A stretch of 64,000 nucleotides of DNA from Pectobacterium peruviense (GTDB taxonomy: Bacteria; Pseudomonadota; Gammaproteobacteria; Enterobacterales; Enterobacteriaceae): positions 124,001 through 188,000 of the forward strand of contig NZ_LXFV01000006.1 in the NCBI RefSeq assembly GCF_002847345.1, read 5' to 3'. Shown here piece by piece: positions 1 to 64,000 of the stretch. The number at the start of each line of letters is the position of its first letter. Within the stretch, counting starts at the first letter, position 1. The notes under the pieces are model-generated. The model did not search any database, was not told where the DNA came from, and saw only the letters and a list, made by a program, of their open reading frames with translations. The position numbers and the translations under genes were made by a program.

Positions 1-46
1 TATACCAATCTTGTTCTCCCCCGAATAACCCAAGAGGAAAAAAACA

Positions 47-499
47 ATGGCTAACATTCCAGATACAATCAACGAGGCTGGCCTTAATTTGATTAAGAGC
101 TTTGAAGGATTGAGATTAACAAAGTATCTTGATACAGCAGGAAGATGGACCATTGGATACGGACATTTAATACTACCAAATGAGAATTTTGATAATGGAA
201 TCACCTCTCAGGAGGCTGAATTTCTATTACGTCAAGACTTAAAAACAGCGGAAAATGGGGTTCAGAAATACGTAAAAGTTGATCTCAATGGAAATCAATT
301 TGGTGCATTAACCTCATTTACTTACAACCTGGGAGTAGAAAACCTGGCGGAATCGACATTATTACGCCTGCTTAATCAGGGCAACTATAGCGCCGCTGCC
401 GATCAATTTCCACGCTGGGACAAAGATGGTGAGCAAGTCGTGGAAGGACTCCTGCGCCGTAGAAAAGCAGAAGAAGCACTTTTCCTACAGGCCGTCTAG
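47..499 (+). CDS. Phage-type lysozyme (GH24 endolysin)
   Basis: This 150-residue protein has the size and layout of T4-type lysozymes, which cut the MurNAc-GlcNAc bond of peptidoglycan. The catalytic triad pattern E-8-D-5-T is visible as E20 (in SFEG), D29 and T35, followed by IGYGH. The N-terminus is hydrophilic, with no signal peptide or signal-anchor, so the enzyme probably needs a holin-like partner to reach the periplasm. AGAGGAAAAAAACA upstream of the ATG provides a ribosome site. A small membrane-protein gene follows 55 bp later. Such pairs occur in prophages, tailocin clusters and holin/endolysin secretion loci, and what lies left of base 1 cannot be seen. Confidence 0.9.
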   Translation: MANIPDTINEAGLNLIKSFEGLRLTKYLDTAGRWTIGYGHLILPNENFDNGITSQEAEFLLRQDLKTAENGVQKYVKVDLNGNQFGALTSFTYNLGVENLAESTLLRLLNQGNYSAAADQFPRWDKDGEQVVEGLLRRRKAEEALFLQAV

Positions 500-554
500 C
501 CAAACTACTATTTTAAATTCGCCATTTCATAGAGAAAATCATTGTGGATATATT

Positions 555-986
555 ATGGATACTTCAGAAATCCCTATCATTTATGACATTCTGATCAGTG
601 ATATTATTGCATCAGTTGCAGGATTATTCGGCGGCCTCAGTATTTCTTTCTTTTGGCGGCCACAAAAACTGGATAATTATGACAAGTTTGTCGCTGCCTT
701 AATTATTATTGTCATCAGTATTTCAGCGGCCTTTTCACTGGTAGGAATTATCGCCGAATTGCTGCGCGTTAATATCAGTAAAATGGAGAACGCAATAGGA
801 TTAGGTTATCTGGTTGGTGCTATTAGCGTAGGCCTGGTTACGTTGCTGGCAAATTTCTTCAGCTATCGGGAAAATAGCGATATCCTGGATGTCGCATCGG
901 AAATAAAACAAGCAACGAAAGGTGTTTATTCGATCAATGAGGCTCGGGAAAAAACGCCCGATGACAAAAACTCATCAGACCGTTAA
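555..986 (+). CDS. Small membrane protein, possibly holin-like
   Basis: I do not recognise a family. The predicted 143-residue protein has three hydrophobic stretches (about residues 10-33, 46-70 and 85-108) and a charged C-terminal tail rich in E, K, D and R. I chose the ATG at 555 because the upstream in-frame extension overlaps the lysozyme gene and looks non-coding. The ribosome site is weak. Its position directly after an endolysin gene, its small size and its three membrane spans fit a class I holin or an anti-holin, but this is inference from context. A 13-bp hairpin follows the stop. Confidence 0.6.
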   Translation: MDTSEIPIIYDILISDIIASVAGLFGGLSISFFWRPQKLDNYDKFVAALIIIVISISAAFSLVGIIAELLRVNISKMENAIGLGYLVGAISVGLVTLLANFFSYRENSDILDVASEIKQATKGVYSINEAREKTPDDKNSSDR

Positions 987-1015
987 TCACTTCTCCTCAA
1001 CCGTAAGTCGTCCAC

Positions 1016-1049
1016 ATAACAGGAAGGCGCCTCTCAGCCTTCCTGTTAT
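1016..1049. terminator. Hairpin after the lysis-type genes
   Basis: A perfect 13-bp inverted repeat (ATAACAGGAAGGC and its complement, 8-nt loop) lies 29 bp past the stop of the membrane-protein gene. The T-run is poor (CATTTCCCC). It probably ends or stabilises that transcript. A second hairpin lies at 1087-1113. Confidence 0.55.
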
Positions 1050-1086
1050 CATTTCCCCCACTTGCACAGCCATACAGTCATCTCCA

Positions 1087-1113
1087 CGAGGCGTCTCAGC
1101 ACGGGACGCCTCG
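1087..1113. terminator. Hairpin between convergent genes
   Basis: A 9-bp stem (CGAGGCGTC with GACGCCTCG) is followed by TTTGC. It lies 11 bp from the stop codon of the minus-strand NRPS gene and can serve transcripts from either side. Confidence 0.5.
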
Positions 1114-1123
1114 TTTGCATGAG

Positions 1124-4100
1124 CTATAGATTACCGCATAAGAGAGGGGTCATTGGCTGTACGATATCCATGAGAATTTGATGGTACTGATGGGACAACA
1201 CAGCGATATCTTCCGCTTTAAACGCTGCTTGCTGATAATTAAAACACAGCGTCAGTGCATCATCGTCATAAACAGAGAGCGTTAAATCCAACCGGGCCTG
1301 ACGACTCGCAATATCCGCAATCTGATACTCAGCCTCATTAATCTGCACAACCTGCGGCATTGCCGTCAGATAGTTAAAGCTGACAGGGAAACGCAGCTTA
1401 TCAGCCCATCCTTTGGCTCGGACGTCAGTCATTAATACATCGTAGGGCAACGTCTGATTGTCCAAAATGGCATGGATCTTATTCTGGTTACGCGCTAAAA
1501 GCGTTCTGAAAGATTCCTGAGCTGGCGAATCATCGTAGTAAGTCACCATGTTAACGAAACAGCCTACCGTAGTGGTGTTCTCTGTCAGCATGCGATTTGA
1601 CACGGGAATACCGATAGGAACATGTCGATAGTCTGTTGTTTTGAGCAGCAGCGTAAAGGCCGTCAGCATACAGACAAACGGCGTCGTGCGATGCTGCTGG
1701 GCATAGTGTTTTATCGCCTGCGTTAGCGTATCGGACAAAATGCACCAATAATTTTCCCCGTTCTGGCTTTCACGTAGCGGAAATGCCGTCGCATCGGCTC
1801 CCGCAGTCAGGTAATCCTCCATCTTATCCAGCCAGAACTGGCGCTCTACCGGATAGCATTTATCTTTGATACGCAACTGCTGTTGCCGATAATGCAGATA
1901 ACGTTCCTCACCGCCTATCTTGTAGCTGCGGTCACCCGCGCTATAAGCCCGGATATATTCAACAAATTGATTGAAAAATAATCCAATCGCATCATGGTCG
2001 AATACCGTATGGTGCACACGCACCAGCAGAATATGCCGTTGAGTCGTCAGCGAGACCAGATGAAAACAGATGAGCGGCGAATGTTCTACATCCATCTCTG
2101 GCGTATTGACCAGCTCCAGCAGTTGTCGGTCACCCAGCGTATTGGCCAACCCACCAGGAGGGAGAGCCGTCAGTCGTTCAATCGGAATCGCCTCGATCGG
2201 ATAATCCCCTTCAAGGCATTGCATCCTGTCCAGATCAAAGCGGGTTCGCAGCACCGGGTTACCTTCCAAAATACGCCGGAGACTCCATTCCACGGCAGAC
2301 TCATCCAGCGTGCCCTCTACCGTCAGACGAAAAGCTAATTGATAGACCGATGGCTCTGGGCTGAGCTGATCCAGCGTTAGAAAATAGCGCTGCTGCGATG
2401 ATGGCGCGAGTGCCTCGATATCCGTTTCACTCTCATCAAACGCGGGCTCATCATCGTTAACATAGTAAGGAACGATGAAAGCAAGTAAATGGGGCGTCGC
2501 GTTGTTGAAAAATAGTGGGTAATCAATTTCGCTAAACAGCCGTTTGCGAATCAGTAGCCTGGCTTTCATCGCCTGAAGTGAATCGCCCCCTAAATCAAAA
2601 AAGTTGTCGTTGGCACCGAGTTCACGAAAGCCAAGCACCTCCTGCCAAATATCAATCAGTTCCTGTTCCAGCTCATTACCTGCGGTTTTAAAAGGGTATC
2701 CTAGCTCAGGGCGCTGCGGACAAGGCGCCGGGAGCCGGCTCACATCCAGTTTTCCATTAGGCAGTTTAGGTAAGGTTTCCAGCATAATAAAATGGGACGG
2801 ATGCATCGCTCTCGGCAGCTTGTCTTGCAAGAATCGGCGCAGGTCGTTCGTCGCAAGCGATGGATTACGACTCACCAGATAGGCCACCAAACGCTGACGC
2901 CCATTTTCCTGAATCGGCCGCACCAGCGCCTTATCGATATCCGCATGCTGACGTAAAACGATTTCGACCTCTTCAGGTTCGATACGAATACCATTAATCT
3001 TAATCTGCCGATCGATACGTCCCAGATATAGGATCTCCCCATCCGGCGTCCTTTTCCCTAGGTCGCCGGTGCGATGTCCCCAATAGCTTTTATCACCGCT
3101 GACATGGGTAAAGAAACGCTGTTGAGTGAGTTCATCGCGGTTAATGTAGCCGCGGGCAACGCCTTCACCGATAGCGCAAATCTCCCCCTCTTCCCCTTCA
3201 GATACGGGGAGCAGACTCTCATCCACGATCAGAATTTCGCTGCCACGCAGTGCCTTACCGAGCGTCACACTTTTCCCCAGTTTTAATTCAGCAAACGAGC
3301 AGTTGGCCGTCGTTTCCGTCGGGCCATACAGATTAAAGAGCCTAACATCAGGGATTTGCTGGAACGTGCGCTCTTTCAAATCAAAAGAGACGGGTTCGCC
3401 AGAGAGAAAGACCGTTTTAGGTAAAGCCCATGCGTGAGAAGAAGATTTCTGATAGCGCAGCAGTTCATCCCAAACGGTCGGTACGCAGTAAATAGCCCCG
3501 TCCGGATGCTGTTGATGCCAGCGTAATAAAACTTCCGGCTCATTCAAGCTATCGGCAGGCAAAATAAAGAGAGTGTCGCCGCGTAATAAAGGCGCATAGA
3601 GCTGTGTCACGGCGGCGGCAAAGCTGAGTGTCGATGTCAAAGGGAGCGTCGCACGGGTCTCTGGCCACACATCCTCATTAAACCAGTTCAGATAATAGCT
3701 CAGGTTCCGGTGTTCAATAGCCACCCCTTTTGGCTTCCCTGTAGAACCAGAGGTATAGAGAATATAAGCGAGATCGTTTTCGCAAACGGGTGGTAACACC
3801 GCCACAGGTTCATCGGGATAATGAATATCCTCTAGTGCAAGCGTGGAGGGAGAAACCTTATCGATAGCTGTTTTATTTACCATCGTTCGCGTCGAGATAA
3901 GTAAAAACGCCGAAGAATCATCAAGGATCTGAATTATTCTTTCTGACGGATGAAAATGAGAGAGAGGAACGTAGGTGTGTCCAGCCTTTAAAATAGCCAG
4001 TAAGACCACGGGCATCATGACGCCAGGTTCCAGATAGACGGCAATTCTGCCACGTTTATTATCCGGATAGTGTGATAACAAATAATCGGCCAACAGGCGC

Positions 4101-4222
4101 GAGTGTGCTTCTAACTGTTGATAACTCAACCTATCGCCATTAAATTCCACCGCAGTCTTATTGGGATTTTTCAATGACCATTCAGAGATAATTTCAAAGA
4201 CGGCTTTTCTACTTTTCATCAT
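1124..4222 (-). CDS. Non-ribosomal peptide synthetase, A-PCP-C
   Basis: This 1032-residue synthetase has an adenylation domain (about 1-500), a carrier domain (about 515-580) and a condensation domain (about 605-1030). Visible motifs are the A3 loop YTSGSTGKPKG (156-166), LYGPTET (298-304), HRTGDLG (383-389), GRIDRQIKING (401-411) and catalytic K491. The carrier motif GGDSL has Ser548 for phosphopantetheine, and the condensation motif is HHTVFDH (737-743), with H738 and D742 kept and the usual G changed to H. The pocket position normally held by Asp235 (GrsA numbering) is Ala202, so the substrate may lack an alpha-amine. There is no TE. The gene faces away from the rest of the cluster across a 315-bp gap. 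AAGGA precedes a double ATG. A-PCP-C order suits a starter module whose C domain works on a separate acceptor PCP. Confidence 0.93.
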   Translation of the reverse strand: MMKSRKAVFEIISEWSLKNPNKTAVEFNGDRLSYQQLEAHSRLLADYLLSHYPDNKRGRIAVYLEPGVMMPVVLLAILKAGHTYVPLSHFHPSERIIQILDDSSAFLLISTRTMVNKTAIDKVSPSTLALEDIHYPDEPVAVLPPVCENDLAYILYTSGSTGKPKGVAIEHRNLSYYLNWFNEDVWPETRATLPLTSTLSFAAAVTQLYAPLLRGDTLFILPADSLNEPEVLLRWHQQHPDGAIYCVPTVWDELLRYQKSSSHAWALPKTVFLSGEPVSFDLKERTFQQIPDVRLFNLYGPTETTANCSFAELKLGKSVTLGKALRGSEILIVDESLLPVSEGEEGEICAIGEGVARGYINRDELTQQRFFTHVSGDKSYWGHRTGDLGKRTPDGEILYLGRIDRQIKINGIRIEPEEVEIVLRQHADIDKALVRPIQENGRQRLVAYLVSRNPSLATNDLRRFLQDKLPRAMHPSHFIMLETLPKLPNGKLDVSRLPAPCPQRPELGYPFKTAGNELEQELIDIWQEVLGFRELGANDNFFDLGGDSLQAMKARLLIRKRLFSEIDYPLFFNNATPHLLAFIVPYYVNDDEPAFDESETDIEALAPSSQQRYFLTLDQLSPEPSVYQLAFRLTVEGTLDESAVEWSLRRILEGNPVLRTRFDLDRMQCLEGDYPIEAIPIERLTALPPGGLANTLGDRQLLELVNTPEMDVEHSPLICFHLVSLTTQRHILLVRVHHTVFDHDAIGLFFNQFVEYIRAYSAGDRSYKIGGEERYLHYRQQQLRIKDKCYPVERQFWLDKMEDYLTAGADATAFPLRESQNGENYWCILSDTLTQAIKHYAQQHRTTPFVCMLTAFTLLLKTTDYRHVPIGIPVSNRMLTENTTTVGCFVNMVTYYDDSPAQESFRTLLARNQNKIHAILDNQTLPYDVLMTDVRAKGWADKLRFPVSFNYLTAMPQVVQINEAEYQIADIASRQARLDLTLSVYDDDALTLCFNYQQAAFKAEDIAVLSHQYHQILMDIVQPMTPLLCGNL

Positions 4223-4537
4223 TTTCCTTCCATATTGTAAAAGGATGCTTTTTTTTGCGGGAATGGATCTAACGCGAATTCCGGTATCTCATGCGGTGAT
4301 AATTAATATTGTACAAATCGATGGGTTCGCTATACCAATACCAGGAAAGGCTCGCGGAATAACACGTATGCCTGAGTATGGGTTTAACAAATAAAAGACA
4401 TGATTGCCTATATACCAAAAGGACTACGCCAGAATTCGACAGGTTCCCCGTACCCTGACGGGTATTATTTCCCCTTCCCTTTGCTATTTTTTATTGACAG
4501 TGCATCACACCCTATTTGCAGATAATTGGAGGCTCCG
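4223..4537. promoter_or_regulatory. Divergent promoter region of the NRPS/PKS cluster
   Basis: This 315-bp AT-rich gap separates the minus-strand NRPS from the plus-strand genes and must hold promoters for both. A perfect -35-like TTGACA lies at 4494-4499, but the best -10-like word (GATAAT, 4521-4526) is 21 bp away, so I cannot call the promoter. The ribosome site TTGGAGG ends 5 bp before the ATG at 4538. I see no convincing operator palindrome and no regulator gene in the cluster. Confidence 0.4.
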
Positions 4538-5167
4538 ATGGATTCACAATTTATCGGTTCTGTTATTAATGCGTTACCGCTGGAAAATATGATTAGCGGG
4601 CCATTACAGGCAATGATTAACGCACAGGTTCAAGCCAGCAAGGCCTACACGGATTTTCTATTATCCGTATGCATTCAGAATAATAAAGCCGTCGCCATCC
4701 AATTCGATTACGACGAGACACTGATTGATGAAAGTGGCGTAGCAAAAGGCGCGGTGACGAAAACGATGCGCATACCGCTGATTGCCGCGATTACCCATCC
4801 GATCATTTCTATTGAAGAAGGGACAATCGATTTCGAGCTTGAAGTGACACAGAGTGAATCTTCATCCGATGACACAGGAGAAGACGGCAATCTGGCGGCT
4901 TCACTGGGATGGGGGGCTTTCAAGGTCAAAATGGCCGGTCGGGTATCACACAAATCAGCGCAGACCCGGACTACGGACACGCGCGCCAAATACAGCATTC
5001 ACACACAGGTAAAACGCCAGCCTGCGCCTGAAGCGCTCATGCGTGTCATCGATTTCCTGACCGATGCTGCAACCAGGCCAAGCACTCCCACAGAAAAAAG
5101 TACGCCACAAACAGCGGAAAACGCCGCGCCACCAGCGTCTACGGAGCAGCAAGAAGCATCGTCATAA
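4538..5167 (+). CDS. DUF2589-like protein
   Basis: This 209-residue soluble protein resembles, in its N-terminal third, the DUF2589 family as I remember it: a short hydrophobic start, ISGPLQAMINAQ, then a helix with AYTDF. The middle is beta-rich (residues about 55-100), with a Ser/Asp/Glu-rich loop near 110-120. The last 45 residues are rich in T, P, A, E and Q and look disordered. No catalytic motif is visible. I chose the start by GGAGG spaced 5 bp from the ATG. It is the first gene of the plus-strand arm, about 100 bp before the adenylation gene. Its role in the pathway is unknown, and the family assignment is from memory and moderate. Confidence 0.7.
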   Translation: MDSQFIGSVINALPLENMISGPLQAMINAQVQASKAYTDFLLSVCIQNNKAVAIQFDYDETLIDESGVAKGAVTKTMRIPLIAAITHPIISIEEGTIDFELEVTQSESSSDDTGEDGNLAASLGWGAFKVKMAGRVSHKSAQTRTTDTRAKYSIHTQVKRQPAPEALMRVIDFLTDAATRPSTPTEKSTPQTAENAAPPASTEQQEASS

Positions 5168-5264
5168 TCAAAACACATTACTCAGCGGCATAGTGCATGC
5201 CGTACCTGCATAACGCGTAAAAGGATGCCTGGCGTGACCCCTGGCATCACCAGAGGATCAGATC

Positions 5265-6776
5265 ATGGCATCGGCAAGAGTGCTCCATACCTTATTTGAA
5301 CAGCAGCGGCATCAGACGCCGGACGCCATCGCCCTGAGAAGCGATACAGAAACGTTGACCTACCGGCAATTAGATCAGCGTGCAAACGCGCTGGCGAGCG
5401 ATCTGTTGCAGCGGGGCGTAAAGCCAGAGGATGTTGTCGGTATCTATTTAAATAAAAGCCCGAATCTGATCGTCAGTCTGCTCGGCGTATTGAAAACCGG
5501 TGCATGTTATTTACCGCTTGATCCGTACTACCCGCATGAGCGTCTGGATTATATGGTCAATCATGCCGATGCGCATTTGGTCATTACTGACGATGAACAC
5601 GCGCTGACGCTGACGCCAGACCGTTGTGAGATTGTTGATATCAACCAGATAGATCTGACCTCTCAGCTAACGCCAACACTTCCCACGGTCAGCGAAGAAC
5701 ACCTTTGCTATGTGATGTACACCTCCGGCTCAACCGGAACGCCAAAGGGCGTCATGGTCAGCCATCGAACGGTAGTCAATTATTTGGCGTGGATGCAAAA
5801 CGCTTTCGACCTGCATCACAAAGACGCCGTCCTTAACCAGTCTACGTTCAGTTTTGACGTGTCAGTGTGGGAAATTTTCTGGCCACTGATCGCTGGCGCA
5901 AGCTGTGCAGTCATCACCGAGGACGCAAAGTACGATCCACTGCTGCTGGCAGAATTTATGTGCCGTCATCAGGTCACCGTCGCACAGTTTGTGCCAACGG
6001 CGCTGCGTGTCATTGCTGATGCGGAGGTGCTATCTCGCTGCACCTCGCTATGCCATATCTTTTCCGGTGGTGAAGCGCTCGATCAAAGCCTAGTCAACGA
6101 TCTTTCCCAGCAATATCTGGGAAAAATCCACAACCTCTACGGCCCGACCGAAGCAACAATATTTGCTTGCCATTGGCACTGCCAACCGGGGGCAGAGGAA
6201 AAAATCGCCCCAATTGGCAAGCCAATCCCTCATGCCGCCGCTTATGTATTAGATGAAGCGCAACAGCCTGTCGAATTGGGGGAAAGCGGCGAGCTTTATC
6301 TGGCAGGGGATATTCTGGCAAAAGGTTATCTGCATGCGGAAAAGCTGACACAGGAGCGATTTGTGGATGACCCATTCAGCCACCAGGCTGGACAAAAAAT
6401 GTATAAAACGGGTGACTGGGTTAAGCAGCGTGCCGACGGCGTACTGGAGTTCATTGGCCGAATAGACAGTCAGGTTAAATTGCGCGGGCACCGTATTGAG
6501 CTGGCAGAAATAGAAACTCACCTACAGGCGTTACCACAAATTAACCATGCCGCCGTTATTCTCGAAAGGCGTCTGGAAAGCGCTGCGCCATCACTCTCGG
6601 CGTTTTATGTATTACGACATCAAAAGAGCATCGATATCCAGGAGATAAAAGCGCACCTTGCCAAAATGTTGCCTTTTTTCATGGTGCCCTCTCATTTCGT
6701 TGCGTTGGAAAAAATGCCAACACATCCCAATGGAAAAATTGATAAATCTAAACTGTGTTCCTGCGTAAATAACTAA
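5265..6776 (+). CDS. Stand-alone amino-acid adenylation domain
   Basis: This 503-residue A domain has no fused carrier. Motifs include YTSGSTGTPKG, FDVSVWE with the amine-binding Asp198, LYGPTEA (291-297), KTGDWV, GRIDSQVKLRGHRIE and a C-terminal NGKIDKSKL lysine. It activates an amino acid as the AMP-ester and should load it onto the free PCP encoded 10 bp downstream. My alignment by eye of the pocket gives D198 V199 W202 Q241 F266 G268 L291 I299 F300 plus Lys, nearest to a glutamine-type code I recall (DAWQFGLIDK), but this prediction is weak. AGAGGA precedes the ATG. The gene is co-oriented with the PCP, PKS and terminal NRPS genes. Confidence 0.93.
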   Translation: MASARVLHTLFEQQRHQTPDAIALRSDTETLTYRQLDQRANALASDLLQRGVKPEDVVGIYLNKSPNLIVSLLGVLKTGACYLPLDPYYPHERLDYMVNHADAHLVITDDEHALTLTPDRCEIVDINQIDLTSQLTPTLPTVSEEHLCYVMYTSGSTGTPKGVMVSHRTVVNYLAWMQNAFDLHHKDAVLNQSTFSFDVSVWEIFWPLIAGASCAVITEDAKYDPLLLAEFMCRHQVTVAQFVPTALRVIADAEVLSRCTSLCHIFSGGEALDQSLVNDLSQQYLGKIHNLYGPTEATIFACHWHCQPGAEEKIAPIGKPIPHAAAYVLDEAQQPVELGESGELYLAGDILAKGYLHAEKLTQERFVDDPFSHQAGQKMYKTGDWVKQRADGVLEFIGRIDSQVKLRGHRIELAEIETHLQALPQINHAAVILERRLESAAPSLSAFYVLRHQKSIDIQEIKAHLAKMLPFFMVPSHFVALEKMPTHPNGKIDKSKLCSCVNN

Positions 6777-6786
6777 TGGTGAAAAA

Positions 6787-7059
6787 ATGTCAAATGACAA
6801 AGCAATATTACCTTCAGAAATAGAAAAAAATATTATTTCTATCTGGCGGACTGTACTTAACAATCCAAAGGTTTCCATTCAAGAAAACTTCTTCGATGCG
6901 GGAGGGAATTCCCTGCTGATGTCCAAAGTTTATCGAGAAATAAAAAATAAAATAGAGTCACCCATCTCTATTGTTGATTTATTCCAATACCCAACGGTAC
7001 AGATGCTAAGCAAGCGTATTAGCGAAATACACGCTGGGAAATCAAGCAACAAGAAGTAA
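6787..7059 (+). CDS. Stand-alone peptidyl carrier protein
   Basis: This 90-residue carrier protein has the phosphopantetheine motif FFDAGGNSLL with Ser42, a preceding helix (EKNIISIWRTVL) and a typical helix III (DLFQYPTVQML). It starts 10 bp after the adenylation gene, with GGTGAAAAA before the ATG. It should be loaded by that enzyme and act as acceptor for the A-PCP-C protein and as donor for the PKS ketosynthase. No phosphopantetheinyl transferase is encoded in the window, so a host enzyme elsewhere must activate it. The C-terminus is very lysine-rich and may be a docking tail. Confidence 0.93.
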   Translation: MSNDKAILPSEIEKNIISIWRTVLNNPKVSIQENFFDAGGNSLLMSKVYREIKNKIESPISIVDLFQYPTVQMLSKRISEIHAGKSSNKK

Positions 7060-7080
7060 TTACGCCAAAAAGCGGATTTA

Positions 7081-7204
7081 TACTCTAAATAACTCGAGTT
7101 TCAGGCAGGCGGCAAGCGAAGGAATCCCGATGAACTTACTCAAGTAAGTAATTCGGGTGACTGAACGCTGCCAACACACATGCAACTTGAAGTATGACGC
7201 GTAT
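7081..7204. repeat. ERIC element inside the biosynthetic cluster
   Basis: This 124-bp imperfect palindrome begins TACTCTAAATAACTCGAGTT and ends AACTTGAAGTATGACGCGTA. It shares both ends with the copy at 33514-33708. The centre (AACTTACTCAAGTAAGTAAT between ATCCCG and TTCGGGTGA) is an ERIC/IRU core. It sits in the transcribed gap between the PCP gene and the small basic-protein gene, where it could form an RNA hairpin that affects downstream mRNA. Confidence 0.88.
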
Positions 7205-7283
7205 ATCAGCCGGGGGAATAACCGCCCAGCAATGGGCAATGTGTTTCATCATTCTTATTTCACTGATAATAGGTGGTAATACC

Positions 7284-7556
7284 ATGTCTGCAAATCAACT
7301 GAACTCTGCTTCGGCAGTAAAAGCAAAAGTGGCCTCAGCAATTAATGTTGTTCTGAGTCACCAAAACTCATCTAAACCCGCTCACTACTATGCGATTGGT
7401 CAGAAAATTCTTCCTAACGTCAAAAAATACTGGCGTACGAAGTCTATTCCAGCCATTCCAGTTTCACTCAAAGCATCATTGCAACACCCGTCAGCATCCG
7501 GCCTGAAAAGCGTTATCAGCCGGATTACTGCTGAAATCGCAGGTAGCAAAAAGTAA
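7284..7556 (+). CDS. Small basic protein of unknown family
   Basis: This is a 90-residue protein with no family I recognise. It is strongly basic (many Lys, very few acidic residues) and rich in Ser and Ala. The ends look helical (AVKAKVASAINVVL; GLKSVISRITAEIAG), and the middle carries aromatic residues (HYYAIGQ, KKYW) and two Pro in SIPAIP. There is no Cys, no clear signal peptide and no double-glycine leader. I chose the start at 7284 for AGGTGG eight to nine bases upstream. The longer in-frame start at 7194 lies inside the ERIC repeat. The gene lies between the PCP and PKS genes in the same direction. It might be a pathway partner, a chaperone for the synthases or a small antimicrobial, but none of this is shown by sequence. 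Confidence 0.7.
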   Translation: MSANQLNSASAVKAKVASAINVVLSHQNSSKPAHYYAIGQKILPNVKKYWRTKSIPAIPVSLKASLQHPSASGLKSVISRITAEIAGSKK

Positions 7557-7586
7557 TTCACTTTTAATTTAGCTGTCCCTTCTATA

Positions 7587-7662
7587 TTCACGGCGTAGGA
7601 CGTCGACCTTTCTTTCTCTGAATATCATTCGCAGAGGGAAGGTTAACGGCCTGCGCCGTGAA
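7587..7662 (+). promoter_or_regulatory. Long structured leader before the PKS gene
   Basis: The outer arms TTCACGGCGTAGG (7587-7599) and CCTGCGCCGTGAA (7650-7662) pair over 13 bp with one G-U. Inside, ACCTT pairs with AAGGT and CTCTG with CAGAG. There is no T-run, so it is not a simple terminator. It ends just before AAAGGAGGCG and 33 bp before the PKS ATG, and TTCACGG recurs at 7678-7684. It could be an mRNA processing site, stabiliser or attenuator between two coding units. Confidence 0.55.
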
Positions 7663-7695
7663 AGGAGGCGAATATATTCACGGTGAGGTAATGAA

Positions 7696-10600
7696 ATGAA
7701 ACAGCAAGAACAGTTCCGCGATAAGGATATTGCCATTGTAGGAATGTCAGCCCGCTTTCCCGGTGCAGAAGATACCGCAATATTTTGGCAAAACCTGTTG
7801 GACGGCGTGGAGACAATCAGCACATTCAGTGAAGAAGAACTGAGGGAGTCAGGTATTGAAGAAGAGATGATCGCCTCACCCAACTATGTTCGCCGTCGGG
7901 GAATTCTGGGTAACGCACAACACTTTGATGCTAATTTCTTTGATATTACGCCTCGTGATGCCGAAATTATGGATCCACAGCATCGTGTCTTTCTGGAATG
8001 CTGCTGGCACGCGTTTGAAGATGCGGGCTATGTGCCCACCACCTACCCCGGCAAAGTTGGCATATTTGGCGGAACGGGAACCGCCTGGCATTTAAGTAAA
8101 GTGAATGCCCATCCTGAAGTACAGAAATACGCCAGCGGCGCATCGGTCGTCACCAACAACGATAAAGATTACGTAACGACCCGGGTGTCTTACAAACTCA
8201 ACCTCAAAGGGCCGAGTGTTAACGTACAGACAGCCTGCTCAACCGCGATGGTCGCCGTCGTGATGGGCATGAACAGCCTGCTGAACGGGGAAAGCGATCT
8301 GATCGTCGCTGGCGGTGTTTCCGTGGATACGCCAGAACGCCGGGGTTACCCCTATATGCAAGGCGGCATGGAATCCGCAGATGGCCGCTGCTATGCCTTT
8401 GACTCACGTGCCAATGGCACGGTGTTCAGCCGTGGTGCAGGCGTGGTATTACTGAAACGCCTGAATGACGCCGTACGCGACGGCGATCATATTTACGCCG
8501 TGCTGAAAGGCGGCGCGGTAAATAACGACGGTAACCTGAAAGCAGGCTTTACCGCACCGAGCATCCACGGGCAAATCGCCGTTGCCAAGCAGGCAATCGC
8601 GAATGCGCAGCTTGATCCCGCAACAATCAATTTTGTTGAAGCTCACGGTACCGCGACAGCGCTGGGCGATCCCATCGAATTCACCTCGCTCACACAAACG
8701 TTTCAGGAATACACGGATAAAACCCAGTATTGCCGCCTGGGCTCGGTAAAAACCAATATCGGCCATACGGACGCGGCATCGGGCATGGCTAGCCTCATCA
8801 AAGCGTCACTGGCGCTGGAAACGGGCAAGCTACCCGCCTCGCTCCATTTCGAATCGCCAAACCCTAACATTGAGTTTGAAACCAGCCCGTTTGTCATGAA
8901 TACCGAACTTAGTGAGCTGGAACCGTCGGAAACACCGCATCGTGCGCTGGTGAACTCTTTCGGCGTTGGCGGTACCAATGCCTGCGTCATTTTGGAAGCC
9001 GCACCGCCGTTAGACGCGGGTGATGCCCATGACGATAGTCTGCTGGTTTTACCTTTCTCCGCGAAAAGCCGTACGGCACTGGACGATATGAAACGCCGCC
9101 TGCGCGATTACCTCAGTGCGCATGACGACGCCAATCTGGCGGATATCGCCTACACCCTACAGGTCGGAAGACAAAGGTTCTCACACAGCACGGCCATTAT
9201 TGGAAAGGATCGCGATTCGCTGCTGGCCAAATTGGATCAGCCTTCACTGGTGGTGACACGACAGGGGAAAAATCAAAAATCCGTTGTGTTTATGTTCCCA
9301 GGACAAGGCAATCAATATATCAATATGGCGCGCGAGCTATACGCCACATACGACGTCTTCCGCAAGAACATGGATCAATGCTGTGACTATCTGGAACCGA
9401 TTCTGGACGTCAACCTGAAGTCGATTATCTTCCAAGACACCGACGATACCGCCGCTTCCCGCATCAATGAAACCCAATTTACCCAGCCGTCTTTGTTCGT
9501 GGTGGAGTACTGTCTGGCAAAACTGTGGATGTCGTGGGGCATTCAGCCGGATGCCATGATTGGCCACAGCGTGGGTGAATACGTGGCAGCCTGCCTGTCC
9601 GGCGTGTTCTCACTGGAAGATGCGCTGAAAGCCGTGGCGCTGCGCGGCAAGATGGTACAGGCATTACCGGCAGGAGATATGCTGGCCGTCCTGCTCGATG
9701 AAGAAAGCCTGAAGGAAAAACTTCACGGCACCAAGCTGGAAATTGCAGCAGTTAACTACCCAGGACTATGCGTCATCGCTGGTGCTTCAAGTGATATCGC
9801 ACGTTTCCAACAGCAGTTAGAAGACGGGAATATCTTCTGCAAACATCTGGATACCTCGCATGCTTTCCACTCGCACATGATGGAACCCATGCTGCCCGCC
9901 TTCAAAAAAGTCATTGATAGCATCACGCTGCATGCGCCGCAGATCCCGTTTGTTTCTACCGTTAACGGGCAATGGGTCACTGAAGAACTGGCGAAGAACA
10001 GCGACTACTGGGTGCGTCACGTACGTAATCCAGTGATGTTTTCTCATGCTTTCAAAACGTTGATGGCTGAAGAGCATCAGGATTTCGTGTTTCTCGAAGT
10101 CGGGCCGGGACGTTCACTGGAATCATCCGCCAAGCAGCATTTCAGCGCAGAAGACGGTGCTTTGATTTACGCCTCACTGCCAACGGCCAAAGACGTTGCT
10201 TTGTCCGGCGAGCATATCCTCTCGACGCTGGGCGCACTGTGGGCAAGCGGCGTTGACGTTCCGTGGCATCAGCATCATTCAGAACAACACCGCCGTCGCA
10301 TCCCGCTGCCGGGCTATCCTTTCGAGCGCAAACGCTTCGCCCTGCCTGCTCTGTCGTCAGCGAGCCATGATGCGCAGAGTGAACAATCCGTTAAAGCTAA
10401 AAAGCGCAAACAGGCCGATATCGGTGACTGGTTCTATATGCCGACCTGGAAGAAAACTATTCCGGCAAAATACATGGCGGGCAAACACGCTGAAGCTGAG
10501 AGCACCTGCTGGCTGCTCCTGACCGATACGCTGGGCATCGCCGAACACGCGAAGCAACTGCTGGAAAATGACGGGCATAAGGTCTTCGTTATCAGCCCGG

Positions 10601-13200
10601 GAGCTGCGTATCAAGAAACGCTTTCCGAAGGGCGATATACCCTCAATCCGTCCGCGCGAGCCGATCATGTCCGGCTACTGAAAAGCCTGACGGAACAAGG
10701 GCTGCGACCGTCTCATATTCTGTATTTATGGAATCTTACGGCGGAAGAACAGGCACAGCCGCTTGAGCATAGCTATCTCTCCTCACCGTTGAATACGTTC
10801 TACCCTGCCCTCTATCTCCAACAGGCGCTGGTGAACGAGAATTTGCTGGACGATCTGCATGTGATCTTTGCCACCAGCAACACATTCAGCGTCATGGGCG
10901 AGCGCGTCACTTCACCAGAAAATGCGCTGCTCGTTGGGCCTTCGCGTGTGTTCTATCACGAATATCCCGAAGTACAGTGCCATCTGGTAGATGTCGATCT
11001 AAAACAGAATGCCGCTCAGCCAGATGAACTTGCCCAGTGGCTGATTGCAGAAAGCCATATTGCAACACATGGCAATCTGGTGGCCTACCGCGGAAATCAA
11101 CGCTGGGAAGAAAGTTACCAGGCCGTGCATCTGAAGCAGGACACTATTGGCTTACCGGCTGAACTGAAAAACGACGGCGTCTATCTCATCACTGGCGGTC
11201 TCGGTGGCCTGGGAATACTGGTCGCCAATCACCTGTCCGAACAAAGCAATGCAACGATCATCCTGACGTACCGTACCGAGCTGCCGCCTCGTGAGGAATG
11301 GCAAACCTGGCTCCAGCAGCACCCTGTCGATGATGCTATCAGTGAAAAGCTGGCGAGCATTTTACGTCTGGAAGCGCGTGGCAACCACGTGCATCTGGCA
11401 CAGGTAGACGTGAGTAACTATCGCGGTATGCGTGACGTGCTATCCGCCTTCCCACAGATCGATGGCGTGTTCCATACCGCAGGTGTGCCCGGTGGGGGCA
11501 TCATTCCGCTGAAAAGCGATGCCGATTGCGCCAGCGTGCTTGATCCTAAGGTCGCAGGTTCGCTCATTCTGGATGAACTTCTGCAAGACAAGCAGCCTGA
11601 CTTCTTTGTTCTGTTCTCCTCCATTACCGCCATTGTGGGTGATGAAGCCCGCATCGATTACTGCTCAGGCAATGCCTTTATGGACGCCTTTGCCCATTAT
11701 CGCAACCAGCGTCGCCGTGGACGCACCGTCTCGCTGAACTGGGGACAATGGGGTGATGTGGGGATGGCAGCTCGCTGGAGCAAGCAGTTGCAAGAGAAGA
11801 AACACAGCAAGCTACCCGCAGTTGAAGAAACCAAAGGTGACCTGCTTACCCTCGTCGAACGCGAAGGTATGCAGGAAAGCTATCAGGTCAATCTCGCTGT
11901 GCAGCAGGACTGGGTTATTGATGAACACCGCCTTGCAGGTCAAGCATCGCTGGTTGGCGCGACGATCTTATCGCTGCTGCATGAGTTCATTACGCACGTT
12001 AAGCCACAGGAAAGCCTTCAGGTCAAAAATCTGATGCTGACCAAGCCTATTATTTACACCGATGACTGGCCACGACAGATGAGACTGTTCATCACGCCAG
12101 AGGGGAAAAATTATAAGTTCAGCCTTAAGAGCCAAGGCGTGCTTGAGCTGGTATGGCAAGAACACGCATTCGGGGGCATTGGCCACAGCGCTCAGGCGGC
12201 TGACATCACGCCACTGTCGATTGATGCGATCAGACAGCGCTGCACCACGCAGATTGCCTACTCGCCGTTTATCACCGAGCTGGGAAATGCCAACACGGGC
12301 GAGAGTTTCCTGTCGTTCAGCCAGCGCTGGAACAACCACCGCGAGATCGTTCAGGGCCATAACGAATGGCTGATACATAAAGAGCTGGGGAGCGAATATG
12401 AGCACGATCTTACTCGCTACCCGTACCATCCTGCACTTATTGATGCAACAGCCATATCTTGCATAGCCTTGATTACCCAGGAGAACTTCCTGCCAATCAG
12501 CTATGGGAAAATGGCCTTCCTATCTCCGCTGGAGAAAGAGTGTTACGCCCACGTCAAGCTCAAGCAAGCCTATCAACCGCAGGATAGTGCCATCGTCATG
12601 GATATCACGTTCCTTTCAGCGACAGGCGTTCGGCTGCTGACGCTGGAAAATTACACGCTGATGAAGATGACGCTGGGCAATCAGGTCGGCACGCAGGAAA
12701 GCGCCTCAGTGGCGATTCCAGCTGCCGTGAAAGTGAATCTGGCAGATAAAGACATTCTGTTATCAGAAGGTCTGGATGCGATAAAACGCCAGCTCGCACA
12801 CCTGGAATTTGACCAATTAGTGGTCGTTACCAGCGATCTGGAACAACTCATTTATGAGTCTATTCCTGAGCAGGAAACGCCTGAACTCACCCTGCAAGAC
12901 AGCGAAGCAACGGAAGGCTACGCCAGACCGGCACTCTCTGTGGATTACATTGCGCCAGAAAATGACATTGAGAAAGAGATCGTCAAAGTTTGGCAATCCA
13001 TTCTGGGGATTTCGGGTATCGGCGTTAACGACAGCTTTACTGAACTCGGCGGGAATTCACTGCTGGCAGTACAGGTTGTCTCCACCGTTTCCGGCATATT
13101 TGAAATCGATATTCGCGTTGATCTGTTTTATCAGAACCAGACAGTGAAAGGGCTATCGACGCTGATCCTCACTGAGCTGGAAGCCTTATTGCAGGAATAA
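7696..13200 (+). CDS. Type I polyketide synthase, KS-AT-KR-DH-ACP
   Basis: This is an 1834-residue single-module synthase. The ketosynthase (about 10-435) has Cys181 in TACSTA, His317 in EAHGTAT and His357 in NIGHTD. The acyltransferase (about 525-850) has Ser625 in GHSVGE and the motif HAFH at 722-725, which points to malonyl-CoA. A structural KR half (about 910-1140) precedes the catalytic ketoreductase, with TGGLGGLG at 1166-1173 and Tyr1322 in YCSGN. A hot-dog region follows with His1411 (HRLAGQASLV, last Pro of the usual motif changed to Val) and Asp1583 in HPALIDAT, read as a dehydratase. The ACP near the end has Ser1788 in GGNSL. KR before DH is the reverse of the common order. There is no ER or methyltransferase. 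GAGGTAATGAA precedes the ATG. It should extend the aminoacyl chain on the free PCP by one C2 unit. Confidence 0.93.
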   Translation: MKQQEQFRDKDIAIVGMSARFPGAEDTAIFWQNLLDGVETISTFSEEELRESGIEEEMIASPNYVRRRGILGNAQHFDANFFDITPRDAEIMDPQHRVFLECCWHAFEDAGYVPTTYPGKVGIFGGTGTAWHLSKVNAHPEVQKYASGASVVTNNDKDYVTTRVSYKLNLKGPSVNVQTACSTAMVAVVMGMNSLLNGESDLIVAGGVSVDTPERRGYPYMQGGMESADGRCYAFDSRANGTVFSRGAGVVLLKRLNDAVRDGDHIYAVLKGGAVNNDGNLKAGFTAPSIHGQIAVAKQAIANAQLDPATINFVEAHGTATALGDPIEFTSLTQTFQEYTDKTQYCRLGSVKTNIGHTDAASGMASLIKASLALETGKLPASLHFESPNPNIEFETSPFVMNTELSELEPSETPHRALVNSFGVGGTNACVILEAAPPLDAGDAHDDSLLVLPFSAKSRTALDDMKRRLRDYLSAHDDANLADIAYTLQVGRQRFSHSTAIIGKDRDSLLAKLDQPSLVVTRQGKNQKSVVFMFPGQGNQYINMARELYATYDVFRKNMDQCCDYLEPILDVNLKSIIFQDTDDTAASRINETQFTQPSLFVVEYCLAKLWMSWGIQPDAMIGHSVGEYVAACLSGVFSLEDALKAVALRGKMVQALPAGDMLAVLLDEESLKEKLHGTKLEIAAVNYPGLCVIAGASSDIARFQQQLEDGNIFCKHLDTSHAFHSHMMEPMLPAFKKVIDSITLHAPQIPFVSTVNGQWVTEELAKNSDYWVRHVRNPVMFSHAFKTLMAEEHQDFVFLEVGPGRSLESSAKQHFSAEDGALIYASLPTAKDVALSGEHILSTLGALWASGVDVPWHQHHSEQHRRRIPLPGYPFERKRFALPALSSASHDAQSEQSVKAKKRKQADIGDWFYMPTWKKTIPAKYMAGKHAEAESTCWLLLTDTLGIAEHAKQLLENDGHKVFVISPGAAYQETLSEGRYTLNPSARADHVRLLKSLTEQGLRPSHILYLWNLTAEEQAQPLEHSYLSSPLNTFYPALYLQQALVNENLLDDLHVIFATSNTFSVMGERVTSPENALLVGPSRVFYHEYPEVQCHLVDVDLKQNAAQPDELAQWLIAESHIATHGNLVAYRGNQRWEESYQAVHLKQDTIGLPAELKNDGVYLITGGLGGLGILVANHLSEQSNATIILTYRTELPPREEWQTWLQQHPVDDAISEKLASILRLEARGNHVHLAQVDVSNYRGMRDVLSAFPQIDGVFHTAGVPGGGIIPLKSDADCASVLDPKVAGSLILDELLQDKQPDFFVLFSSITAIVGDEARIDYCSGNAFMDAFAHYRNQRRRGRTVSLNWGQWGDVGMAARWSKQLQEKKHSKLPAVEETKGDLLTLVEREGMQESYQVNLAVQQDWVIDEHRLAGQASLVGATILSLLHEFITHVKPQESLQVKNLMLTKPIIYTDDWPRQMRLFITPEGKNYKFSLKSQGVLELVWQEHAFGGIGHSAQAADITPLSIDAIRQRCTTQIAYSPFITELGNANTGESFLSFSQRWNNHREIVQGHNEWLIHKELGSEYEHDLTRYPYHPALIDATAISCIALITQENFLPISYGKMAFLSPLEKECYAHVKLKQAYQPQDSAIVMDITFLSATGVRLLTLENYTLMKMTLGNQVGTQESASVAIPAAVKVNLADKDILLSEGLDAIKRQLAHLEFDQLVVVTSDLEQLIYESIPEQETPELTLQDSEATEGYARPALSVDYIAPENDIEKEIVKVWQSILGISGIGVNDSFTELGGNSLLAVQVVSTVSGIFEIDIRVDLFYQNQTVKGLSTLILTELEALLQE

Positions 13201-13207
13201 GGGAACG

Positions 13208-13237
13208 GCCGCCTTCAGCATAAGCGCCGAAGGCGGC
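13208..13237. other. Intercistronic hairpin between the PKS and NRPS genes
   Basis: A 9-bp stem (GCCGCCTTC with GAAGGCGGC) lies 7 bp after the PKS stop and 41 bp before the next start. With no T-run it is more likely an mRNA stabiliser than a terminator, in keeping with one operon. Confidence 0.5.
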
Positions 13238-13278
13238 TGCTAACGTGAAAACCGAATGCCATAAAATGAGACTCGATA

Positions 13279-16200
13279 ATGACGCATCTTCCCACTGGAA
13301 AACTCACCTCACTCAGCTTGGATGAGATTAAAAAGCTGGCAAGAGAAAAGAAAAAAACAGGTGCCGCGCTATCAGGCAAAACCATTACTCCGCATGCCGC
13401 GCCCGGCAAAACGCATTTCCCCATGACCAGTACGCAGAAGAGTATCTGGATGCTCGCCCAATACCTTGACGATAGCCAGGTCTATAATAATCCCTATGTT
13501 CTTGCATGCAGGATTGAACACGACATGGAGCCGGCGCGAGTACAACAAACGCTCAACTATCTAATGCAACAACATGAAATTCTGCGTACAACCTTCCGTC
13601 TGGTCGATAACGACGTGTGCCAATGCATTGCTGACGATATGTCTTTCACAACTTTTAGCTTTGACGACATCTCAGCATTCAACGAGGAAGACATTGAAAA
13701 ATATGTCTCGGATACGGCCAAGGCAAAAGGAAAAATTGTTTTTGATCTGGAAAATGGCCCATTGGTTTATCTCCATATGGTCAAAACCCATCGGTATGAA
13801 TATGTCCTGTTCCTGACATTTCATCACATCATTTCCGACGGGTGGACGGTCAATGTGTTTTTCAAGATGCTCATGGAAAACTACTTTCGTCTGTTGCAAG
13901 GGGGGACATTACCCATCGAAAAAACGCTCCAGTTCGCCGATTACGCGCTGGCGGAAAATCGATGGTATGCCGAAGGGGAATACCAGACCGGGCTTGCCTA
14001 CTGGACGAAAAAACTGGATGGCATCACAGGGCAATTAGATCTGGCAATGGACTACCCTCGCCCTGCGAAAATGAGCACGGCTGGGAAAATAGCCAGCCAG
14101 TTCTTTGATGCGTCCTTCTGCCAGCGTTTACAAACCTGTGCAGCGCAGCATCAGGCAACGCAATTCCACGTTATCCTCACGGCTTACCAACTCCTACTGC
14201 ATAAATACAGCGGACAGCAGGAAATTATCATCGGGGCGCCGTTTGCCAACCGGAATCTGCCCGTCACGCAAAACATGATGGGGCTATTCATGAATACCCT
14301 GCCATTACGTTTTGATATCGATCCTGATGCCAGTATCGCCTCCCTGATTGAGGGCGCACGCACCGAATGCGAAGAAACCATGAGGCATCAGGATGTGCCG
14401 TTCAATTATATTCTGGACGAGATTACCTATGTGCGTAATCCCCAGATCAACCCGATCTTCCAGGCTATATTGACCTATCAGGTCTTTCCTCATTTTCACA
14501 GCAGCCATGGCGGATTCAAATATAAGCCGTTAAAAGTGGATTACGGCACTGCCAAGCTGGATCTGAATTTATGGGTAGAGGAAGACAAAGATAGCGACGG
14601 CCTGCTATTCACGATGAACTACAGCAGCGCGCTATTTTCCAGCGCTACCATCCAGCGCATGCTGAACGATCTGCGAACCCTTCTTGAAACCTTAATCACC
14701 CAACCGCAGTTAACCGTGCGGGATATCTCACTGTTAGGCGACGAAGAACGCAGCGCAACAATCGCGCAATGCCACTCGACAGTGAACACGCCCCCGCCTG
14801 CGGTTCATTCGCAGTTTGAACAACAGGCACAACAAAAGCCGGATGCCATCGCGGTTCGCTGTGAAGGGCGCACGCTTACCTATGCTCAGCTCAATGAACG
14901 GGCCAACCAGCTAGCTCATCAGCTACAGAAAGACGGGGTCTCTCATGGTGAGTGCGTCGCGATCTTTATGCCTAAAAGCGAATATTACGTCGTCGCGATT
15001 CTGGCTGTGTTAAAAGCTGGCGGATGCTATGTTCCAGTCGATATGGACCTCCCCACTCAGCAGATTGAGTTCATACTGCAAAACGCCGCCGCCCGCTGTG
15101 TCATCATCGACGAAAAAGTGCCCGGTGAAATGCTCCCCTGCCTCTACGTAAAACAAAACCGCAGCATGATGCCAGACAGTAACCCACAGGCGGTTATCGA
15201 TGGCCCTGCTTACATCATTTATACCTCGGGCAGCACAGGGAAACCAAAGGGTGTACGGGTCAAACATTCGCAGTTAAGCCACTATTGCCAAGCCATTCAG
15301 CCGGTACTCAACCTGCCGCCAGATGCTCGCTACGGCATGTTTTCATCCTTCACAACCGATTTGGCACACACGGTGTTATTTCCCGCGCTGATCCATCAAG
15401 GTCAGTTGGACGTGATCACGACTGAATTACTCCGTTCCCCACAGGAACTATTCGCCTATCTGGCGCACTATCCGGTGGATTGCATAAAAATTACGCCATC
15501 GCATTTAGCGACGTTATTGACTTCATCGCAAGCCGAAGCGTTATTGCCGCATAGCCTGTTGATTATCGGCGGAGAACGCGTCCCTCTGTCCCTCATCACG
15601 CGCGTACGTGAGTTCCGATCGCCTTGTCGCATCCTCAATCATTATGGCCCAACCGAGTGCACCGTCGGCGTCACTACCTACCCAGTACCAGACGACCTCA
15701 GTGCCTTTTCGGGTGACTATTTACCCATCGGTAAACCCTTATCCGATAGCCATGTGCTGCTGCTCGATCCTTATCAGAAGTTGGTTCCAAACGGATTGCC
15801 GGGAGAAATTTATCTGGGTGGTTCACATGTCGCGGAAGGATACATCGGCCTGCCGGAGCAGAATGACGCACGTTTTATTCCTCATCCTTACCTTGAGGGC
15901 GAACGGCTTTATCGCAGCGGTGACAAAGGCCGCTTCCTGCCTGATGGCAACCTTGAGTTTATGGGACGCTTGGATCGCCAGGTTAAAGTACGTGGCTACC
16001 GTGTCGAACTGGCGGAGATCGAGCAGGCATTACAGCAGGTCGCTAATGCGACTCACGTTGCCATTAAACAAAATACGCTGCCACACGGGGATGCAGTCCT
16101 AACCGCGTATCTGTGCGGCATTACTGAACCCAATCAGGCCGCAGTAAAAATAGCACTGCACAACAAGCTGCCGGACTATATGCATCCCGAACGTTGGGTG

Positions 16201-17349
16201 TGGCTAGATGCGATGCCATTAACGGCCAGCGGCAAGATAAATTATGCCGCGTTACCGATACCTTCGATGGAAAAAAATGTCTCGTTCCATGCCCCGGAAA
16301 ATCAGCACGAGCACGATCTACATGAGATTTATCGCGATATTTTACAAAACGATACCGTTGATACGCAGGAGAGCTTCTTCACGCTTGGCGGGAATTCTCT
16401 CAGCGCGTTAAAACTCATCCTCAGCGTTAATCAGCATTTTGGGACATCCTTGTCTTTGGGACAGCTGTTTGAAAACAGCAGCATTTCCCAGTTGGCCCGC
16501 GTTATTGGAGAAAAAGGATCCCAGACTCAAACAGCAAGGGTGACGATCAATGTTGGGCAGCCTGAAGATAAATCTACTTTGCTTCTGATCCACCCTGCGG
16601 GCGGTAACGTGCTGTGTTATTCCGCGTTGGCGCGTGAATTGGGCGGGAGCTATCCAATCTACGGCATTCAAGTACCCGATTTCAGCGTTAACCAACCTTA
16701 TAACGCCGATATCAAAACGCTTGCCGCTTTCTATCTTTCACAGGCTGGCGACGTTATTCATCACTCCCGTCTGGTGCTCGGAGGATGGTCTCTCGGCGCA
16801 ACTATCGCGTTTGAAATGGCGCAACAGCTCGCGGAAAAAGGCATAAAACCCACCGTATTAGTGCTGGACCAGCCTGCGCCAGAGATCAACATCGACGGAT
16901 CCGCAGATATGAACGAGGCCGAGCGTCTGTCGTACTTTGCGCAGAAAGTCGCCTTATTTACTGGCGCATCTTTCGATCTTTCAGAGCAGTCACTTTCAGA
17001 CATAAGCAACGAGCAGCGAACAGCGCGTTTTCTGGCTGAATTTAAACGCGTGGGATTAGTTCCTGAGTCGATTGGGCTGGCGGAATTTCAGGACTTTATC
17101 AACATCCTGCAAGCCCATATCTACGCGACAGAAGCTTATCGTGGTCAACCCTATCCGGGAGATGTACTGGTCGTCGAGGCGGAAGATATCTTACCGGGTC
17201 GTACCCGCCTGCCAGAGTCAGGGCTAGGGTGGCGTCGTCTCACGGCAGGATGCCTGACGGTACTGCCGGCTTCCGGCGATCATATCTCGATGATGAATGC
17301 ACCGCATATTTCCCGCATAGCCGAACAGCTAAAGAACGTATTGCGATAA
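13279..17349 (+). CDS. Non-ribosomal peptide synthetase, C-A-PCP-TE
   Basis: This 1356-residue terminal module has a Lys-rich N-terminal stretch (about 1-45, possible docking), a condensation domain with HHIISDG (182-188), an adenylation domain with YTSGSTGKPKG (648-658) and Lys986, a carrier domain with Ser1040 in GGNSL, and a thioesterase with Ser1171 in GGWSLG and His1335 in SGDHIS. The pocket residues read by eye are D694 L695 T698 K737 I762 G764 H788 V796 G797 K986, i.e. DLTKIGHVGK, which matches the aspartate signature I know (DLTKVGHIGK type). It should condense the PKS-bound chain with Asp and release the product as acid or ring. The gene follows the PKS gene by 78 bp. Confidence 0.94.
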   Translation: MTHLPTGKLTSLSLDEIKKLAREKKKTGAALSGKTITPHAAPGKTHFPMTSTQKSIWMLAQYLDDSQVYNNPYVLACRIEHDMEPARVQQTLNYLMQQHEILRTTFRLVDNDVCQCIADDMSFTTFSFDDISAFNEEDIEKYVSDTAKAKGKIVFDLENGPLVYLHMVKTHRYEYVLFLTFHHIISDGWTVNVFFKMLMENYFRLLQGGTLPIEKTLQFADYALAENRWYAEGEYQTGLAYWTKKLDGITGQLDLAMDYPRPAKMSTAGKIASQFFDASFCQRLQTCAAQHQATQFHVILTAYQLLLHKYSGQQEIIIGAPFANRNLPVTQNMMGLFMNTLPLRFDIDPDASIASLIEGARTECEETMRHQDVPFNYILDEITYVRNPQINPIFQAILTYQVFPHFHSSHGGFKYKPLKVDYGTAKLDLNLWVEEDKDSDGLLFTMNYSSALFSSATIQRMLNDLRTLLETLITQPQLTVRDISLLGDEERSATIAQCHSTVNTPPPAVHSQFEQQAQQKPDAIAVRCEGRTLTYAQLNERANQLAHQLQKDGVSHGECVAIFMPKSEYYVVAILAVLKAGGCYVPVDMDLPTQQIEFILQNAAARCVIIDEKVPGEMLPCLYVKQNRSMMPDSNPQAVIDGPAYIIYTSGSTGKPKGVRVKHSQLSHYCQAIQPVLNLPPDARYGMFSSFTTDLAHTVLFPALIHQGQLDVITTELLRSPQELFAYLAHYPVDCIKITPSHLATLLTSSQAEALLPHSLLIIGGERVPLSLITRVREFRSPCRILNHYGPTECTVGVTTYPVPDDLSAFSGDYLPIGKPLSDSHVLLLDPYQKLVPNGLPGEIYLGGSHVAEGYIGLPEQNDARFIPHPYLEGERLYRSGDKGRFLPDGNLEFMGRLDRQVKVRGYRVELAEIEQALQQVANATHVAIKQNTLPHGDAVLTAYLCGITEPNQAAVKIALHNKLPDYMHPERWVWLDAMPLTASGKINYAALPIPSMEKNVSFHAPENQHEHDLHEIYRDILQNDTVDTQESFFTLGGNSLSALKLILSVNQHFGTSLSLGQLFENSSISQLARVIGEKGSQTQTARVTINVGQPEDKSTLLLIHPAGGNVLCYSALARELGGSYPIYGIQVPDFSVNQPYNADIKTLAAFYLSQAGDVIHHSRLVLGGWSLGATIAFEMAQQLAEKGIKPTVLVLDQPAPEINIDGSADMNEAERLSYFAQKVALFTGASFDLSEQSLSDISNEQRTARFLAEFKRVGLVPESIGLAEFQDFINILQAHIYATEAYRGQPYPGDVLVVEAEDILPGRTRLPESGLGWRRLTAGCLTVLPASGDHISMMNAPHISRIAEQLKNVLR

Positions 17350-17354
17350 CACGT

Positions 17355-17393
17355 CCGCCGTCTACGCCTTCAAGGGTAGAACGGCGGTTTTAT
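17355..17393 (+). terminator. Terminator or attenuator after the terminal NRPS gene
   Basis: CCGCCGT pairs with ACGGCGG, with further partial pairing inside, and is followed by TTTTATT. It lies 5 bp past the NRPS stop. Since two co-oriented genes follow closely, it may only reduce read-through. Confidence 0.65.
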
Positions 17394-17413
17394 TACGTAA
17401 GCGAGGAGAAAAA

Positions 17414-18040
17414 ATGAGCCATCCCCCGTCATTAACCGTTTGGCGATATCTGGTATCACGCGATGCCCTTCTGACCATAATCATACCGGTCGTTATTTAC
17501 AACATCGCATTTTGGCAGGGGGGTGCTGGCGTTGCTCTGTTAATTACAGCCATCTATTCTGGTGCGCTGCAATATTTCAGCCGTTGGGAAGGGACTCTGC
17601 CAATCATCGCCCTCATCCTGGTCTCAGGGCTTAGCCACTATCTCTATTTGGAAGGGGTCATGCTGTTTGATATCAGGCAGGAGAGCGTCTTTTTATCGGT
17701 CAGCGGCGCAATTTCTACCGTCATTATCTTTAGCGCTTACAGCATCAAGGGACGTCCCGTGATACGGACATTGGCGGAACAGGCCACACCAAAACTCAAG
17801 ACGCTGCCCGTCTATGGCTCGCCGCTGTACGTCAAAGTCTGGAACGAGGTAGCTCTCGTCTGGATTCTGGTTTATCTGGTGAAAGCCATCATCATCTACA
17901 CCCTCTCCCGCCAGCCAGAATTACCGATGGATACGCTTGTCCTCATTAGCGGATGGCCGCTTACGTTACTGCTGGTGATCTTCAGTTTCAAATGGCCAAC
18001 GTATCGCTGGTCTTCACATACACACGATAACGCTGCCTGA
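17414..18040 (+). CDS. Multi-pass membrane protein, function unknown
   Basis: This 208-residue integral membrane protein has about six hydrophobic segments (roughly residues 19-37, 38-52, 60-77, 90-108, 145-165 and 175-195). The layout recalls VC0807-type or septation-A-like small membrane proteins, but I cannot assign it. A strong GAGGAG ribosome site precedes the ATG. Its position directly after the thioesterase-ending synthetase suggests self-protection or a transport aid for the product. No transporter signature (ABC, MFS, MATE) is visible. Confidence 0.75.
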   Translation: MSHPPSLTVWRYLVSRDALLTIIIPVVIYNIAFWQGGAGVALLITAIYSGALQYFSRWEGTLPIIALILVSGLSHYLYLEGVMLFDIRQESVFLSVSGAISTVIIFSAYSIKGRPVIRTLAEQATPKLKTLPVYGSPLYVKVWNEVALVWILVYLVKAIIIYTLSRQPELPMDTLVLISGWPLTLLLVIFSFKWPTYRWSSHTHDNAA

Positions 18041-18092
18041 ATTGGTCATCCAGCCATGCATAACATAATGAACGATGAATATAGGGAATATT

Positions 18093-19109
18093 ATGAGTCC
18101 GTTAGAAAACAAATTGGTTGTGCTGAATCGCCATCCTGATGGCCCTGCACAGCTAGACAATTTCAGATTGGAAGAACGTGATATCAATGAGCTACAGCCC
18201 GGTGAGTATCTGGTTGAAAATAAATGGCTGTCTATTGATTTGTACATGCGCCCTCGCCTCAATAAAAGCACGGCCTACGTCAGTTCAATCAAAGAGGGAG
18301 AGGTCATTCAGGGCGAAACGATAGGCTATGTCGTCGCCACGAAAAACCCCAAATTTCGGGTTGGGGATTGCGTGTTCACCTTTTCAGGTTGGCAGAAATA
18401 CTATGTCGGCACGCCTCAGGATTTCATTACCCACCGAGTGCCACCAACGACCTTTTCACCGTCTATTTTTCTTGGCGCAGTAGGAACACCTGGGCGCTCC
18501 GCCTATTTTGGCATGAACAAAATTGCTAAACCTAAAGCAGGAGAAACACTGGTGGTATCCGCTGCGTCGGGAGGCGTGGGATCCGCTGTCGGTCAGTTAG
18601 GTAAACAGGCTGGATGCCGAGTTGTCGGTCTGGCAGGCAGCGAAGAGAAGTGTCGTTATGTCGTTGAGACATTAGGCTTTGATGCCTGCATTAATTATAA
18701 AGAAGATGACTTAAATCACGCCTTGCAGGCCGCTTGTCCCAATGGAATTGATATCTATTTTGAAAACGTTGGCGGTCGGGTTTCGCTATTTGTCGCTAAA
18801 TTACTGAACGAAGGCGCTCGCGTTCCCGTCTGTGGCAGTGCAGCACAATACAATCAAGATCCTAACGTTGACGCCTCCAGTCCGGTAGCATTTTTCTCTT
18901 CTCTGCCTAATGCCCCGCTGAGCCGCTTTTTTATCGTGACCGAATGGTTCAAAGACTATGCGGAAGCCGATATTTGGCTACTGGATGCCGTTGAGAAAGG
19001 ACGATTGAAATATCGGGAGAATATTATTGAGGGAATAGAGAATGCGCCTCAGGCCTTTATCGACTTATTAGATAGCAAACACTTTGGCAAGCAACTGGTA
19101 CGCCTGTAA
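18093..19109 (+). CDS. CurA-type NADPH-dependent double-bond reductase
   Basis: This 338-residue member of the zinc-free medium-chain reductase family is similar along its length to E. coli CurA (curcumin/dihydrocurcumin reductase). It has the Rossmann motif VSAASGGVGSAVGQLGK, then GCRVVGLAGS for NADPH, the IDIYFENVGG stretch and a final FGKQLVRL. There are no zinc-binding cysteines. The family reduces alpha,beta-unsaturated ketones and related alkenes. I chose the ATG at 18093 for AGGGA spaced 6 bp. Lying 52 bp after the membrane-protein gene, it may belong to the biosynthetic cluster and reduce the enoyl group the PKS module leaves, or it may be an unrelated detoxifying enzyme. Confidence 0.88.
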   Translation: MSPLENKLVVLNRHPDGPAQLDNFRLEERDINELQPGEYLVENKWLSIDLYMRPRLNKSTAYVSSIKEGEVIQGETIGYVVATKNPKFRVGDCVFTFSGWQKYYVGTPQDFITHRVPPTTFSPSIFLGAVGTPGRSAYFGMNKIAKPKAGETLVVSAASGGVGSAVGQLGKQAGCRVVGLAGSEEKCRYVVETLGFDACINYKEDDLNHALQAACPNGIDIYFENVGGRVSLFVAKLLNEGARVPVCGSAAQYNQDPNVDASSPVAFFSSLPNAPLSRFFIVTEWFKDYAEADIWLLDAVEKGRLKYRENIIEGIENAPQAFIDLLDSKHFGKQLVRL

Positions 19110-19133
19110 GGCTGAAATGAGAAATTAAAGACA

Positions 19134-19165
19134 AAAAAATAGACGTCTATTGACGTCTATTTTTT
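19134..19165. terminator. Bidirectional terminator between the cluster and tRNA-Leu
   Basis: A perfect 14-bp inverted repeat (AAAAAATAGACGTC and its complement, loop TATT) gives A- and T-runs on both sides. It lies 24 bp after the reductase stop and 5 bp from the tRNA 3' end, so it can end transcripts from both directions. Confidence 0.9.
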
Positions 19166-19169
19166 ATGT

Positions 19170-19256
19170 TGGTACCGAGGACGGGACTTGAACCCGTAAG
19201 CCCAATCGGGCACTACCACCTCAAGGTAGCGTGTCTACCAATTCCACCACCACGGC
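19170..19256 (-). tRNA. leuU: tRNA-Leu (anticodon GAG)
   Basis: This 87-nt tRNA has an encoded CCA end, a long variable arm (TGCCCGATTGGGC) and the anticodon loop CTTGAGG. Sequence and place beside secG match E. coli leuU. Position 5 is T where E. coli has A, opposite T68, which leaves a T-T mismatch in the acceptor stem. The 3' end points to the NRPS/PKS cluster, the usual side for island insertion. Confidence 0.95.
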
Positions 19257-19280
19257 ATCACAATTACTGCTTTAAAACGC

Positions 19281-19613
19281 TTACTTCGGAATGTCACTCG
19301 CCGGCGTTGAAGGCGCAACAGGCGTTGTCGTCTGTTCAACTTTTTCTGGCTGGCTCAGGTTATCCCATGCTCCGCCTTTTTTCTGCAGCGAACTTAAGTT
19401 GCCCAGAATAAGACTGATAATGAAGAACAGGGTCGCCAGTATCGCCGTCATGCGGGTCATGAAATTACTAGAGCCGCTCGAACCGAACAAAGTGGCAGAA
19501 GCACCTGCTCCGAACGAGGCTCCCATATCAGCACCTTTACCCTGCTGAAGCATGATCAAGGCAACTAGCCCGATCGATACTAACAGGAAAATCACTAATA
19601 GAGCTTCGTACAT
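19281..19613 (-). CDS. secG: Preprotein translocase subunit SecG
   Basis: This 110-residue protein matches SecG: an N-terminal membrane segment (LLVIFLLVSIGLVALIML), the conserved QQGKGADMGASFGAGAS loop, a second segment (ILATLFFIISLIL) and a Pro/Thr-rich tail. SecG helps the SecYE channel in the inner membrane during SecA-driven export. It lies between glmM and leuU as in E. coli and is probably transcribed with the tRNA 24 bp downstream. Confidence 0.97.
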   Translation of the reverse strand: MYEALLVIFLLVSIGLVALIMLQQGKGADMGASFGAGASATLFGSSGSSNFMTRMTAILATLFFIISLILGNLSSLQKKGGAWDNLSQPEKVEQTTTPVAPSTPASDIPK

Positions 19614-19788
19614 AGTCGTACCCGTTAACCGTTTTCTCCATGATTCATGGAGATGCTATATTCTGGCGGTAAACCGCGTGTCATTCCGCTAAGCAGGATG
19701 TAGAGACATCCCATATCAAGCGGGTCTGAATACTAACCAAAGGATGTAACGTACGCAAGGGTAATTTGGTCACCGCAGGTTGATTGCA

Positions 19789-19831
19789 GAAAAAAACAGC
19801 GGCTTTCGACACAAGGTGCACATCGAAAGCC
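19789..19831 (-). terminator. Terminator of glmM
   Basis: On the minus strand GGCTTTCGA pairs with TCGAAAGCC (13-nt loop), then GCTG and seven T. It lies 31 bp beyond the glmM stop. The rest of the gap up to secG (19614-19788) must hold the secG promoter, and I saw no other structure there. Confidence 0.75.
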
Positions 19832-19861
19832 TTATCTACCTGATTGATGAATCAAAAAACC

Positions 19862-21199
19862 TTAGCTGACGGCTTTCACCGCATCAGCAATACGATTCGC
19901 CAGCGCGATCACTGTCTCTTCGTGTTCGCCTTCAACCATTACGCGAATGAGTGGTTCAGTACCAGATTTTCGCAGCAATACGCGTCCGCGTCCGGCCAAC
20001 TCTTTTTCTACATCCAGCGTAATCTGCTGCACAGTGTTGTCTTCAAGCGGATCGTTTTCACCCGTAAACCGCACGTTAACCAAGATCTGTGGGAATAACT
20101 TCATACCACTGCATAAGTCATGCAGACTCATATGGTTTTTCACGATCGCGGTAAGTACTTGCAAACCGGCAATCACACCGTCACCCGTCGTAGTTTTATC
20201 TAGCAGGATGACATGGCCGGAGTTTTCCGCGCCAATACGCCAACCTTTTGACTGCATCATTTCTAATACATAGCGGTCGCCCACCTTGGCACGAGCAAAC
20301 GGAATGCCGAGCTGCTTTAACGCGACCTCTAGTCCCATATTACTCATCAGCGTACCCACCGCACCGCCACGTAGTTGCCCTTGACGCAGGCCTTCGCGGG
20401 CAATGATGTACAGAATCTGATCGCCATCAACCTTGTTACCCAAATGGTCGACCATGATGAGCCGATCGCCATCGCCGTCAAAGGCCAAACCCACGTCCGC
20501 CTTTTCAGCCAGCACGCGAGCCTGTAGCTGTCTGACGTCCGTTGCGCCGCACTCTTCATTGATATTCATGCCATCCGGCTCACAGCCAATCGCGATGACT
20601 TTAGCACCAAGCTCACGCAAGACGCTGGGTGCGATATGATAGGTGGCACCATTGGCGCAATCGACAACAATCTTTAGGCCATTGAGGCTCAGCTCGCTCG
20701 GGAAAGTCCCCTTACAAAATTCGATATAGCGTCCGGCGGCATCAACAATCCGGCTAGCTTTACCTAACTCCGAGGACTCAACACACGTTAGCGGTTTTTC
20801 CATCTCAGCTTCAATGGCTTCTTCCACGTCATCAGGCAGTTTGGTGCCGTCAATCGAGAAGAATTTAATACCGTTGTCATAATAAGGATTGTGAGAAGCA
20901 GAAATAACGATGCCAGCTTCAGCGCGGAATGTTCGCGTGAGATAAGCAACCGCAGGCGTAGGCATTGGGCCGGTAAAAGAAGCCGACAAACCGGCAGCGG
21001 CTAGCCCAGCTTCCAGCGCAGACTCCAACATATAGCCAGAAATACGGGTATCTTTGCCGATAATAATTTTACGAGAACCGTGTCGCGCTAGCACTTTCCC
21101 TGCTGCCCAGCCCAGTTTAAGCACAAAGTCAGGTGTAATCGGCGTATCGCCAACCTTGCCACGTATACCATCGGTACCAAAATATTTGCGGTTACTCAT
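19862..21199 (-). CDS. glmM: Phosphoglucosamine mutase GlmM
   Basis: This 445-residue enzyme converts glucosamine-6-phosphate to glucosamine-1-phosphate for UDP-GlcNAc, the shared precursor of peptidoglycan and LPS. Visible motifs are FGTDGIRG at the N-terminus, the phosphoserine loop [10 protein letters not shown], the metal-binding DGDGDR and the sugar-binding GAENSGH, with [12 protein letters not shown] near the end. The start at MSNRKYFG gives the family length exactly, and the long in-frame upstream extension would overlap folP. It starts 7 bp after folP, so both are probably one transcript. Confidence 0.98.
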
Positions 21200-21206
21200 C
21201 TTGTTT

Positions 21207-22040
21207 TTATTCCTTCGCAGAAAGCGTGGCCTCAACAATGCGCATGGCATCAGCCGTTTCTTTAACATCGTGAACGCGAATAATCTGTGCACCCTGCATC
21301 GCCGCGATGACTGCACAGGCGACGCTACCATGTACACGCTGTGCAGGCGGTACATTGAGGAGCTGTCCAATCATCGATTTCCTCGACATGCCAACCAAAA
21401 GCGGCAGCTCGAAACGATGTAACTCACTCAGGCGAGCCAGAAGCGCGTAATTATGGGCAAGATTCTTACCGAATCCAAACCCAGGATCCAGCAATAGCTT
21501 ACTTTTCGGAATATTGGCGTTCACACAGAGTTCAATCTGCTGTTGTAAGAAATCCCCAATGTCCTGCATCAGGTCATCATAATGAGGTTTGTGCTGCATG
21601 GTTCTCGGCATACCCTGCATGTGCATCAAGCACACTGGCAGACCAGTGGCTGCAGCAGCTTCCAGAGCACCAGGCTCTTGCAAAGCGCGAATATCATTAA
21701 TCAGATGCGCTCCTGCCAGCGCAGACGCCGTCATCACTTCCGGCTTTGAGGTATCGACCGAGATCCATACGTCAAAGCGCTTAGCAATCGCTTCAATCAC
21801 GGGAACCACACGATCCAGTTCTTCCTCAGTGCTCACATCACTCGCACCAGGACGCGTCGATTCACCGCCAATATCGATCAGAGTCGCACCAGCGGTAATC
21901 ATCTCCTGAACGTGCAGTAATGCAGCATCGAGCTTGTTGTGTTTACCGCCATCGGAAAAAGAGTCCGGCGTAACATTAAGAATGCCCATGACGTGTGGGC
22001 AGGAAAGGTCCAGGGTTGAGTCTCTGGCAACCAGCTGCAT
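21207..22040 (-). CDS. folP: Dihydropteroate synthase
   Basis: This 277-residue enzyme joins p-aminobenzoate to dihydropterin pyrophosphate in folate synthesis and is the sulfonamide target. Motifs are [14 protein letters not shown], the pterin-site [18 protein letters not shown], the DPGFGFGK loop and the final IRVHDV. It lies between ftsH and glmM, as in E. coli. The ftsH terminator separates it from ftsH, so its promoter should lie in 22041-22100. Confidence 0.98.
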
Positions 22041-22100
22041 GATTTACCTCCGCATTCTGGTGTAGTGAGTATGAAATATGATTTGAAGAACATGACCAGT

Positions 22101-22127
22101 AAAAAACCCCAGCCTGAGCTGGGGTTT
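22101..22127 (-). terminator. Terminator of ftsH
   Basis: On the minus strand AAACCCCAGC pairs with GCTGGGGTTT (loop TCAG), followed by a T-run. It lies 32 bp after the ftsH stop codon. Confidence 0.92.
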
Positions 22128-22158
22128 CGTAACGTTACAGATGTCTATTACGGACGAG

Positions 22159-24108
22159 TTATTTGTCGTCCACTTGCTCAGACATTGTGTTACCTGGATT
22201 AGGCGTTTGTGGCTCATCTACTGGCGTAGGCGCTTTAGGTGTACCACCGCTATTACCAGAATCGTTGTCAGAGCGAGACTCTTCCCAACCAGCTGGTGGA
22301 CGTACATCTTGCTTGCGTCCCATCAGATCATCAATCTGCGGTGCATCAATGGTTTCATACTTCATCAACGCGTCTTTCATTGAATGAAGGATGTCCATAT
22401 TTGCCATCAGCAGTTCGCGAGCACGCACATAGTTGCGCTCAACCAGAGATTTCACTTCCTGATCGATGATGCGTGCCGTTTCGTCTGACATGTGCTTGGC
22501 TTTTGCTACGGAGCGACCGAGGAATACCTCACCCTCTTCTTCCGCATAGAGCAATGGACCCAATTTGTCAGAGAAGCCCCACTGCGTCACCATGTTACGC
22601 GCGATAGACGTTGCAACTTTGATGTCATTGGACGCACCAGTAGAGACATGTTCCACACCGTAAATAATTTCTTCGGCCAGTCGACCTCCGTACAGCGTAG
22701 AGATCTGGCTTTCCAGCTTCTGACGGCTAGCACTGATTGCGTCACCTTCAGGCAGGAAGAACGTCACACCGAGTGCGCGACCACGCGGAATGATCGTCAC
22801 TTTATGGACAGGGTCGTGCTCCGGCACCAAGCGACCAATGATAGCGTGCCCCGCTTCATGATACGCCGTCGATTCTTTCTGCTTTTCAGTCATTACCATG
22901 GAGCGGCGCTCTGCACCCATCATGATTTTGTCTTTCGCTTTCTCGAACTCGACCATCGAAACTACACGCTTGTTACCACGAGCGGAGAACAATGCAGCTT
23001 CGTTAACCAGGTTAGCCAAATCTGCACCAGAGAAGCCTGGTGTACCGCGAGCGATCACTGACGCATCGATATCTGGAGACAAGGGGACGCGACGCATGTG
23101 AACTTTCAGAATTTGTTCACGACCGCGAACATCCGGCAGCCCAACAACAACCTGACGGTCAAAACGGCCTGGACGCAGCAATGCTGGGTCAAGAACATCT
23201 GGACGGTTGGTAGCCGCAATAACAATGATGCCTTCGTTGCCTTCAAAGCCGTCCATCTCAACCAGCATTTGGTTCAGCGTTTGTTCACGTTCATCGTGAC
23301 CACCGCCTAAACCTGCGCCACGCTGACGGCCAACGGCGTCGATTTCATCGATGAAGATGATACAAGGTGCAGCTTTCTTCGCTTGTTCGAACATGTCACG
23401 AACACGTGAAGCACCGACACCCACAAACATTTCAACGAAGTCAGAACCGGAAATCGTAAAGAAAGGCACTTTCGCTTCACCAGCGATGGCTTTCGCCAGC
23501 AGCGTTTTACCCGTTCCCGGCGGGCCGACCATCAAAATGCCTGATGGAATTTTACCACCCAGCTTCTGGAAACGGCTAGGTTCACGCAGGTACTCGACCA
23601 GCTCGCTAACCTCTTCCTTCGCCTCGTCGCAACCGGCTACATCAGCAAACGTCGTCTTGATCTGATCTTCAGTCAACATACGCGCTTTGCTCTTGCCGAA
23701 AGACATGGCACCTTTACCGCCGCCGCCTTGCATTTGACGCATGAAGAAGATCCAGACGCCAATCAGTAACAGCATCGGGAACCAGGAAATAAAGATAGAA
23801 GCCAACAGGCTCGGCTCTTCCGGTGGCTCACCAACAACTTTCACGTTCTTCGTTAGCAGGTTATCCAGTAGCTTGGGGTCATTGACAGGAATGTAAGTCG
23901 TGTATCTGTTGCTGTCTTTTTTGATAACACTGATCTCACGCCCGTTAATACGTGCTTCACGGACCTGATCCTGATTCACTTCAGTCAAGAAGGTTGAATA
24001 ATCCACCCTACGGCCATTCGACTCGCTGGGCCCAAAGCTCTGGAAAACAGACATCAGCACAACTGCGATGACTAACCAGAGAATTAGGTTTTTCGCCATG
24101 TCACTCAA
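22159..24108 (-). CDS. ftsH: ATP-dependent zinc metalloprotease FtsH
   Basis: This 649-residue membrane-bound AAA protease degrades LpxC, sigma-32 and faulty membrane proteins. It has two membrane segments (about 5-24 and 100-121) around a periplasmic domain, Walker A GPPGTGKT, Walker B IIFIDEID, the pore motif FVGVGASRV, the second region of homology [20 protein letters not shown], and the zinc site HEAGH. The C-terminal tail is rich in Pro, Asn and Asp. The gene follows rlmE by 47 bp, as in E. coli. Confidence 0.98.
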
Positions 24109-24155
24109 GGGATTAACCTCATATTACAACTGTGTTAAAAAACAGCGTTAGGGTA

Positions 24156-24785
24156 CTACAGTTTGCGCCCTGTCGCTACAATATACACTTCACGAGACCG
24201 GGCACGTGAGGCGTCTGGTTTACGAATTTTCACCTTCGTAAACAGGGAGCGAATTTCCCGCAGGTATTCATCAAAGCCTTCTCCCTGAAACACTTTCACC
24301 AGGAAACTTCCGCCTGGCGCTAATACATCCCGACACATACCAAGTGCTAATTCAACCAGATACATCGACTTCGGAATATCAACGGCTGGTGTACCACTCA
24401 TGTTAGGGGCCATGTCAGACATCACCACCTGAACTTTGCTATCGCCAACCCTTTCGAGCAAGGCTTTGAGGACCAGTTCATCACGAAAGTCCCCTTGCAG
24501 GAAATCGACGCCAACAATCGGATCCATCGGTAAAATATCACACGCGATAATTCGACCATTTCCACCAATTTGCGTGACCACATACTGTGACCAGCCGCCA
24601 GGTGCAGCGCCTAAATCTACAACCGTCATCCCAAGTTTAAACAGTTTGTCGCTCTGCTGTATTTCGTCAAGTTTAAACCAAGCACGTGAGCGCAGCCCTT
24701 TTTTCTGGGCCTGCAGCACATATTTATCGCTAAAGTGTTCCTGCAACCAGCGACTGGAGCTTGCAGAACGCTTTTTATTCGCCAT
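24156..24785 (-). CDS. rlmE: 23S rRNA (uridine-2552-O) methyltransferase RlmE
   Basis: This 209-residue Rossmann-fold methyltransferase modifies U2552 in the A-loop of 23S rRNA. It has the SAM motif [20 protein letters not shown], the catalytic SDMAPN and the lysine in [11 protein letters not shown]. The start at MANKKRSAS gives the family length, and the longer open frame would run toward yhbY. It is divergent from yhbY and upstream of ftsH. Confidence 0.97.
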
Positions 24786-24928
24786 CGATTTTCCAACTAT
24801 TCTCAGTAACACGCTCGTGGTGGGGAGAAACTTCTCACATATTACCAATCAGAACAGTCAAATTGGTTATAATCATGAGATGGCGGTAGAATGAACCGTT
24901 TTCAATCCCAACCTAAGTAAAAAAGACA

Positions 24929-25222
24929 ATGAACCTAAGTAATAAACAAAAACAACACCTGAAAGGCTTGGCACATCCGCTAAAACCGGTTGTCATGCTA
25001 GGCAATAACGGTCTCACCGAAGGTGTTCTGGCTGAGATCGAACAAGCATTATCGCATCACGAACTGATCAAGATAAAAGTAGCGACAGAAGATCGTGAAA
25101 CCAAAGCCTTGATTGTTGAAGCGATTGTTCGTGAAACGAGTGCCGCTAACGTCCAGGTCATCGGCCATACGTTGGTGCTCTACCGTCCTGCGAAAGAACG
25201 TAAAATTGTGTTACCACGATAA
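24929..25222 (+). CDS. yhbY: Ribosome assembly RNA-binding protein YhbY
   Basis: This 97-residue CRM-domain protein binds pre-50S particles. It shows the KQKQHLKGLAHPLKPVVMLG start, the GNNGLT loop (GxxG-type RNA contact) and HELIKIKV. It is divergent from rlmE, with a 143-bp shared promoter region, and ends before a strong terminator. Length and place match E. coli. Confidence 0.96.
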   Translation: MNLSNKQKQHLKGLAHPLKPVVMLGNNGLTEGVLAEIEQALSHHELIKIKVATEDRETKALIVEAIVRETSAANVQVIGHTLVLYRPAKERKIVLPR

Positions 25223-25281
25223 CACTTTTTATTTCAGGATACTCGGTTTTAACGGAAAGGTGCCATGCCTCTCGGTTAGAG

Positions 25282-25307
25282 AAAAGGCCGCAAGCGGCCT
25301 TTTTCTT
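25282..25307 (+). terminator. Terminator after yhbY
   Basis: AAAAGGCCGC pairs with GCGGCCTTTT around an AA loop, followed by more T. It lies between yhbY and the convergent greA and may serve both. Confidence 0.92.
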
Positions 25308-25350
25308 TTCTTTACAATTTTTGCTGTTTAAATCAACAATTCGGCAAAAT

Positions 25351-25830
25351 TTATAGATATTCGACCTTCAGTACTTCGTATTCCACATCGCCGCCCGGTG
25401 TACGAATAACCACAACGTCATCTTGTTCTTTGCCGATCAGACCACGCGCGATCGGAGAGTTAACAGAAATCAGATTCTGCTTAAAATCCGCTTCGTCATC
25501 GCCAACAATCCGGTAGGTTTGCTCTTCATCATTATCGAGATTCATCACCTTCACGGTTGCACCAAAAATGACGCGCCCGTTGTTAGCGGCCATTTTCGTG
25601 ACATCGATAACCTGAGCGTTAGACAGTTTGGCTTCAATGTCTTGAATTCGCCCTTCACAGAAGCCCTGCTGCTCGCGTGCAGCATGATATTCTGCATTTT
25701 CTTTCAGATCGCCGTGCTCACGTGCTTCGGCAATCGCCGTAATAATTTCAGGTCGGCGTACAGATTTCAGGTGGTCAAGCTCTTCGCGCAATTTTTCAGC
25801 GCCACGCAACGTCATCGGAAATTGTTTCAT
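25351..25830 (-). CDS. greA: Transcript cleavage factor GreA
   Basis: This 159-residue factor enters the RNA polymerase secondary channel and triggers cleavage of backtracked RNA. It has the coiled-coil N-terminus ([13 protein letters not shown]) with the acidic tip [15 protein letters not shown], and the C-terminal FKBP-like domain ending EVLKVEYL. I chose the start at [10 protein letters not shown] to match the family. It is convergent with yhbY and divergent from dacB across a 268-bp gap. Confidence 0.98.
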
Positions 25831-26098
25831 ATTGTCTATACCTCTAAAAAAGTCCGTAAGACTCAAATAATCGTCATCCTGACGCGCTAAAAATCAAAGG
25901 CGACGGAGTCTCTGCAACGTCCCAGTCCTCACTGGACATAAAACAAAAGCAACCAGCCCCGGAACAAAATTTCCAGGCTAGTAGCGGTTTTGCATTTTGA
26001 TACGTATTTTACCCCAGAGTTCAATGAGGGTCATCGTTTACTTTAGACCTTATTGCGCCGTAGTATGACCACACGTTACCCCGTTCTTAGCTGAGATT

Positions 26099-27532
26099 AT
26101 GCGTTTTTCATCGATTGTTACCGGACTTGCCTGCGCTTTTGTTCTGCATGCCAATGCAGCTTCTGTTGAAGATCATCGTCAATATTTGCCTGATGGCGCC
26201 AATTTGGCGTTATTGGTACAAAAAGTTGGCGCGACAACACCCAGCATGGCCTTCAATAGCCAGCAAATGGCGCTACCTGCCAGTACGCAAAAGGTGATAA
26301 CCGCATTAGCAGCATTACTGCAACTGGGTCCAGATTATCGATTCATCACCACGATGGAGAGCCATGGCCCCGTAACCAGCGGTATTCTGAACGGCAACCT
26401 GATCGTACGGTTTGGCGGCGACCCAACCCTGAAGCGCCAACAAATACGGAATATGGTGCAGGAATTAAGGAAACGAGGAATACGGGAAATCGCAGGCGAT
26501 GTGCTGATCGATACTTCCGTTTTTGCCAGCCATGATAAAGCACCGGGTTGGCCCTGGAACGATATGACACAGTGTTTCAGCGCACCGCCGGGTGCAGCGA
26601 TTGTCGATCGTAACTGCTTTTCCGTCTCACTCTACAGCGCACCTAAAGCGGGTGATAACGCATTTATCCGCGTTGCATCCTATTATCCAGTGCAGATGTT
26701 CAGCGAGGTACGCACGCTGGCTAAAGGCTCCCCTGATGCCCAGTACTGCGAACTGGACGTGGTCCCTGGAGAATTGAACCGCTTTACGCTCACTGGCTGC
26801 CTGACTCAGCGCACAGAACCACTTCCGCTGGCGTTCGCGATTCAGGATGGAGCCAGCTATGCTGGCGCTATCGTTAAAGATGAACTCCAGCAGGCGGATA
26901 TCCGCATTAAAGGCAGCCTTCGTCGCCAGACTCAGCCCGGTCCAGCGGGAAGCGTGCTGGCCCAGACGCAATCAGCTCCACTACACGACCTACTCACTAT
27001 CATGCTAAAAAAATCGGACAATATGATTGCCGATACGGTTTTTCGTACTATCGGGCATGAACGCTTTAGCATACCGGGAACATGGCGTGCTGGTGCCGAC
27101 GCAGTGCGCCAGATTCTGCGTCAGAAAGCGGGTGTGGATTTAGGAAACAGTATTGTTGTCGATGGCTCAGGCCTATCACGACACAACCTGATTTCACCGG
27201 AAACGATGATGCAGGTATTACAGTACATCGCGCAGCATGATAATGAGCTGAATTACATCACGATGCTCCCACTTGCCGGTTATGACGGTACGCTGCGTTA
27301 TCGTGGCGGCCTGCACGAAGCTGGCGTAGATGGCAAAGTCTCGGCTAAGACAGGGGCGTTACAGGGCGTATACAATCTGGCGGGCTTCATTACCACCGCA
27401 AGCGGCCAGCGCATGGCCTTCGTTCAGTTCCTGTCCGGCTATGCCGTACCACCAGAAGACCAGCGAGAACGTCGCGTCCCTCTGGTGAGATTTGAAAGCC
27501 GTCTCTACAAAGATATTTATCAGAGCAACTAG
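26099..27532 (+). CDS. dacB: D-alanyl-D-alanine carboxypeptidase/endopeptidase (PBP4)
   Basis: This 477-residue periplasmic enzyme of the S13 class trims and cuts peptidoglycan cross-links. A signal peptide spans about residues 1-21 (LHANAA). The active-site motifs are STQK (Ser62, Lys65), SDN in KKSDNMIAD and KTG in SAKTGALQGV. The long insert between the first two motifs is typical of PBP4. It is divergent from greA and convergent with obgE, with a shared terminator between. Confidence 0.97.
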   Translation: MRFSSIVTGLACAFVLHANAASVEDHRQYLPDGANLALLVQKVGATTPSMAFNSQQMALPASTQKVITALAALLQLGPDYRFITTMESHGPVTSGILNGNLIVRFGGDPTLKRQQIRNMVQELRKRGIREIAGDVLIDTSVFASHDKAPGWPWNDMTQCFSAPPGAAIVDRNCFSVSLYSAPKAGDNAFIRVASYYPVQMFSEVRTLAKGSPDAQYCELDVVPGELNRFTLTGCLTQRTEPLPLAFAIQDGASYAGAIVKDELQQADIRIKGSLRRQTQPGPAGSVLAQTQSAPLHDLLTIMLKKSDNMIADTVFRTIGHERFSIPGTWRAGADAVRQILRQKAGVDLGNSIVVDGSGLSRHNLISPETMMQVLQYIAQHDNELNYITMLPLAGYDGTLRYRGGLHEAGVDGKVSAKTGALQGVYNLAGFITTASGQRMAFVQFLSGYAVPPEDQRERRVPLVRFESRLYKDIYQSN

Positions 27533-27542
27533 CATAAAAATA

Positions 27543-27569
27543 CGGCCTTACCCTGACAGGGTAAGGCCG
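27543..27569. terminator. Terminator between dacB and obgE
   Basis: A perfect 11-bp stem (CGGCCTTACCC with GGGTAAGGCCG, loop TGACA) lies between the convergent genes. The minus-strand side is followed by GTATTTTT, so it serves obgE best. Confidence 0.88.
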
Positions 27570-27602
27570 CGATAGGCGAGAATTGACTAGCTGAAGAATG
27601 GA

Positions 27603-28808
<1,206 letters not shown>

Positions 28809-29036
28809 CTACGTGTTTTAGGCTTGTTATTGGTTCTCTTTGGCGTAACGTTTTGATTTTACGGCATGTAGCGTATTTCTACTCACCATTAAAAAAATGA
28901 CGCACCAGAACGCATTCCAGCAAAGGAGCAGGATTGTACCTGCCTGCTCCAATAATTTCATCTGTATTAAAAATAAACAACGCATGCAGAATGTCAAAAG
29001 ATGGCAGGTGACCTACCGCAATACGCTTTTCTTAAT

Positions 29037-29999
29037 CTACTTTTGCGCCATCAACGGTGGAACTGGTTCTTTTTTTCCGGGAAGGAAACGATGTCCGATA
29101 GCGGAGAACATAGCGCCAGCAACGACGACAAACGCGCCAACATAGCCAATCCAGTTCAGCACTGGCGCAGCGAAAAAGCTCGGCCACCCCAACGCAAGTA
29201 AATCAGAAAACAACAGTGTAAACAGCGGCGTCAACGTAATAACCGCGCTAACTTGTGACGCTTGCCAGCGAGCCATCGCCTCCGCTAACGCGCCATACCC
29301 AATCAATGTATTCGCACCGCAGAATAGTAGGCAGATAAGCTGCCACCCGCTGAGCTGGAGAATAACGTCAGGTTTGGCAAAAGGCGTAATAAAGACCACA
29401 CACAGAACATAGAGCAGAAACAGAATCTGCTGCGATGTCAGACGCCGTAACAGGACTTTCTGTGCCACACCATAGGATACCCATACTGCCGAGGCGCAAA
29501 TGCCAAGCAGCACACCCAGCGTGTAGTCTGTTAGACGGGTAAAAATCTCAATCAGGCTGGTGTTAAAAAATAGAATCAGACCACAGATCAGCATAATTGC
29601 ACCAATGATCTGCGTACCACGCATCTTTTCCTTCAGGATAAGTACGCTGGCGAACATCATACCAACCGGGGAAAGCTGTCCAATAACCTGAGACGCAGTC
29701 GGACTCAGATATTGCAGAGATGAGCTAAAGAAAACAAAATTGGCTAATAGCCCCGCCGTCGCAATCAGCAACAGAACCCACCAACGCCGATGACGGAAAA
29801 CTCGCATTGGCGGTAACTTCTTACGGGATGACAGAATAATACCGAGTCCAATCGACGCGATAAGAAAGCGATACCAAACAATCGTATAAGGTTCCATAAC
29901 CACCAGAACCTGTTTCATAGCTATCGGCAACGCCCCCCAGCAAACAGCCGTGGTAAGCGCCAGACAAAGACCGATACCCGTCTGTTGTTTAGTATTCAT
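29037..29999 (-). CDS. yhbE: DMT-family inner membrane transporter (EamA domains)
   Basis: This 320-residue protein has ten predicted membrane segments in two EamA repeats (about 8-140 and 155-300), with the repeat-end motif SPTASQVIGQLSPVGM and, in the second, SQVSAVITLTPLFT. Position between rpmA and obgE matches yhbE of E. coli. The substrate is unknown. A terminator separates it from rpmA, though read-through is possible. Confidence 0.9.
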   Translation of the reverse strand: MNTKQQTGIGLCLALTTAVCWGALPIAMKQVLVVMEPYTIVWYRFLIASIGLGIILSSRKKLPPMRVFRHRRWWVLLLIATAGLLANFVFFSSSLQYLSPTASQVIGQLSPVGMMFASVLILKEKMRGTQIIGAIMLICGLILFFNTSLIEIFTRLTDYTLGVLLGICASAVWVSYGVAQKVLLRRLTSQQILFLLYVLCVVFITPFAKPDVILQLSGWQLICLLFCGANTLIGYGALAEAMARWQASQVSAVITLTPLFTLLFSDLLALGWPSFFAAPVLNWIGYVGAFVVVAGAMFSAIGHRFLPGKKEPVPPLMAQK

Positions 30000-30033
30000 A
30001 CTTATCCAGATGGCTTACTCAGAATCAGAATGT

Positions 30034-30063
30034 AAAAAGCCCCGCAAAGAATTGCGGGGCTTA
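30034..30063 (-). terminator. Terminator of rplU-rpmA
   Basis: On the minus strand AGCCCCGCAA pairs with TTGCGGGGCT (loop TTCT), followed by TTTTAC. It lies 26 bp past rpmA. Confidence 0.93.
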
Positions 30064-30088
30064 AATCCGTAAGACCTAACGCGGAAAA

Positions 30089-30346
30089 TTATTCAGCAAC
30101 GATGCTGATAAATTTACGGTTTTTCGGGCCTTTAACTTCAAACTGAACTTTACCGTCAGTCAAAGCAAACAGAGTATGGTCTTTCCCGCAACCAACGTTA
30201 GTTCCTGCGTGGAATTTGGTGCCACGTTGACGAACGATGATGTTGCCAGCCAGTACACTTTCGCCGCCAAAACGTTTTACGCCCAGACGTTGTGCGTTAG
30301 AATCACGACCGTTGCGGGTTGAACCGCCAGCTTTCTTGTGTGCCAT
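30089..30346 (-). CDS. rpmA: 50S ribosomal protein L27
   Basis: This 85-residue protein begins [16 protein letters not shown] and contains [10 protein letters not shown] and [10 protein letters not shown], as in bacterial L27, whose N-terminus reaches the peptidyl-transferase centre. It starts 18 bp after rplU and is co-transcribed with it. Confidence 0.99.
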
Positions 30347-30364
30347 TTATCCGCTCTCCTAGTC

Positions 30365-30712
<348 letters not shown>

Positions 30713-30932
30713 TCAGAGCGCGCTATAAATATTCATAATAGGGCGCGAATTCTACGCAAAAATACTGAGGATGACAAGTGCATAATCAACGGATGTGAAG
30801 AAAAAGAATACAACGAATGAACTGCCGTTTATCTCTCTCATTTTTCAAGTACAATCGGCTCAATCAGTTTCGTCTTGCCGATATGCAACAGTAATCTTAC
30901 GGCAGTGTTGAAGACATACGTTGGCACAAACC

Positions 30933-31904
30933 ATGAACCTAGAACAAATTACAACATTAACCGCGCATGATATGGCTGCTGTTAATAAAGTCATTCTTGA
31001 ACAACTGAATTCCGACGTCGTTTTGATCAACCAGCTTGGTCATTACATCATCAGCGGTGGCGGGAAACGTATACGTCCAATGATTGCTGTGCTTGCAGCT
31101 AGAGCCCTTGCCTATAACAGTGATAAACACGTCACTGTCGCAGCACTGATCGAATTTATCCATACCGCAACGCTGCTGCATGATGATGTGGTAGATGAAT
31201 CTGACATGCGCCGGGGTAAAGCGACAGCAAATGCGGCCTTTGGCAACGCAGCGAGCGTGCTGGTTGGTGATTTCATCTACACCCGCGCCTTCCAGATGAT
31301 GACCAGCCTCGAATCCTTACGCGTGCTGGCACTAATGTCAGAAGCGGTCAACGTGATTGCGGAAGGGGAAGTCTTGCAGTTAATGAATTGCAACGACCCG
31401 GATATCACCGAAGAAAGTTATATGCGCGTCATTTACAGCAAAACAGCGCGTTTATTTGAAGCCGCAGCGCAATCTTCATCCATCCTTGCGGGCGCTACGC
31501 CAGAGCAAGAAAAAGCACTTCAGGACTATGGCCGCTACCTAGGCACCGCGTTCCAGTTAATTGACGATCTGCTTGACTACAGTGCAGACGGTAAAACGCT
31601 AGGCAAAAACACGGGCGATGATCTCAATGAAGGCAAACCAACGCTGCCACTGTTGCATGCCATGCGTAAAGGTAATGCGGAACAGAGCTCGCTGATTCGT
31701 AAGGCAATTGAAGAAGGAAACGGACGTCATTTGCTGGAACCGGTTCTTGCCGCGATGCAGCAATGTGGTTCGCTTGATTATACGCGTCAGCGTGCTGAAG
31801 AAGAGGCTGATAAAGCAATCAGCGCACTACAGCATCTACCAGACACACCATACCGCATGGCGCTTGAAGGCCTCGCCCACTTGGCCGTACAGCGCGATTT
31901 CTAA
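30933..31904 (+). CDS. ispB: Octaprenyl diphosphate synthase
   Basis: This 323-residue trans-prenyltransferase makes the C40 side chain of ubiquinone and menaquinone. It has GGGKRIRPM, the first Asp-rich motif LLHDDVVDESD and the second LIDDLLDYSAD, with GKPTLPLLHA after it. I chose ATG 30933 (MNLEQ). The in-frame upstream start is TTG and adds four residues. Place beside rplU is as in E. coli. Confidence 0.98.
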   Translation: MNLEQITTLTAHDMAAVNKVILEQLNSDVVLINQLGHYIISGGGKRIRPMIAVLAARALAYNSDKHVTVAALIEFIHTATLLHDDVVDESDMRRGKATANAAFGNAASVLVGDFIYTRAFQMMTSLESLRVLALMSEAVNVIAEGEVLQLMNCNDPDITEESYMRVIYSKTARLFEAAAQSSSILAGATPEQEKALQDYGRYLGTAFQLIDDLLDYSADGKTLGKNTGDDLNEGKPTLPLLHAMRKGNAEQSSLIRKAIEEGNGRHLLEPVLAAMQQCGSLDYTRQRAEEEADKAISALQHLPDTPYRMALEGLAHLAVQRDF

Positions 31905-31989
31905 CGTGGTGTGGGATTTTATCTGACAAGATCGTTGATTCAGATTCGGCCTAAGTAGCGCTGCCTTGCAGCGCTACTCGCTCGACAGA

Positions 31990-32364
31990 CTAGGCGGTTT
32001 GATCGAGCGTGACATCATCCAGTCGAGACAACATCGCTATTGTTCCTTCACGCAAGATGAAATTAATCAGTCGGGCTCGTTCATCAACGGATAGCTGATG
32101 GAAAATATGCACCCATGACGACAGCAGGGTCGGCTCATTATCAATACGATAATATTCTGTTGGCGGATTCTCTTTCACTAACAGAGAATGCCTGACTTCA
32201 TTCGGCAAACTGCGAATGGAGTACTCGACGCCACGCCCTTGAACCCCTTTCCGCCTGCGCTTTTCCCAACCGTCGTCACGCGCCCGTTTGTTCAGCCCCT
32301 GCGGTGATTTAGGCAATCCACCTACGCCAACCAGCTCACTTGTTGCAAACCATTCTTTGTCCAT
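31990..32364 (-). CDS. Mu-type HTH DNA-binding protein, copy A
   Basis: This 124-residue protein has an N-terminal domain like the DNA-binding domain of phage Mu transposase/repressor (EWFATSELVGVGGLPKS, then KRARDDGWEKRRRKGVQGRG, YSIRSLP). The C-terminal half is helical (VHIFHQLSVDERARLINFIL) and may mediate multimer formation. AGGGAG supports the ATG at 32364, and a GTG three codons upstream is a less likely start. It is a paralogue of the gene at 32613, sharing nearly the whole first 60 residues. Both face the Ner-like sfsB. Function unknown, probably a domesticated phage-type regulator. Confidence 0.85.
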   Translation of the reverse strand: MDKEWFATSELVGVGGLPKSPQGLNKRARDDGWEKRRRKGVQGRGVEYSIRSLPNEVRHSLLVKENPPTEYYRIDNEPTLLSSWVHIFHQLSVDERARLINFILREGTIAMLSRLDDVTLDQTA

Positions 32365-32612
32365 ACTCGTCACTCCCTTGTTTGTTTTGAACAGGCATTA
32401 CGTCAACTCGCCCAAAAGTTTCCATATAATAGACTATAATTACCTAAACCGCTAACCATTACACGTTACCGACACACCTAAGACATAGAAGAAATGATGA
32501 AATCTAGCGCGATGTCCAAACACCGCAGCTAAAAAAATGCGACAAAACAAAAGAAAATACAGCTTCTTTTCATCGCTGATGATTAACGTTCGGAGAGATC
32601 GTCAGCTGCGAA
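32365..32612. other. Gap between the Mu-type paralogues
   Basis: This is 248 bp of AT-rich sequence with no gene. It should hold the promoter of copy A. I saw no clear operator. Confidence 0.4.
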
Positions 32613-33005
32613 TCAGTCAATCACCATCGATGAGAGTGGTTCCTCATCCGACGGCGTAATACCTAACTGGCTCAGTGTGGCGGACACACCGATTCGCAAA
32701 ATATAAGCGATTAGCTCATCTCTTTCTTTTTCAGATAGTTGCTGATAAATCTGCATCCATACGGCTAGTGCCGCAGGCTGTTTCGCCGAGTAGGCGGAAG
32801 GCTCGTTTTCGAGTAATAGGGACTTTTTTACCGTATCCGGCAAGCTGTGAATTGAATATTCCACTCCTCTTCCCTGGACGCCTTTACGGCGGCGTTTCTC
32901 CCATCCATCCTCGCGGGCGCGCTTATTTAATCCTTGTCTTGATTTCGGAAGGCCGCCGACTCCAACCAATTCGCTGGTAGCAAACCACTCTTTTTTCATT
33001 GCCAT
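32613..33005 (-). CDS. Mu-type HTH DNA-binding protein, copy B
   Basis: This 130-residue protein has the same N-terminal Mu-type winged helix as copy A (EWFATSELVGVGGLPKS, KRAREDGWEKRRRKG) and a related helical C-terminus (MQIYQQLSEKERDELIAYIL). AGGAT precedes two in-frame ATGs two codons apart, so the start is uncertain by two residues. The divergent 181-bp gap to sfsB is very AT-rich, with TATTATTTCCAAATAATA near 33084-33101. Two tandem copies suggest duplication and split roles. Confidence 0.85.
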   Translation of the reverse strand: MAMKKEWFATSELVGVGGLPKSRQGLNKRAREDGWEKRRRKGVQGRGVEYSIHSLPDTVKKSLLLENEPSAYSAKQPAALAVWMQIYQQLSEKERDELIAYILRIGVSATLSQLGITPSDEEPLSSMVID

Positions 33006-33186
33006 TCATCCTGATAGTGCCATCCCTAACAAAAACGCGCTTATTTGGAAATTAATTGAGAATTTTAAGAAAAATTAATGCTATATTATTTCCAAATAAT
33101 AATGTCATGTTAGCTCGGCATATAACTAACATCCGTTATTTATACCACTAATCTACAGTCGTCTTATAGCAAATAAGGGAAGGATT

Positions 33187-33450
33187 ATGATTTTAAGGAA
33201 ACAAGACTGGCATCCCGCTGATATCATTGCTGCACTGCGCAAGAAAAATACGACGCTGGCGGCGGTATCGCGAGCGGCCGGATTAAGCTCATCTACGCTA
33301 GCCAACGCGCTCTCACGCCCTTGGCCCAAGGGAGAATGGCTTATCGCCGATGCGCTGAGTATTCATCCATCAGAGATTTGGCCCAGCCGGTACTACAATC
33401 CAGAGACCAATGAGCTCATCGATAGAAAAAAACTCATCCGCCCCGATTAA
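33187..33450 (+). CDS. sfsB: Ner-like transcription regulator SfsB (Nlp)
   Basis: This 87-residue helix-turn-helix protein is close to E. coli SfsB/Nlp, itself related to the Mu Ner repressor: DWHPADIIAALRKK, then GLSSSTLANALSRPWPKGE and IWPSRYYNPETNELIDR. E. coli SfsB acts with CRP on maltose genes when overproduced. GGGAAGG precedes the ATG. It is divergent from the two Mu-type proteins. Confidence 0.93.
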   Translation: MILRKQDWHPADIIAALRKKNTTLAAVSRAAGLSSSTLANALSRPWPKGEWLIADALSIHPSEIWPSRYYNPETNELIDRKKLIRPD

Positions 33451-33455
33451 AAAAG

Positions 33456-33486
33456 AAAAGCCGGAGATAGACATCTCCGGCTTTTT
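33456..33486 (+). terminator. Terminator of sfsB
   Basis: AAAAGCCGGAGAT pairs with ATCTCCGGCTTTT (loop AGAC), then more T. It starts 5 bp after the stop codon. Confidence 0.93.
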
Positions 33487-33513
33487 ATTCTGCGTATTAT
33501 TAACATTCAATAA

Positions 33514-33708
<195 letters not shown>

Positions 33709-33713
33709 ATCAA

Positions 33714-35053
<1,340 letters not shown>

Positions 35054-35090
35054 ATTGCATAAAAATTCACACAACTGCATAATAGAAAGA
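35054..35090 (+). promoter_or_regulatory. Paired ARG boxes upstream of argR
   Basis: Two ArgR-like operators lie in tandem: TTGCATAAAAATTCAC (35055-35070) and ACTGCATAATAGAAAG (35074-35089). The first closely resembles the E. coli argR operator. They sit 29-65 bp before the start codon and predict autorepression. Confidence 0.8.
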
Positions 35091-35100
35091 TTAATCATAA

Positions 35101-35589
<489 letters not shown>

Positions 35590-35643
35590 TTCCACTTGTC
35601 CGCTGCCGTTTTTGGTTACTCAATTCTTTGCTGCGTCTTCCTC

Positions 35644-35669
35644 GCTACGTGTAGGCCGCTACACGTAGC
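35644..35669. terminator. Hairpin between argR and tsaD
   Basis: A perfect 10-bp repeat GCTACGTGTA / TACACGTAGC with a 6-nt loop lies between convergent genes. There is no clean T-run, so termination is likely but unproven. Confidence 0.55.
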
Positions 35670-35688
35670 AAGTATCGCTCAGGCATTT

Positions 35689-36702
35689 TTACACCGCAGG
35701 TAATTCAGCCAACGGCCAACGTGGACGAACGGATACGCCCAGCGTCTGGCTTGCGCCATGCAGCAGACGTACGCTGCCCGCATAGGCAATCATCGCGCCA
35801 TTATCCGTGCAGAATTCGGGACGCGCATAAAACACTTCACCACCGCGTTTTGCCATCACTTCACCTAAGCGCTGGCGCAATGTCCGATTTGCGCTCACAC
35901 CACCAGCCATGACGAGTCGTTTAAAGCCCGTATCATCCAATGCACGACGACACTTGATGGCCAGCGTATCCACGACGGCATCCTCAAAAGCACGCGCAAT
36001 ATCGGCACGCGTTTGGTCGTCATCGCCGTTGCTACGAATCGTATTGGCAGCAAACGTTTTTAGCCCAGAAAAACTGAAATCCAACCCCGGACGATCGGTC
36101 ATCGGACGCGGGAATGTAAAACGTTGAGAATCACCTGCCTGCGCCATTTTCGATAGCATTGGACCACCGGGATAATCCAATCCCAGCAACTTCGCCGTTT
36201 TATCAAACGCTTCACCCGCAGCATCGTCAACCGACTCGCCCAGCAAGCGGTATTCGCCAATGCCTGTCACGCTGATGAGCTGCGTATGACCACCAGAAAC
36301 CAGCAGCGCAACGAAGGGGAACGCTGGTGGGTTATCTTCCAGCATCGGCGCCAGCAAATGCCCTTCCATATGATGTACAGGAACCGCTGATACACCCCAG
36401 GCGAACGCCAACGACCTGCCGACCGTCGCGCCCACCAATAGCGCACCAACCAAACCAGGGCCAGCGGTGTAAGCCACACCATCGATATCGTCAGCCTGTA
36501 ACCTGGCTTCACGCAGCGCCGCTTGAATCAGAGGAACCGTTTTGCGCACGTGATCGCGTGAGGCGAGCTCAGGTACTACGCCACCGTAATCAGCATGTAA
36601 TTTGACCTGACTGTATAGCTGATTGGCGAGCAAACCCGCTTCCGTGTCATAAATAGCCACTCCGGTTTCATCACAGGATGTTTCGATACCCAATACGCGC
36701 AT
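35689..36702 (-). CDS. tsaD: tRNA threonylcarbamoyladenosine transferase TsaD
   Basis: This 337-residue ASKHA-fold enzyme carries out the last step of t6A37 formation with TsaB and TsaE. It starts [14 protein letters not shown] and holds the metal-binding HMEGH at about 111-115, the ATP loop [10 protein letters not shown] and [12 protein letters not shown]. It is divergent from rpsU across 227 bp, as in E. coli. Confidence 0.98.
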
Positions 36703-36917
36703 TGCTGTTCCTACTTTGATGACGATACGAGCATTCGTAAAATGCCGCTTGCTTCAAACTGCGGATAGTCTACCATAAGCGACCTGATTTCTGCGCTGGC
36801 CGCGGTTGGGTGTTTTATGATCACCGCAATGCTTTACAAAGGCGTCACGTTTGCAGTAGAATTCCGCACCATTTTGAAAAGGCTGGCACAAGGCCAGCGG
36901 CAAACCGAATTTATTGA

Positions 36918-37145
<228 letters not shown>

Positions 37146-37207
37146 TTTTCAGGAGGGTTTCCCTCCAACGCGTGATTAATCCGCAGACTTAGCAGTTGCA
37201 TACGAAG

Positions 37208-37235
37208 GCCGTGCTTTCCTAAAGGAAGCGCGGCT
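37208..37235 (+). terminator. Internal attenuator between rpsU and dnaG
   Basis: GGCCGTGCTTTCC can pair with GGAAGCGCGGC around TAAA, followed by TTGTTG. E. coli has a similar partial terminator here that keeps dnaG expression well below rpsU. Confidence 0.75.
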
Positions 37236-37298
37236 TGTTGTCGTTTATAAGCTATATCCAATGTAACCACGTTACAGAAAGGTATACACCAGGGGCTT

Positions 37299-39053
37299 AT
37301 GGCTGGACGAATCCCACGCGTATTTATTAATGACCTGCTGGCTCGCACCGACATCGTCGATCTCATTGACGCGCGCGTCAAACTGAAAAAGCAGGGCAAA
37401 AACTACCATGCGTGCTGTCCGTTCCATCACGAAAAAACCCCCTCATTCACCGTAAACGGTGACAAACAGTTCTATCACTGTTTTGGCTGTGGCGCACACG
37501 GCAACGCCATTGACTTTTTGATGAATTACGATCGTCTCGAATTCGTTGAAACCATTGAAGAACTTGCCACGCAATACGGCCTCGAAGTGCCTTATGAAAC
37601 TGGCACAGGCCCAACCCAGTTAGAGCGTCACCAACGGCAAAGTCTGTACGAATTGATGGGACAGCTCAGCGGGTTCTATCAGCAAGCACTGAGCCAATCG
37701 ATCGGAACATCAGCGTTGCAGTATCTGCAACAGCGCGGTTTAAGCGCAGAGGTTATCAGCCATTTTGCGATTGGTTTCGCTCCGCCCGGCTGGGATAACG
37801 TTTTAAAGCGCTTTGGCCGCAATAATGACGATCGCAGCACATTGAACGATGCCGGCATGCTGGTGACTAACGATCAGGGCCGAACGTATGACCGCTTCCG
37901 CGAGCGTGTGATGTTCCCCATCCGCGATAAACGGGGTCGAGTCATCGCCTTCGGTGGACGCGTATTAGGCGACGGTACCCCAAAGTACCTTAACTCGCCG
38001 GAAACAGAGATTTTTCATAAAGGTCGCCAACTGTACGGCCTGTATGAAGCACAGCAAAACCACCCAGAACTCAAGCGATTGTTGGTTGTTGAGGGCTATA
38101 TGGATGTGGTGGCGCTGGCACAGTTTGGAATTGATTACGCGGTGGCCTCGCTGGGTACGTCCACGACAGCCGATCACATTCAGTTACTATTTCGTGCCAC
38201 AGACCTAGTGGTGTGTTGTTACGACGGCGACCGTGCCGGACGCGAAGCAGCATGGCGCGCACTGGAAACTGCGCTACCCTATTTGAATGATGGTCGTCAG
38301 CTACGCTTTATGTTCCTGCCGGACGGTGAAGACCCCGACACACTGGTGCGTAAAGAAGGCAAAGCCGTATTTGAGCAGCGCATGGAACACGCTCTGCCGC
38401 TGTCGCAGTTCCTGTTTGAAACACTGCAACAGCAGGTGGATATGAGTTCACCCGATGGCCGTACCAAGCTCAGTACGCTGGCGTTACCGCTGATAGGTCA
38501 GGTACCGGGAGAAACGCTGCGGCTGTATTTACGCCAGCAGCTCGGCAACAAGCTGGGAATTTTGGACGACAGTCAGTTGGACAGATTGCTGCCCAAAGTG
38601 GCAGATCAGGCTCAGTCCTACCAGCCGCCACAACTAAAAGTCACAACTATGCGTATACTTGTAGGACTTTTAGTACAAAACCCGAGACTGGCTGCCGAGG
38701 TTCCTGACCTCGCGCTGGAAGGGATTGAAGAAGACAAAGTTCCCGGTTTATCGCTCTTTCAGGATTTGGTGAAAACCTGTAATGCCAGCCCTGGAATGAA
38801 TATGGGTCTGCTGTTGGAAAAATATCGCGACAGCACGTACCGCAAACAGCTTGAAACCATGGCTTCATGGAACCATATGATCGAAGAGGAAGAGCTAGAC
38901 GAGAAGTTCAGAATCAGTCTGGCAGAGCTCTACGATCAACTGCTGAAACAGCGACAAGAAACATTAATTGCCCGTGACAGAACGCATGGGCTCAACGCCA
39001 AAGAAAAAAAAGAGCTTTGGTCGTTGCAACTGGCGTTGACCAGAAAACACTGA
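37299..39053 (+). CDS. dnaG: DNA primase
   Basis: This 584-residue primase makes RNA primers at the replication fork. The CHC2 zinc site is visible as C40, H43, C61 and C64 (CPFHHEKTPSF, YHCFGCGAHG). The TOPRIM core has VVEGYMDVVAL and CCYDGDRAGREAAWRA. The C-terminal part binds the DnaB helicase. Middle gene of the rpsU-dnaG-rpoD operon. Confidence 0.98.
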   Translation: MAGRIPRVFINDLLARTDIVDLIDARVKLKKQGKNYHACCPFHHEKTPSFTVNGDKQFYHCFGCGAHGNAIDFLMNYDRLEFVETIEELATQYGLEVPYETGTGPTQLERHQRQSLYELMGQLSGFYQQALSQSIGTSALQYLQQRGLSAEVISHFAIGFAPPGWDNVLKRFGRNNDDRSTLNDAGMLVTNDQGRTYDRFRERVMFPIRDKRGRVIAFGGRVLGDGTPKYLNSPETEIFHKGRQLYGLYEAQQNHPELKRLLVVEGYMDVVALAQFGIDYAVASLGTSTTADHIQLLFRATDLVVCCYDGDRAGREAAWRALETALPYLNDGRQLRFMFLPDGEDPDTLVRKEGKAVFEQRMEHALPLSQFLFETLQQQVDMSSPDGRTKLSTLALPLIGQVPGETLRLYLRQQLGNKLGILDDSQLDRLLPKVADQAQSYQPPQLKVTTMRILVGLLVQNPRLAAEVPDLALEGIEEDKVPGLSLFQDLVKTCNASPGMNMGLLLEKYRDSTYRKQLETMASWNHMIEEEELDEKFRISLAELYDQLLKQRQETLIARDRTHGLNAKEKKELWSLQLALTRKH

Positions 39054-39207
39054 TATAGAGGCTTAATTGCCGATAAATAGCAGGGTTGATCCCTGCAAAG
39101 AGCCGCTGCAGGGGCCGCGGCGATAAGAAAAATACCCCTAATGCTATTGTTAGCGAACTACGCTGACCGACACCAACCCAAATACTCTGAAGTGTGGATA
39201 CCGTCTT

Positions 39208-41043
39208 ATGGAGCAAAACCCGCAGTCACAGCTGAAGCTGCTTGTTACCCGTGGTAAGGAGCAAGGCTACCTGACCTATGCTGAGGTCAATGACCATCTG
39301 CCGGAAGATATCATCGACTCGGATCAGATCGAAGATATCATCCAGATGATTAACGACATGGGCATCCAGGTGATGGAAGAAGCACCGGATGCTGACGATC
39401 TGTTGCTAGCCGAAAACACCAATGATGCCGATGAAGATGCGGCAGAGGCTGCTGCGCAGGTTCTATCCAGTGTTGAATCGGAAATTGGTCGCACCACCGA
39501 TCCGGTTCGCATGTACATGCGTGAAATGGGTACCGTTGAACTGTTGACGCGCGAAGGCGAGATCGATATCGCCAAGCGTATTGAAGATGGTATCAATCAG
39601 GTTCAGTGCTCTGTCGCGGAGTATCCTGAAGCCATTACCTATCTGCTGGAACAATACGATCGTGTCGAAGCCGGCGAAAGCCGCCTGTCCGATCTGATCA
39701 TCGGCTTCGTCGATCCTAATGCGGAAGAGGACATTGCCCCTACCGCGACTCACGTTGGTTCCGAGCTTTCGAGCGAAGAAATAAACGATGACGACGAGGA
39801 AGAAGACGAGGAAGAAGAAGAAGACGATAACAGCATCGATCCTGAGCTGGCACGTGAGAAGTTCACCGAACTGCGTGAGCAGTATGAAACGACTCGCCAG
39901 GTGATCAAAGCCCACGGTCGTAGCCATGCGCTGGCAGCACAGGAAATCCTGAACCTGTCTGAAGTCTTCAAACAGTTCCGCCTGGTGCCGAAACAGTTTG
40001 ATTTCCTGGTTAACAGCATGCGTTCCATGATGGATCGCGTCCGTACTCAGGAACGTTTGATCATTAAGTTGTGCGTTGAACAGTGCAAAATGCCGAAGAA
40101 AAACTTCGTCACGATGTTCACTGGCAATGAAACCAACAACAGCTGGTTTGCCGCAGCAGTAGCGATGGGCAAACCTTGGTCTGAAAAGCTGAATGATGTT
40201 GAAGAAGACGTCACCCGCAGCCTGCAAAAACTGCAACAGATCGAAGAAGAAACTGGTCTGACTATCGAGCAAGTTAAAGACATCAACCGCCGCATGTCGA
40301 TTGGTGAAGCGAAAGCTCGCCGCGCCAAGAAAGAAATGGTGGAAGCCAACCTGCGTCTGGTTATTTCTATCGCGAAGAAATACACCAACCGTGGTTTGCA
40401 GTTCCTCGATCTGATTCAGGAAGGCAACATCGGTCTGATGAAAGCGGTAGATAAGTTCGAATATCGCCGTGGTTACAAATTCTCGACCTATGCGACCTGG
40501 TGGATCCGTCAGGCGATCACCCGTTCTATCGCCGATCAGGCGCGTACTATCCGTATTCCGGTACACATGATTGAGACGATCAACAAACTGAATCGTATCT
40601 CTCGTCAGATGTTGCAGGAAATGGGTCGCGAGCCAACGCCGGAAGAGCTGGCTGAACGTATGTTGATGCCAGAAGACAAGATCCGCAAAGTGCTGAAGAT
40701 CGCGAAAGAGCCGATTTCAATGGAAACCCCGATTGGCGATGATGAAGATTCACATTTGGGCGATTTCATCGAAGATACGACACTGGAGCTGCCGCTGGAT
40801 TCCGCAACGTCGGAAAGCCTGCGTTCTGCGACACACGACGTACTGGCTGGCCTGACTGCGCGTGAAGCGAAAGTACTGCGCATGCGTTTCGGTATCGATA
40901 TGAACACCGACCATACGCTGGAAGAAGTGGGCAAACAGTTTGACGTTACCCGTGAACGTATTCGCCAGATCGAAGCGAAAGCGTTGCGTAAACTGCGTCA
41001 CCCAAGCCGTTCCGAAGTGCTGCGTAGCTTCCTGGATGATTAA
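39208..41043 (+). CDS. rpoD: RNA polymerase primary sigma factor (sigma-70)
   Basis: This 611-residue sigma factor has region 1.1, the acidic non-conserved insert ([14 protein letters not shown] near 190-205), region 2 with [19 protein letters not shown], region 3 and the region 4 helix-turn-helix [17 protein letters not shown]. It directs housekeeping transcription. Third gene of the operon; the 155-bp gap before it may hold extra promoters, as in E. coli where a heat-shock promoter lies inside dnaG. Confidence 0.99.
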
Positions 41044-41084
41044 TTCATCTCTCAGCTAATCCACGCTAAATAGCTTTCTCTCTA

Positions 41085-41114
41085 AATAACCCCGGCTCGC
41101 CGGGGTTATTTTTT
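41085..41114 (+). terminator. Terminator of rpoD
   Basis: AATAACCCCGG pairs with CCGGGGTTATT (loop CTCG), followed by TTTT. Ends the macromolecular synthesis operon and may also serve the convergent mug. Confidence 0.94.
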
Positions 41115-41139
41115 GCCTGTCAGAATACTCAGCTCGCGC

Positions 41140-41643
41140 TTATACGTTATCCTGCAATGCCTGATGCAGTTCCTGATATGACGCCACCAGCGACTCCAGC
41201 GTCGCACGATTCAGCCCGCTAGGGTTCGGCAGTACCCAAACCTGCGTCTCACCAATACGCCGCTCCTGACGCCCCCATGAAACCTTTTTGATACCAAACG
41301 CCTGACTGAACGCCTGCTTACCCAGCACGGCCAGCGCACGCGGTTGATAGCGCGTCATCTTCTCAACGATCGCATTCCCGCCTTGTAGCAGCTCATCTCG
41401 TCCCAGCTCGGTTGCTTCGACCGTTGGACGCTCCACCAGCATGGTGATGCCGCATCCCGTGTCCAGCAGATGCTGTTCTTCCGCAGGTGTCAGCAAACGT
41501 TCGGTAAAACCCGCCTGATGAATCACTTTCCAGAAGCGATTATTGGGATTAGCAAAGTGATAACCGTGATGGGCCGTCGACAGCCCTGGGTTAATACCGC
41601 AGAAAACAACCTGAAGGTTCATAGCTAGAATATCGGTAATCAT
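41140..41643 (-). CDS. mug: G/U mismatch-specific DNA glycosylase
   Basis: This 167-residue uracil-glycosylase superfamily enzyme removes uracil and ethenocytosine opposite guanine. Motifs are [10 protein letters not shown] and [12 protein letters not shown], with NRFWKV between, as in E. coli Mug. The length fits the first ATG. Convergent with rpoD, as in E. coli. Confidence 0.95.
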
Positions 41644-41783
41644 GTCTTTCCCTACCGCCGTTGACTACGCCCATCGTAAATTCTGATAAGAATAACAACA
41701 AGCTATCTTGAGTATAAAATCACCACCCGGCAGATAGGCTATAGACCTTCCCCTGCACATTACCGTATAATCATCGCCCATTC

Positions 41784-41859
41784 GGCCCCTTAGCTCAGTG
41801 GTTAGAGCAGGCGACTCATAATCGCTTGGTCGCTGGTTCAAGTCCAGCAGGGGCCACCA
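41784..41859 (+). tRNA. ileX: tRNA-Ile2 (anticodon CAU, lysidine type)
   Basis: This 76-nt tRNA with encoded CCA has acceptor GGCCCCT/AGGGGCC and the loop CTCATAA. It reads like E. coli ileX, whose C34 is changed to lysidine by TilS to read AUA. It lies after mug, the E. coli position as I recall it. Confidence 0.93.
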
Positions 41860-41864
41860 AATTC

Positions 41865-41900
41865 AAGGAGTTGCGTTAATAGCGTGACTCCTTTGTTTTT
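41865..41900 (+). terminator. Terminator of tRNA-Ile2
   Basis: AAGGAGT pairs with ACTCCTT, followed by TGTTTTT. It lies 6 bp after the tRNA. Confidence 0.75.
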
Positions 41901-42312
41901 CCAGGGTGTTTTCAAACAGGATGAGTGGTTAGCAAACACCATCACAGCGCTTTACCTCACCCACGACTCACTAGCATTAACTCGCCTGCCTCTCGATTGA
42001 GAAAAACACATCATAGTATTCGCAATATCGGCCATTACCATTTCAATGGCGTGGCTTGAGATTTATCAAATCGAGTCAACCAGAGTGTTTTTATCGAAGG
42101 GTTTAACCGGAAATACCAGACAGAAAGACTGGATTTTTACCTGTTCAAAACGGGGAGTAAAATCAAATGAACCACGGGGTGCTCTCTGTATGATTATAAC
42201 AGCAAGCGCCCCGTGAATATCTGAATAGGCATAGGCTGGTAGTGGAAAATACCAGCCGAAAAGCTGACTACCTCAAGAAAAGCGTGAAAATAAAATAGAT
42301 GTACTCACACTA
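41901..42312. other. Gene-free stretch between tRNA-Ile2 and the acyltransferase gene
   Basis: About 410 bp with no credible gene. There are two hairpins: CACGGGG / CCCCGTG at about 42174-42216 and GGCTGGTA / TACCAGCC at 42234-42257 (8-nt loop), both near the end of the acyltransferase gene and possibly its terminators. I looked for a copy of the tRNA 3' end as an attachment site and found none here. Confidence 0.5.
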
Positions 42313-44304
42313 TTAATTGTCGGCAGGCGCTGGATCGAGAATCGATGGAACATGACTCGATGCCCACTTAGTAAAGTAATCCTGAAGCAGCAGTGAAGCA
42401 TATTCTGAGGTATGGCCCTCGTCACGATATAATGGAAGGCCATTCTTAACATAAGAACATTTACCGTCCTTTCTATCGCAGAATACATCATTCTGTTCAA
42501 AAACAAGCACGCTGGGGTGGGTTTTATTAACCGCCACGAGCAGTGGGTTGAAATCTTTCAGAATAGAACTACGAACATCAGAGGAAACCAAGCAATCCTT
42601 TGGATGCTGTTTAAGGGGCGATTTAAAGCAGGCCTTTGGATGAAAACCCGGTCTTATGTGTGGCGTAAAAATAATAACCTTCATCCCCTGTTTTTCAAGG
42701 AAGTCGATGCGTTGAACCACTCTGGCAATCTCATCGCTAGATGGCTGTCGTGACAAACCGTCTAAAATAACAAATTTTATGGATGGTGTTCTCTTGATAA
42801 TGTCATCAATAAATTTTGCTTGATCGGTTATCCTGGAGCCATAGCAAGGGCTTCTCGGATCGTCACCAGAGTTATCAAAACCAACCCCACACGTTCCTAT
42901 CGAAAGTATAGTCTGGTGCTTCAACTTTTCATTTTTAGCGAACCCAGGATAGAGCTGGTTTGCGTAGCTATTCCCCAAAAGAAGAATCGTTGGCGGCTTA
43001 GTCCCACTCTTCATGCAGAACCACCAAGCGAGTGTATTCTGATCTTTATAAGGGTATTCAGACAGGCAAATATCATTCTTTGTATAGGCCCATATTGGCC
43101 CCATAAACTGATACTGGACCTCTTTGGTAAAATCACTCGTTGTCACAGCCTTGCGTTCTGCAAATCCATCTTTATAAAAAACAGCAGAACCAGATAAAAA
43201 TAGTACAACACTTAAAAGAACCAATGTACCAACAAATTTATATCCCTTTGATTTTCTTATTTTCCCTTCAACAAATTTATACGTAAGCCAGGCCAATAAG
43301 ATCGATAAAAAGACAGCGGCTAATCGCAAAAAACGATCTGGCGTGCCTCTTTCTACAATTCTCAAAAAGGTCAATAACGGCCAATGCCATAGGTACAAAG
43401 GGAAACTGATTAAACCAAACCAAACCACTATCTTATTGCTCAAAAACAAACGATTGAGCATCGCATTAGGGCCGGCAAAAATGATTAAAACAGCACCAAT
43501 AACGGGAATAAGAGCCCAAAAGCCAGGAAAGTATGCATCTTTATTGATGGATAAAAAGCCAAAACCCAAGATCAAAAAACCAAATAGTGAAAAGCCATTT
43601 ATCACAAACTGATTTTTTTGAAACTTATCGACAAAGCTCTTGTGATAAAGAACGATAAACGCCAATAAACTACCGAACAACAGTTCCCAGAATCGGGTAA
43701 ATGGAGAGTAAAACGTTGCGACTCCATCGCTCCTTATCATATAAATATTCAGAACAAAAGAAGCCAAAATAAAACTAAGTAGTAACGCGATTCGGCGAAA
43801 ATTCATTCGCCAAAAAAGCCAACACAGCAAAGGCCAGAGAAAATAGAATTGTTCCTCTATACCTAAGCTCCACAAGTGCAAAAGTGGTTTAGTTTCTGCG
43901 GCATTATCAAAATAGCCAGATTCGCCCCATAGCACTAAGTTGGAAACAAATCCAACCCCCGCCATTGTATGCTTACCTAATTGCTTATACTCATCAGCAA
44001 GTAAAGCAAACCAGCCAAATACAATAGAAACAGTCAAAACCAGTAGCAAGGCGGGAAATATCCGCTTGATACGGCGTGCATAGAACTCAGAAAAGCTGAA
44101 TGTTCCCTTATCTAGATTCTCGAAAATAATGGTGGAAATCAAAAAGCCGGAGATAACAAAAAAGATATCAACACCAATAAAACCACCTTTCATCCAATCA
44201 GGAAAGGCGTGGAAAGCCACAACAGAGAGAACAGCAACGGCTCTTAATCCGTCAATGTCGGGGCGGTACTTTGGGTGTGAAAGATGAGAATTCGATGTTG
44301 TCAT
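42313..44304 (-). CDS. Acyltransferase-3 / SGNH O-acetyltransferase (OafA type)
   Basis: This 663-residue protein has an N-terminal acyltransferase-3 domain with about ten membrane segments (RPDIDGLRAVAVLSVVAFH near residue 14, RRIKRIFPALL, LLHLWSLGIEEQFY) and a periplasmic SGNH domain after about residue 390, with the nucleophile region LLLGNSYANQ and the final DEGHTSEYAS (Asp/His). Such proteins move acetyl groups to O-antigen or other surface sugars and change phage and immune recognition. It stands alone next to a tRNA and is AT-richer than its neighbours, which suggests transfer. No start ambiguity. Confidence 0.9.
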   Translation of the reverse strand: MTTSNSHLSHPKYRPDIDGLRAVAVLSVVAFHAFPDWMKGGFIGVDIFFVISGFLISTIIFENLDKGTFSFSEFYARRIKRIFPALLLVLTVSIVFGWFALLADEYKQLGKHTMAGVGFVSNLVLWGESGYFDNAAETKPLLHLWSLGIEEQFYFLWPLLCWLFWRMNFRRIALLLSFILASFVLNIYMIRSDGVATFYSPFTRFWELLFGSLLAFIVLYHKSFVDKFQKNQFVINGFSLFGFLILGFGFLSINKDAYFPGFWALIPVIGAVLIIFAGPNAMLNRLFLSNKIVVWFGLISFPLYLWHWPLLTFLRIVERGTPDRFLRLAAVFLSILLAWLTYKFVEGKIRKSKGYKFVGTLVLLSVVLFLSGSAVFYKDGFAERKAVTTSDFTKEVQYQFMGPIWAYTKNDICLSEYPYKDQNTLAWWFCMKSGTKPPTILLLGNSYANQLYPGFAKNEKLKHQTILSIGTCGVGFDNSGDDPRSPCYGSRITDQAKFIDDIIKRTPSIKFVILDGLSRQPSSDEIARVVQRIDFLEKQGMKVIIFTPHIRPGFHPKACFKSPLKQHPKDCLVSSDVRSSILKDFNPLLVAVNKTHPSVLVFEQNDVFCDRKDGKCSYVKNGLPLYRDEGHTSEYASLLLQDYFTKWASSHVPSILDPAPADN

Positions 44305-44594
44305 TAGGCTAAGTTCACGCTCGGCAAAACTTCAAAACTTGTCAAAGAATTTTAGCCGGATAGAGTGTAAAAAAGTGGTAAAAATTATACTCTCAGATGA
44401 CCAACAGCAACAACTTTTACCCTATCTAACCGTTACGCTAAACAGTAATTCAGATACTTTACCCCCGCAGAATGCCCCAACAAACTCCACGTTCATTGCA
44501 CCTACCGTTTTCCTACGTGCTGTTATCAGTTTATTTTTTAGAGAAATACACTATAAAAATAGCGCTAGTTACGATAAATATCTGAAAGGAACTC
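44305..44594. other. AT-rich gap with promoters
   Basis: This 290-bp gap holds the promoter of the minus-strand acyltransferase gene and of the short plus-strand reading frame at 44595. An in-frame stretch from 44339 has no ribosome site and no recognisable protein. Confidence 0.4.
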
Positions 44595-44708
44595 ATGAGT
44601 AAGATTTTAACCTGCGTGTTGAGCGGTATTGTGATGTTTACCGCTGTTGGCGTACATGCCGCTGAAAAGGGGAGCTTTGCAGAGTTATTTTCATTGCGAA
44701 ACTATTAG
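44595..44708 (+). pseudogene. 37-residue exported-protein remnant or small secreted peptide
   Basis: AAAGGA leads a 37-codon frame that starts MSKILTCVLSGIVMF and continues with a signal-peptide end at GVHAA, then only 15 residues (EKGSFAELFSLRNY) before TAG. The signal peptide and ribosome site look real, so it is either the 5' remnant of a longer exported protein cut off at the border with the LysR gene, or a tiny secreted peptide. It is convergent with that gene, 11 bp apart. Confidence 0.45.
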
Positions 44709-44719
44709 GGTAGAAGAAT

Positions 44720-45622
44720 TCACGTCCTAACAACCTGCGAACACACGTCGATAAATGCACGCAGTTTGGGTTGATTCCTCGCGGCTTTTGAGAAATAGAG
44801 AAAAAGGCCATCGTTTCCCGGCGAGAGATCGAGTAATGCCGCTTCCAGCGTGCCGTTTGCAAGTTCGCGTGAGGTATGGAAAGTGGATGAGTAAATAAGT
44901 CCGACGCCTCTCACTGCAAGGCTACGCATTAGCTCGCCATCGTTGACGGTAATTGTGCCCGTTGGTTCAACTCTTACACTTTCTTTATTTTCGATAAACT
45001 CCCACCGATAAACATCTCCCTTTTCAGGGCGGCGAAAGCGAATACATTCGTGATGCACCAGATCGCTTGTGACTTTCGGCTTTCCATGCGCTTTAAAATA
45101 GTCTGGCGATCCAAATACTGCCCACTTAAATGGCGGCGAGAGCCGTATCGCGATCATATCCTGCTCGATGTACGAACCGATCATGATGCCGGCATCATAG
45201 CCTTCAGAGACGAAATTATCGTGACGATTACTCACCGTGATATCGACATTCAAATTCGGCCACGCCTGACGAAATGCTGGAATGAGCGGTTCGATAACAT
45301 GGGGGAGCGCTAAACGCTCTACAATCAGCTTCAACGTCCCCGACGGTTTTTTTGCCGATTGCGCGACATCTTCAAAACCTGCCGCGATGGCTTGTGCGGC
45401 AGGTCCAATTTTCAGTAACAGGTCTTCTCCCGCTTCTGTCAGTGCCATCTTGCGCGTCGTGCGGTGGAAAAGTGGCACGCCGAGGCGATGTTCCAGTCGC
45501 TGGAGCGACAAGCTCACCGAGCCCGGCGTCTTGCCCAGATCGAGCGCCGCTTTGCGAATACTCAATCGTTTCGCTATAGCCAGAAATTCTGCAAGTCCAT
45601 CAAAGCTATCGGATTGCCCCAT
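44720..45622 (-). CDS. LysR-family transcription regulator
   Basis: This 300-residue regulator has the N-terminal winged helix (FLAIAKRLSIRKAALDLGKTPGSVSLSLQRLE, then RTTRKMALTEAG) and a C-terminal effector-binding domain. It is divergent from the DJ-1-like gene across 178 bp and most likely controls it; the effector is unknown. Confidence 0.92.
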   Translation of the reverse strand: MGQSDSFDGLAEFLAIAKRLSIRKAALDLGKTPGSVSLSLQRLEHRLGVPLFHRTTRKMALTEAGEDLLLKIGPAAQAIAAGFEDVAQSAKKPSGTLKLIVERLALPHVIEPLIPAFRQAWPNLNVDITVSNRHDNFVSEGYDAGIMIGSYIEQDMIAIRLSPPFKWAVFGSPDYFKAHGKPKVTSDLVHHECIRFRRPEKGDVYRWEFIENKESVRVEPTGTITVNDGELMRSLAVRGVGLIYSSTFHTSRELANGTLEAALLDLSPGNDGLFLYFSKAARNQPKLRAFIDVCSQVVRT

Positions 45623-45800
45623 TAGGATTCCTCATCGTCATGCGATACAGGGATTATCAAACGTAATTTACGACAGTTTCTCACGCCAATACAAAATTAT
45701 TACATCGATTTATTAAACAATACGTTCCATTTTTACCGTCTATTTTCAACCAGTTATCACAGATATAGTCAGCAGACACCACCTGCTGAAGGAATTTTCT

Positions 45801-46565
45801 ATGTCAATAATAAAGCGCTGTACAGGCCTTATCGCCGCGATGGCTGTATTTGCAGCAGCCTCCCCTACTTTCGCGCAGAACGCACAGAAAGAAGAGAAGG
45901 TATTAATTGTCGTCTCCAGCCTGGATAAAAAGACGCCAGAGCTTGTTGGCGGTTTCTGGTTTCCAGAACTGACTCATCCGGTTGAAGTCTTCGATAAAGC
46001 CGGGCTGGATTACGATATTGCCAGCCCTAAAGGAGGATTACCGCCCTTCGATGGGTTCGATCTCAAAGACCAGGCAAGTCTGAATTTCTGGACTAACCCA
46101 GAGCATCGCAACAAGCTGGCCAATTCACTCCCACTCGCGAAGGTTGATCCTGCTAAGTACACCGCGATCCTGCTCGTCGGCGGACACGGGCCAATGTGGG
46201 ATTTCGTCAACAACCCTGAATTGATCAACATCGTACGTACAACATATGAAAACAACGGCATCGTCAGCGCGGTCTGCCACGGCCCGGCTGGCTTGCTGAA
46301 TGTGAAGCTCAGCAACGGCGAGTTGTTAATTAAAGGGCGTCACCTTACCGGGTTTACGGCAGAAGAAGAGGCATTCCGCCATTACGACAAGATTGTGCCT
46401 TTTGAACTTGAAGCCGCACTGAAAAAGGATGGCGCAACATTTGAAGAAGCCCCGATATTTGAAAATAAAGTCGTCGTTGATGGACGACTGATCACCGGCC
46501 AAAACCCAGCATCCGCTAAAACGCTCGGCGAAGCTGTCGTCAAGGCACTGCAAGCGAAAGCGTAA
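45801..46565 (+). CDS. Periplasmic DJ-1/PfpI-family protein
   Basis: This 254-residue protein has a signal peptide (residues 1-25, cut near TFAQN) and a class I glutamine-amidotransferase-like fold. The nucleophile elbow is AVCHGPAG with Cys159, preceded by LLVGGHGPMWD. Relatives such as Hsp31 act as glyoxalases, deglycases or chaperones, but most are cytoplasmic; export is notable here. GAAGGAA precedes the ATG. The divergent LysR gene probably regulates it, perhaps in response to reactive electrophiles. Confidence 0.88.
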   Translation: MSIIKRCTGLIAAMAVFAAASPTFAQNAQKEEKVLIVVSSLDKKTPELVGGFWFPELTHPVEVFDKAGLDYDIASPKGGLPPFDGFDLKDQASLNFWTNPEHRNKLANSLPLAKVDPAKYTAILLVGGHGPMWDFVNNPELINIVRTTYENNGIVSAVCHGPAGLLNVKLSNGELLIKGRHLTGFTAEEEAFRHYDKIVPFELEAALKKDGATFEEAPIFENKVVVDGRLITGQNPASAKTLGEAVVKALQAKA

Positions 46566-46635
46566 TTACCGTATCAGCAGGCGTTAGGGCAAAACACCTA
46601 ACGCTGGCAACAACACATCACACCCACAGAGATGT

Positions 46636-46695
46636 CGTGACCGGAGTCACATAACCAGACAGGGGCATTGCCGCAGAGATTCAGGATTGTATAGT
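46636..46695 (+). promoter_or_regulatory. CRP site and promoter of the glucosidase gene
   Basis: CGTGACCGGAGTCACA (46636-46651) matches the CRP consensus TGTGA-N6-TCACA in nine of ten positions. TTGCCG (46668-46673) and TATAGT (46690-46695), 16 bp apart, form a -35/-10 pair. The start would be near 46702, placing the CRP centre about 58 bp upstream, a class I arrangement. Confidence 0.7.
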
Positions 46696-46702
46696 GTTCC
46701 AA

Positions 46703-46780
46703 CAAGACGTTACCGCCAATGGCGGGCGAGACTTGGGCAGAAGTGAGTAGCACTACTCTCTTCTGCCCAAGTTTTTTTTT
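46703..46780 (+). promoter_or_regulatory. BglG/LicT-type antiterminator (RAT) with overlapping terminator
   Basis: The RAT-like hairpin is CAAG-ACGTTA-CCGCC-AAT-GGCGG-GCGAGA-CTTG (46703-46735): two short stems split by an unequal loop. Its last arm overlaps the first arm of a strong terminator, ACTTGGGCAGAAG (46731-46743) with CTTCTGCCCAAGT (46760-46772), then eight T. The two structures exclude each other, as in sugar-PTS antitermination. A matching leader precedes the PTS gene. Confidence 0.82.
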
Positions 46781-46847
46781 GCCTGTTGTCAGGTAATTCC
46801 CTGCGCGACAGCGCGAGGCCACCATCTGGCGCAGCGTAATGATGTAG

Positions 46848-48257
<1,410 letters not shown>

Positions 48258-48265
48258 CTGTCGAG

Positions 48266-48304
48266 AAAACCAGACGGCACGTTCACACCGCGCCGTCTGG
48301 TTTA
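48266..48304. terminator. Bidirectional terminator between glucosidase and PTS genes
   Basis: AAACCAGACGGC pairs with GCCGTCTGGTTT. It lies between two convergent genes and has an A-run on one side and a T-run on the other. Confidence 0.85.
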
Positions 48305-48312
48305 TTAGATAA

Positions 48313-50229
48313 TTAAACATGAGCCAGCACGATGATCGTCTCTCCGGCCTGCGGCTGGCGTGCAGCGCCAAGGCTGAATACGCGATATTCTTCCGCATTC
48401 GTGATGACCATAGGTGTCACCGTGTCGTAGCCCGCCTTCTGGATCGCTTCCAGATCGAACTCCAGCAGCAGTTGGCCTTTTTTCACCTTGTCGCCTTCTG
48501 CAACGTGCATCTGATAATGCTGACCTTCCAGCTGTACCGTATTGATACCAACATGAATCAGGATCTCCGCCCCCTTCTGCGAAAGAATACCGACGGCATG
48601 GCCGCTGGCAAACGTGCTGGCAATTATGCCGTCCACTGGCGAATAGATACGGCCTTCCTGCGGAAGAATAGCAACGCCCTGCCCGACGACGCCAGAAGAG
48701 AACACTTTGTCGTTCACCTCTTCCAATGGGATCAACTCACCTTTTGCTGGCGATCCCAGCGGTTCAGCCGTCGCCGGAGCCTCTTTCAGCGGTAGGGCAT
48801 TTGTGTTCTGGCGTACTACTGGCGCAGCAGGTGTCGTAGATGGCGAACGCGTTGGCGTTGACGCTTTCTCCGCAGGCGGGACGGGATCGTCAAACCCGAC
48901 GATCAACGTCAGTACAAAGCTTGCTACGAAAGCAATGGCACAGCCGATGAGGAATCCGACAAAGCCTTCTCCGTAGAAAATCGGCAACGTCAGCAAGCCG
49001 GGCATCCCCATCGAAACCGCCGAACTTTTCGCATAGCCAACGATAGCGCCACCCAGCGCAGCAGCAATCACCGCGCAGATAAACGGTTTTTTCAGCTTCA
49101 ATGTGACGCCGTAAACACCAGGTTCCGTAATGCCAAACAGCGACGCGATAAAGGTGCTACCCGCCAGCGCTTTGAGCTTTTTATCTTTGGTTCGCACCAT
49201 CACGCCCAGCAGCGCACCGGATTGGGCAAAAACTGACGGGCTGGAAGCCGCTTTAAGATAACTGTGACCCATAACCGAGAGATCGTTAATAAAGACGGTG
49301 ACAAAGCCCCAGTGCACACCAAATATCACTAAGATCTGCCATGACGCCGCCATAAGCGCCCCGGCAATAATCGGGTTGAATTCATAGATATTGACGAACA
49401 CCGACGCAATGAGCTTACTGGCCGAAATCCCAATCGGCCCGATGGTCATCAGCGTTAGCGGCACCATCAGCACCAGCAGGAAGAACGGCGTCAGAATATT
49501 GCGCACGCTTTCGTGAATATGGCGATTCAGGAAACGCTCGATATACGACATTAACCACACGCTGAAGATAATCGGTATCACCGAGGAGGTGTATTTCATC
49601 ATCACGACAGGCAGGCCGAAGAATGTCACAGGCTGACCAGCATCAAACAACCCCTGAATCGTCGGGTAAACCAGTGCACCAGCAATCGACACCGCCACAA
49701 AAATGTTGGTTTCGAATTTACGCGCAGCAGTAATCGCCAACAGCATCGGCAAAAAATAGAACAGGCTGTCGGACGCCGCATGCAGGATGACATAGGTACT
49801 TTCTTTGGTATTGAGCCAGCCGAGCGCAATCACGATAGCCAGCACCCCTTTCAGCACCCCCGCTGCCGCCATCGCTCCCAGTAAGGGGGTGAAGATGCCG
49901 GCAACCAGATCGATCAATCGTCCCATCGCAGACGTCGATTGATCACTTTCCGCCGTCTGGCGTTTTCCGTCGCCGTCTTCCAGCAATGTAGAGATCGGCC
50001 CAAAGGCCCGGTAAACCTCCGGCACCCGATTCCCTATAACCACCTGCAACTGCCCGGAAGCATTGATTACCGTAATGACGCCTTCTAACGCCTCCAGCGC
50101 AGCCACATCCACTTTACCGTGATCAACAATCTTAAAGCGCAAGCGTGTTGCACAATGCACCAGAGTAGAAACGTTGGTTTCCCCTCCGACTAACTCCAGA
50201 ATATTTTCAGCGAGCACTTTGCTATTCAT
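48313..50229 (-). CDS. Beta-glucoside PTS permease, EIIBCA
   Basis: This 638-residue BglF-type permease has the domain order B-C-A. EIIB carries Cys26 in LVHCATRLRF, EIIC has about ten membrane segments (about 100-460, with GITEPGVYGV), a Pro/Thr/Ala-rich linker follows, and EIIA carries His559 in ILIHVGINTVQLEG. It takes up and phosphorylates a beta-glucoside that the convergent glucosidase then cuts. The start at MNSKVLAENIL is backed by GGGAAG and by the family. It has a CRP-like site and a RAT-terminator leader upstream. Confidence 0.95.
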   Translation of the reverse strand: MNSKVLAENILELVGGETNVSTLVHCATRLRFKIVDHGKVDVAALEALEGVITVINASGQLQVVIGNRVPEVYRAFGPISTLLEDGDGKRQTAESDQSTSAMGRLIDLVAGIFTPLLGAMAAAGVLKGVLAIVIALGWLNTKESTYVILHAASDSLFYFLPMLLAITAARKFETNIFVAVSIAGALVYPTIQGLFDAGQPVTFFGLPVVMMKYTSSVIPIIFSVWLMSYIERFLNRHIHESVRNILTPFFLLVLMVPLTLMTIGPIGISASKLIASVFVNIYEFNPIIAGALMAASWQILVIFGVHWGFVTVFINDLSVMGHSYLKAASSPSVFAQSGALLGVMVRTKDKKLKALAGSTFIASLFGITEPGVYGVTLKLKKPFICAVIAAALGGAIVGYAKSSAVSMGMPGLLTLPIFYGEGFVGFLIGCAIAFVASFVLTLIVGFDDPVPPAEKASTPTRSPSTTPAAPVVRQNTNALPLKEAPATAEPLGSPAKGELIPLEEVNDKVFSSGVVGQGVAILPQEGRIYSPVDGIIASTFASGHAVGILSQKGAEILIHVGINTVQLEGQHYQMHVAEGDKVKKGQLLLEFDLEAIQKAGYDTVTPMVITNAEEYRVFSLGAARQPQAGETIIVLAHV

Positions 50230-50311
50230 AATGACTTCCCGTTTCGTCAATGGCTGCGACTGCCTAATACACGTCATCCCGCTTGTTATCCGCTGGCCAG
50301 CTGGAAAATAA

Positions 50312-50393
50312 GCAAAAAAAAACCTAGATAAAGCAGCGTGTTACCTACGCTGCTTTATCCAGGTCTCGCCCAGAAAATTCTGGTGACGTCCTT
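50312..50393 (-). promoter_or_regulatory. BglG/LicT-type antiterminator (RAT) with overlapping terminator
   Basis: On the minus strand the RAT is AGG-ACGTCA-CCAGAA-TT-TTCTGG-GCGAGA-CCT. The loop sequences ACGTYA and GCGAGA equal those of the glucosidase leader while the stems differ and still pair. The last arm overlaps an 18-bp terminator stem starting ACCTGGATAAAGCAGCG (50347-50364 with 50322-50339), followed by nine T (50313-50321). Confidence 0.82.
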
Positions 50394-50444
50394 TCCTGTT
50401 TTCTAACAAGTTAACGCAGAGAAAGCTATCTCTACGTTTTATTC

Positions 50445-50460
50445 TGTGAAAACAGTCACT
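50445..50460 (-). promoter_or_regulatory. CRP-like site upstream of the PTS gene
   Basis: On the minus strand AGTGACTGTTTTCACA matches TGTGA-N6-TCACA in nine of ten positions. It lies about 55 bp upstream of the RAT, the same spacing as in the glucosidase leader. I could not fix a -10 box. Confidence 0.65.
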
Positions 50461-50554
50461 AAATTTCTGCCAATCAGGCAAAGCTGCCTAATCCACGACT
50501 CAATGACGCCGTAAAAACAAAATGGCGCTTCTCAAAGAAACGCCATCGGCAAAT

Positions 50555-50917
50555 TTACTGTTTGCCCTGCTTCTTCAGCCAGGCTTCCATTTGGTCGATC
50601 TCCGGCTGCTGGGCTTTGATAATCTCTTCCGCCAGCTTGCGCAGCTCCGGGTCTTTGCCGTATTGCAGTTCCGTCTTCGCCATATCAATTGCGCCACGGT
50701 GATGCGCAATCATCCCTTTGGCGAAGGCAATATCAGGGTCGCTGGACTTCATACCTTCCATCATCTCGGTATGCATCGCATCCATGCCTTTCGTATATGC
50801 CTGTTGGGAAGACGACTCGCCGTTCGTTGAACCATGGCCGCTATGGGCGCTGTCAGCAGCAAACGAGAGAAATGGAACCAGCAAGGTCGCCGTTACTAAC
50901 AAATGGACTTTCTTCAT
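50555..50917 (-). CDS. DUF305 (CopM-like) periplasmic protein
   Basis: This 120-residue exported protein has a signal peptide (about 1-21, LSFAADS), a His/Ser-rich start of the mature part (SAHSGHGS) and a ferritin-like DUF305 helical bundle with FAKGMIAHHRGAIDMAK and EEIIKAQQPEIDQM. Its His and Met residues suggest metal, perhaps copper, binding, as for CopM. I chose ATG 50917; a GTG directly before it is in frame. It lies upstream of the PTS gene on the same strand but separated by 325 bp with its own regulation. Confidence 0.9.
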   Translation of the reverse strand: MKKVHLLVTATLLVPFLSFAADSAHSGHGSTNGESSSQQAYTKGMDAMHTEMMEGMKSSDPDIAFAKGMIAHHRGAIDMAKTELQYGKDPELRKLAEEIIKAQQPEIDQMEAWLKKQGKQ

Positions 50918-50988
50918 CACAACCTCTCAATCAGTCACAGTGCTTTTTGAGGGTAGACGTTCCAGTAAGGGGAAGGTCAAGAAAAGAT

Positions 50989-52458
50989 TCAGACGCCCTC
51001 GGCCAAGCGCATGCAAACGCAATTACGCCCCTGAGCCTTCGCTTTATAGAGTTGCTCGTCCGCCAGCCCGATGAGATCGTAAATATTGCCGCCTTCATAC
51101 TGAGAAAAAATGGCAACGCCGATGCTGACAGTAAAGTAAATTTCCCGACCATCGGACAGCATAAGCGGAGTGGATTCCGTAAGACGCCGCAGCGCTTCAG
51201 CCATGGCTTCAGACTGCTCATCCGTCAGGTCGTAAGCCGCAATAATGAACTCTTCCCCGCCCCAGCGGCAAAGAATGTCGCTCGGTCGAATATTGGCGCT
51301 CAGCATACGGGCAAAGCTGGCGATCAATTCATCACCACAGGCATGGCCGTAGGTATCGTTGACCTGCTTAAAATAATCGATATCCAGAAATAGCAGCGTT
51401 ATTTGACGTTTTCTCTTATTCATCAGCACGCCCTGTCTCACGTTCAACATACTGAGAAAAGCGCGACGATTGAAGGTATTCGTAAGTGCATCCTTCAGGC
51501 TGTTACCTTCGATGATTTTAATCAGTCGCCGGTTCATCGAGACAAAATGCGAGACGCTTAACATCGCCATAATGAGCATCGCTATATTCAGCCGTGCCGT
51601 GGTGAGAAACGAATTAATGTACGCTTCGGAATTTGAATCTATGAGTATACCGACCTGATTAATATAGAGATAATTTAGTATTACGCCCGTAATCGCACAG
51701 AGCAACGACATAATCGGGAAAGAGTAATTGAACGCGCACAGCGTAAGTGGAATAACGGACAGTGTAATAAGACTGGCGTCCAGAAAAAACAGGCTAACCA
51801 ATAAGAAAATAATGAAGACCAGAAAGGGAAAAATATTTTCTCTGATGTGCTTAGGACAAAGCGGAATATTCCGTAGCGCCCGCAGGATGTCTTTACCCCG
51901 CAGGAAAAAGAACGCGAGAATAATACCGGTTCCCAGTTGTTCACTGAACCAGTCCATAAATTCATCATAGTGATTCCCAACATCGTAGACATACGCATAG
52001 AATCCATAAGCCACACCTGATGAGAACGCGCCTACAAACGTCGAAGCGAAAATAATATAGACGTAATACTTGCTGAATTTTTCAAATGTCGACCACTTTC
52101 CGGTAAACCGGCACATCAGGCAAAAGGCGCACCAGGCCGCCACCACAAAGATAATATTGCACAAACATAACAGTACCTTGGTTTTTAATGGCGAGTTATT
52201 ATCCATCAGTAACGCTGCCGACAGCATCGCCGCATAGCCCACTAAAAAACCCATACCGATCGAGAATGTTTTACCTTTTATCGTCCCTTTTCTGGCCCTG
52301 AAACTAATCATGAGACAAAAAACCAGCATATTAGCGGGCCAAAACAGCGACAGTTCATCCAGCACTCGAAACCGAAATCCCAGACAGCTCACTATTAGAG
52401 TGGTCAGAAACAGAAGCGGCATGAATTTTATAGTTTTCAACGTCAAATCGTTATTCAT
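50989..52458 (-). CDS. Membrane-bound diguanylate cyclase (GGDEF)
   Basis: This 489-residue protein has about eight N-terminal membrane segments resembling a MASE1-type sensor (to about residue 300) and a C-terminal GGDEF domain. The active site is GGEEF in CRWGGEEFIIAAY, and RPSD five residues before it is an intact I-site for product inhibition. It should make cyclic-di-GMP from two GTP. I chose the ATG at MNNDLTLK for AAAGGA just upstream; an in-frame longer version starts up to 43 residues earlier. No EAL domain. Confidence 0.92.
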   Translation of the reverse strand: MNNDLTLKTIKFMPLLFLTTLIVSCLGFRFRVLDELSLFWPANMLVFCLMISFRARKGTIKGKTFSIGMGFLVGYAAMLSAALLMDNNSPLKTKVLLCLCNIIFVVAAWCAFCLMCRFTGKWSTFEKFSKYYVYIIFASTFVGAFSSGVAYGFYAYVYDVGNHYDEFMDWFSEQLGTGIILAFFFLRGKDILRALRNIPLCPKHIRENIFPFLVFIIFLLVSLFFLDASLITLSVIPLTLCAFNYSFPIMSLLCAITGVILNYLYINQVGILIDSNSEAYINSFLTTARLNIAMLIMAMLSVSHFVSMNRRLIKIIEGNSLKDALTNTFNRRAFLSMLNVRQGVLMNKRKRQITLLFLDIDYFKQVNDTYGHACGDELIASFARMLSANIRPSDILCRWGGEEFIIAAYDLTDEQSEAMAEALRRLTESTPLMLSDGREIYFTVSIGVAIFSQYEGGNIYDLIGLADEQLYKAKAQGRNCVCMRLAEGV

Positions 52459-52563
52459 CTGTCCTTTACCGCCCGCTATCCAATAGTCCCGCCTGCTGTC
52501 TCCCGTGAGAATAACATTAATCATTTCCCTACTCACAGTGTGATGGATGAGGGGAAAATAAAT

Positions 52564-52618
52564 AAAAAAACCACCGGACTGATGCATTCCCCGTGAGGTA
52601 ATACGTCAATCCGGTGGT
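52564..52618 (-). terminator. Terminator of the Spy-like gene
   Basis: On the minus strand ACCACCGGA pairs with TCCGGTGGT around a long loop, followed by seven T. It lies 39 bp past the spy-like gene and before the cyclase gene. Confidence 0.75.
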
Positions 52619-52656
52619 CTTACTAACTTAGGTATCTCAGGTATCGTGTGAACGAA

Positions 52657-53145
52657 TTATTCCGCAGGAACGGGCTTGCCGTCAGGTTTTGGCGGTTGAG
52701 TCAGTCGTTTTTCAAAACTGTCGTTGTACTGCTTCTTCTGCTCTGGCGTCAAAACATTGTAAATTTTGTTTTTGGTTTCCAGCCCGCTCAGCATTCTGGC
52801 CTTGTGTACGGCATCGGCTTTATCCAACTGGGCCTGTGCTTTCGCGGCATCAAACGTATCTGATGCAACCAGGCTATGCATATCACGACGATCATCCTGC
52901 ATAGCTTTGTGCATTTTCTCGCGGGAATCTTTCATGATGTCTTTAATTTGCTGCTTCTGCGCTTCCGTCAAATTCAGCTCCTTAAACATCGCATCCGGCC
53001 CCATCATGCCACGATGCTCCCGACCCTCTTTCATCATCATCTTGTGTTCCGAGCCAGGACCTTTCGGTGCTTCATTAGCATGCGCGAGACCTGCCGCGCC
53101 CAATGCCAAAGAAGAAGCAACCAGCATTGCAGTGAGTTTACGCAT
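52657..53145 (-). CDS. spy: Spy/CpxP-family periplasmic chaperone
   Basis: This 162-residue protein has a signal peptide (1-23, GLAHANE) and a helical body with two LTxxQ motifs (LTEAQKQQI and LTPEQKKQY), basic and Met-rich stretches (HKMMMKEGREHRGMMG) and a Pro-rich tail. Spy binds unfolding proteins in the periplasm and is induced by envelope stress through Cpx and Bae. The 265-bp gap upstream has no gene and should hold its promoter. Confidence 0.92.
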   Translation of the reverse strand: MRKLTAMLVASSLALGAAGLAHANEAPKGPGSEHKMMMKEGREHRGMMGPDAMFKELNLTEAQKQQIKDIMKDSREKMHKAMQDDRRDMHSLVASDTFDAAKAQAQLDKADAVHKARMLSGLETKNKIYNVLTPEQKKQYNDSFEKRLTQPPKPDGKPVPAE

Positions 53146-53410
53146 ATTTTATTCCTCTCTCTGAATTGACTTGTCGACGGCGAGTGCCGTGCTACGAGAG
53201 AAAGTATAGGCCCAACACCTTCAGTTAATTAGAGTAAGGGTAAATCTCTGCAAGTGTCGGCTCCACATTTGCGGCAATTGTGGAGAATGAGGAGGAATTG
53301 TGTAAGGAGCGGGAGTATTACGTGAACAACGTGGCACGATATTACTGCTTTACCCTTGGTGCTTTTTTACAGCACCACGAGCCAATAGCGTAAAAATGCT
53401 GGCAGTGCGC

Positions 53411-53707
53411 TTACGGAAGTGAACGCCTAAAGGCGGTAGCGTCTTGTGCCAACGCATCAAGGTGGGCATGAATGACTTTCATTTTTTGAATCAGCGGATT
53501 TCGCTCCGGCGAACTATCCATTGAGCTAAGCTGTGCAGAAAGCCGTTCAATCTGCGTACAAAGGTAAGCATCACGCTCTTGAGCCTGAAGCAACTGCTGC
53601 TGAAGGGACTGATGTTCCTGCCGCCATGTCTGCTGCTGACGCTGAACGCTTTGCTCTAACGCCTGAAGCGCGCTATCCAGCCGATATTCCAACTCTTCCA
53701 CCCGCAT
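53411..53707 (-). CDS. Small coiled-coil protein of unknown function
   Basis: This 98-residue protein is almost wholly a predicted coiled coil rich in Gln, Leu and Arg (LEQSVQRQQQTWRQEHQSLQQQLLQ). No membrane segment or catalytic motif. I chose ATG 53707 for AAAGG upstream; a TTG six codons earlier is in frame. It is divergent from fadH across 215 bp. I do not recognise a named family. Confidence 0.75.
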   Translation of the reverse strand: MRVEELEYRLDSALQALEQSVQRQQQTWRQEHQSLQQQLLQAQERDAYLCTQIERLSAQLSSMDSSPERNPLIQKMKVIHAHLDALAQDATAFRRSLP

Positions 53708-53874
53708 AACGATACCTTTGCCCAATAAACCCGCGGATTATAATGTCACACGCCCCTGACAACAAACATTCCAGCGCACGATCCCTTGCGTACGCGCGGT
53801 TCCCCCTACAATCGGCAATGACATTAATCACAATAAATAAACATAAATTTCACAACTCACTCAATTACGGCTAG

Positions 53875-55956
<2,082 letters not shown>

Positions 55957-55972
55957 TTTAGGCAGAAACAGC

Positions 55973-57112
55973 TTAACGGGACGAATTCGTTTTAACCGCA
56001 CGCAGCACGGCGAACTTCGTGTTGCTTGCGATCGTTTCACAGTTGCCGAACAAACGCTTCAGTTTGTGGAAGTAATCCAGATGGCGATTACCCACGATAC
56101 GCAGCTCTCCACCAACCTGAAGGCAACGGCGGGCATCCATAAACATCTGCCAGGCGATTTCATCGGTCACAGCCTGTAACTGATGAAATGGCGGATTACA
56201 CAGCACTGCCTGCAATGTATCGCGCCTAACGCGGGACAACCCGTTGTTCACCACGAAGCTACAGCGCTCGACATCCTCCGGGCAGTTAACCTCAACGTTA
56301 ATCTGACTCGAGGCCACCGCCATGTAGGATTCATCAAAGAAGCCGACGGTGGCGTCCGGGTTGGCTTTCAGCGCGGCCAACCCAATGACACCGTTGCCAC
56401 AACCGAGATCGATGATCTTACCGTCTATCTGTTCCGGCAAATGCTGCATAAAGAAACGTGCGCCGATATCCAACCCATTACGCGAATACACGTTAGCATG
56501 GTTTTGAATACGATAGCCGTAACCATCCAGCTCCCACTCAGTAGTAAGTGACTGCTCACTGACTTTGAGCTCCGCCCACTCACAGTGAACCAGACGCGCC
56601 TTTTTCCAAGCCAGCGAGGTTTTCGTCGGCCCCATCACGCGCTCAAACAGCTGCAGCGTAGAAGTATGAATATCCCGCGCCTTCGCCCCGGCAATAATAC
56701 GCGTTTGCGGCGTGACCACCTTACGCAACATTCTCAACTGCTGTTCCAGCAGCGCGATTGTCTTGGGTATTTTCATTACCACCAGAGCAGGCGCATCAGG
56801 CAACTCTGCCATGCTATCCAACAGCGTTACCGCATCGGCATCATAGCCGTTCAGTTCCAGATTATGCCGCGTCGCCAGTTGGCTGAGATAAGAGTCGCTG
56901 ATACTGACAGGCGACTGCGCTTGCAAACCGCAGGCCAGCGCACCGAACGTATCATTGAAAATCAGGCGCGGACCCGGCGCGATTTCCATGGTGCCGAGTT
57001 CACGCAGCAGGTATTCATCTGCGGCATCCCACGCCTGTAGCGCCGAGTTTTCAGCGACCTGAGGGTAACGCACCAACGTCAGGTTGCACGTTTCCAATTC
57101 GAGTTGGCTCAT
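55973..57112 (-). CDS. rlmG: 23S rRNA (guanine-1835-N2) methyltransferase RlmG
   Basis: This 379-residue two-domain methyltransferase has a degenerate N-terminal half and a catalytic C-terminal half with the SAM motif [13 protein letters not shown] and the NPPFH motif of N2-guanine methyltransferases. Convergent with fadH and divergent from ygjR, as in E. coli. Confidence 0.97.
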
Positions 57113-57273
57113 TAGCCTCTCCTACATCATAAAATTTGCGCTGTTTATCCCTTAAAATAGCCCATCAGTAAATGCTTTTCTCTGCCAGAAAGGGAAATGA
57201 TTGACGTTGCCTTGTCATTTCACCGTGATAATCTGCCTATTCATCACCGATGCCCTCAGGATACCAAACGCTT

Positions 57274-58272
57274 ATGATTCGCTTCGCTATTGTAGGAACC
57301 AGTTGGATCACCCGTCAGTTTGTTGATGCCGCCCATGAAACTGGCAAATTGAAGCTCACCGCCATCTATTCCCGAACGGCAGAAAAAGCACAGCCATTTC
57401 AAGCCGATTACATGGTGGATACGCTCTTTGATTCACTGGAAGCCATGGCGAAATCCGACCTTATCGACGCCGTGTATCTGGCAAGCCCTAACTCACTGCA
57501 CTGCGAACAGGCCCTGCTCTTCCTGAGCCACGGTAAGCATGTCATCTGTGAAAAACCGCTGGCGTCCAACCGCTATGAAGTCGAACAAATGATCGCCTGT
57601 GCCAGAGAAAATCAGGTGGTGCTATTTGAAGCGTTTAAAACTGCCAGCCTGCCTAACTTTAGCGTGGTGCAGCAGGCACTGCCGAAAGTCGGCAGATTGC
57701 GTAAAGTGGTGCTGAGCTACTGCCAGTATTCCTCACGCTACCCGCGCTATCTGGCTGGCGAGAACCCGAATACGTTCAATCCGGCGTTTTCCAACGGTTC
57801 CATCATGGATATCGGCTACTACTGTCTGGCCTTCGCCGTGGCGCTGTGGGGAGAGCCTTGTACTACGCAGGCCAGCGCGACGCTGTTGGAAAGCGGTGTG
57901 GACGCACACGGCAGCATCATCCTGAATTATGGCGATTTCGATGTCACCATCGTCCATTCCAAAGTCAGCCACTCCGCCATTCCCAGCGAAATTCAAGGGG
58001 AAGACGGTTCGCTGGTGATTGAAAAAGTCTCCGAATGCCATAACGTGAAATTCATCCCGCGTGAAGGCAAGCAGTTAGATCTCAGCCAGCCACAGCATAT
58101 CAATAGCATGCTGTACGAAGCAGAAACCTTTGCCACACTGGTGAACGATAACGACATCAACCATGCAGAACTGGCACGATCACGCACCGTTGCTGGACTG
58201 CTGACGGAAATTCGCCGCCAAACGGGTGTCGTGTTTCCTGCCGATGCCGCGACGCCGGGAAATGCGGAATAA
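57274..58272 (+). CDS. ygjR: Gfo/Idh/MocA-family oxidoreductase YgjR
   Basis: This 332-residue NAD(P)-dependent enzyme has the Rossmann motif IVGTSWITRQFV, the conserved EKPLASN and a C-terminal substrate domain with FSNGSIMDIGYY. It matches E. coli YgjR along its length. I chose MIRFAIVG as start, with AGGA upstream. The substrate is unknown, probably a sugar or cyclitol. Confidence 0.93.
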   Translation: MIRFAIVGTSWITRQFVDAAHETGKLKLTAIYSRTAEKAQPFQADYMVDTLFDSLEAMAKSDLIDAVYLASPNSLHCEQALLFLSHGKHVICEKPLASNRYEVEQMIACARENQVVLFEAFKTASLPNFSVVQQALPKVGRLRKVVLSYCQYSSRYPRYLAGENPNTFNPAFSNGSIMDIGYYCLAFAVALWGEPCTTQASATLLESGVDAHGSIILNYGDFDVTIVHSKVSHSAIPSEIQGEDGSLVIEKVSECHNVKFIPREGKQLDLSQPQHINSMLYEAETFATLVNDNDINHAELARSRTVAGLLTEIRRQTGVVFPADAATPGNAE

Positions 58273-58323
58273 GACGGTGATAATTATTTGACCAAGATCA
58301 TCTTTTCACCTATCTTCTGTCAG

Positions 58324-58476
58324 GCAAAGGGGAGTAACTTTTCCGCCAGCTAATCGTCATTACGATGCTTACCGCATCCGGTTACTGGGCAACTTTGATG
58401 AAAAGCTTGATTCTTAATGAAACAGCTTCATTAACGTTGTAAGTGAGACCTTGCCGGGAGGCGAGGTGCATTTGCA
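58324..58476 (+). promoter_or_regulatory. Mn2+ riboswitch (yybP-ykoY; alx PRE element)
   Basis: The leader holds GCAAAGGGGAGTAAC (58324-58338), GGTTACTGGGC (58380-58390), GAGACCTTGCC and GGCGAGGTGCATTTGC, the conserved blocks of the yybP-ykoY motif; GCAAA pairs with TTTGC at the ends. In E. coli this alx leader answers manganese and alkaline pH. A terminator-like hairpin follows. Confidence 0.9.
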
Positions 58477-58488
58477 GCTTTAATAACA

Positions 58489-58526
58489 AGCGGCCAGCGT
58501 CCTTCCGATGTTGGCCGTTTTTGTTT
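58489..58526 (+). terminator. Riboswitch expression-platform hairpin
   Basis: CGGCCAGCGT can pair with ATGTTGGCCG (one G-U, one mismatch), followed by TTTTTG. It lies between the riboswitch and the alx start codon and may be a conditional terminator. Confidence 0.75.
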
Positions 58527-58544
58527 CTATTTAAGGATCTTGCT

Positions 58545-59498
58545 ATGCACACCATCGGCACGCCATGGTTATGGGGCAGCTTCGCTGCCATTGTTATAGT
58601 GATGCTGGCCATCGACCTGCTCTATCAAGGGCGCAAAGGGTCGACGGTAATGACGTTCAAACAGGCTGCCGTCTGGTCGATCATCTGGGTCACGCTTTCT
58701 CTGCTGTTCAACGCCGGTTTCTGGTGGTATTTGGACGGCACAGTAGGCCGCGAAGTCGCTAACGCACAGTCGCTGGCCTTCCTGACCGGTTATTTGATCG
58801 AGAAAGCGCTAGCCGTCGATAACGTCTTCGTCTGGCTGATGCTCTTCGGCTACTTCGCCGTTCCTCCGCAATACCAACGTCGCGTGCTTATTTACGGCGT
58901 GCTGGGTGCCATCGTTCTCAGAACGCTGATGGTGTTTGGCGGCAGTTGGCTCGTCACACAATTCCAGTGGCTGCTCTATGTGTTCGGCGCGTTCCTGCTG
59001 TTCACCGGTCTTAAAATGGCACTGGCTAAAGAAGGTGATGGAGCGATCGGTGACAAACCGCTGGTGCGCTGGCTGCGTAGCCATCTGCGCATGACGGATA
59101 GCATCGAGAACGATAAATTCTTTGTCCGTCGTAACGGCATACTGTTTGCCACGCCGCTGTTTTTGGTGCTGATTATGGTTGAAATCAGCGACGTGATTTT
59201 CGCCGTTGACAGTATCCCGGCTATTTTCGCCGTTACGACCGATCCCTTTATTGTGCTGACGTCTAACCTGTTCGCTATTCTGGGCCTACGTGCGATGTAC
59301 TTCCTGCTGGCTGGTGTGGCTGAACGCTTCTCGCTGTTGAAATATGGTCTGGCCGTCATCCTGATCTTCATTGGTACCAAGATGATGCTCATCGACATTT
59401 TCCATATTCCAGTGGCGATTTCTCTGGGCGTCGTTGCCAGCATCCTGATCATTACCATGCTGATCAACGTCTGGGTGAACAAACGCGCCGAGCGTTAA
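58545..59498 (+). CDS. alx: TerC-family membrane protein Alx
   Basis: This 317-residue membrane protein is close to E. coli Alx, a putative manganese exporter. It has about nine membrane segments and the TerC acidic motifs [11 protein letters not shown] and [14 protein letters not shown] chose the ATG at 58545 (AAGGA upstream); an in-frame earlier start lies inside the riboswitch. Regulated by the leader above. Confidence 0.96.
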
Positions 59499-59511
59499 TC
59501 CTTTTCTTCCT

Positions 59512-59537
59512 CTCCGCACGGCTCCCGCTGTGCGGAG
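59512..59537 (+). terminator. Hairpin after alx
   Basis: CTCCGCAC pairs with GTGCGGAG (10-nt loop), 13 bp after the alx stop. There is little T-run, so it is a weak terminator candidate. Confidence 0.5.
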
Positions 59538-59610
59538 ATGTCTTCCCTCATTCAAGTTTCCATATTCAATCATTCCCACGCACGTTCTGCGCGAAAATCA
59601 GTGCTACACA

Positions 59611-59805
59611 GCAACGGCCAAAAGGGTGATAGACAAGGATGTCCGTCATAAAAAAACGTCGGGAGCGTTTTTCAACGTTGCGCAGCAACGGCCCGAAGGG
59701 TGACGGACAAGGATGTCCGTCATAAAAAAACGTCGGGAGCGTTTTTCAACGTTGCGCAGCAACGGCCCGAAGGGTGACGGACAAGGATGTCCGTCATAAA
59801 AAACC
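59611..59805 (+). repeat. 74-bp tandem repeat with ACAAGGATGT hairpins
   Basis: Two full units and a third partial unit start at 59611, 59685 and 59759. Each holds a hairpin with loop AGGA (59702-59721 and 59776-59795 have perfect 8-bp arms; the first, around 59632-59643, has only 4 bp). Units 1 and 2 also carry AAAAACG/CGTTTTT around TCGGGAG. The first unit differs by several bases. No protein is encoded. The array occupies most of the alx-sstT gap. Confidence 0.9.
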
Positions 59806-59953
59806 ACATCATCGCTTTTCTCAAAAGTAAATTTTCATATACTGATACATGCAAACACATTTAGTTACGGAAAGAAAAAACCACCCGGCACATGCCAGAG
59901 GTGTCAGCTCCGTACACACAATCACTAAACGGAACGGTTACACCGTCAAAATT

Positions 59954-61201
59954 ATGGAAACTCAACAGTCTCGCTTTTTGCAATACATTACTCGCGGTAG
60001 TCTGGTTCAACAGATCCTTCTGGGGCTTGCGGCCGGTATTATTCTGGCCTCTCTATCTACGCAGGCCGCGCTGGCTGCCGGTTTATTGGGAACGCTGTTC
60101 GTCGGCGCACTGAAAGCCGTCGCGCCGATTTTGGTATTGGTTCTGGTCATGGCCTCTATCGCCAACCACCAGCAAGGGCAGAAAACCAATATCCGCCCTG
60201 TGCTGTTTCTCTATCTCATCGGCACCTTCTCTGCGGCACTGATTGCCGTCGTGCTAAGCGTCCTCTTCCCTTCCACGCTCGCGCTCAACGCGCAGGCCGC
60301 CGACATCACGCCGCCGTCAGGTATTGTCGAAGTGCTGGAGGGGCTGTTGATGAGCGTCATCGCCAACCCAATTCACGCGCTGCTGAATGCGAATTACATC
60401 GGTATTCTGGTCTGGGCCGTTGGGCTAGGCATTGCGTTCCGTCACGGTTCAGATAGCACAAAGAACATGATTAACGATGCCTCCAACGCGGTCACCATGA
60501 TTGTGCGCGTGGTGATTCGCTTCGCGCCGCTGGGGATTTTCGGTCTGGTGGCGTCAACGCTGGCGGAAACCGGCTTCGGTGCACTGTGGGGCTATGCTCA
60601 TCTGCTGATGGTACTGATCGGCGGCATGCTGCTGGTCGCGCTGGTGGTCAACCCATTGATCGTTTACTGGAAGATTCGCAGCAACCCTTATCCACTGGTG
60701 CTGCGCTGCCTGCGTGAGAGCGGTGTGACCGCCTTCTTCACCCGCAGTTCCGCCGCTAATATCCCGGTAAATATGGAGCTGTGCCGCAAGTTGAATCTGG
60801 ATGAAGACACGTATTCCGTCGCCATCCCGCTGGGTGCCACCATCAATATGGCAGGTGCAGCGATTACCATCACGGTACTGACGCTGGCCGCCGCACATAC
60901 GTTGGGCATTCAGATCGACGTGCCGACGGCGCTTCTGCTCAGCGTCGTGGCATCGCTGTGTGCCTGTGGCGCATCGGGCGTAGCAGGTGGTTCACTGTTG
61001 CTGATCCCGCTGGCGTGCAGCATGTTTGGTATTTCCAACGATATCGCCATGCAGGTCGTTGCGGTTGGCTTCATCATCGGCGTCTTGCAGGACTCGGCAG
61101 AAACTGCGGTGAACTCCTCAACGGATGTGATGTTCATCGCCGCCGTGTGCCACGCGGAAGATGCCAAACTGGCGGAAAAAGAGCGTTTGAATCTGCTGTA
61201 A
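59954..61201 (+). CDS. sstT: Serine/threonine:Na+ symporter SstT
   Basis: This 415-residue transporter of the DAACS family imports serine and threonine with sodium. It has about nine membrane segments, [10 protein letters not shown] and [13 protein letters not shown] and the end motif [15 protein letters not shown]-like stretch ([12 protein letters not shown]). I chose ATG 59954, which gives the family length; the open frame runs 35 codons further upstream but without support. The ribosome site is weak. Confidence 0.96.
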
Positions 61202-61293
61202 TCTATTTAGGGGGTAGCTCCCCCCTTCGATAGGCGGCCTCTTAGCCACGCGTAGTGTAGTAGCGCAAGTCTGTTGTCAGTCATTCGGCATAA

Positions 61294-61504
61294 GAAATTA
61301 TGCTGAGGAGATAGCATGCTTAGGATGAGCCGCATGGATGCGGCGAAAGCTTGCGCCACGTCGGGAACGTGTCGCAAGCGGTCCGTTAAGCCTGATACCG
61401 ACGAAGGTATCGCGCAGCGACATAATTTAGCCGGAAGCCAGGGTTCACAGGGCGACGGCGACTTAGCCGCCCTGTGTCGGGCGCGTGCTACGAGGTAGCA
61501 TGAA
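61294..61504 (+). repeat. Multi-hairpin intergenic region
   Basis: Six hairpins follow each other between sstT and ygjV: ATGCT/AGCAT with GAGGAGAT loop (about 61301-61318), GCCGCA/TGCGGC with TGGA loop (61329-61344), GCTTGCG-CACGT/ACGTG-CGCAAGC with CGGGA loop (61349-61379), GATACC/GGTATC (61394-61411), CACAGGGCG/CGCCCTGTG (61446-61476) and TGCTAC/GTAGCA (61487-61501). No credible protein. It may be a mobile repeat or an RNA. A further hairpin, CTAAG/CTTAG enclosing CTCCT/AGGAG, lies near 61558-61593. Confidence 0.7.
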
Positions 61505-61644
61505 AATGGCGGTATTGTGGCGCACGAAACCCTTTCCACATCTGCATAAAAATATGACTAAGAAGCAGCTCCTCGCAGAAGGAGGAACTTAGTTATGTAG
61601 AAAACAGATTTACTTCCGCATCTCGACCAAAGCAAAACCTGAAA

Positions 61645-62175
61645 TTATGCTTTCTTCTCTATGCTAAAAGGATCGATGCCGCGCTGCTGCATGCGCCAGA
61701 AGCGGATGATGTTAAAGCCATTCATCAGCAGGAAGCTGCCTTCGATCAGCGATCCACCAATCGAGCCCAGCCAGATATTGTGCGCAACCCAGCCAGCAGT
61801 TGAACACCACATCACGCAGCGAGTCGTTAACCCAGAGGTGCGGAACAGCGCCCAGGTACTGACGACCGTACCGGCTATCGGCAACAGTTCCATCGCATGA
61901 CGCATGCCCGACAAACCAAACAGCAGCGTGAGCGAAATAAAGACAAACATCACAATAATATTGTGTGTTTTCAGAGAAATGAGCGTACGCGCCGAGTTCA
62001 ACACTGCGCTGGCGCCCGCCGCATTTGCTCCCATCAGAAAGAAATGTAGGCCAATCACGGCGCTGTATGCCGATAGCTGTATTTTGAATTTTTTATCGTT
62101 ACGGTTGAAAAACATGGTGATACCGACCAGAAACGCCAGTACACCAACAGACTGGGCAATCCAATACTGTGTCAT
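61645..62175 (-). CDS. ygjV: YgjV-family inner membrane protein
   Basis: This 176-residue protein has about five to six membrane segments and motifs VGVLAFLVGITMFFNRND and AGWVAHNIWLGSIGGSLIEG of the YgjV (imp-YgjV) family. Function unknown. It lies between sstT and uxaA, as in E. coli. Confidence 0.92.
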   Translation of the reverse strand: MTQYWIAQSVGVLAFLVGITMFFNRNDKKFKIQLSAYSAVIGLHFFLMGANAAGASAVLNSARTLISLKTHNIIVMFVFISLTLLFGLSGMRHAMELLPIAGTVVSTWALFRTSGLTTRCVMWCSTAGWVAHNIWLGSIGGSLIEGSFLLMNGFNIIRFWRMQQRGIDPFSIEKKA

Positions 62176-62264
62176 GATCCCTGCCTCTAAAAAGTTGCTG
62201 CGAAAAAAAACGGCGCCATTATGAAAATGAAACGCCGTTTTATTTTAATTGGAATGGATGATAT

Positions 62265-63755
62265 TTACAACGTTACACCGCTCTTAAATATGGCTAATTC
62301 ACGGAAGTCATTCACTTCATTCTTCGTCAGCTTACCGTCAGCAGTCTCGACAATCAGCTCCACAAACTGACTTAGCAGTTCATCCATCGGCATATCGTGG
62401 ATCAGACGCCCCGCATCGAAATCAATCCAGTGCGGTTTCTTCTTCGCCAGCTCGCTGTTGGTCGCCAGTTTTACGGTAGGGACAAATCCGCCGTAAGGTG
62501 TGCCGCGCCCGGTACTGAACAGCACCATATGACAACCCGCGCCCGCCAGCGCGCTGGTTGCTACAGCATCATTCCCCGGCGCGCTGAGTAGGTTAAGCCC
62601 TGGAGTGTGTAAGCGCTCACCATATTTCAGCACGTCCACCACCTTGCTCTGCCCCGCTTTTTGCGTACAGCCCAGTGATTTCTCTTCCAGCGTAGTGATC
62701 CCGCCCGCCTTGTTACCCGGCGATGGGTTCTCATAAATCGGCTGGTTGTGCGCGATGAAATACTGTTTGAAGTCATTCACCATGTGCACCGTTTTCTCAA
62801 ACGTGGCTTCATCACGGCAGCGGCTCATCAGAATACGTTCCGCACCGAACATTTCCGGTACTTCGGTCAGCACAGTCGTGCCACCGTTGGCGATCAGATA
62901 GTCGGAGAAACGGCCTAACAACGGATTGGCCGTAATACCAGACAGCCCATCGGAGCCACCGCATTCCAAACCAAACTTCAGTTCGCTCAGCTTACCCGGT
63001 TCGCGTTTGTCATGGCGCATCGCTTCATACAGCGTGTGCAGACGCTCCAGACCGGCTTCAACCTCATCGTCCTGCTGCTGACATACCATGAACGTGACGC
63101 GGTCAGAATCAAAACCACCCAATGTGCTGCGGAACGCGTCAACCTGGTTGTTTTCACATCCCAGACCGATCACCAACACCGCACCGGCATTCGGGTGACG
63201 CACCATGTTTTGCAGCATCGTGCGGGTATTCTCGTGATCCTGACCGAGCTGTGAACAGCCGAAGGTATGGCTAAACAGGTAAACGCCGTCGATACCTTCA
63301 GCATCATTGGTTTCTTTCAGGAAACGCTGCTGAATCTGGCGAGCAATCCCGTTCACGCAACCGACGGTTGGCAGGATCCACAGTTCATTACGGATACCGA
63401 CATCGCCATTTTTGCGGCGATAAAGCTGCACGTCCCGATCGCCCATCTGTGCAGGCAGTTCGAGAAATTCAGGCTGGTACTGATATTCATCCAGATCGCT
63501 CAGATTGGTTTTCGCATTCTGGGAGTGAATATGTTCTCCGGGAGCAATAGACACCAATGCATGGCCGATCGGCAGGCCATACTTGGTAATCATTTCTCCC
63601 GGTGCGATGGTTTCTAGCGCGAACTTATGTCCGCGCACGACAGGTTGCTGAAGTGTCACCGTATGGCTATCCACCGACACCGTTTCGCCTTGCTCGACAT
63701 CACGCAGGGCGACAGCCACATTGTCCAGAGAATGAATTTTTATAATACTTTGCAT
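62265..63755 (-). CDS. uxaA: Altronate dehydratase
   Basis: This 496-residue enzyme dehydrates D-altronate to 2-keto-3-deoxygluconate in galacturonate breakdown, the route for pectin monomers. It has a small N-terminal SAF domain (VALRDVEQGETV) and a large C-terminal domain with GCSQLGQD, GLGCENNQ and GSDGLSGITANP. The start at MQSIIKIHSL gives the E. coli length. It begins 19 bp after uxaB and is co-transcribed, probably under ExuR control. Confidence 0.97.
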   Translation of the reverse strand: MQSIIKIHSLDNVAVALRDVEQGETVSVDSHTVTLQQPVVRGHKFALETIAPGEMITKYGLPIGHALVSIAPGEHIHSQNAKTNLSDLDEYQYQPEFLELPAQMGDRDVQLYRRKNGDVGIRNELWILPTVGCVNGIARQIQQRFLKETNDAEGIDGVYLFSHTFGCSQLGQDHENTRTMLQNMVRHPNAGAVLVIGLGCENNQVDAFRSTLGGFDSDRVTFMVCQQQDDEVEAGLERLHTLYEAMRHDKREPGKLSELKFGLECGGSDGLSGITANPLLGRFSDYLIANGGTTVLTEVPEMFGAERILMSRCRDEATFEKTVHMVNDFKQYFIAHNQPIYENPSPGNKAGGITTLEEKSLGCTQKAGQSKVVDVLKYGERLHTPGLNLLSAPGNDAVATSALAGAGCHMVLFSTGRGTPYGGFVPTVKLATNSELAKKKPHWIDFDAGRLIHDMPMDELLSQFVELIVETADGKLTKNEVNDFRELAIFKSGVTL

Positions 63756-63774
63756 GGATAACCCTTCTTGCTGA

Positions 63775-64000
63775 TTAGCAATAACCTTCCACGGCTGAGC
63801 GCATACCGCGTTCAACAATGGTTTGTAACTGTTCAGTCACCTGCGCAGCCAAACCAGGAACCTGCGTTAAATCCTGTTCCCAGTGGTCTGCATCGCGCAG
63901 TACTACATTCACCAGCTCAGCCAGGCTGACAGTGTTTTCTTTTACGCCCGCCCACAGCGTGGAATAACGCTCCAACCAGTGTGCATCATCCTGCAATGGA
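63775..64000 (-). CDS. uxaB: Tagaturonate reductase, C-terminal part
   Basis: Only the last 74 or so residues lie in the window ([23 protein letters not shown], ending MRSAVEGYC). The text and the place upstream of uxaA fit UxaB, which reduces tagaturonate to altronate with NADH. The gene continues beyond base 64000, so start and active site cannot be seen. Confidence 0.88.

Follow-up and report, generated by a model that had tools for sequence, protein, structure and literature searches.

A dissociated hybrid NRPS-PKS cluster of Pectobacterium peruviense and its relatives, with a predicted aspartate end unit and a conserved double-bond reductase

Introduction

Among described assembly lines, those of the syrbactins (syringolin syl, glidobactin glb) and of barnesin A come closest to the locus analysed here. 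The syrbactin lines have a terminal adenylation code of the Lys type and their products are macrolactams; they share with our locus the order amino acid, malonyl unit, amino acid, a single PKS module that holds both KR and DH, and a C-A-PCP-TE module after it. The barnesin A line (brnE/brnF, Sulfurospirillum barnesii; PMC13096860) likewise has an NRPS that feeds one KS/KR/DH PKS module and releases an acyl peptide through a TE. It is set apart there by a trans-AT, a C domain for a fatty-acid starter, Tyr and Arg as building blocks, the PKS in last place and a double bond that is kept. The same account gives the thalassospiramides a homologated serine unit (PMC13096860).

The locus lies in a window of 64,000 nucleotides from Pectobacterium peruviense (contig NZ_LXFV01000006.1, positions 124,001 to 188,000), the whole stretch that we analysed. 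What separates it from the barnesin line is that it has a cis-AT and a starter A domain, that A2 and PCP2 are free, that the PKS is followed by an Asp module, and that a reductase is conserved. It differs from the syrbactin lines in that A3 is of the Asp type, the KR precedes the DH, A and PCP are dissociated and there is an extra reductase, and there is no sign of a macrolactam in it.

Results

Five proteins encoded between positions 1124 and 17349 correspond, according to Pfam, to A-PCP-C, a free A, a free PCP, KS-AT-KR-DH-ACP and C-A-PCP-TE (Table 1). The A, PCP, C, KS, AT, ACP and TE domains of a hybrid NRPS-PKS line are all present with their catalytic residues, and those of the KR are intact as well. 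We take the HAFH motif of the AT to be of the malonyl type. The 3' end of the tRNA gene at the border has no exact repeat in positions 1-19169 of the window. The genome also holds two PPTase candidates, one of 258 aa and a shorter one.

Table 1. Features of the cluster and its border (positions in the window).
Feature	Position	Strand	Assignment and motifs
APC, starter module A1-PCP1-C	1124..4222	-	Pfam; A1 code AATYFSLANK; C motif HHTVFDH
DUF2589 protein	4535..5167	+	Pfam
Free adenylation domain A2	5265..6776	+	Pfam; code DVWQFGLIFK
Free carrier PCP2	6787..7059	+	Pfam; motif GGNS
orf120, small protein without assigned function	7194..7556	+	
PKS module KS-AT-(psiKR)KR-DH-ACP	7696..13200	+	Pfam; AT motif HAFH; KR before DH
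C-A3-PCP3-TE	13279..17349	+	Pfam; A3 code DLTKIGHVGK; TE Ser-Asp-His
mem208, helical membrane protein of no named family	17414..18040	+	
curA-like NADPH double-bond reductase, MDR superfamily	18075..19109	+	Proposed trans-acting enoyl reductase
tRNA-Leu(GAG), cluster border, ahead of secG	19170..19256	-	

A core of seven genes (the five assembly-line genes, mem208 and curA) is complete in 19 of 23 related loci and was found in Pectobacterium, Brenneria, Serratia, Xenorhabdus, Vibrio, Marinomonas and Shewanella; closely similar clusters are carried by marine, insect-associated and plant-associated bacteria. The other four loci end at contig edges (L050, L053), lack curA (L051) or have broken frames (L070), which are likely assembly errors. 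Since all seven genes recur together, mem208 and the CurA-type reductase can be counted as members of the cluster. The order KS-AT-KR-DH-ACP is also present in cyanobacterial and other PKSs (confirmed with Pfam in Planktothrix, L033, and Ruegeria, L032), but these are only 35-48% identical to the present PKS over the best segment; none of 61 such loci searched gave a match to mem208 at E 1e-5, and those to curA were weak. For mem208, which travels with the cluster, a role in export or immunity is a guess. An MFS and HlyD export pair was found in none of the four Pectobacterium and Brenneria stretches searched, the window included; the other gammaproteobacterial loci have an MFS gene in 16/16 cases and HlyD in 15/16. 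The orf120 gene is restricted to Pectobacterium and Brenneria copies. So is the DUF2589 gene (Pectobacterium and Brenneria alni), but two Pectobacterium genomes devoid of the cluster have retained it there, and it is therefore probably not biosynthetic. Some copies show damage: a Serratia MAG, one of the 19 full loci, has its A2 interrupted by a stop, and G020 is split.

Identity of the starter protein among loci drops as low as 33%, yet the adenylation codes are almost unchanged. A1 reads AATYFSLANK in 15/20 loci, with one or two changes in the other five, and Asp235 is missing from all 20, which suggests a starter acid without an alpha-amino group. The A2 code is D[VI]WQFGLIFK in 19/20 loci, and DVWQFGLIFK is, we presume, Gln/Ser-like. 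Variants at this second residue are a Ser-type A2 code in Flavobacterium, which is reminiscent of the homologated serine unit described for the thalassospiramides, and DVWQAGFIYK in a second copy in one genome. A3 is of the Asp type (DLTK[VI]GH[VI]GK) in 21/21 loci.

Gene fusions give support to the order of the modules. A2 and PCP2 form one open frame in 5 of the 22 loci that hold both (two Xenorhabdus, three Shewanella), and A1-PCP1-C-A2-PCP2 is a single protein in two Bacteroidota, a Saprospiraceae member (L056) and Flavobacterium (L089). The predicted product would then be starter acid, residue 2, a reduced C2 unit and Asp. The sequence-only reading had proposed four building blocks in this order, from a starter acid to a final Asp; domains and codes agree with the four units, the missing Asp235 with a starter that has no alpha-amino group, the A3 code with the last unit, and the fusions with the order. 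It had also described catalytic residues as intact throughout, which applies to every domain except the DH, whose motifs are partly lost.

The His and Asp of the DH are kept in 21/21 copies; the Pro and the Q/H of its motifs are lost and the Gly mostly so. In wider KR-DH relatives the Q/H is likewise missing, but many retain the Pro, and reduction might therefore end at the alcohol stage. A DH-like domain that does not carry out the usual dehydration would leave a beta-hydroxy (statine-like) unit, or close a ring by hetero-Michael addition, and dehydratase-cyclase and pyran synthase structures do figure among the matches of the DH model (Z 25.8, 25.7 and 24.4). The best matches, however, are ordinary dehydratases (Z 28.9), the His and Asp are invariant, and the conserved C=C reductase speaks against it because such an enzyme needs an alkene as its substrate. 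We consider this outcome very unlikely.

Pfam finds KR and DH but no ER domain in the PKS protein. The candidate for that function is the curA product, proposed to act in trans as an enoyl reductase on the carrier-bound chain. Of the 22 gammaproteobacterial loci with sequence extending as far as its position, 21 have the gene, counting the broken L070 copy. The cluster copies form one clade (support 100/100) apart from seven second copies, and their tree divides into the main groups seen for the PKS, as expected of co-inheritance. The second copy in the P. peruviense genome itself is 44% identical to the cluster enzyme. Both Bacteroidota have, in place of curA, an MDR gene situated after the PKS and before the last module, and the best matches of the Flavobacterium enzyme are PKS enoyl-reductase domains (MAS, 5.4e-52; CurK, 1.2e-49). 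The LovC-type trans enoyl reductases are also stand-alone MDR enzymes; in contrast with them, the gammaproteobacterial enzyme belongs to the CurA and prostaglandin-reductase branch, while the Flavobacterium one resembles a PKS ER domain. Both types fit enoyl reduction, and the clade, the shared grouping and the PKS-ER-type enzyme together suggest that most producers remove the double bond.

Alternatively, the double bond could survive as a vinylogous amino acid, a Michael acceptor, in which case CurA would have another task, for example with the starter or the free product as its substrate, or in protecting the producer itself. The best solved relative of the enzyme is 5zxn, a CurA of the Vibrio type, which presumably acts on a free substrate. 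The genome of Xenorhabdus bovienii has no CurA match, though its assembly line is kept. X. beddingii carries curA, and the A2 codes of these two species differ at one of ten positions. The PKS without an ER domain and the invariant His and Asp of the DH fit this alternative too, and vinylogous products are known from NRPS-PKS lines (PMC13096860). Against it, the pathway is linked to two distant MDR branches, one of which is of the PKS-ER type, and the reductase is nearly constant across the gammaproteobacterial loci. We regard a surviving bond as unlikely in general; it is most plausible in X. bovienii, because no reductase was found there. The vinylogous unit of the sequence-only reading is thus not secured: the DH is divergent, and the CurA-family reductase lay outside the chemistry it considered.

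Discussion

We favour, with a probability of about 0.58, a dissociated hybrid NRPS-PKS line that joins an acyl-aminoacyl chain, a reduced malonyl unit and Asp, with CurA saturating the bond. A1 would activate a carboxylic acid that bears no alpha-amino group and pass it to PCP1, and the C domain would couple it to the amino acid that the free A2 loads on the free PCP2. The KS would accept this acyl-aminoacyl chain and one malonyl unit would be added, the KR reducing and the DH dehydrating it, after which the trans-acting CurA-type reductase would saturate the resulting bond. The last module would attach Asp and the TE free the product, whose core would be starter acid, residue 2, CH2-CH2-CO (making a gamma-amino acid) and Asp.

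The domains, catalytic residues, codes, co-inheritance and, through the fusions, the order can be read in the DNA; from them we infer the chemical steps, the malonyl extender, the enoyl reduction by CurA, release by hydrolysis or cyclisation, and the identity of the starter and of residue 2. Against this reading stand the Vibrio-type relative of CurA, the X. bovienii line without CurA, the divergent DH, the absence of MFS and HlyD genes from the window and from Brenneria, and the damaged copies (Serratia MAG, G020).

The literature searched names no product for this layout, in line with the earlier claim. The compound could still be one already described in MIBiG or a subscription paper, since Xenorhabdus and Vibrio coralliilyticus, both well studied, are among the carriers. 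For P. betavasculorum, antiSMASH labels of bicornutin A, rhizomide and xenoamicin A are given (PMC10991766), which may or may not refer to this locus. In a 2025 study with antiSMASH 7 and MIBiG (PMC12377575), however, the sole NRPS,T1PKS cluster of X. bovienii MEL2.2, which may be the present one, is listed as unknown. We consider a known product quite unlikely. As to syrbactins, a likeness suggested earlier stands for the type of module but goes no further, because the last A code is for Asp: a Lys-type terminal residue, as in their lines, is predicted for none of the 21 loci.

Such a compact cluster, with codes that hardly vary between bacteria from plants, insects and the sea, suggests one product type under lasting selection. 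Tentatively, several gammaproteobacterial families and Bacteroidota may share one scaffold, with starter acid and Asp fixed and residue 2 alone variable; two reductase branches (CurA-type and PKS-ER-type) may have been captured independently, and X. bovienii may have dropped its reductase and so make a Michael-acceptor version. For Pectobacterium, these results leave less reason to expect a reactive warhead. At about 18 kb and seven core genes, with naturally occurring variation at residue 2 and a natural form that lacks the reductase, the cluster makes an unknown metabolite tractable and, if our reading is true, a CurA-type enzyme would have been recruited as a trans enoyl reductase.

A conserved, dissociated assembly line next to secG

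The source genome measures 4.78 Mb and the window lies on its contig 6, where nine genes stand between a lysozyme/membrane-protein frame and tRNA-Leu(GAG)-secG. The last of the nine is closest to CurA reductases in NCBIfam, yet falls under the family cut-off (350.8 vs 440 bits). The Pfam domains bear out the sequence-only reading of an assembly line that is complete by sequence. Together, the genes make up a hybrid cluster that is conserved and whose dissociated layout is unusual; the assembly line is under selection.

Genes of the cluster and its left border (window coordinates)
Feature	Position	Strand	Basis
Phage-type lysozyme gene, overlapped by a small membrane-protein frame	47-986		
A-PCP-C (APC)	1124-4222	minus	Pfam
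DUF2589	4535-5167		Pfam
A			Pfam
PCP			Pfam
120-aa frame of no known family, between PCP and PKS			Pfam search
KS-AT-KR-DH-ACP (PKS)			Pfam
C-A-PCP-TE			Pfam
Membrane protein of no named family (mem208), after C-A-PCP-TE	17414-18040	plus	Pfam search
CurA-type reductase (curA)	18075-19109	plus	NCBIfam

Both members of the lysozyme pair also occur at this site in the cluster-less genomes G007 and G008, and the lysozyme gene in G002. Since the DUF2589 gene is present in G007 and G008, which have no synthetases, it seems tied to the site and not to the cluster. Further PKS genes lie on the same contig beyond the window (G000:C6:230209-241187); their open frames measure 2757 and 2133 aa, and frames resembling them occur in G002, G007 and G023.

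Named Pectobacterium records hold PKS matches of 89-91%, which point to this genus for the source genome. Of 25 genomes of the genus, our own counted, 11 have a full-length open PKS, G020 has it split into two parts and G021 has a broken copy; the other 12 lack a close match. Five of these 12 carry remnants at the same site, namely pieces of C-A-PCP-TE, mem208 and curA in G002 and the 3' end of curA in G001, G012, G015 and G016; the cluster has therefore been lost there. Because the clusters of Brenneria alni and B. salicis likewise adjoin secG, the cluster is old in the Pectobacterium/Brenneria group. In the record of Pectobacterium sp. PL152 many frames are broken, glmM among them, which suggests assembly errors.

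Of the 79 loci retained from a scan of GTDB genomes, 22 (from Pectobacterium, Brenneria, a Serratia MAG, Vibrio, Marinomonas, Shewanella and Xenorhabdus) were examined together with Vibrio sp. THAF64. All seven core genes (APC, A, PCP, PKS, C-A-PCP-TE, mem208 and curA) are found in 19 of the 23. One of the 19, from the Serratia liquefaciens MAG (L038 8002-9504), has a stop at codon 50 of the free adenylation domain, A2, in a cluster otherwise complete; this may be actual damage or a MAG error. Compared with the window copy, APC is 58-61% identical in Xenorhabdus bovienii and the Serratia MAG; the Vibrio, Marinomonas, Shewanella and X. beddingii copies are 33-48% identical to it. The PKS tree places Marinomonas with Vibrio (support 100/100), and as this contradicts accepted species relations, it suggests transfer of the cluster between orders. 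Genome G592, of the same order as the source, holds a doubled cluster with divergent copies (L164 with L169, L165 with L170). A Planktothrix plasmid (L033 14010-21542) encodes KS-AT-KR-DH-ACP followed by a thioesterase and then a sulfotransferase domain, adjoining an NRPS gene.

The module order proposed from sequence finds support in gene fusions. A2 and PCP2 form a single open frame in five of the 22 loci holding both (two Xenorhabdus, three Shewanella), and in each of the two Bacteroidota a single protein spans A1-PCP1-C-A2-PCP2, with PKS, reductase and C-A-PCP-TE coming after it.

The full-text literature searched, which did not extend to MIBiG, names no product for this layout. In the excerpts available, a survey covering 12 Pectobacterium species mentions cfa along with a syringomycin-like NRPS (PMC6963963), conserved NRPS and PKS arrays are described in P. 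aroidearum and P. colocasium with products not named (PMC11231085), and cluster labels for P. betavasculorum, which may concern the present locus, include bicornutin A, rhizomide and xenoamicin A (PMC10991766). Similarly excerpted papers on other bacteria report two predicted NRPS-T1PKS clusters, product not given, in V. coralliilyticus S2052 (PMC5209532), andrimid among the clusters of that species in a marine survey (PMC4359443), two PKS-NRP hybrid families without explanation in V. europaeus (PMC13249269), 61% of hybrid clusters unidentified in Xenorhabdus/Photorhabdus (PMC9177418), and one NRPS,T1PKS cluster left "unknown" after MIBiG comparison in X. bovienii MEL2.2 (PMC12377575). No cluster in these excerpts, whether from Pectobacterium, Vibrio, marine or Xenorhabdus/Photorhabdus work, could be equated with the present one. 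The best-described comparator is the barnesin line (PMC13096860).

The mem208 protein is predicted to be helical (mean pLDDT 82.7), and a structure search gave no good match to any solved fold. Its strong matches fall only within clusters or one remnant (369 and 394 genomes sampled), and our guess is that it might serve export or immunity. All 16 gammaproteobacterial loci outside Pectobacterium and Brenneria have an MFS exporter, and 15 of them an HlyD-type adaptor, the exception ending short of its place; this export pair is absent from the window and from the Pectobacterium and Brenneria loci L035, L037 and L053. PF01648 is matched twice in the source genome, by one open frame of 171 aa and another of 258 aa, the longer being a candidate PPTase for the carriers.

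Fate of the double bond

An internal vinylogous amino acid acting as a Michael acceptor, as first proposed for the product, needs both a functional DH and the absence of subsequent reduction. The DH has the expected fold and the catalytic His and Asp, and its other motif residues are mostly gone. Motif loss by itself is no proof of inactivity, because in the wider KR-DH family Q/H is absent from every row with a readable motif, many of these rows retaining Pro. The reductase is the stronger argument against a surviving double bond. Copies of curA in clusters are 54-92% identical to that of the window and form one clade (100/100) whose main groups are those seen for the PKS; at other places in the searched genomes, second curA copies show 35-46% identity. 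Both Bacteroidota have a different MDR gene between PKS and last module. The Flavobacterium protein best matches PKS enoyl-reductase domains, and both proteins start with an LSPE stretch, which we take to resemble those at NRPS and PKS termini. The presence of two distant branches of C=C reductases in one pathway would be explained most simply by enoyl reduction on the line. Against this counts X. bovienii, with no curA in the locus and no curA match in the genome searched; in that locus, an HlyD match lies about 75 bases past the mem208 match. For Pectobacterium, with its dedicated reductase and divergent DH motifs, we have downgraded the Michael acceptor and consider it unlikely that the product keeps the double bond.

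Adenylation codes and the predicted product

Codes were taken at ten positions, placed by GrsA numbering. On this basis the code of the starter domain (A1) is AATYFSLANK at 15 of 20 loci, the other five differing by one or two changes. Adenylation domains without Asp235 take substrates without an alpha-amino group; A1 has no Asp235, which means that the starter would be of this kind. The last-module domain (A3) reads DLTK[VI]GH[VI]GK, an Asp-type code, in all 21 loci. A2 reads D[VI]WQFGLIFK in 19 of 20, with DVWQFGLIYK in X. beddingii, and the second cluster copy of G592 has DVWQAGFIYK. The two Bacteroidota share an A1 code of AATYYSLANK and an A3 code of DLTKIGHIGK, and their A2 codes differ, being DVWHFSLIDK, the Ser code, in Flavobacterium and DVWHFTFIAK in the Saprospiraceae MAG. 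Because the A1 and A3 codes stay steady while those of A2 change, the products of this family would have constant ends and a variable second residue.
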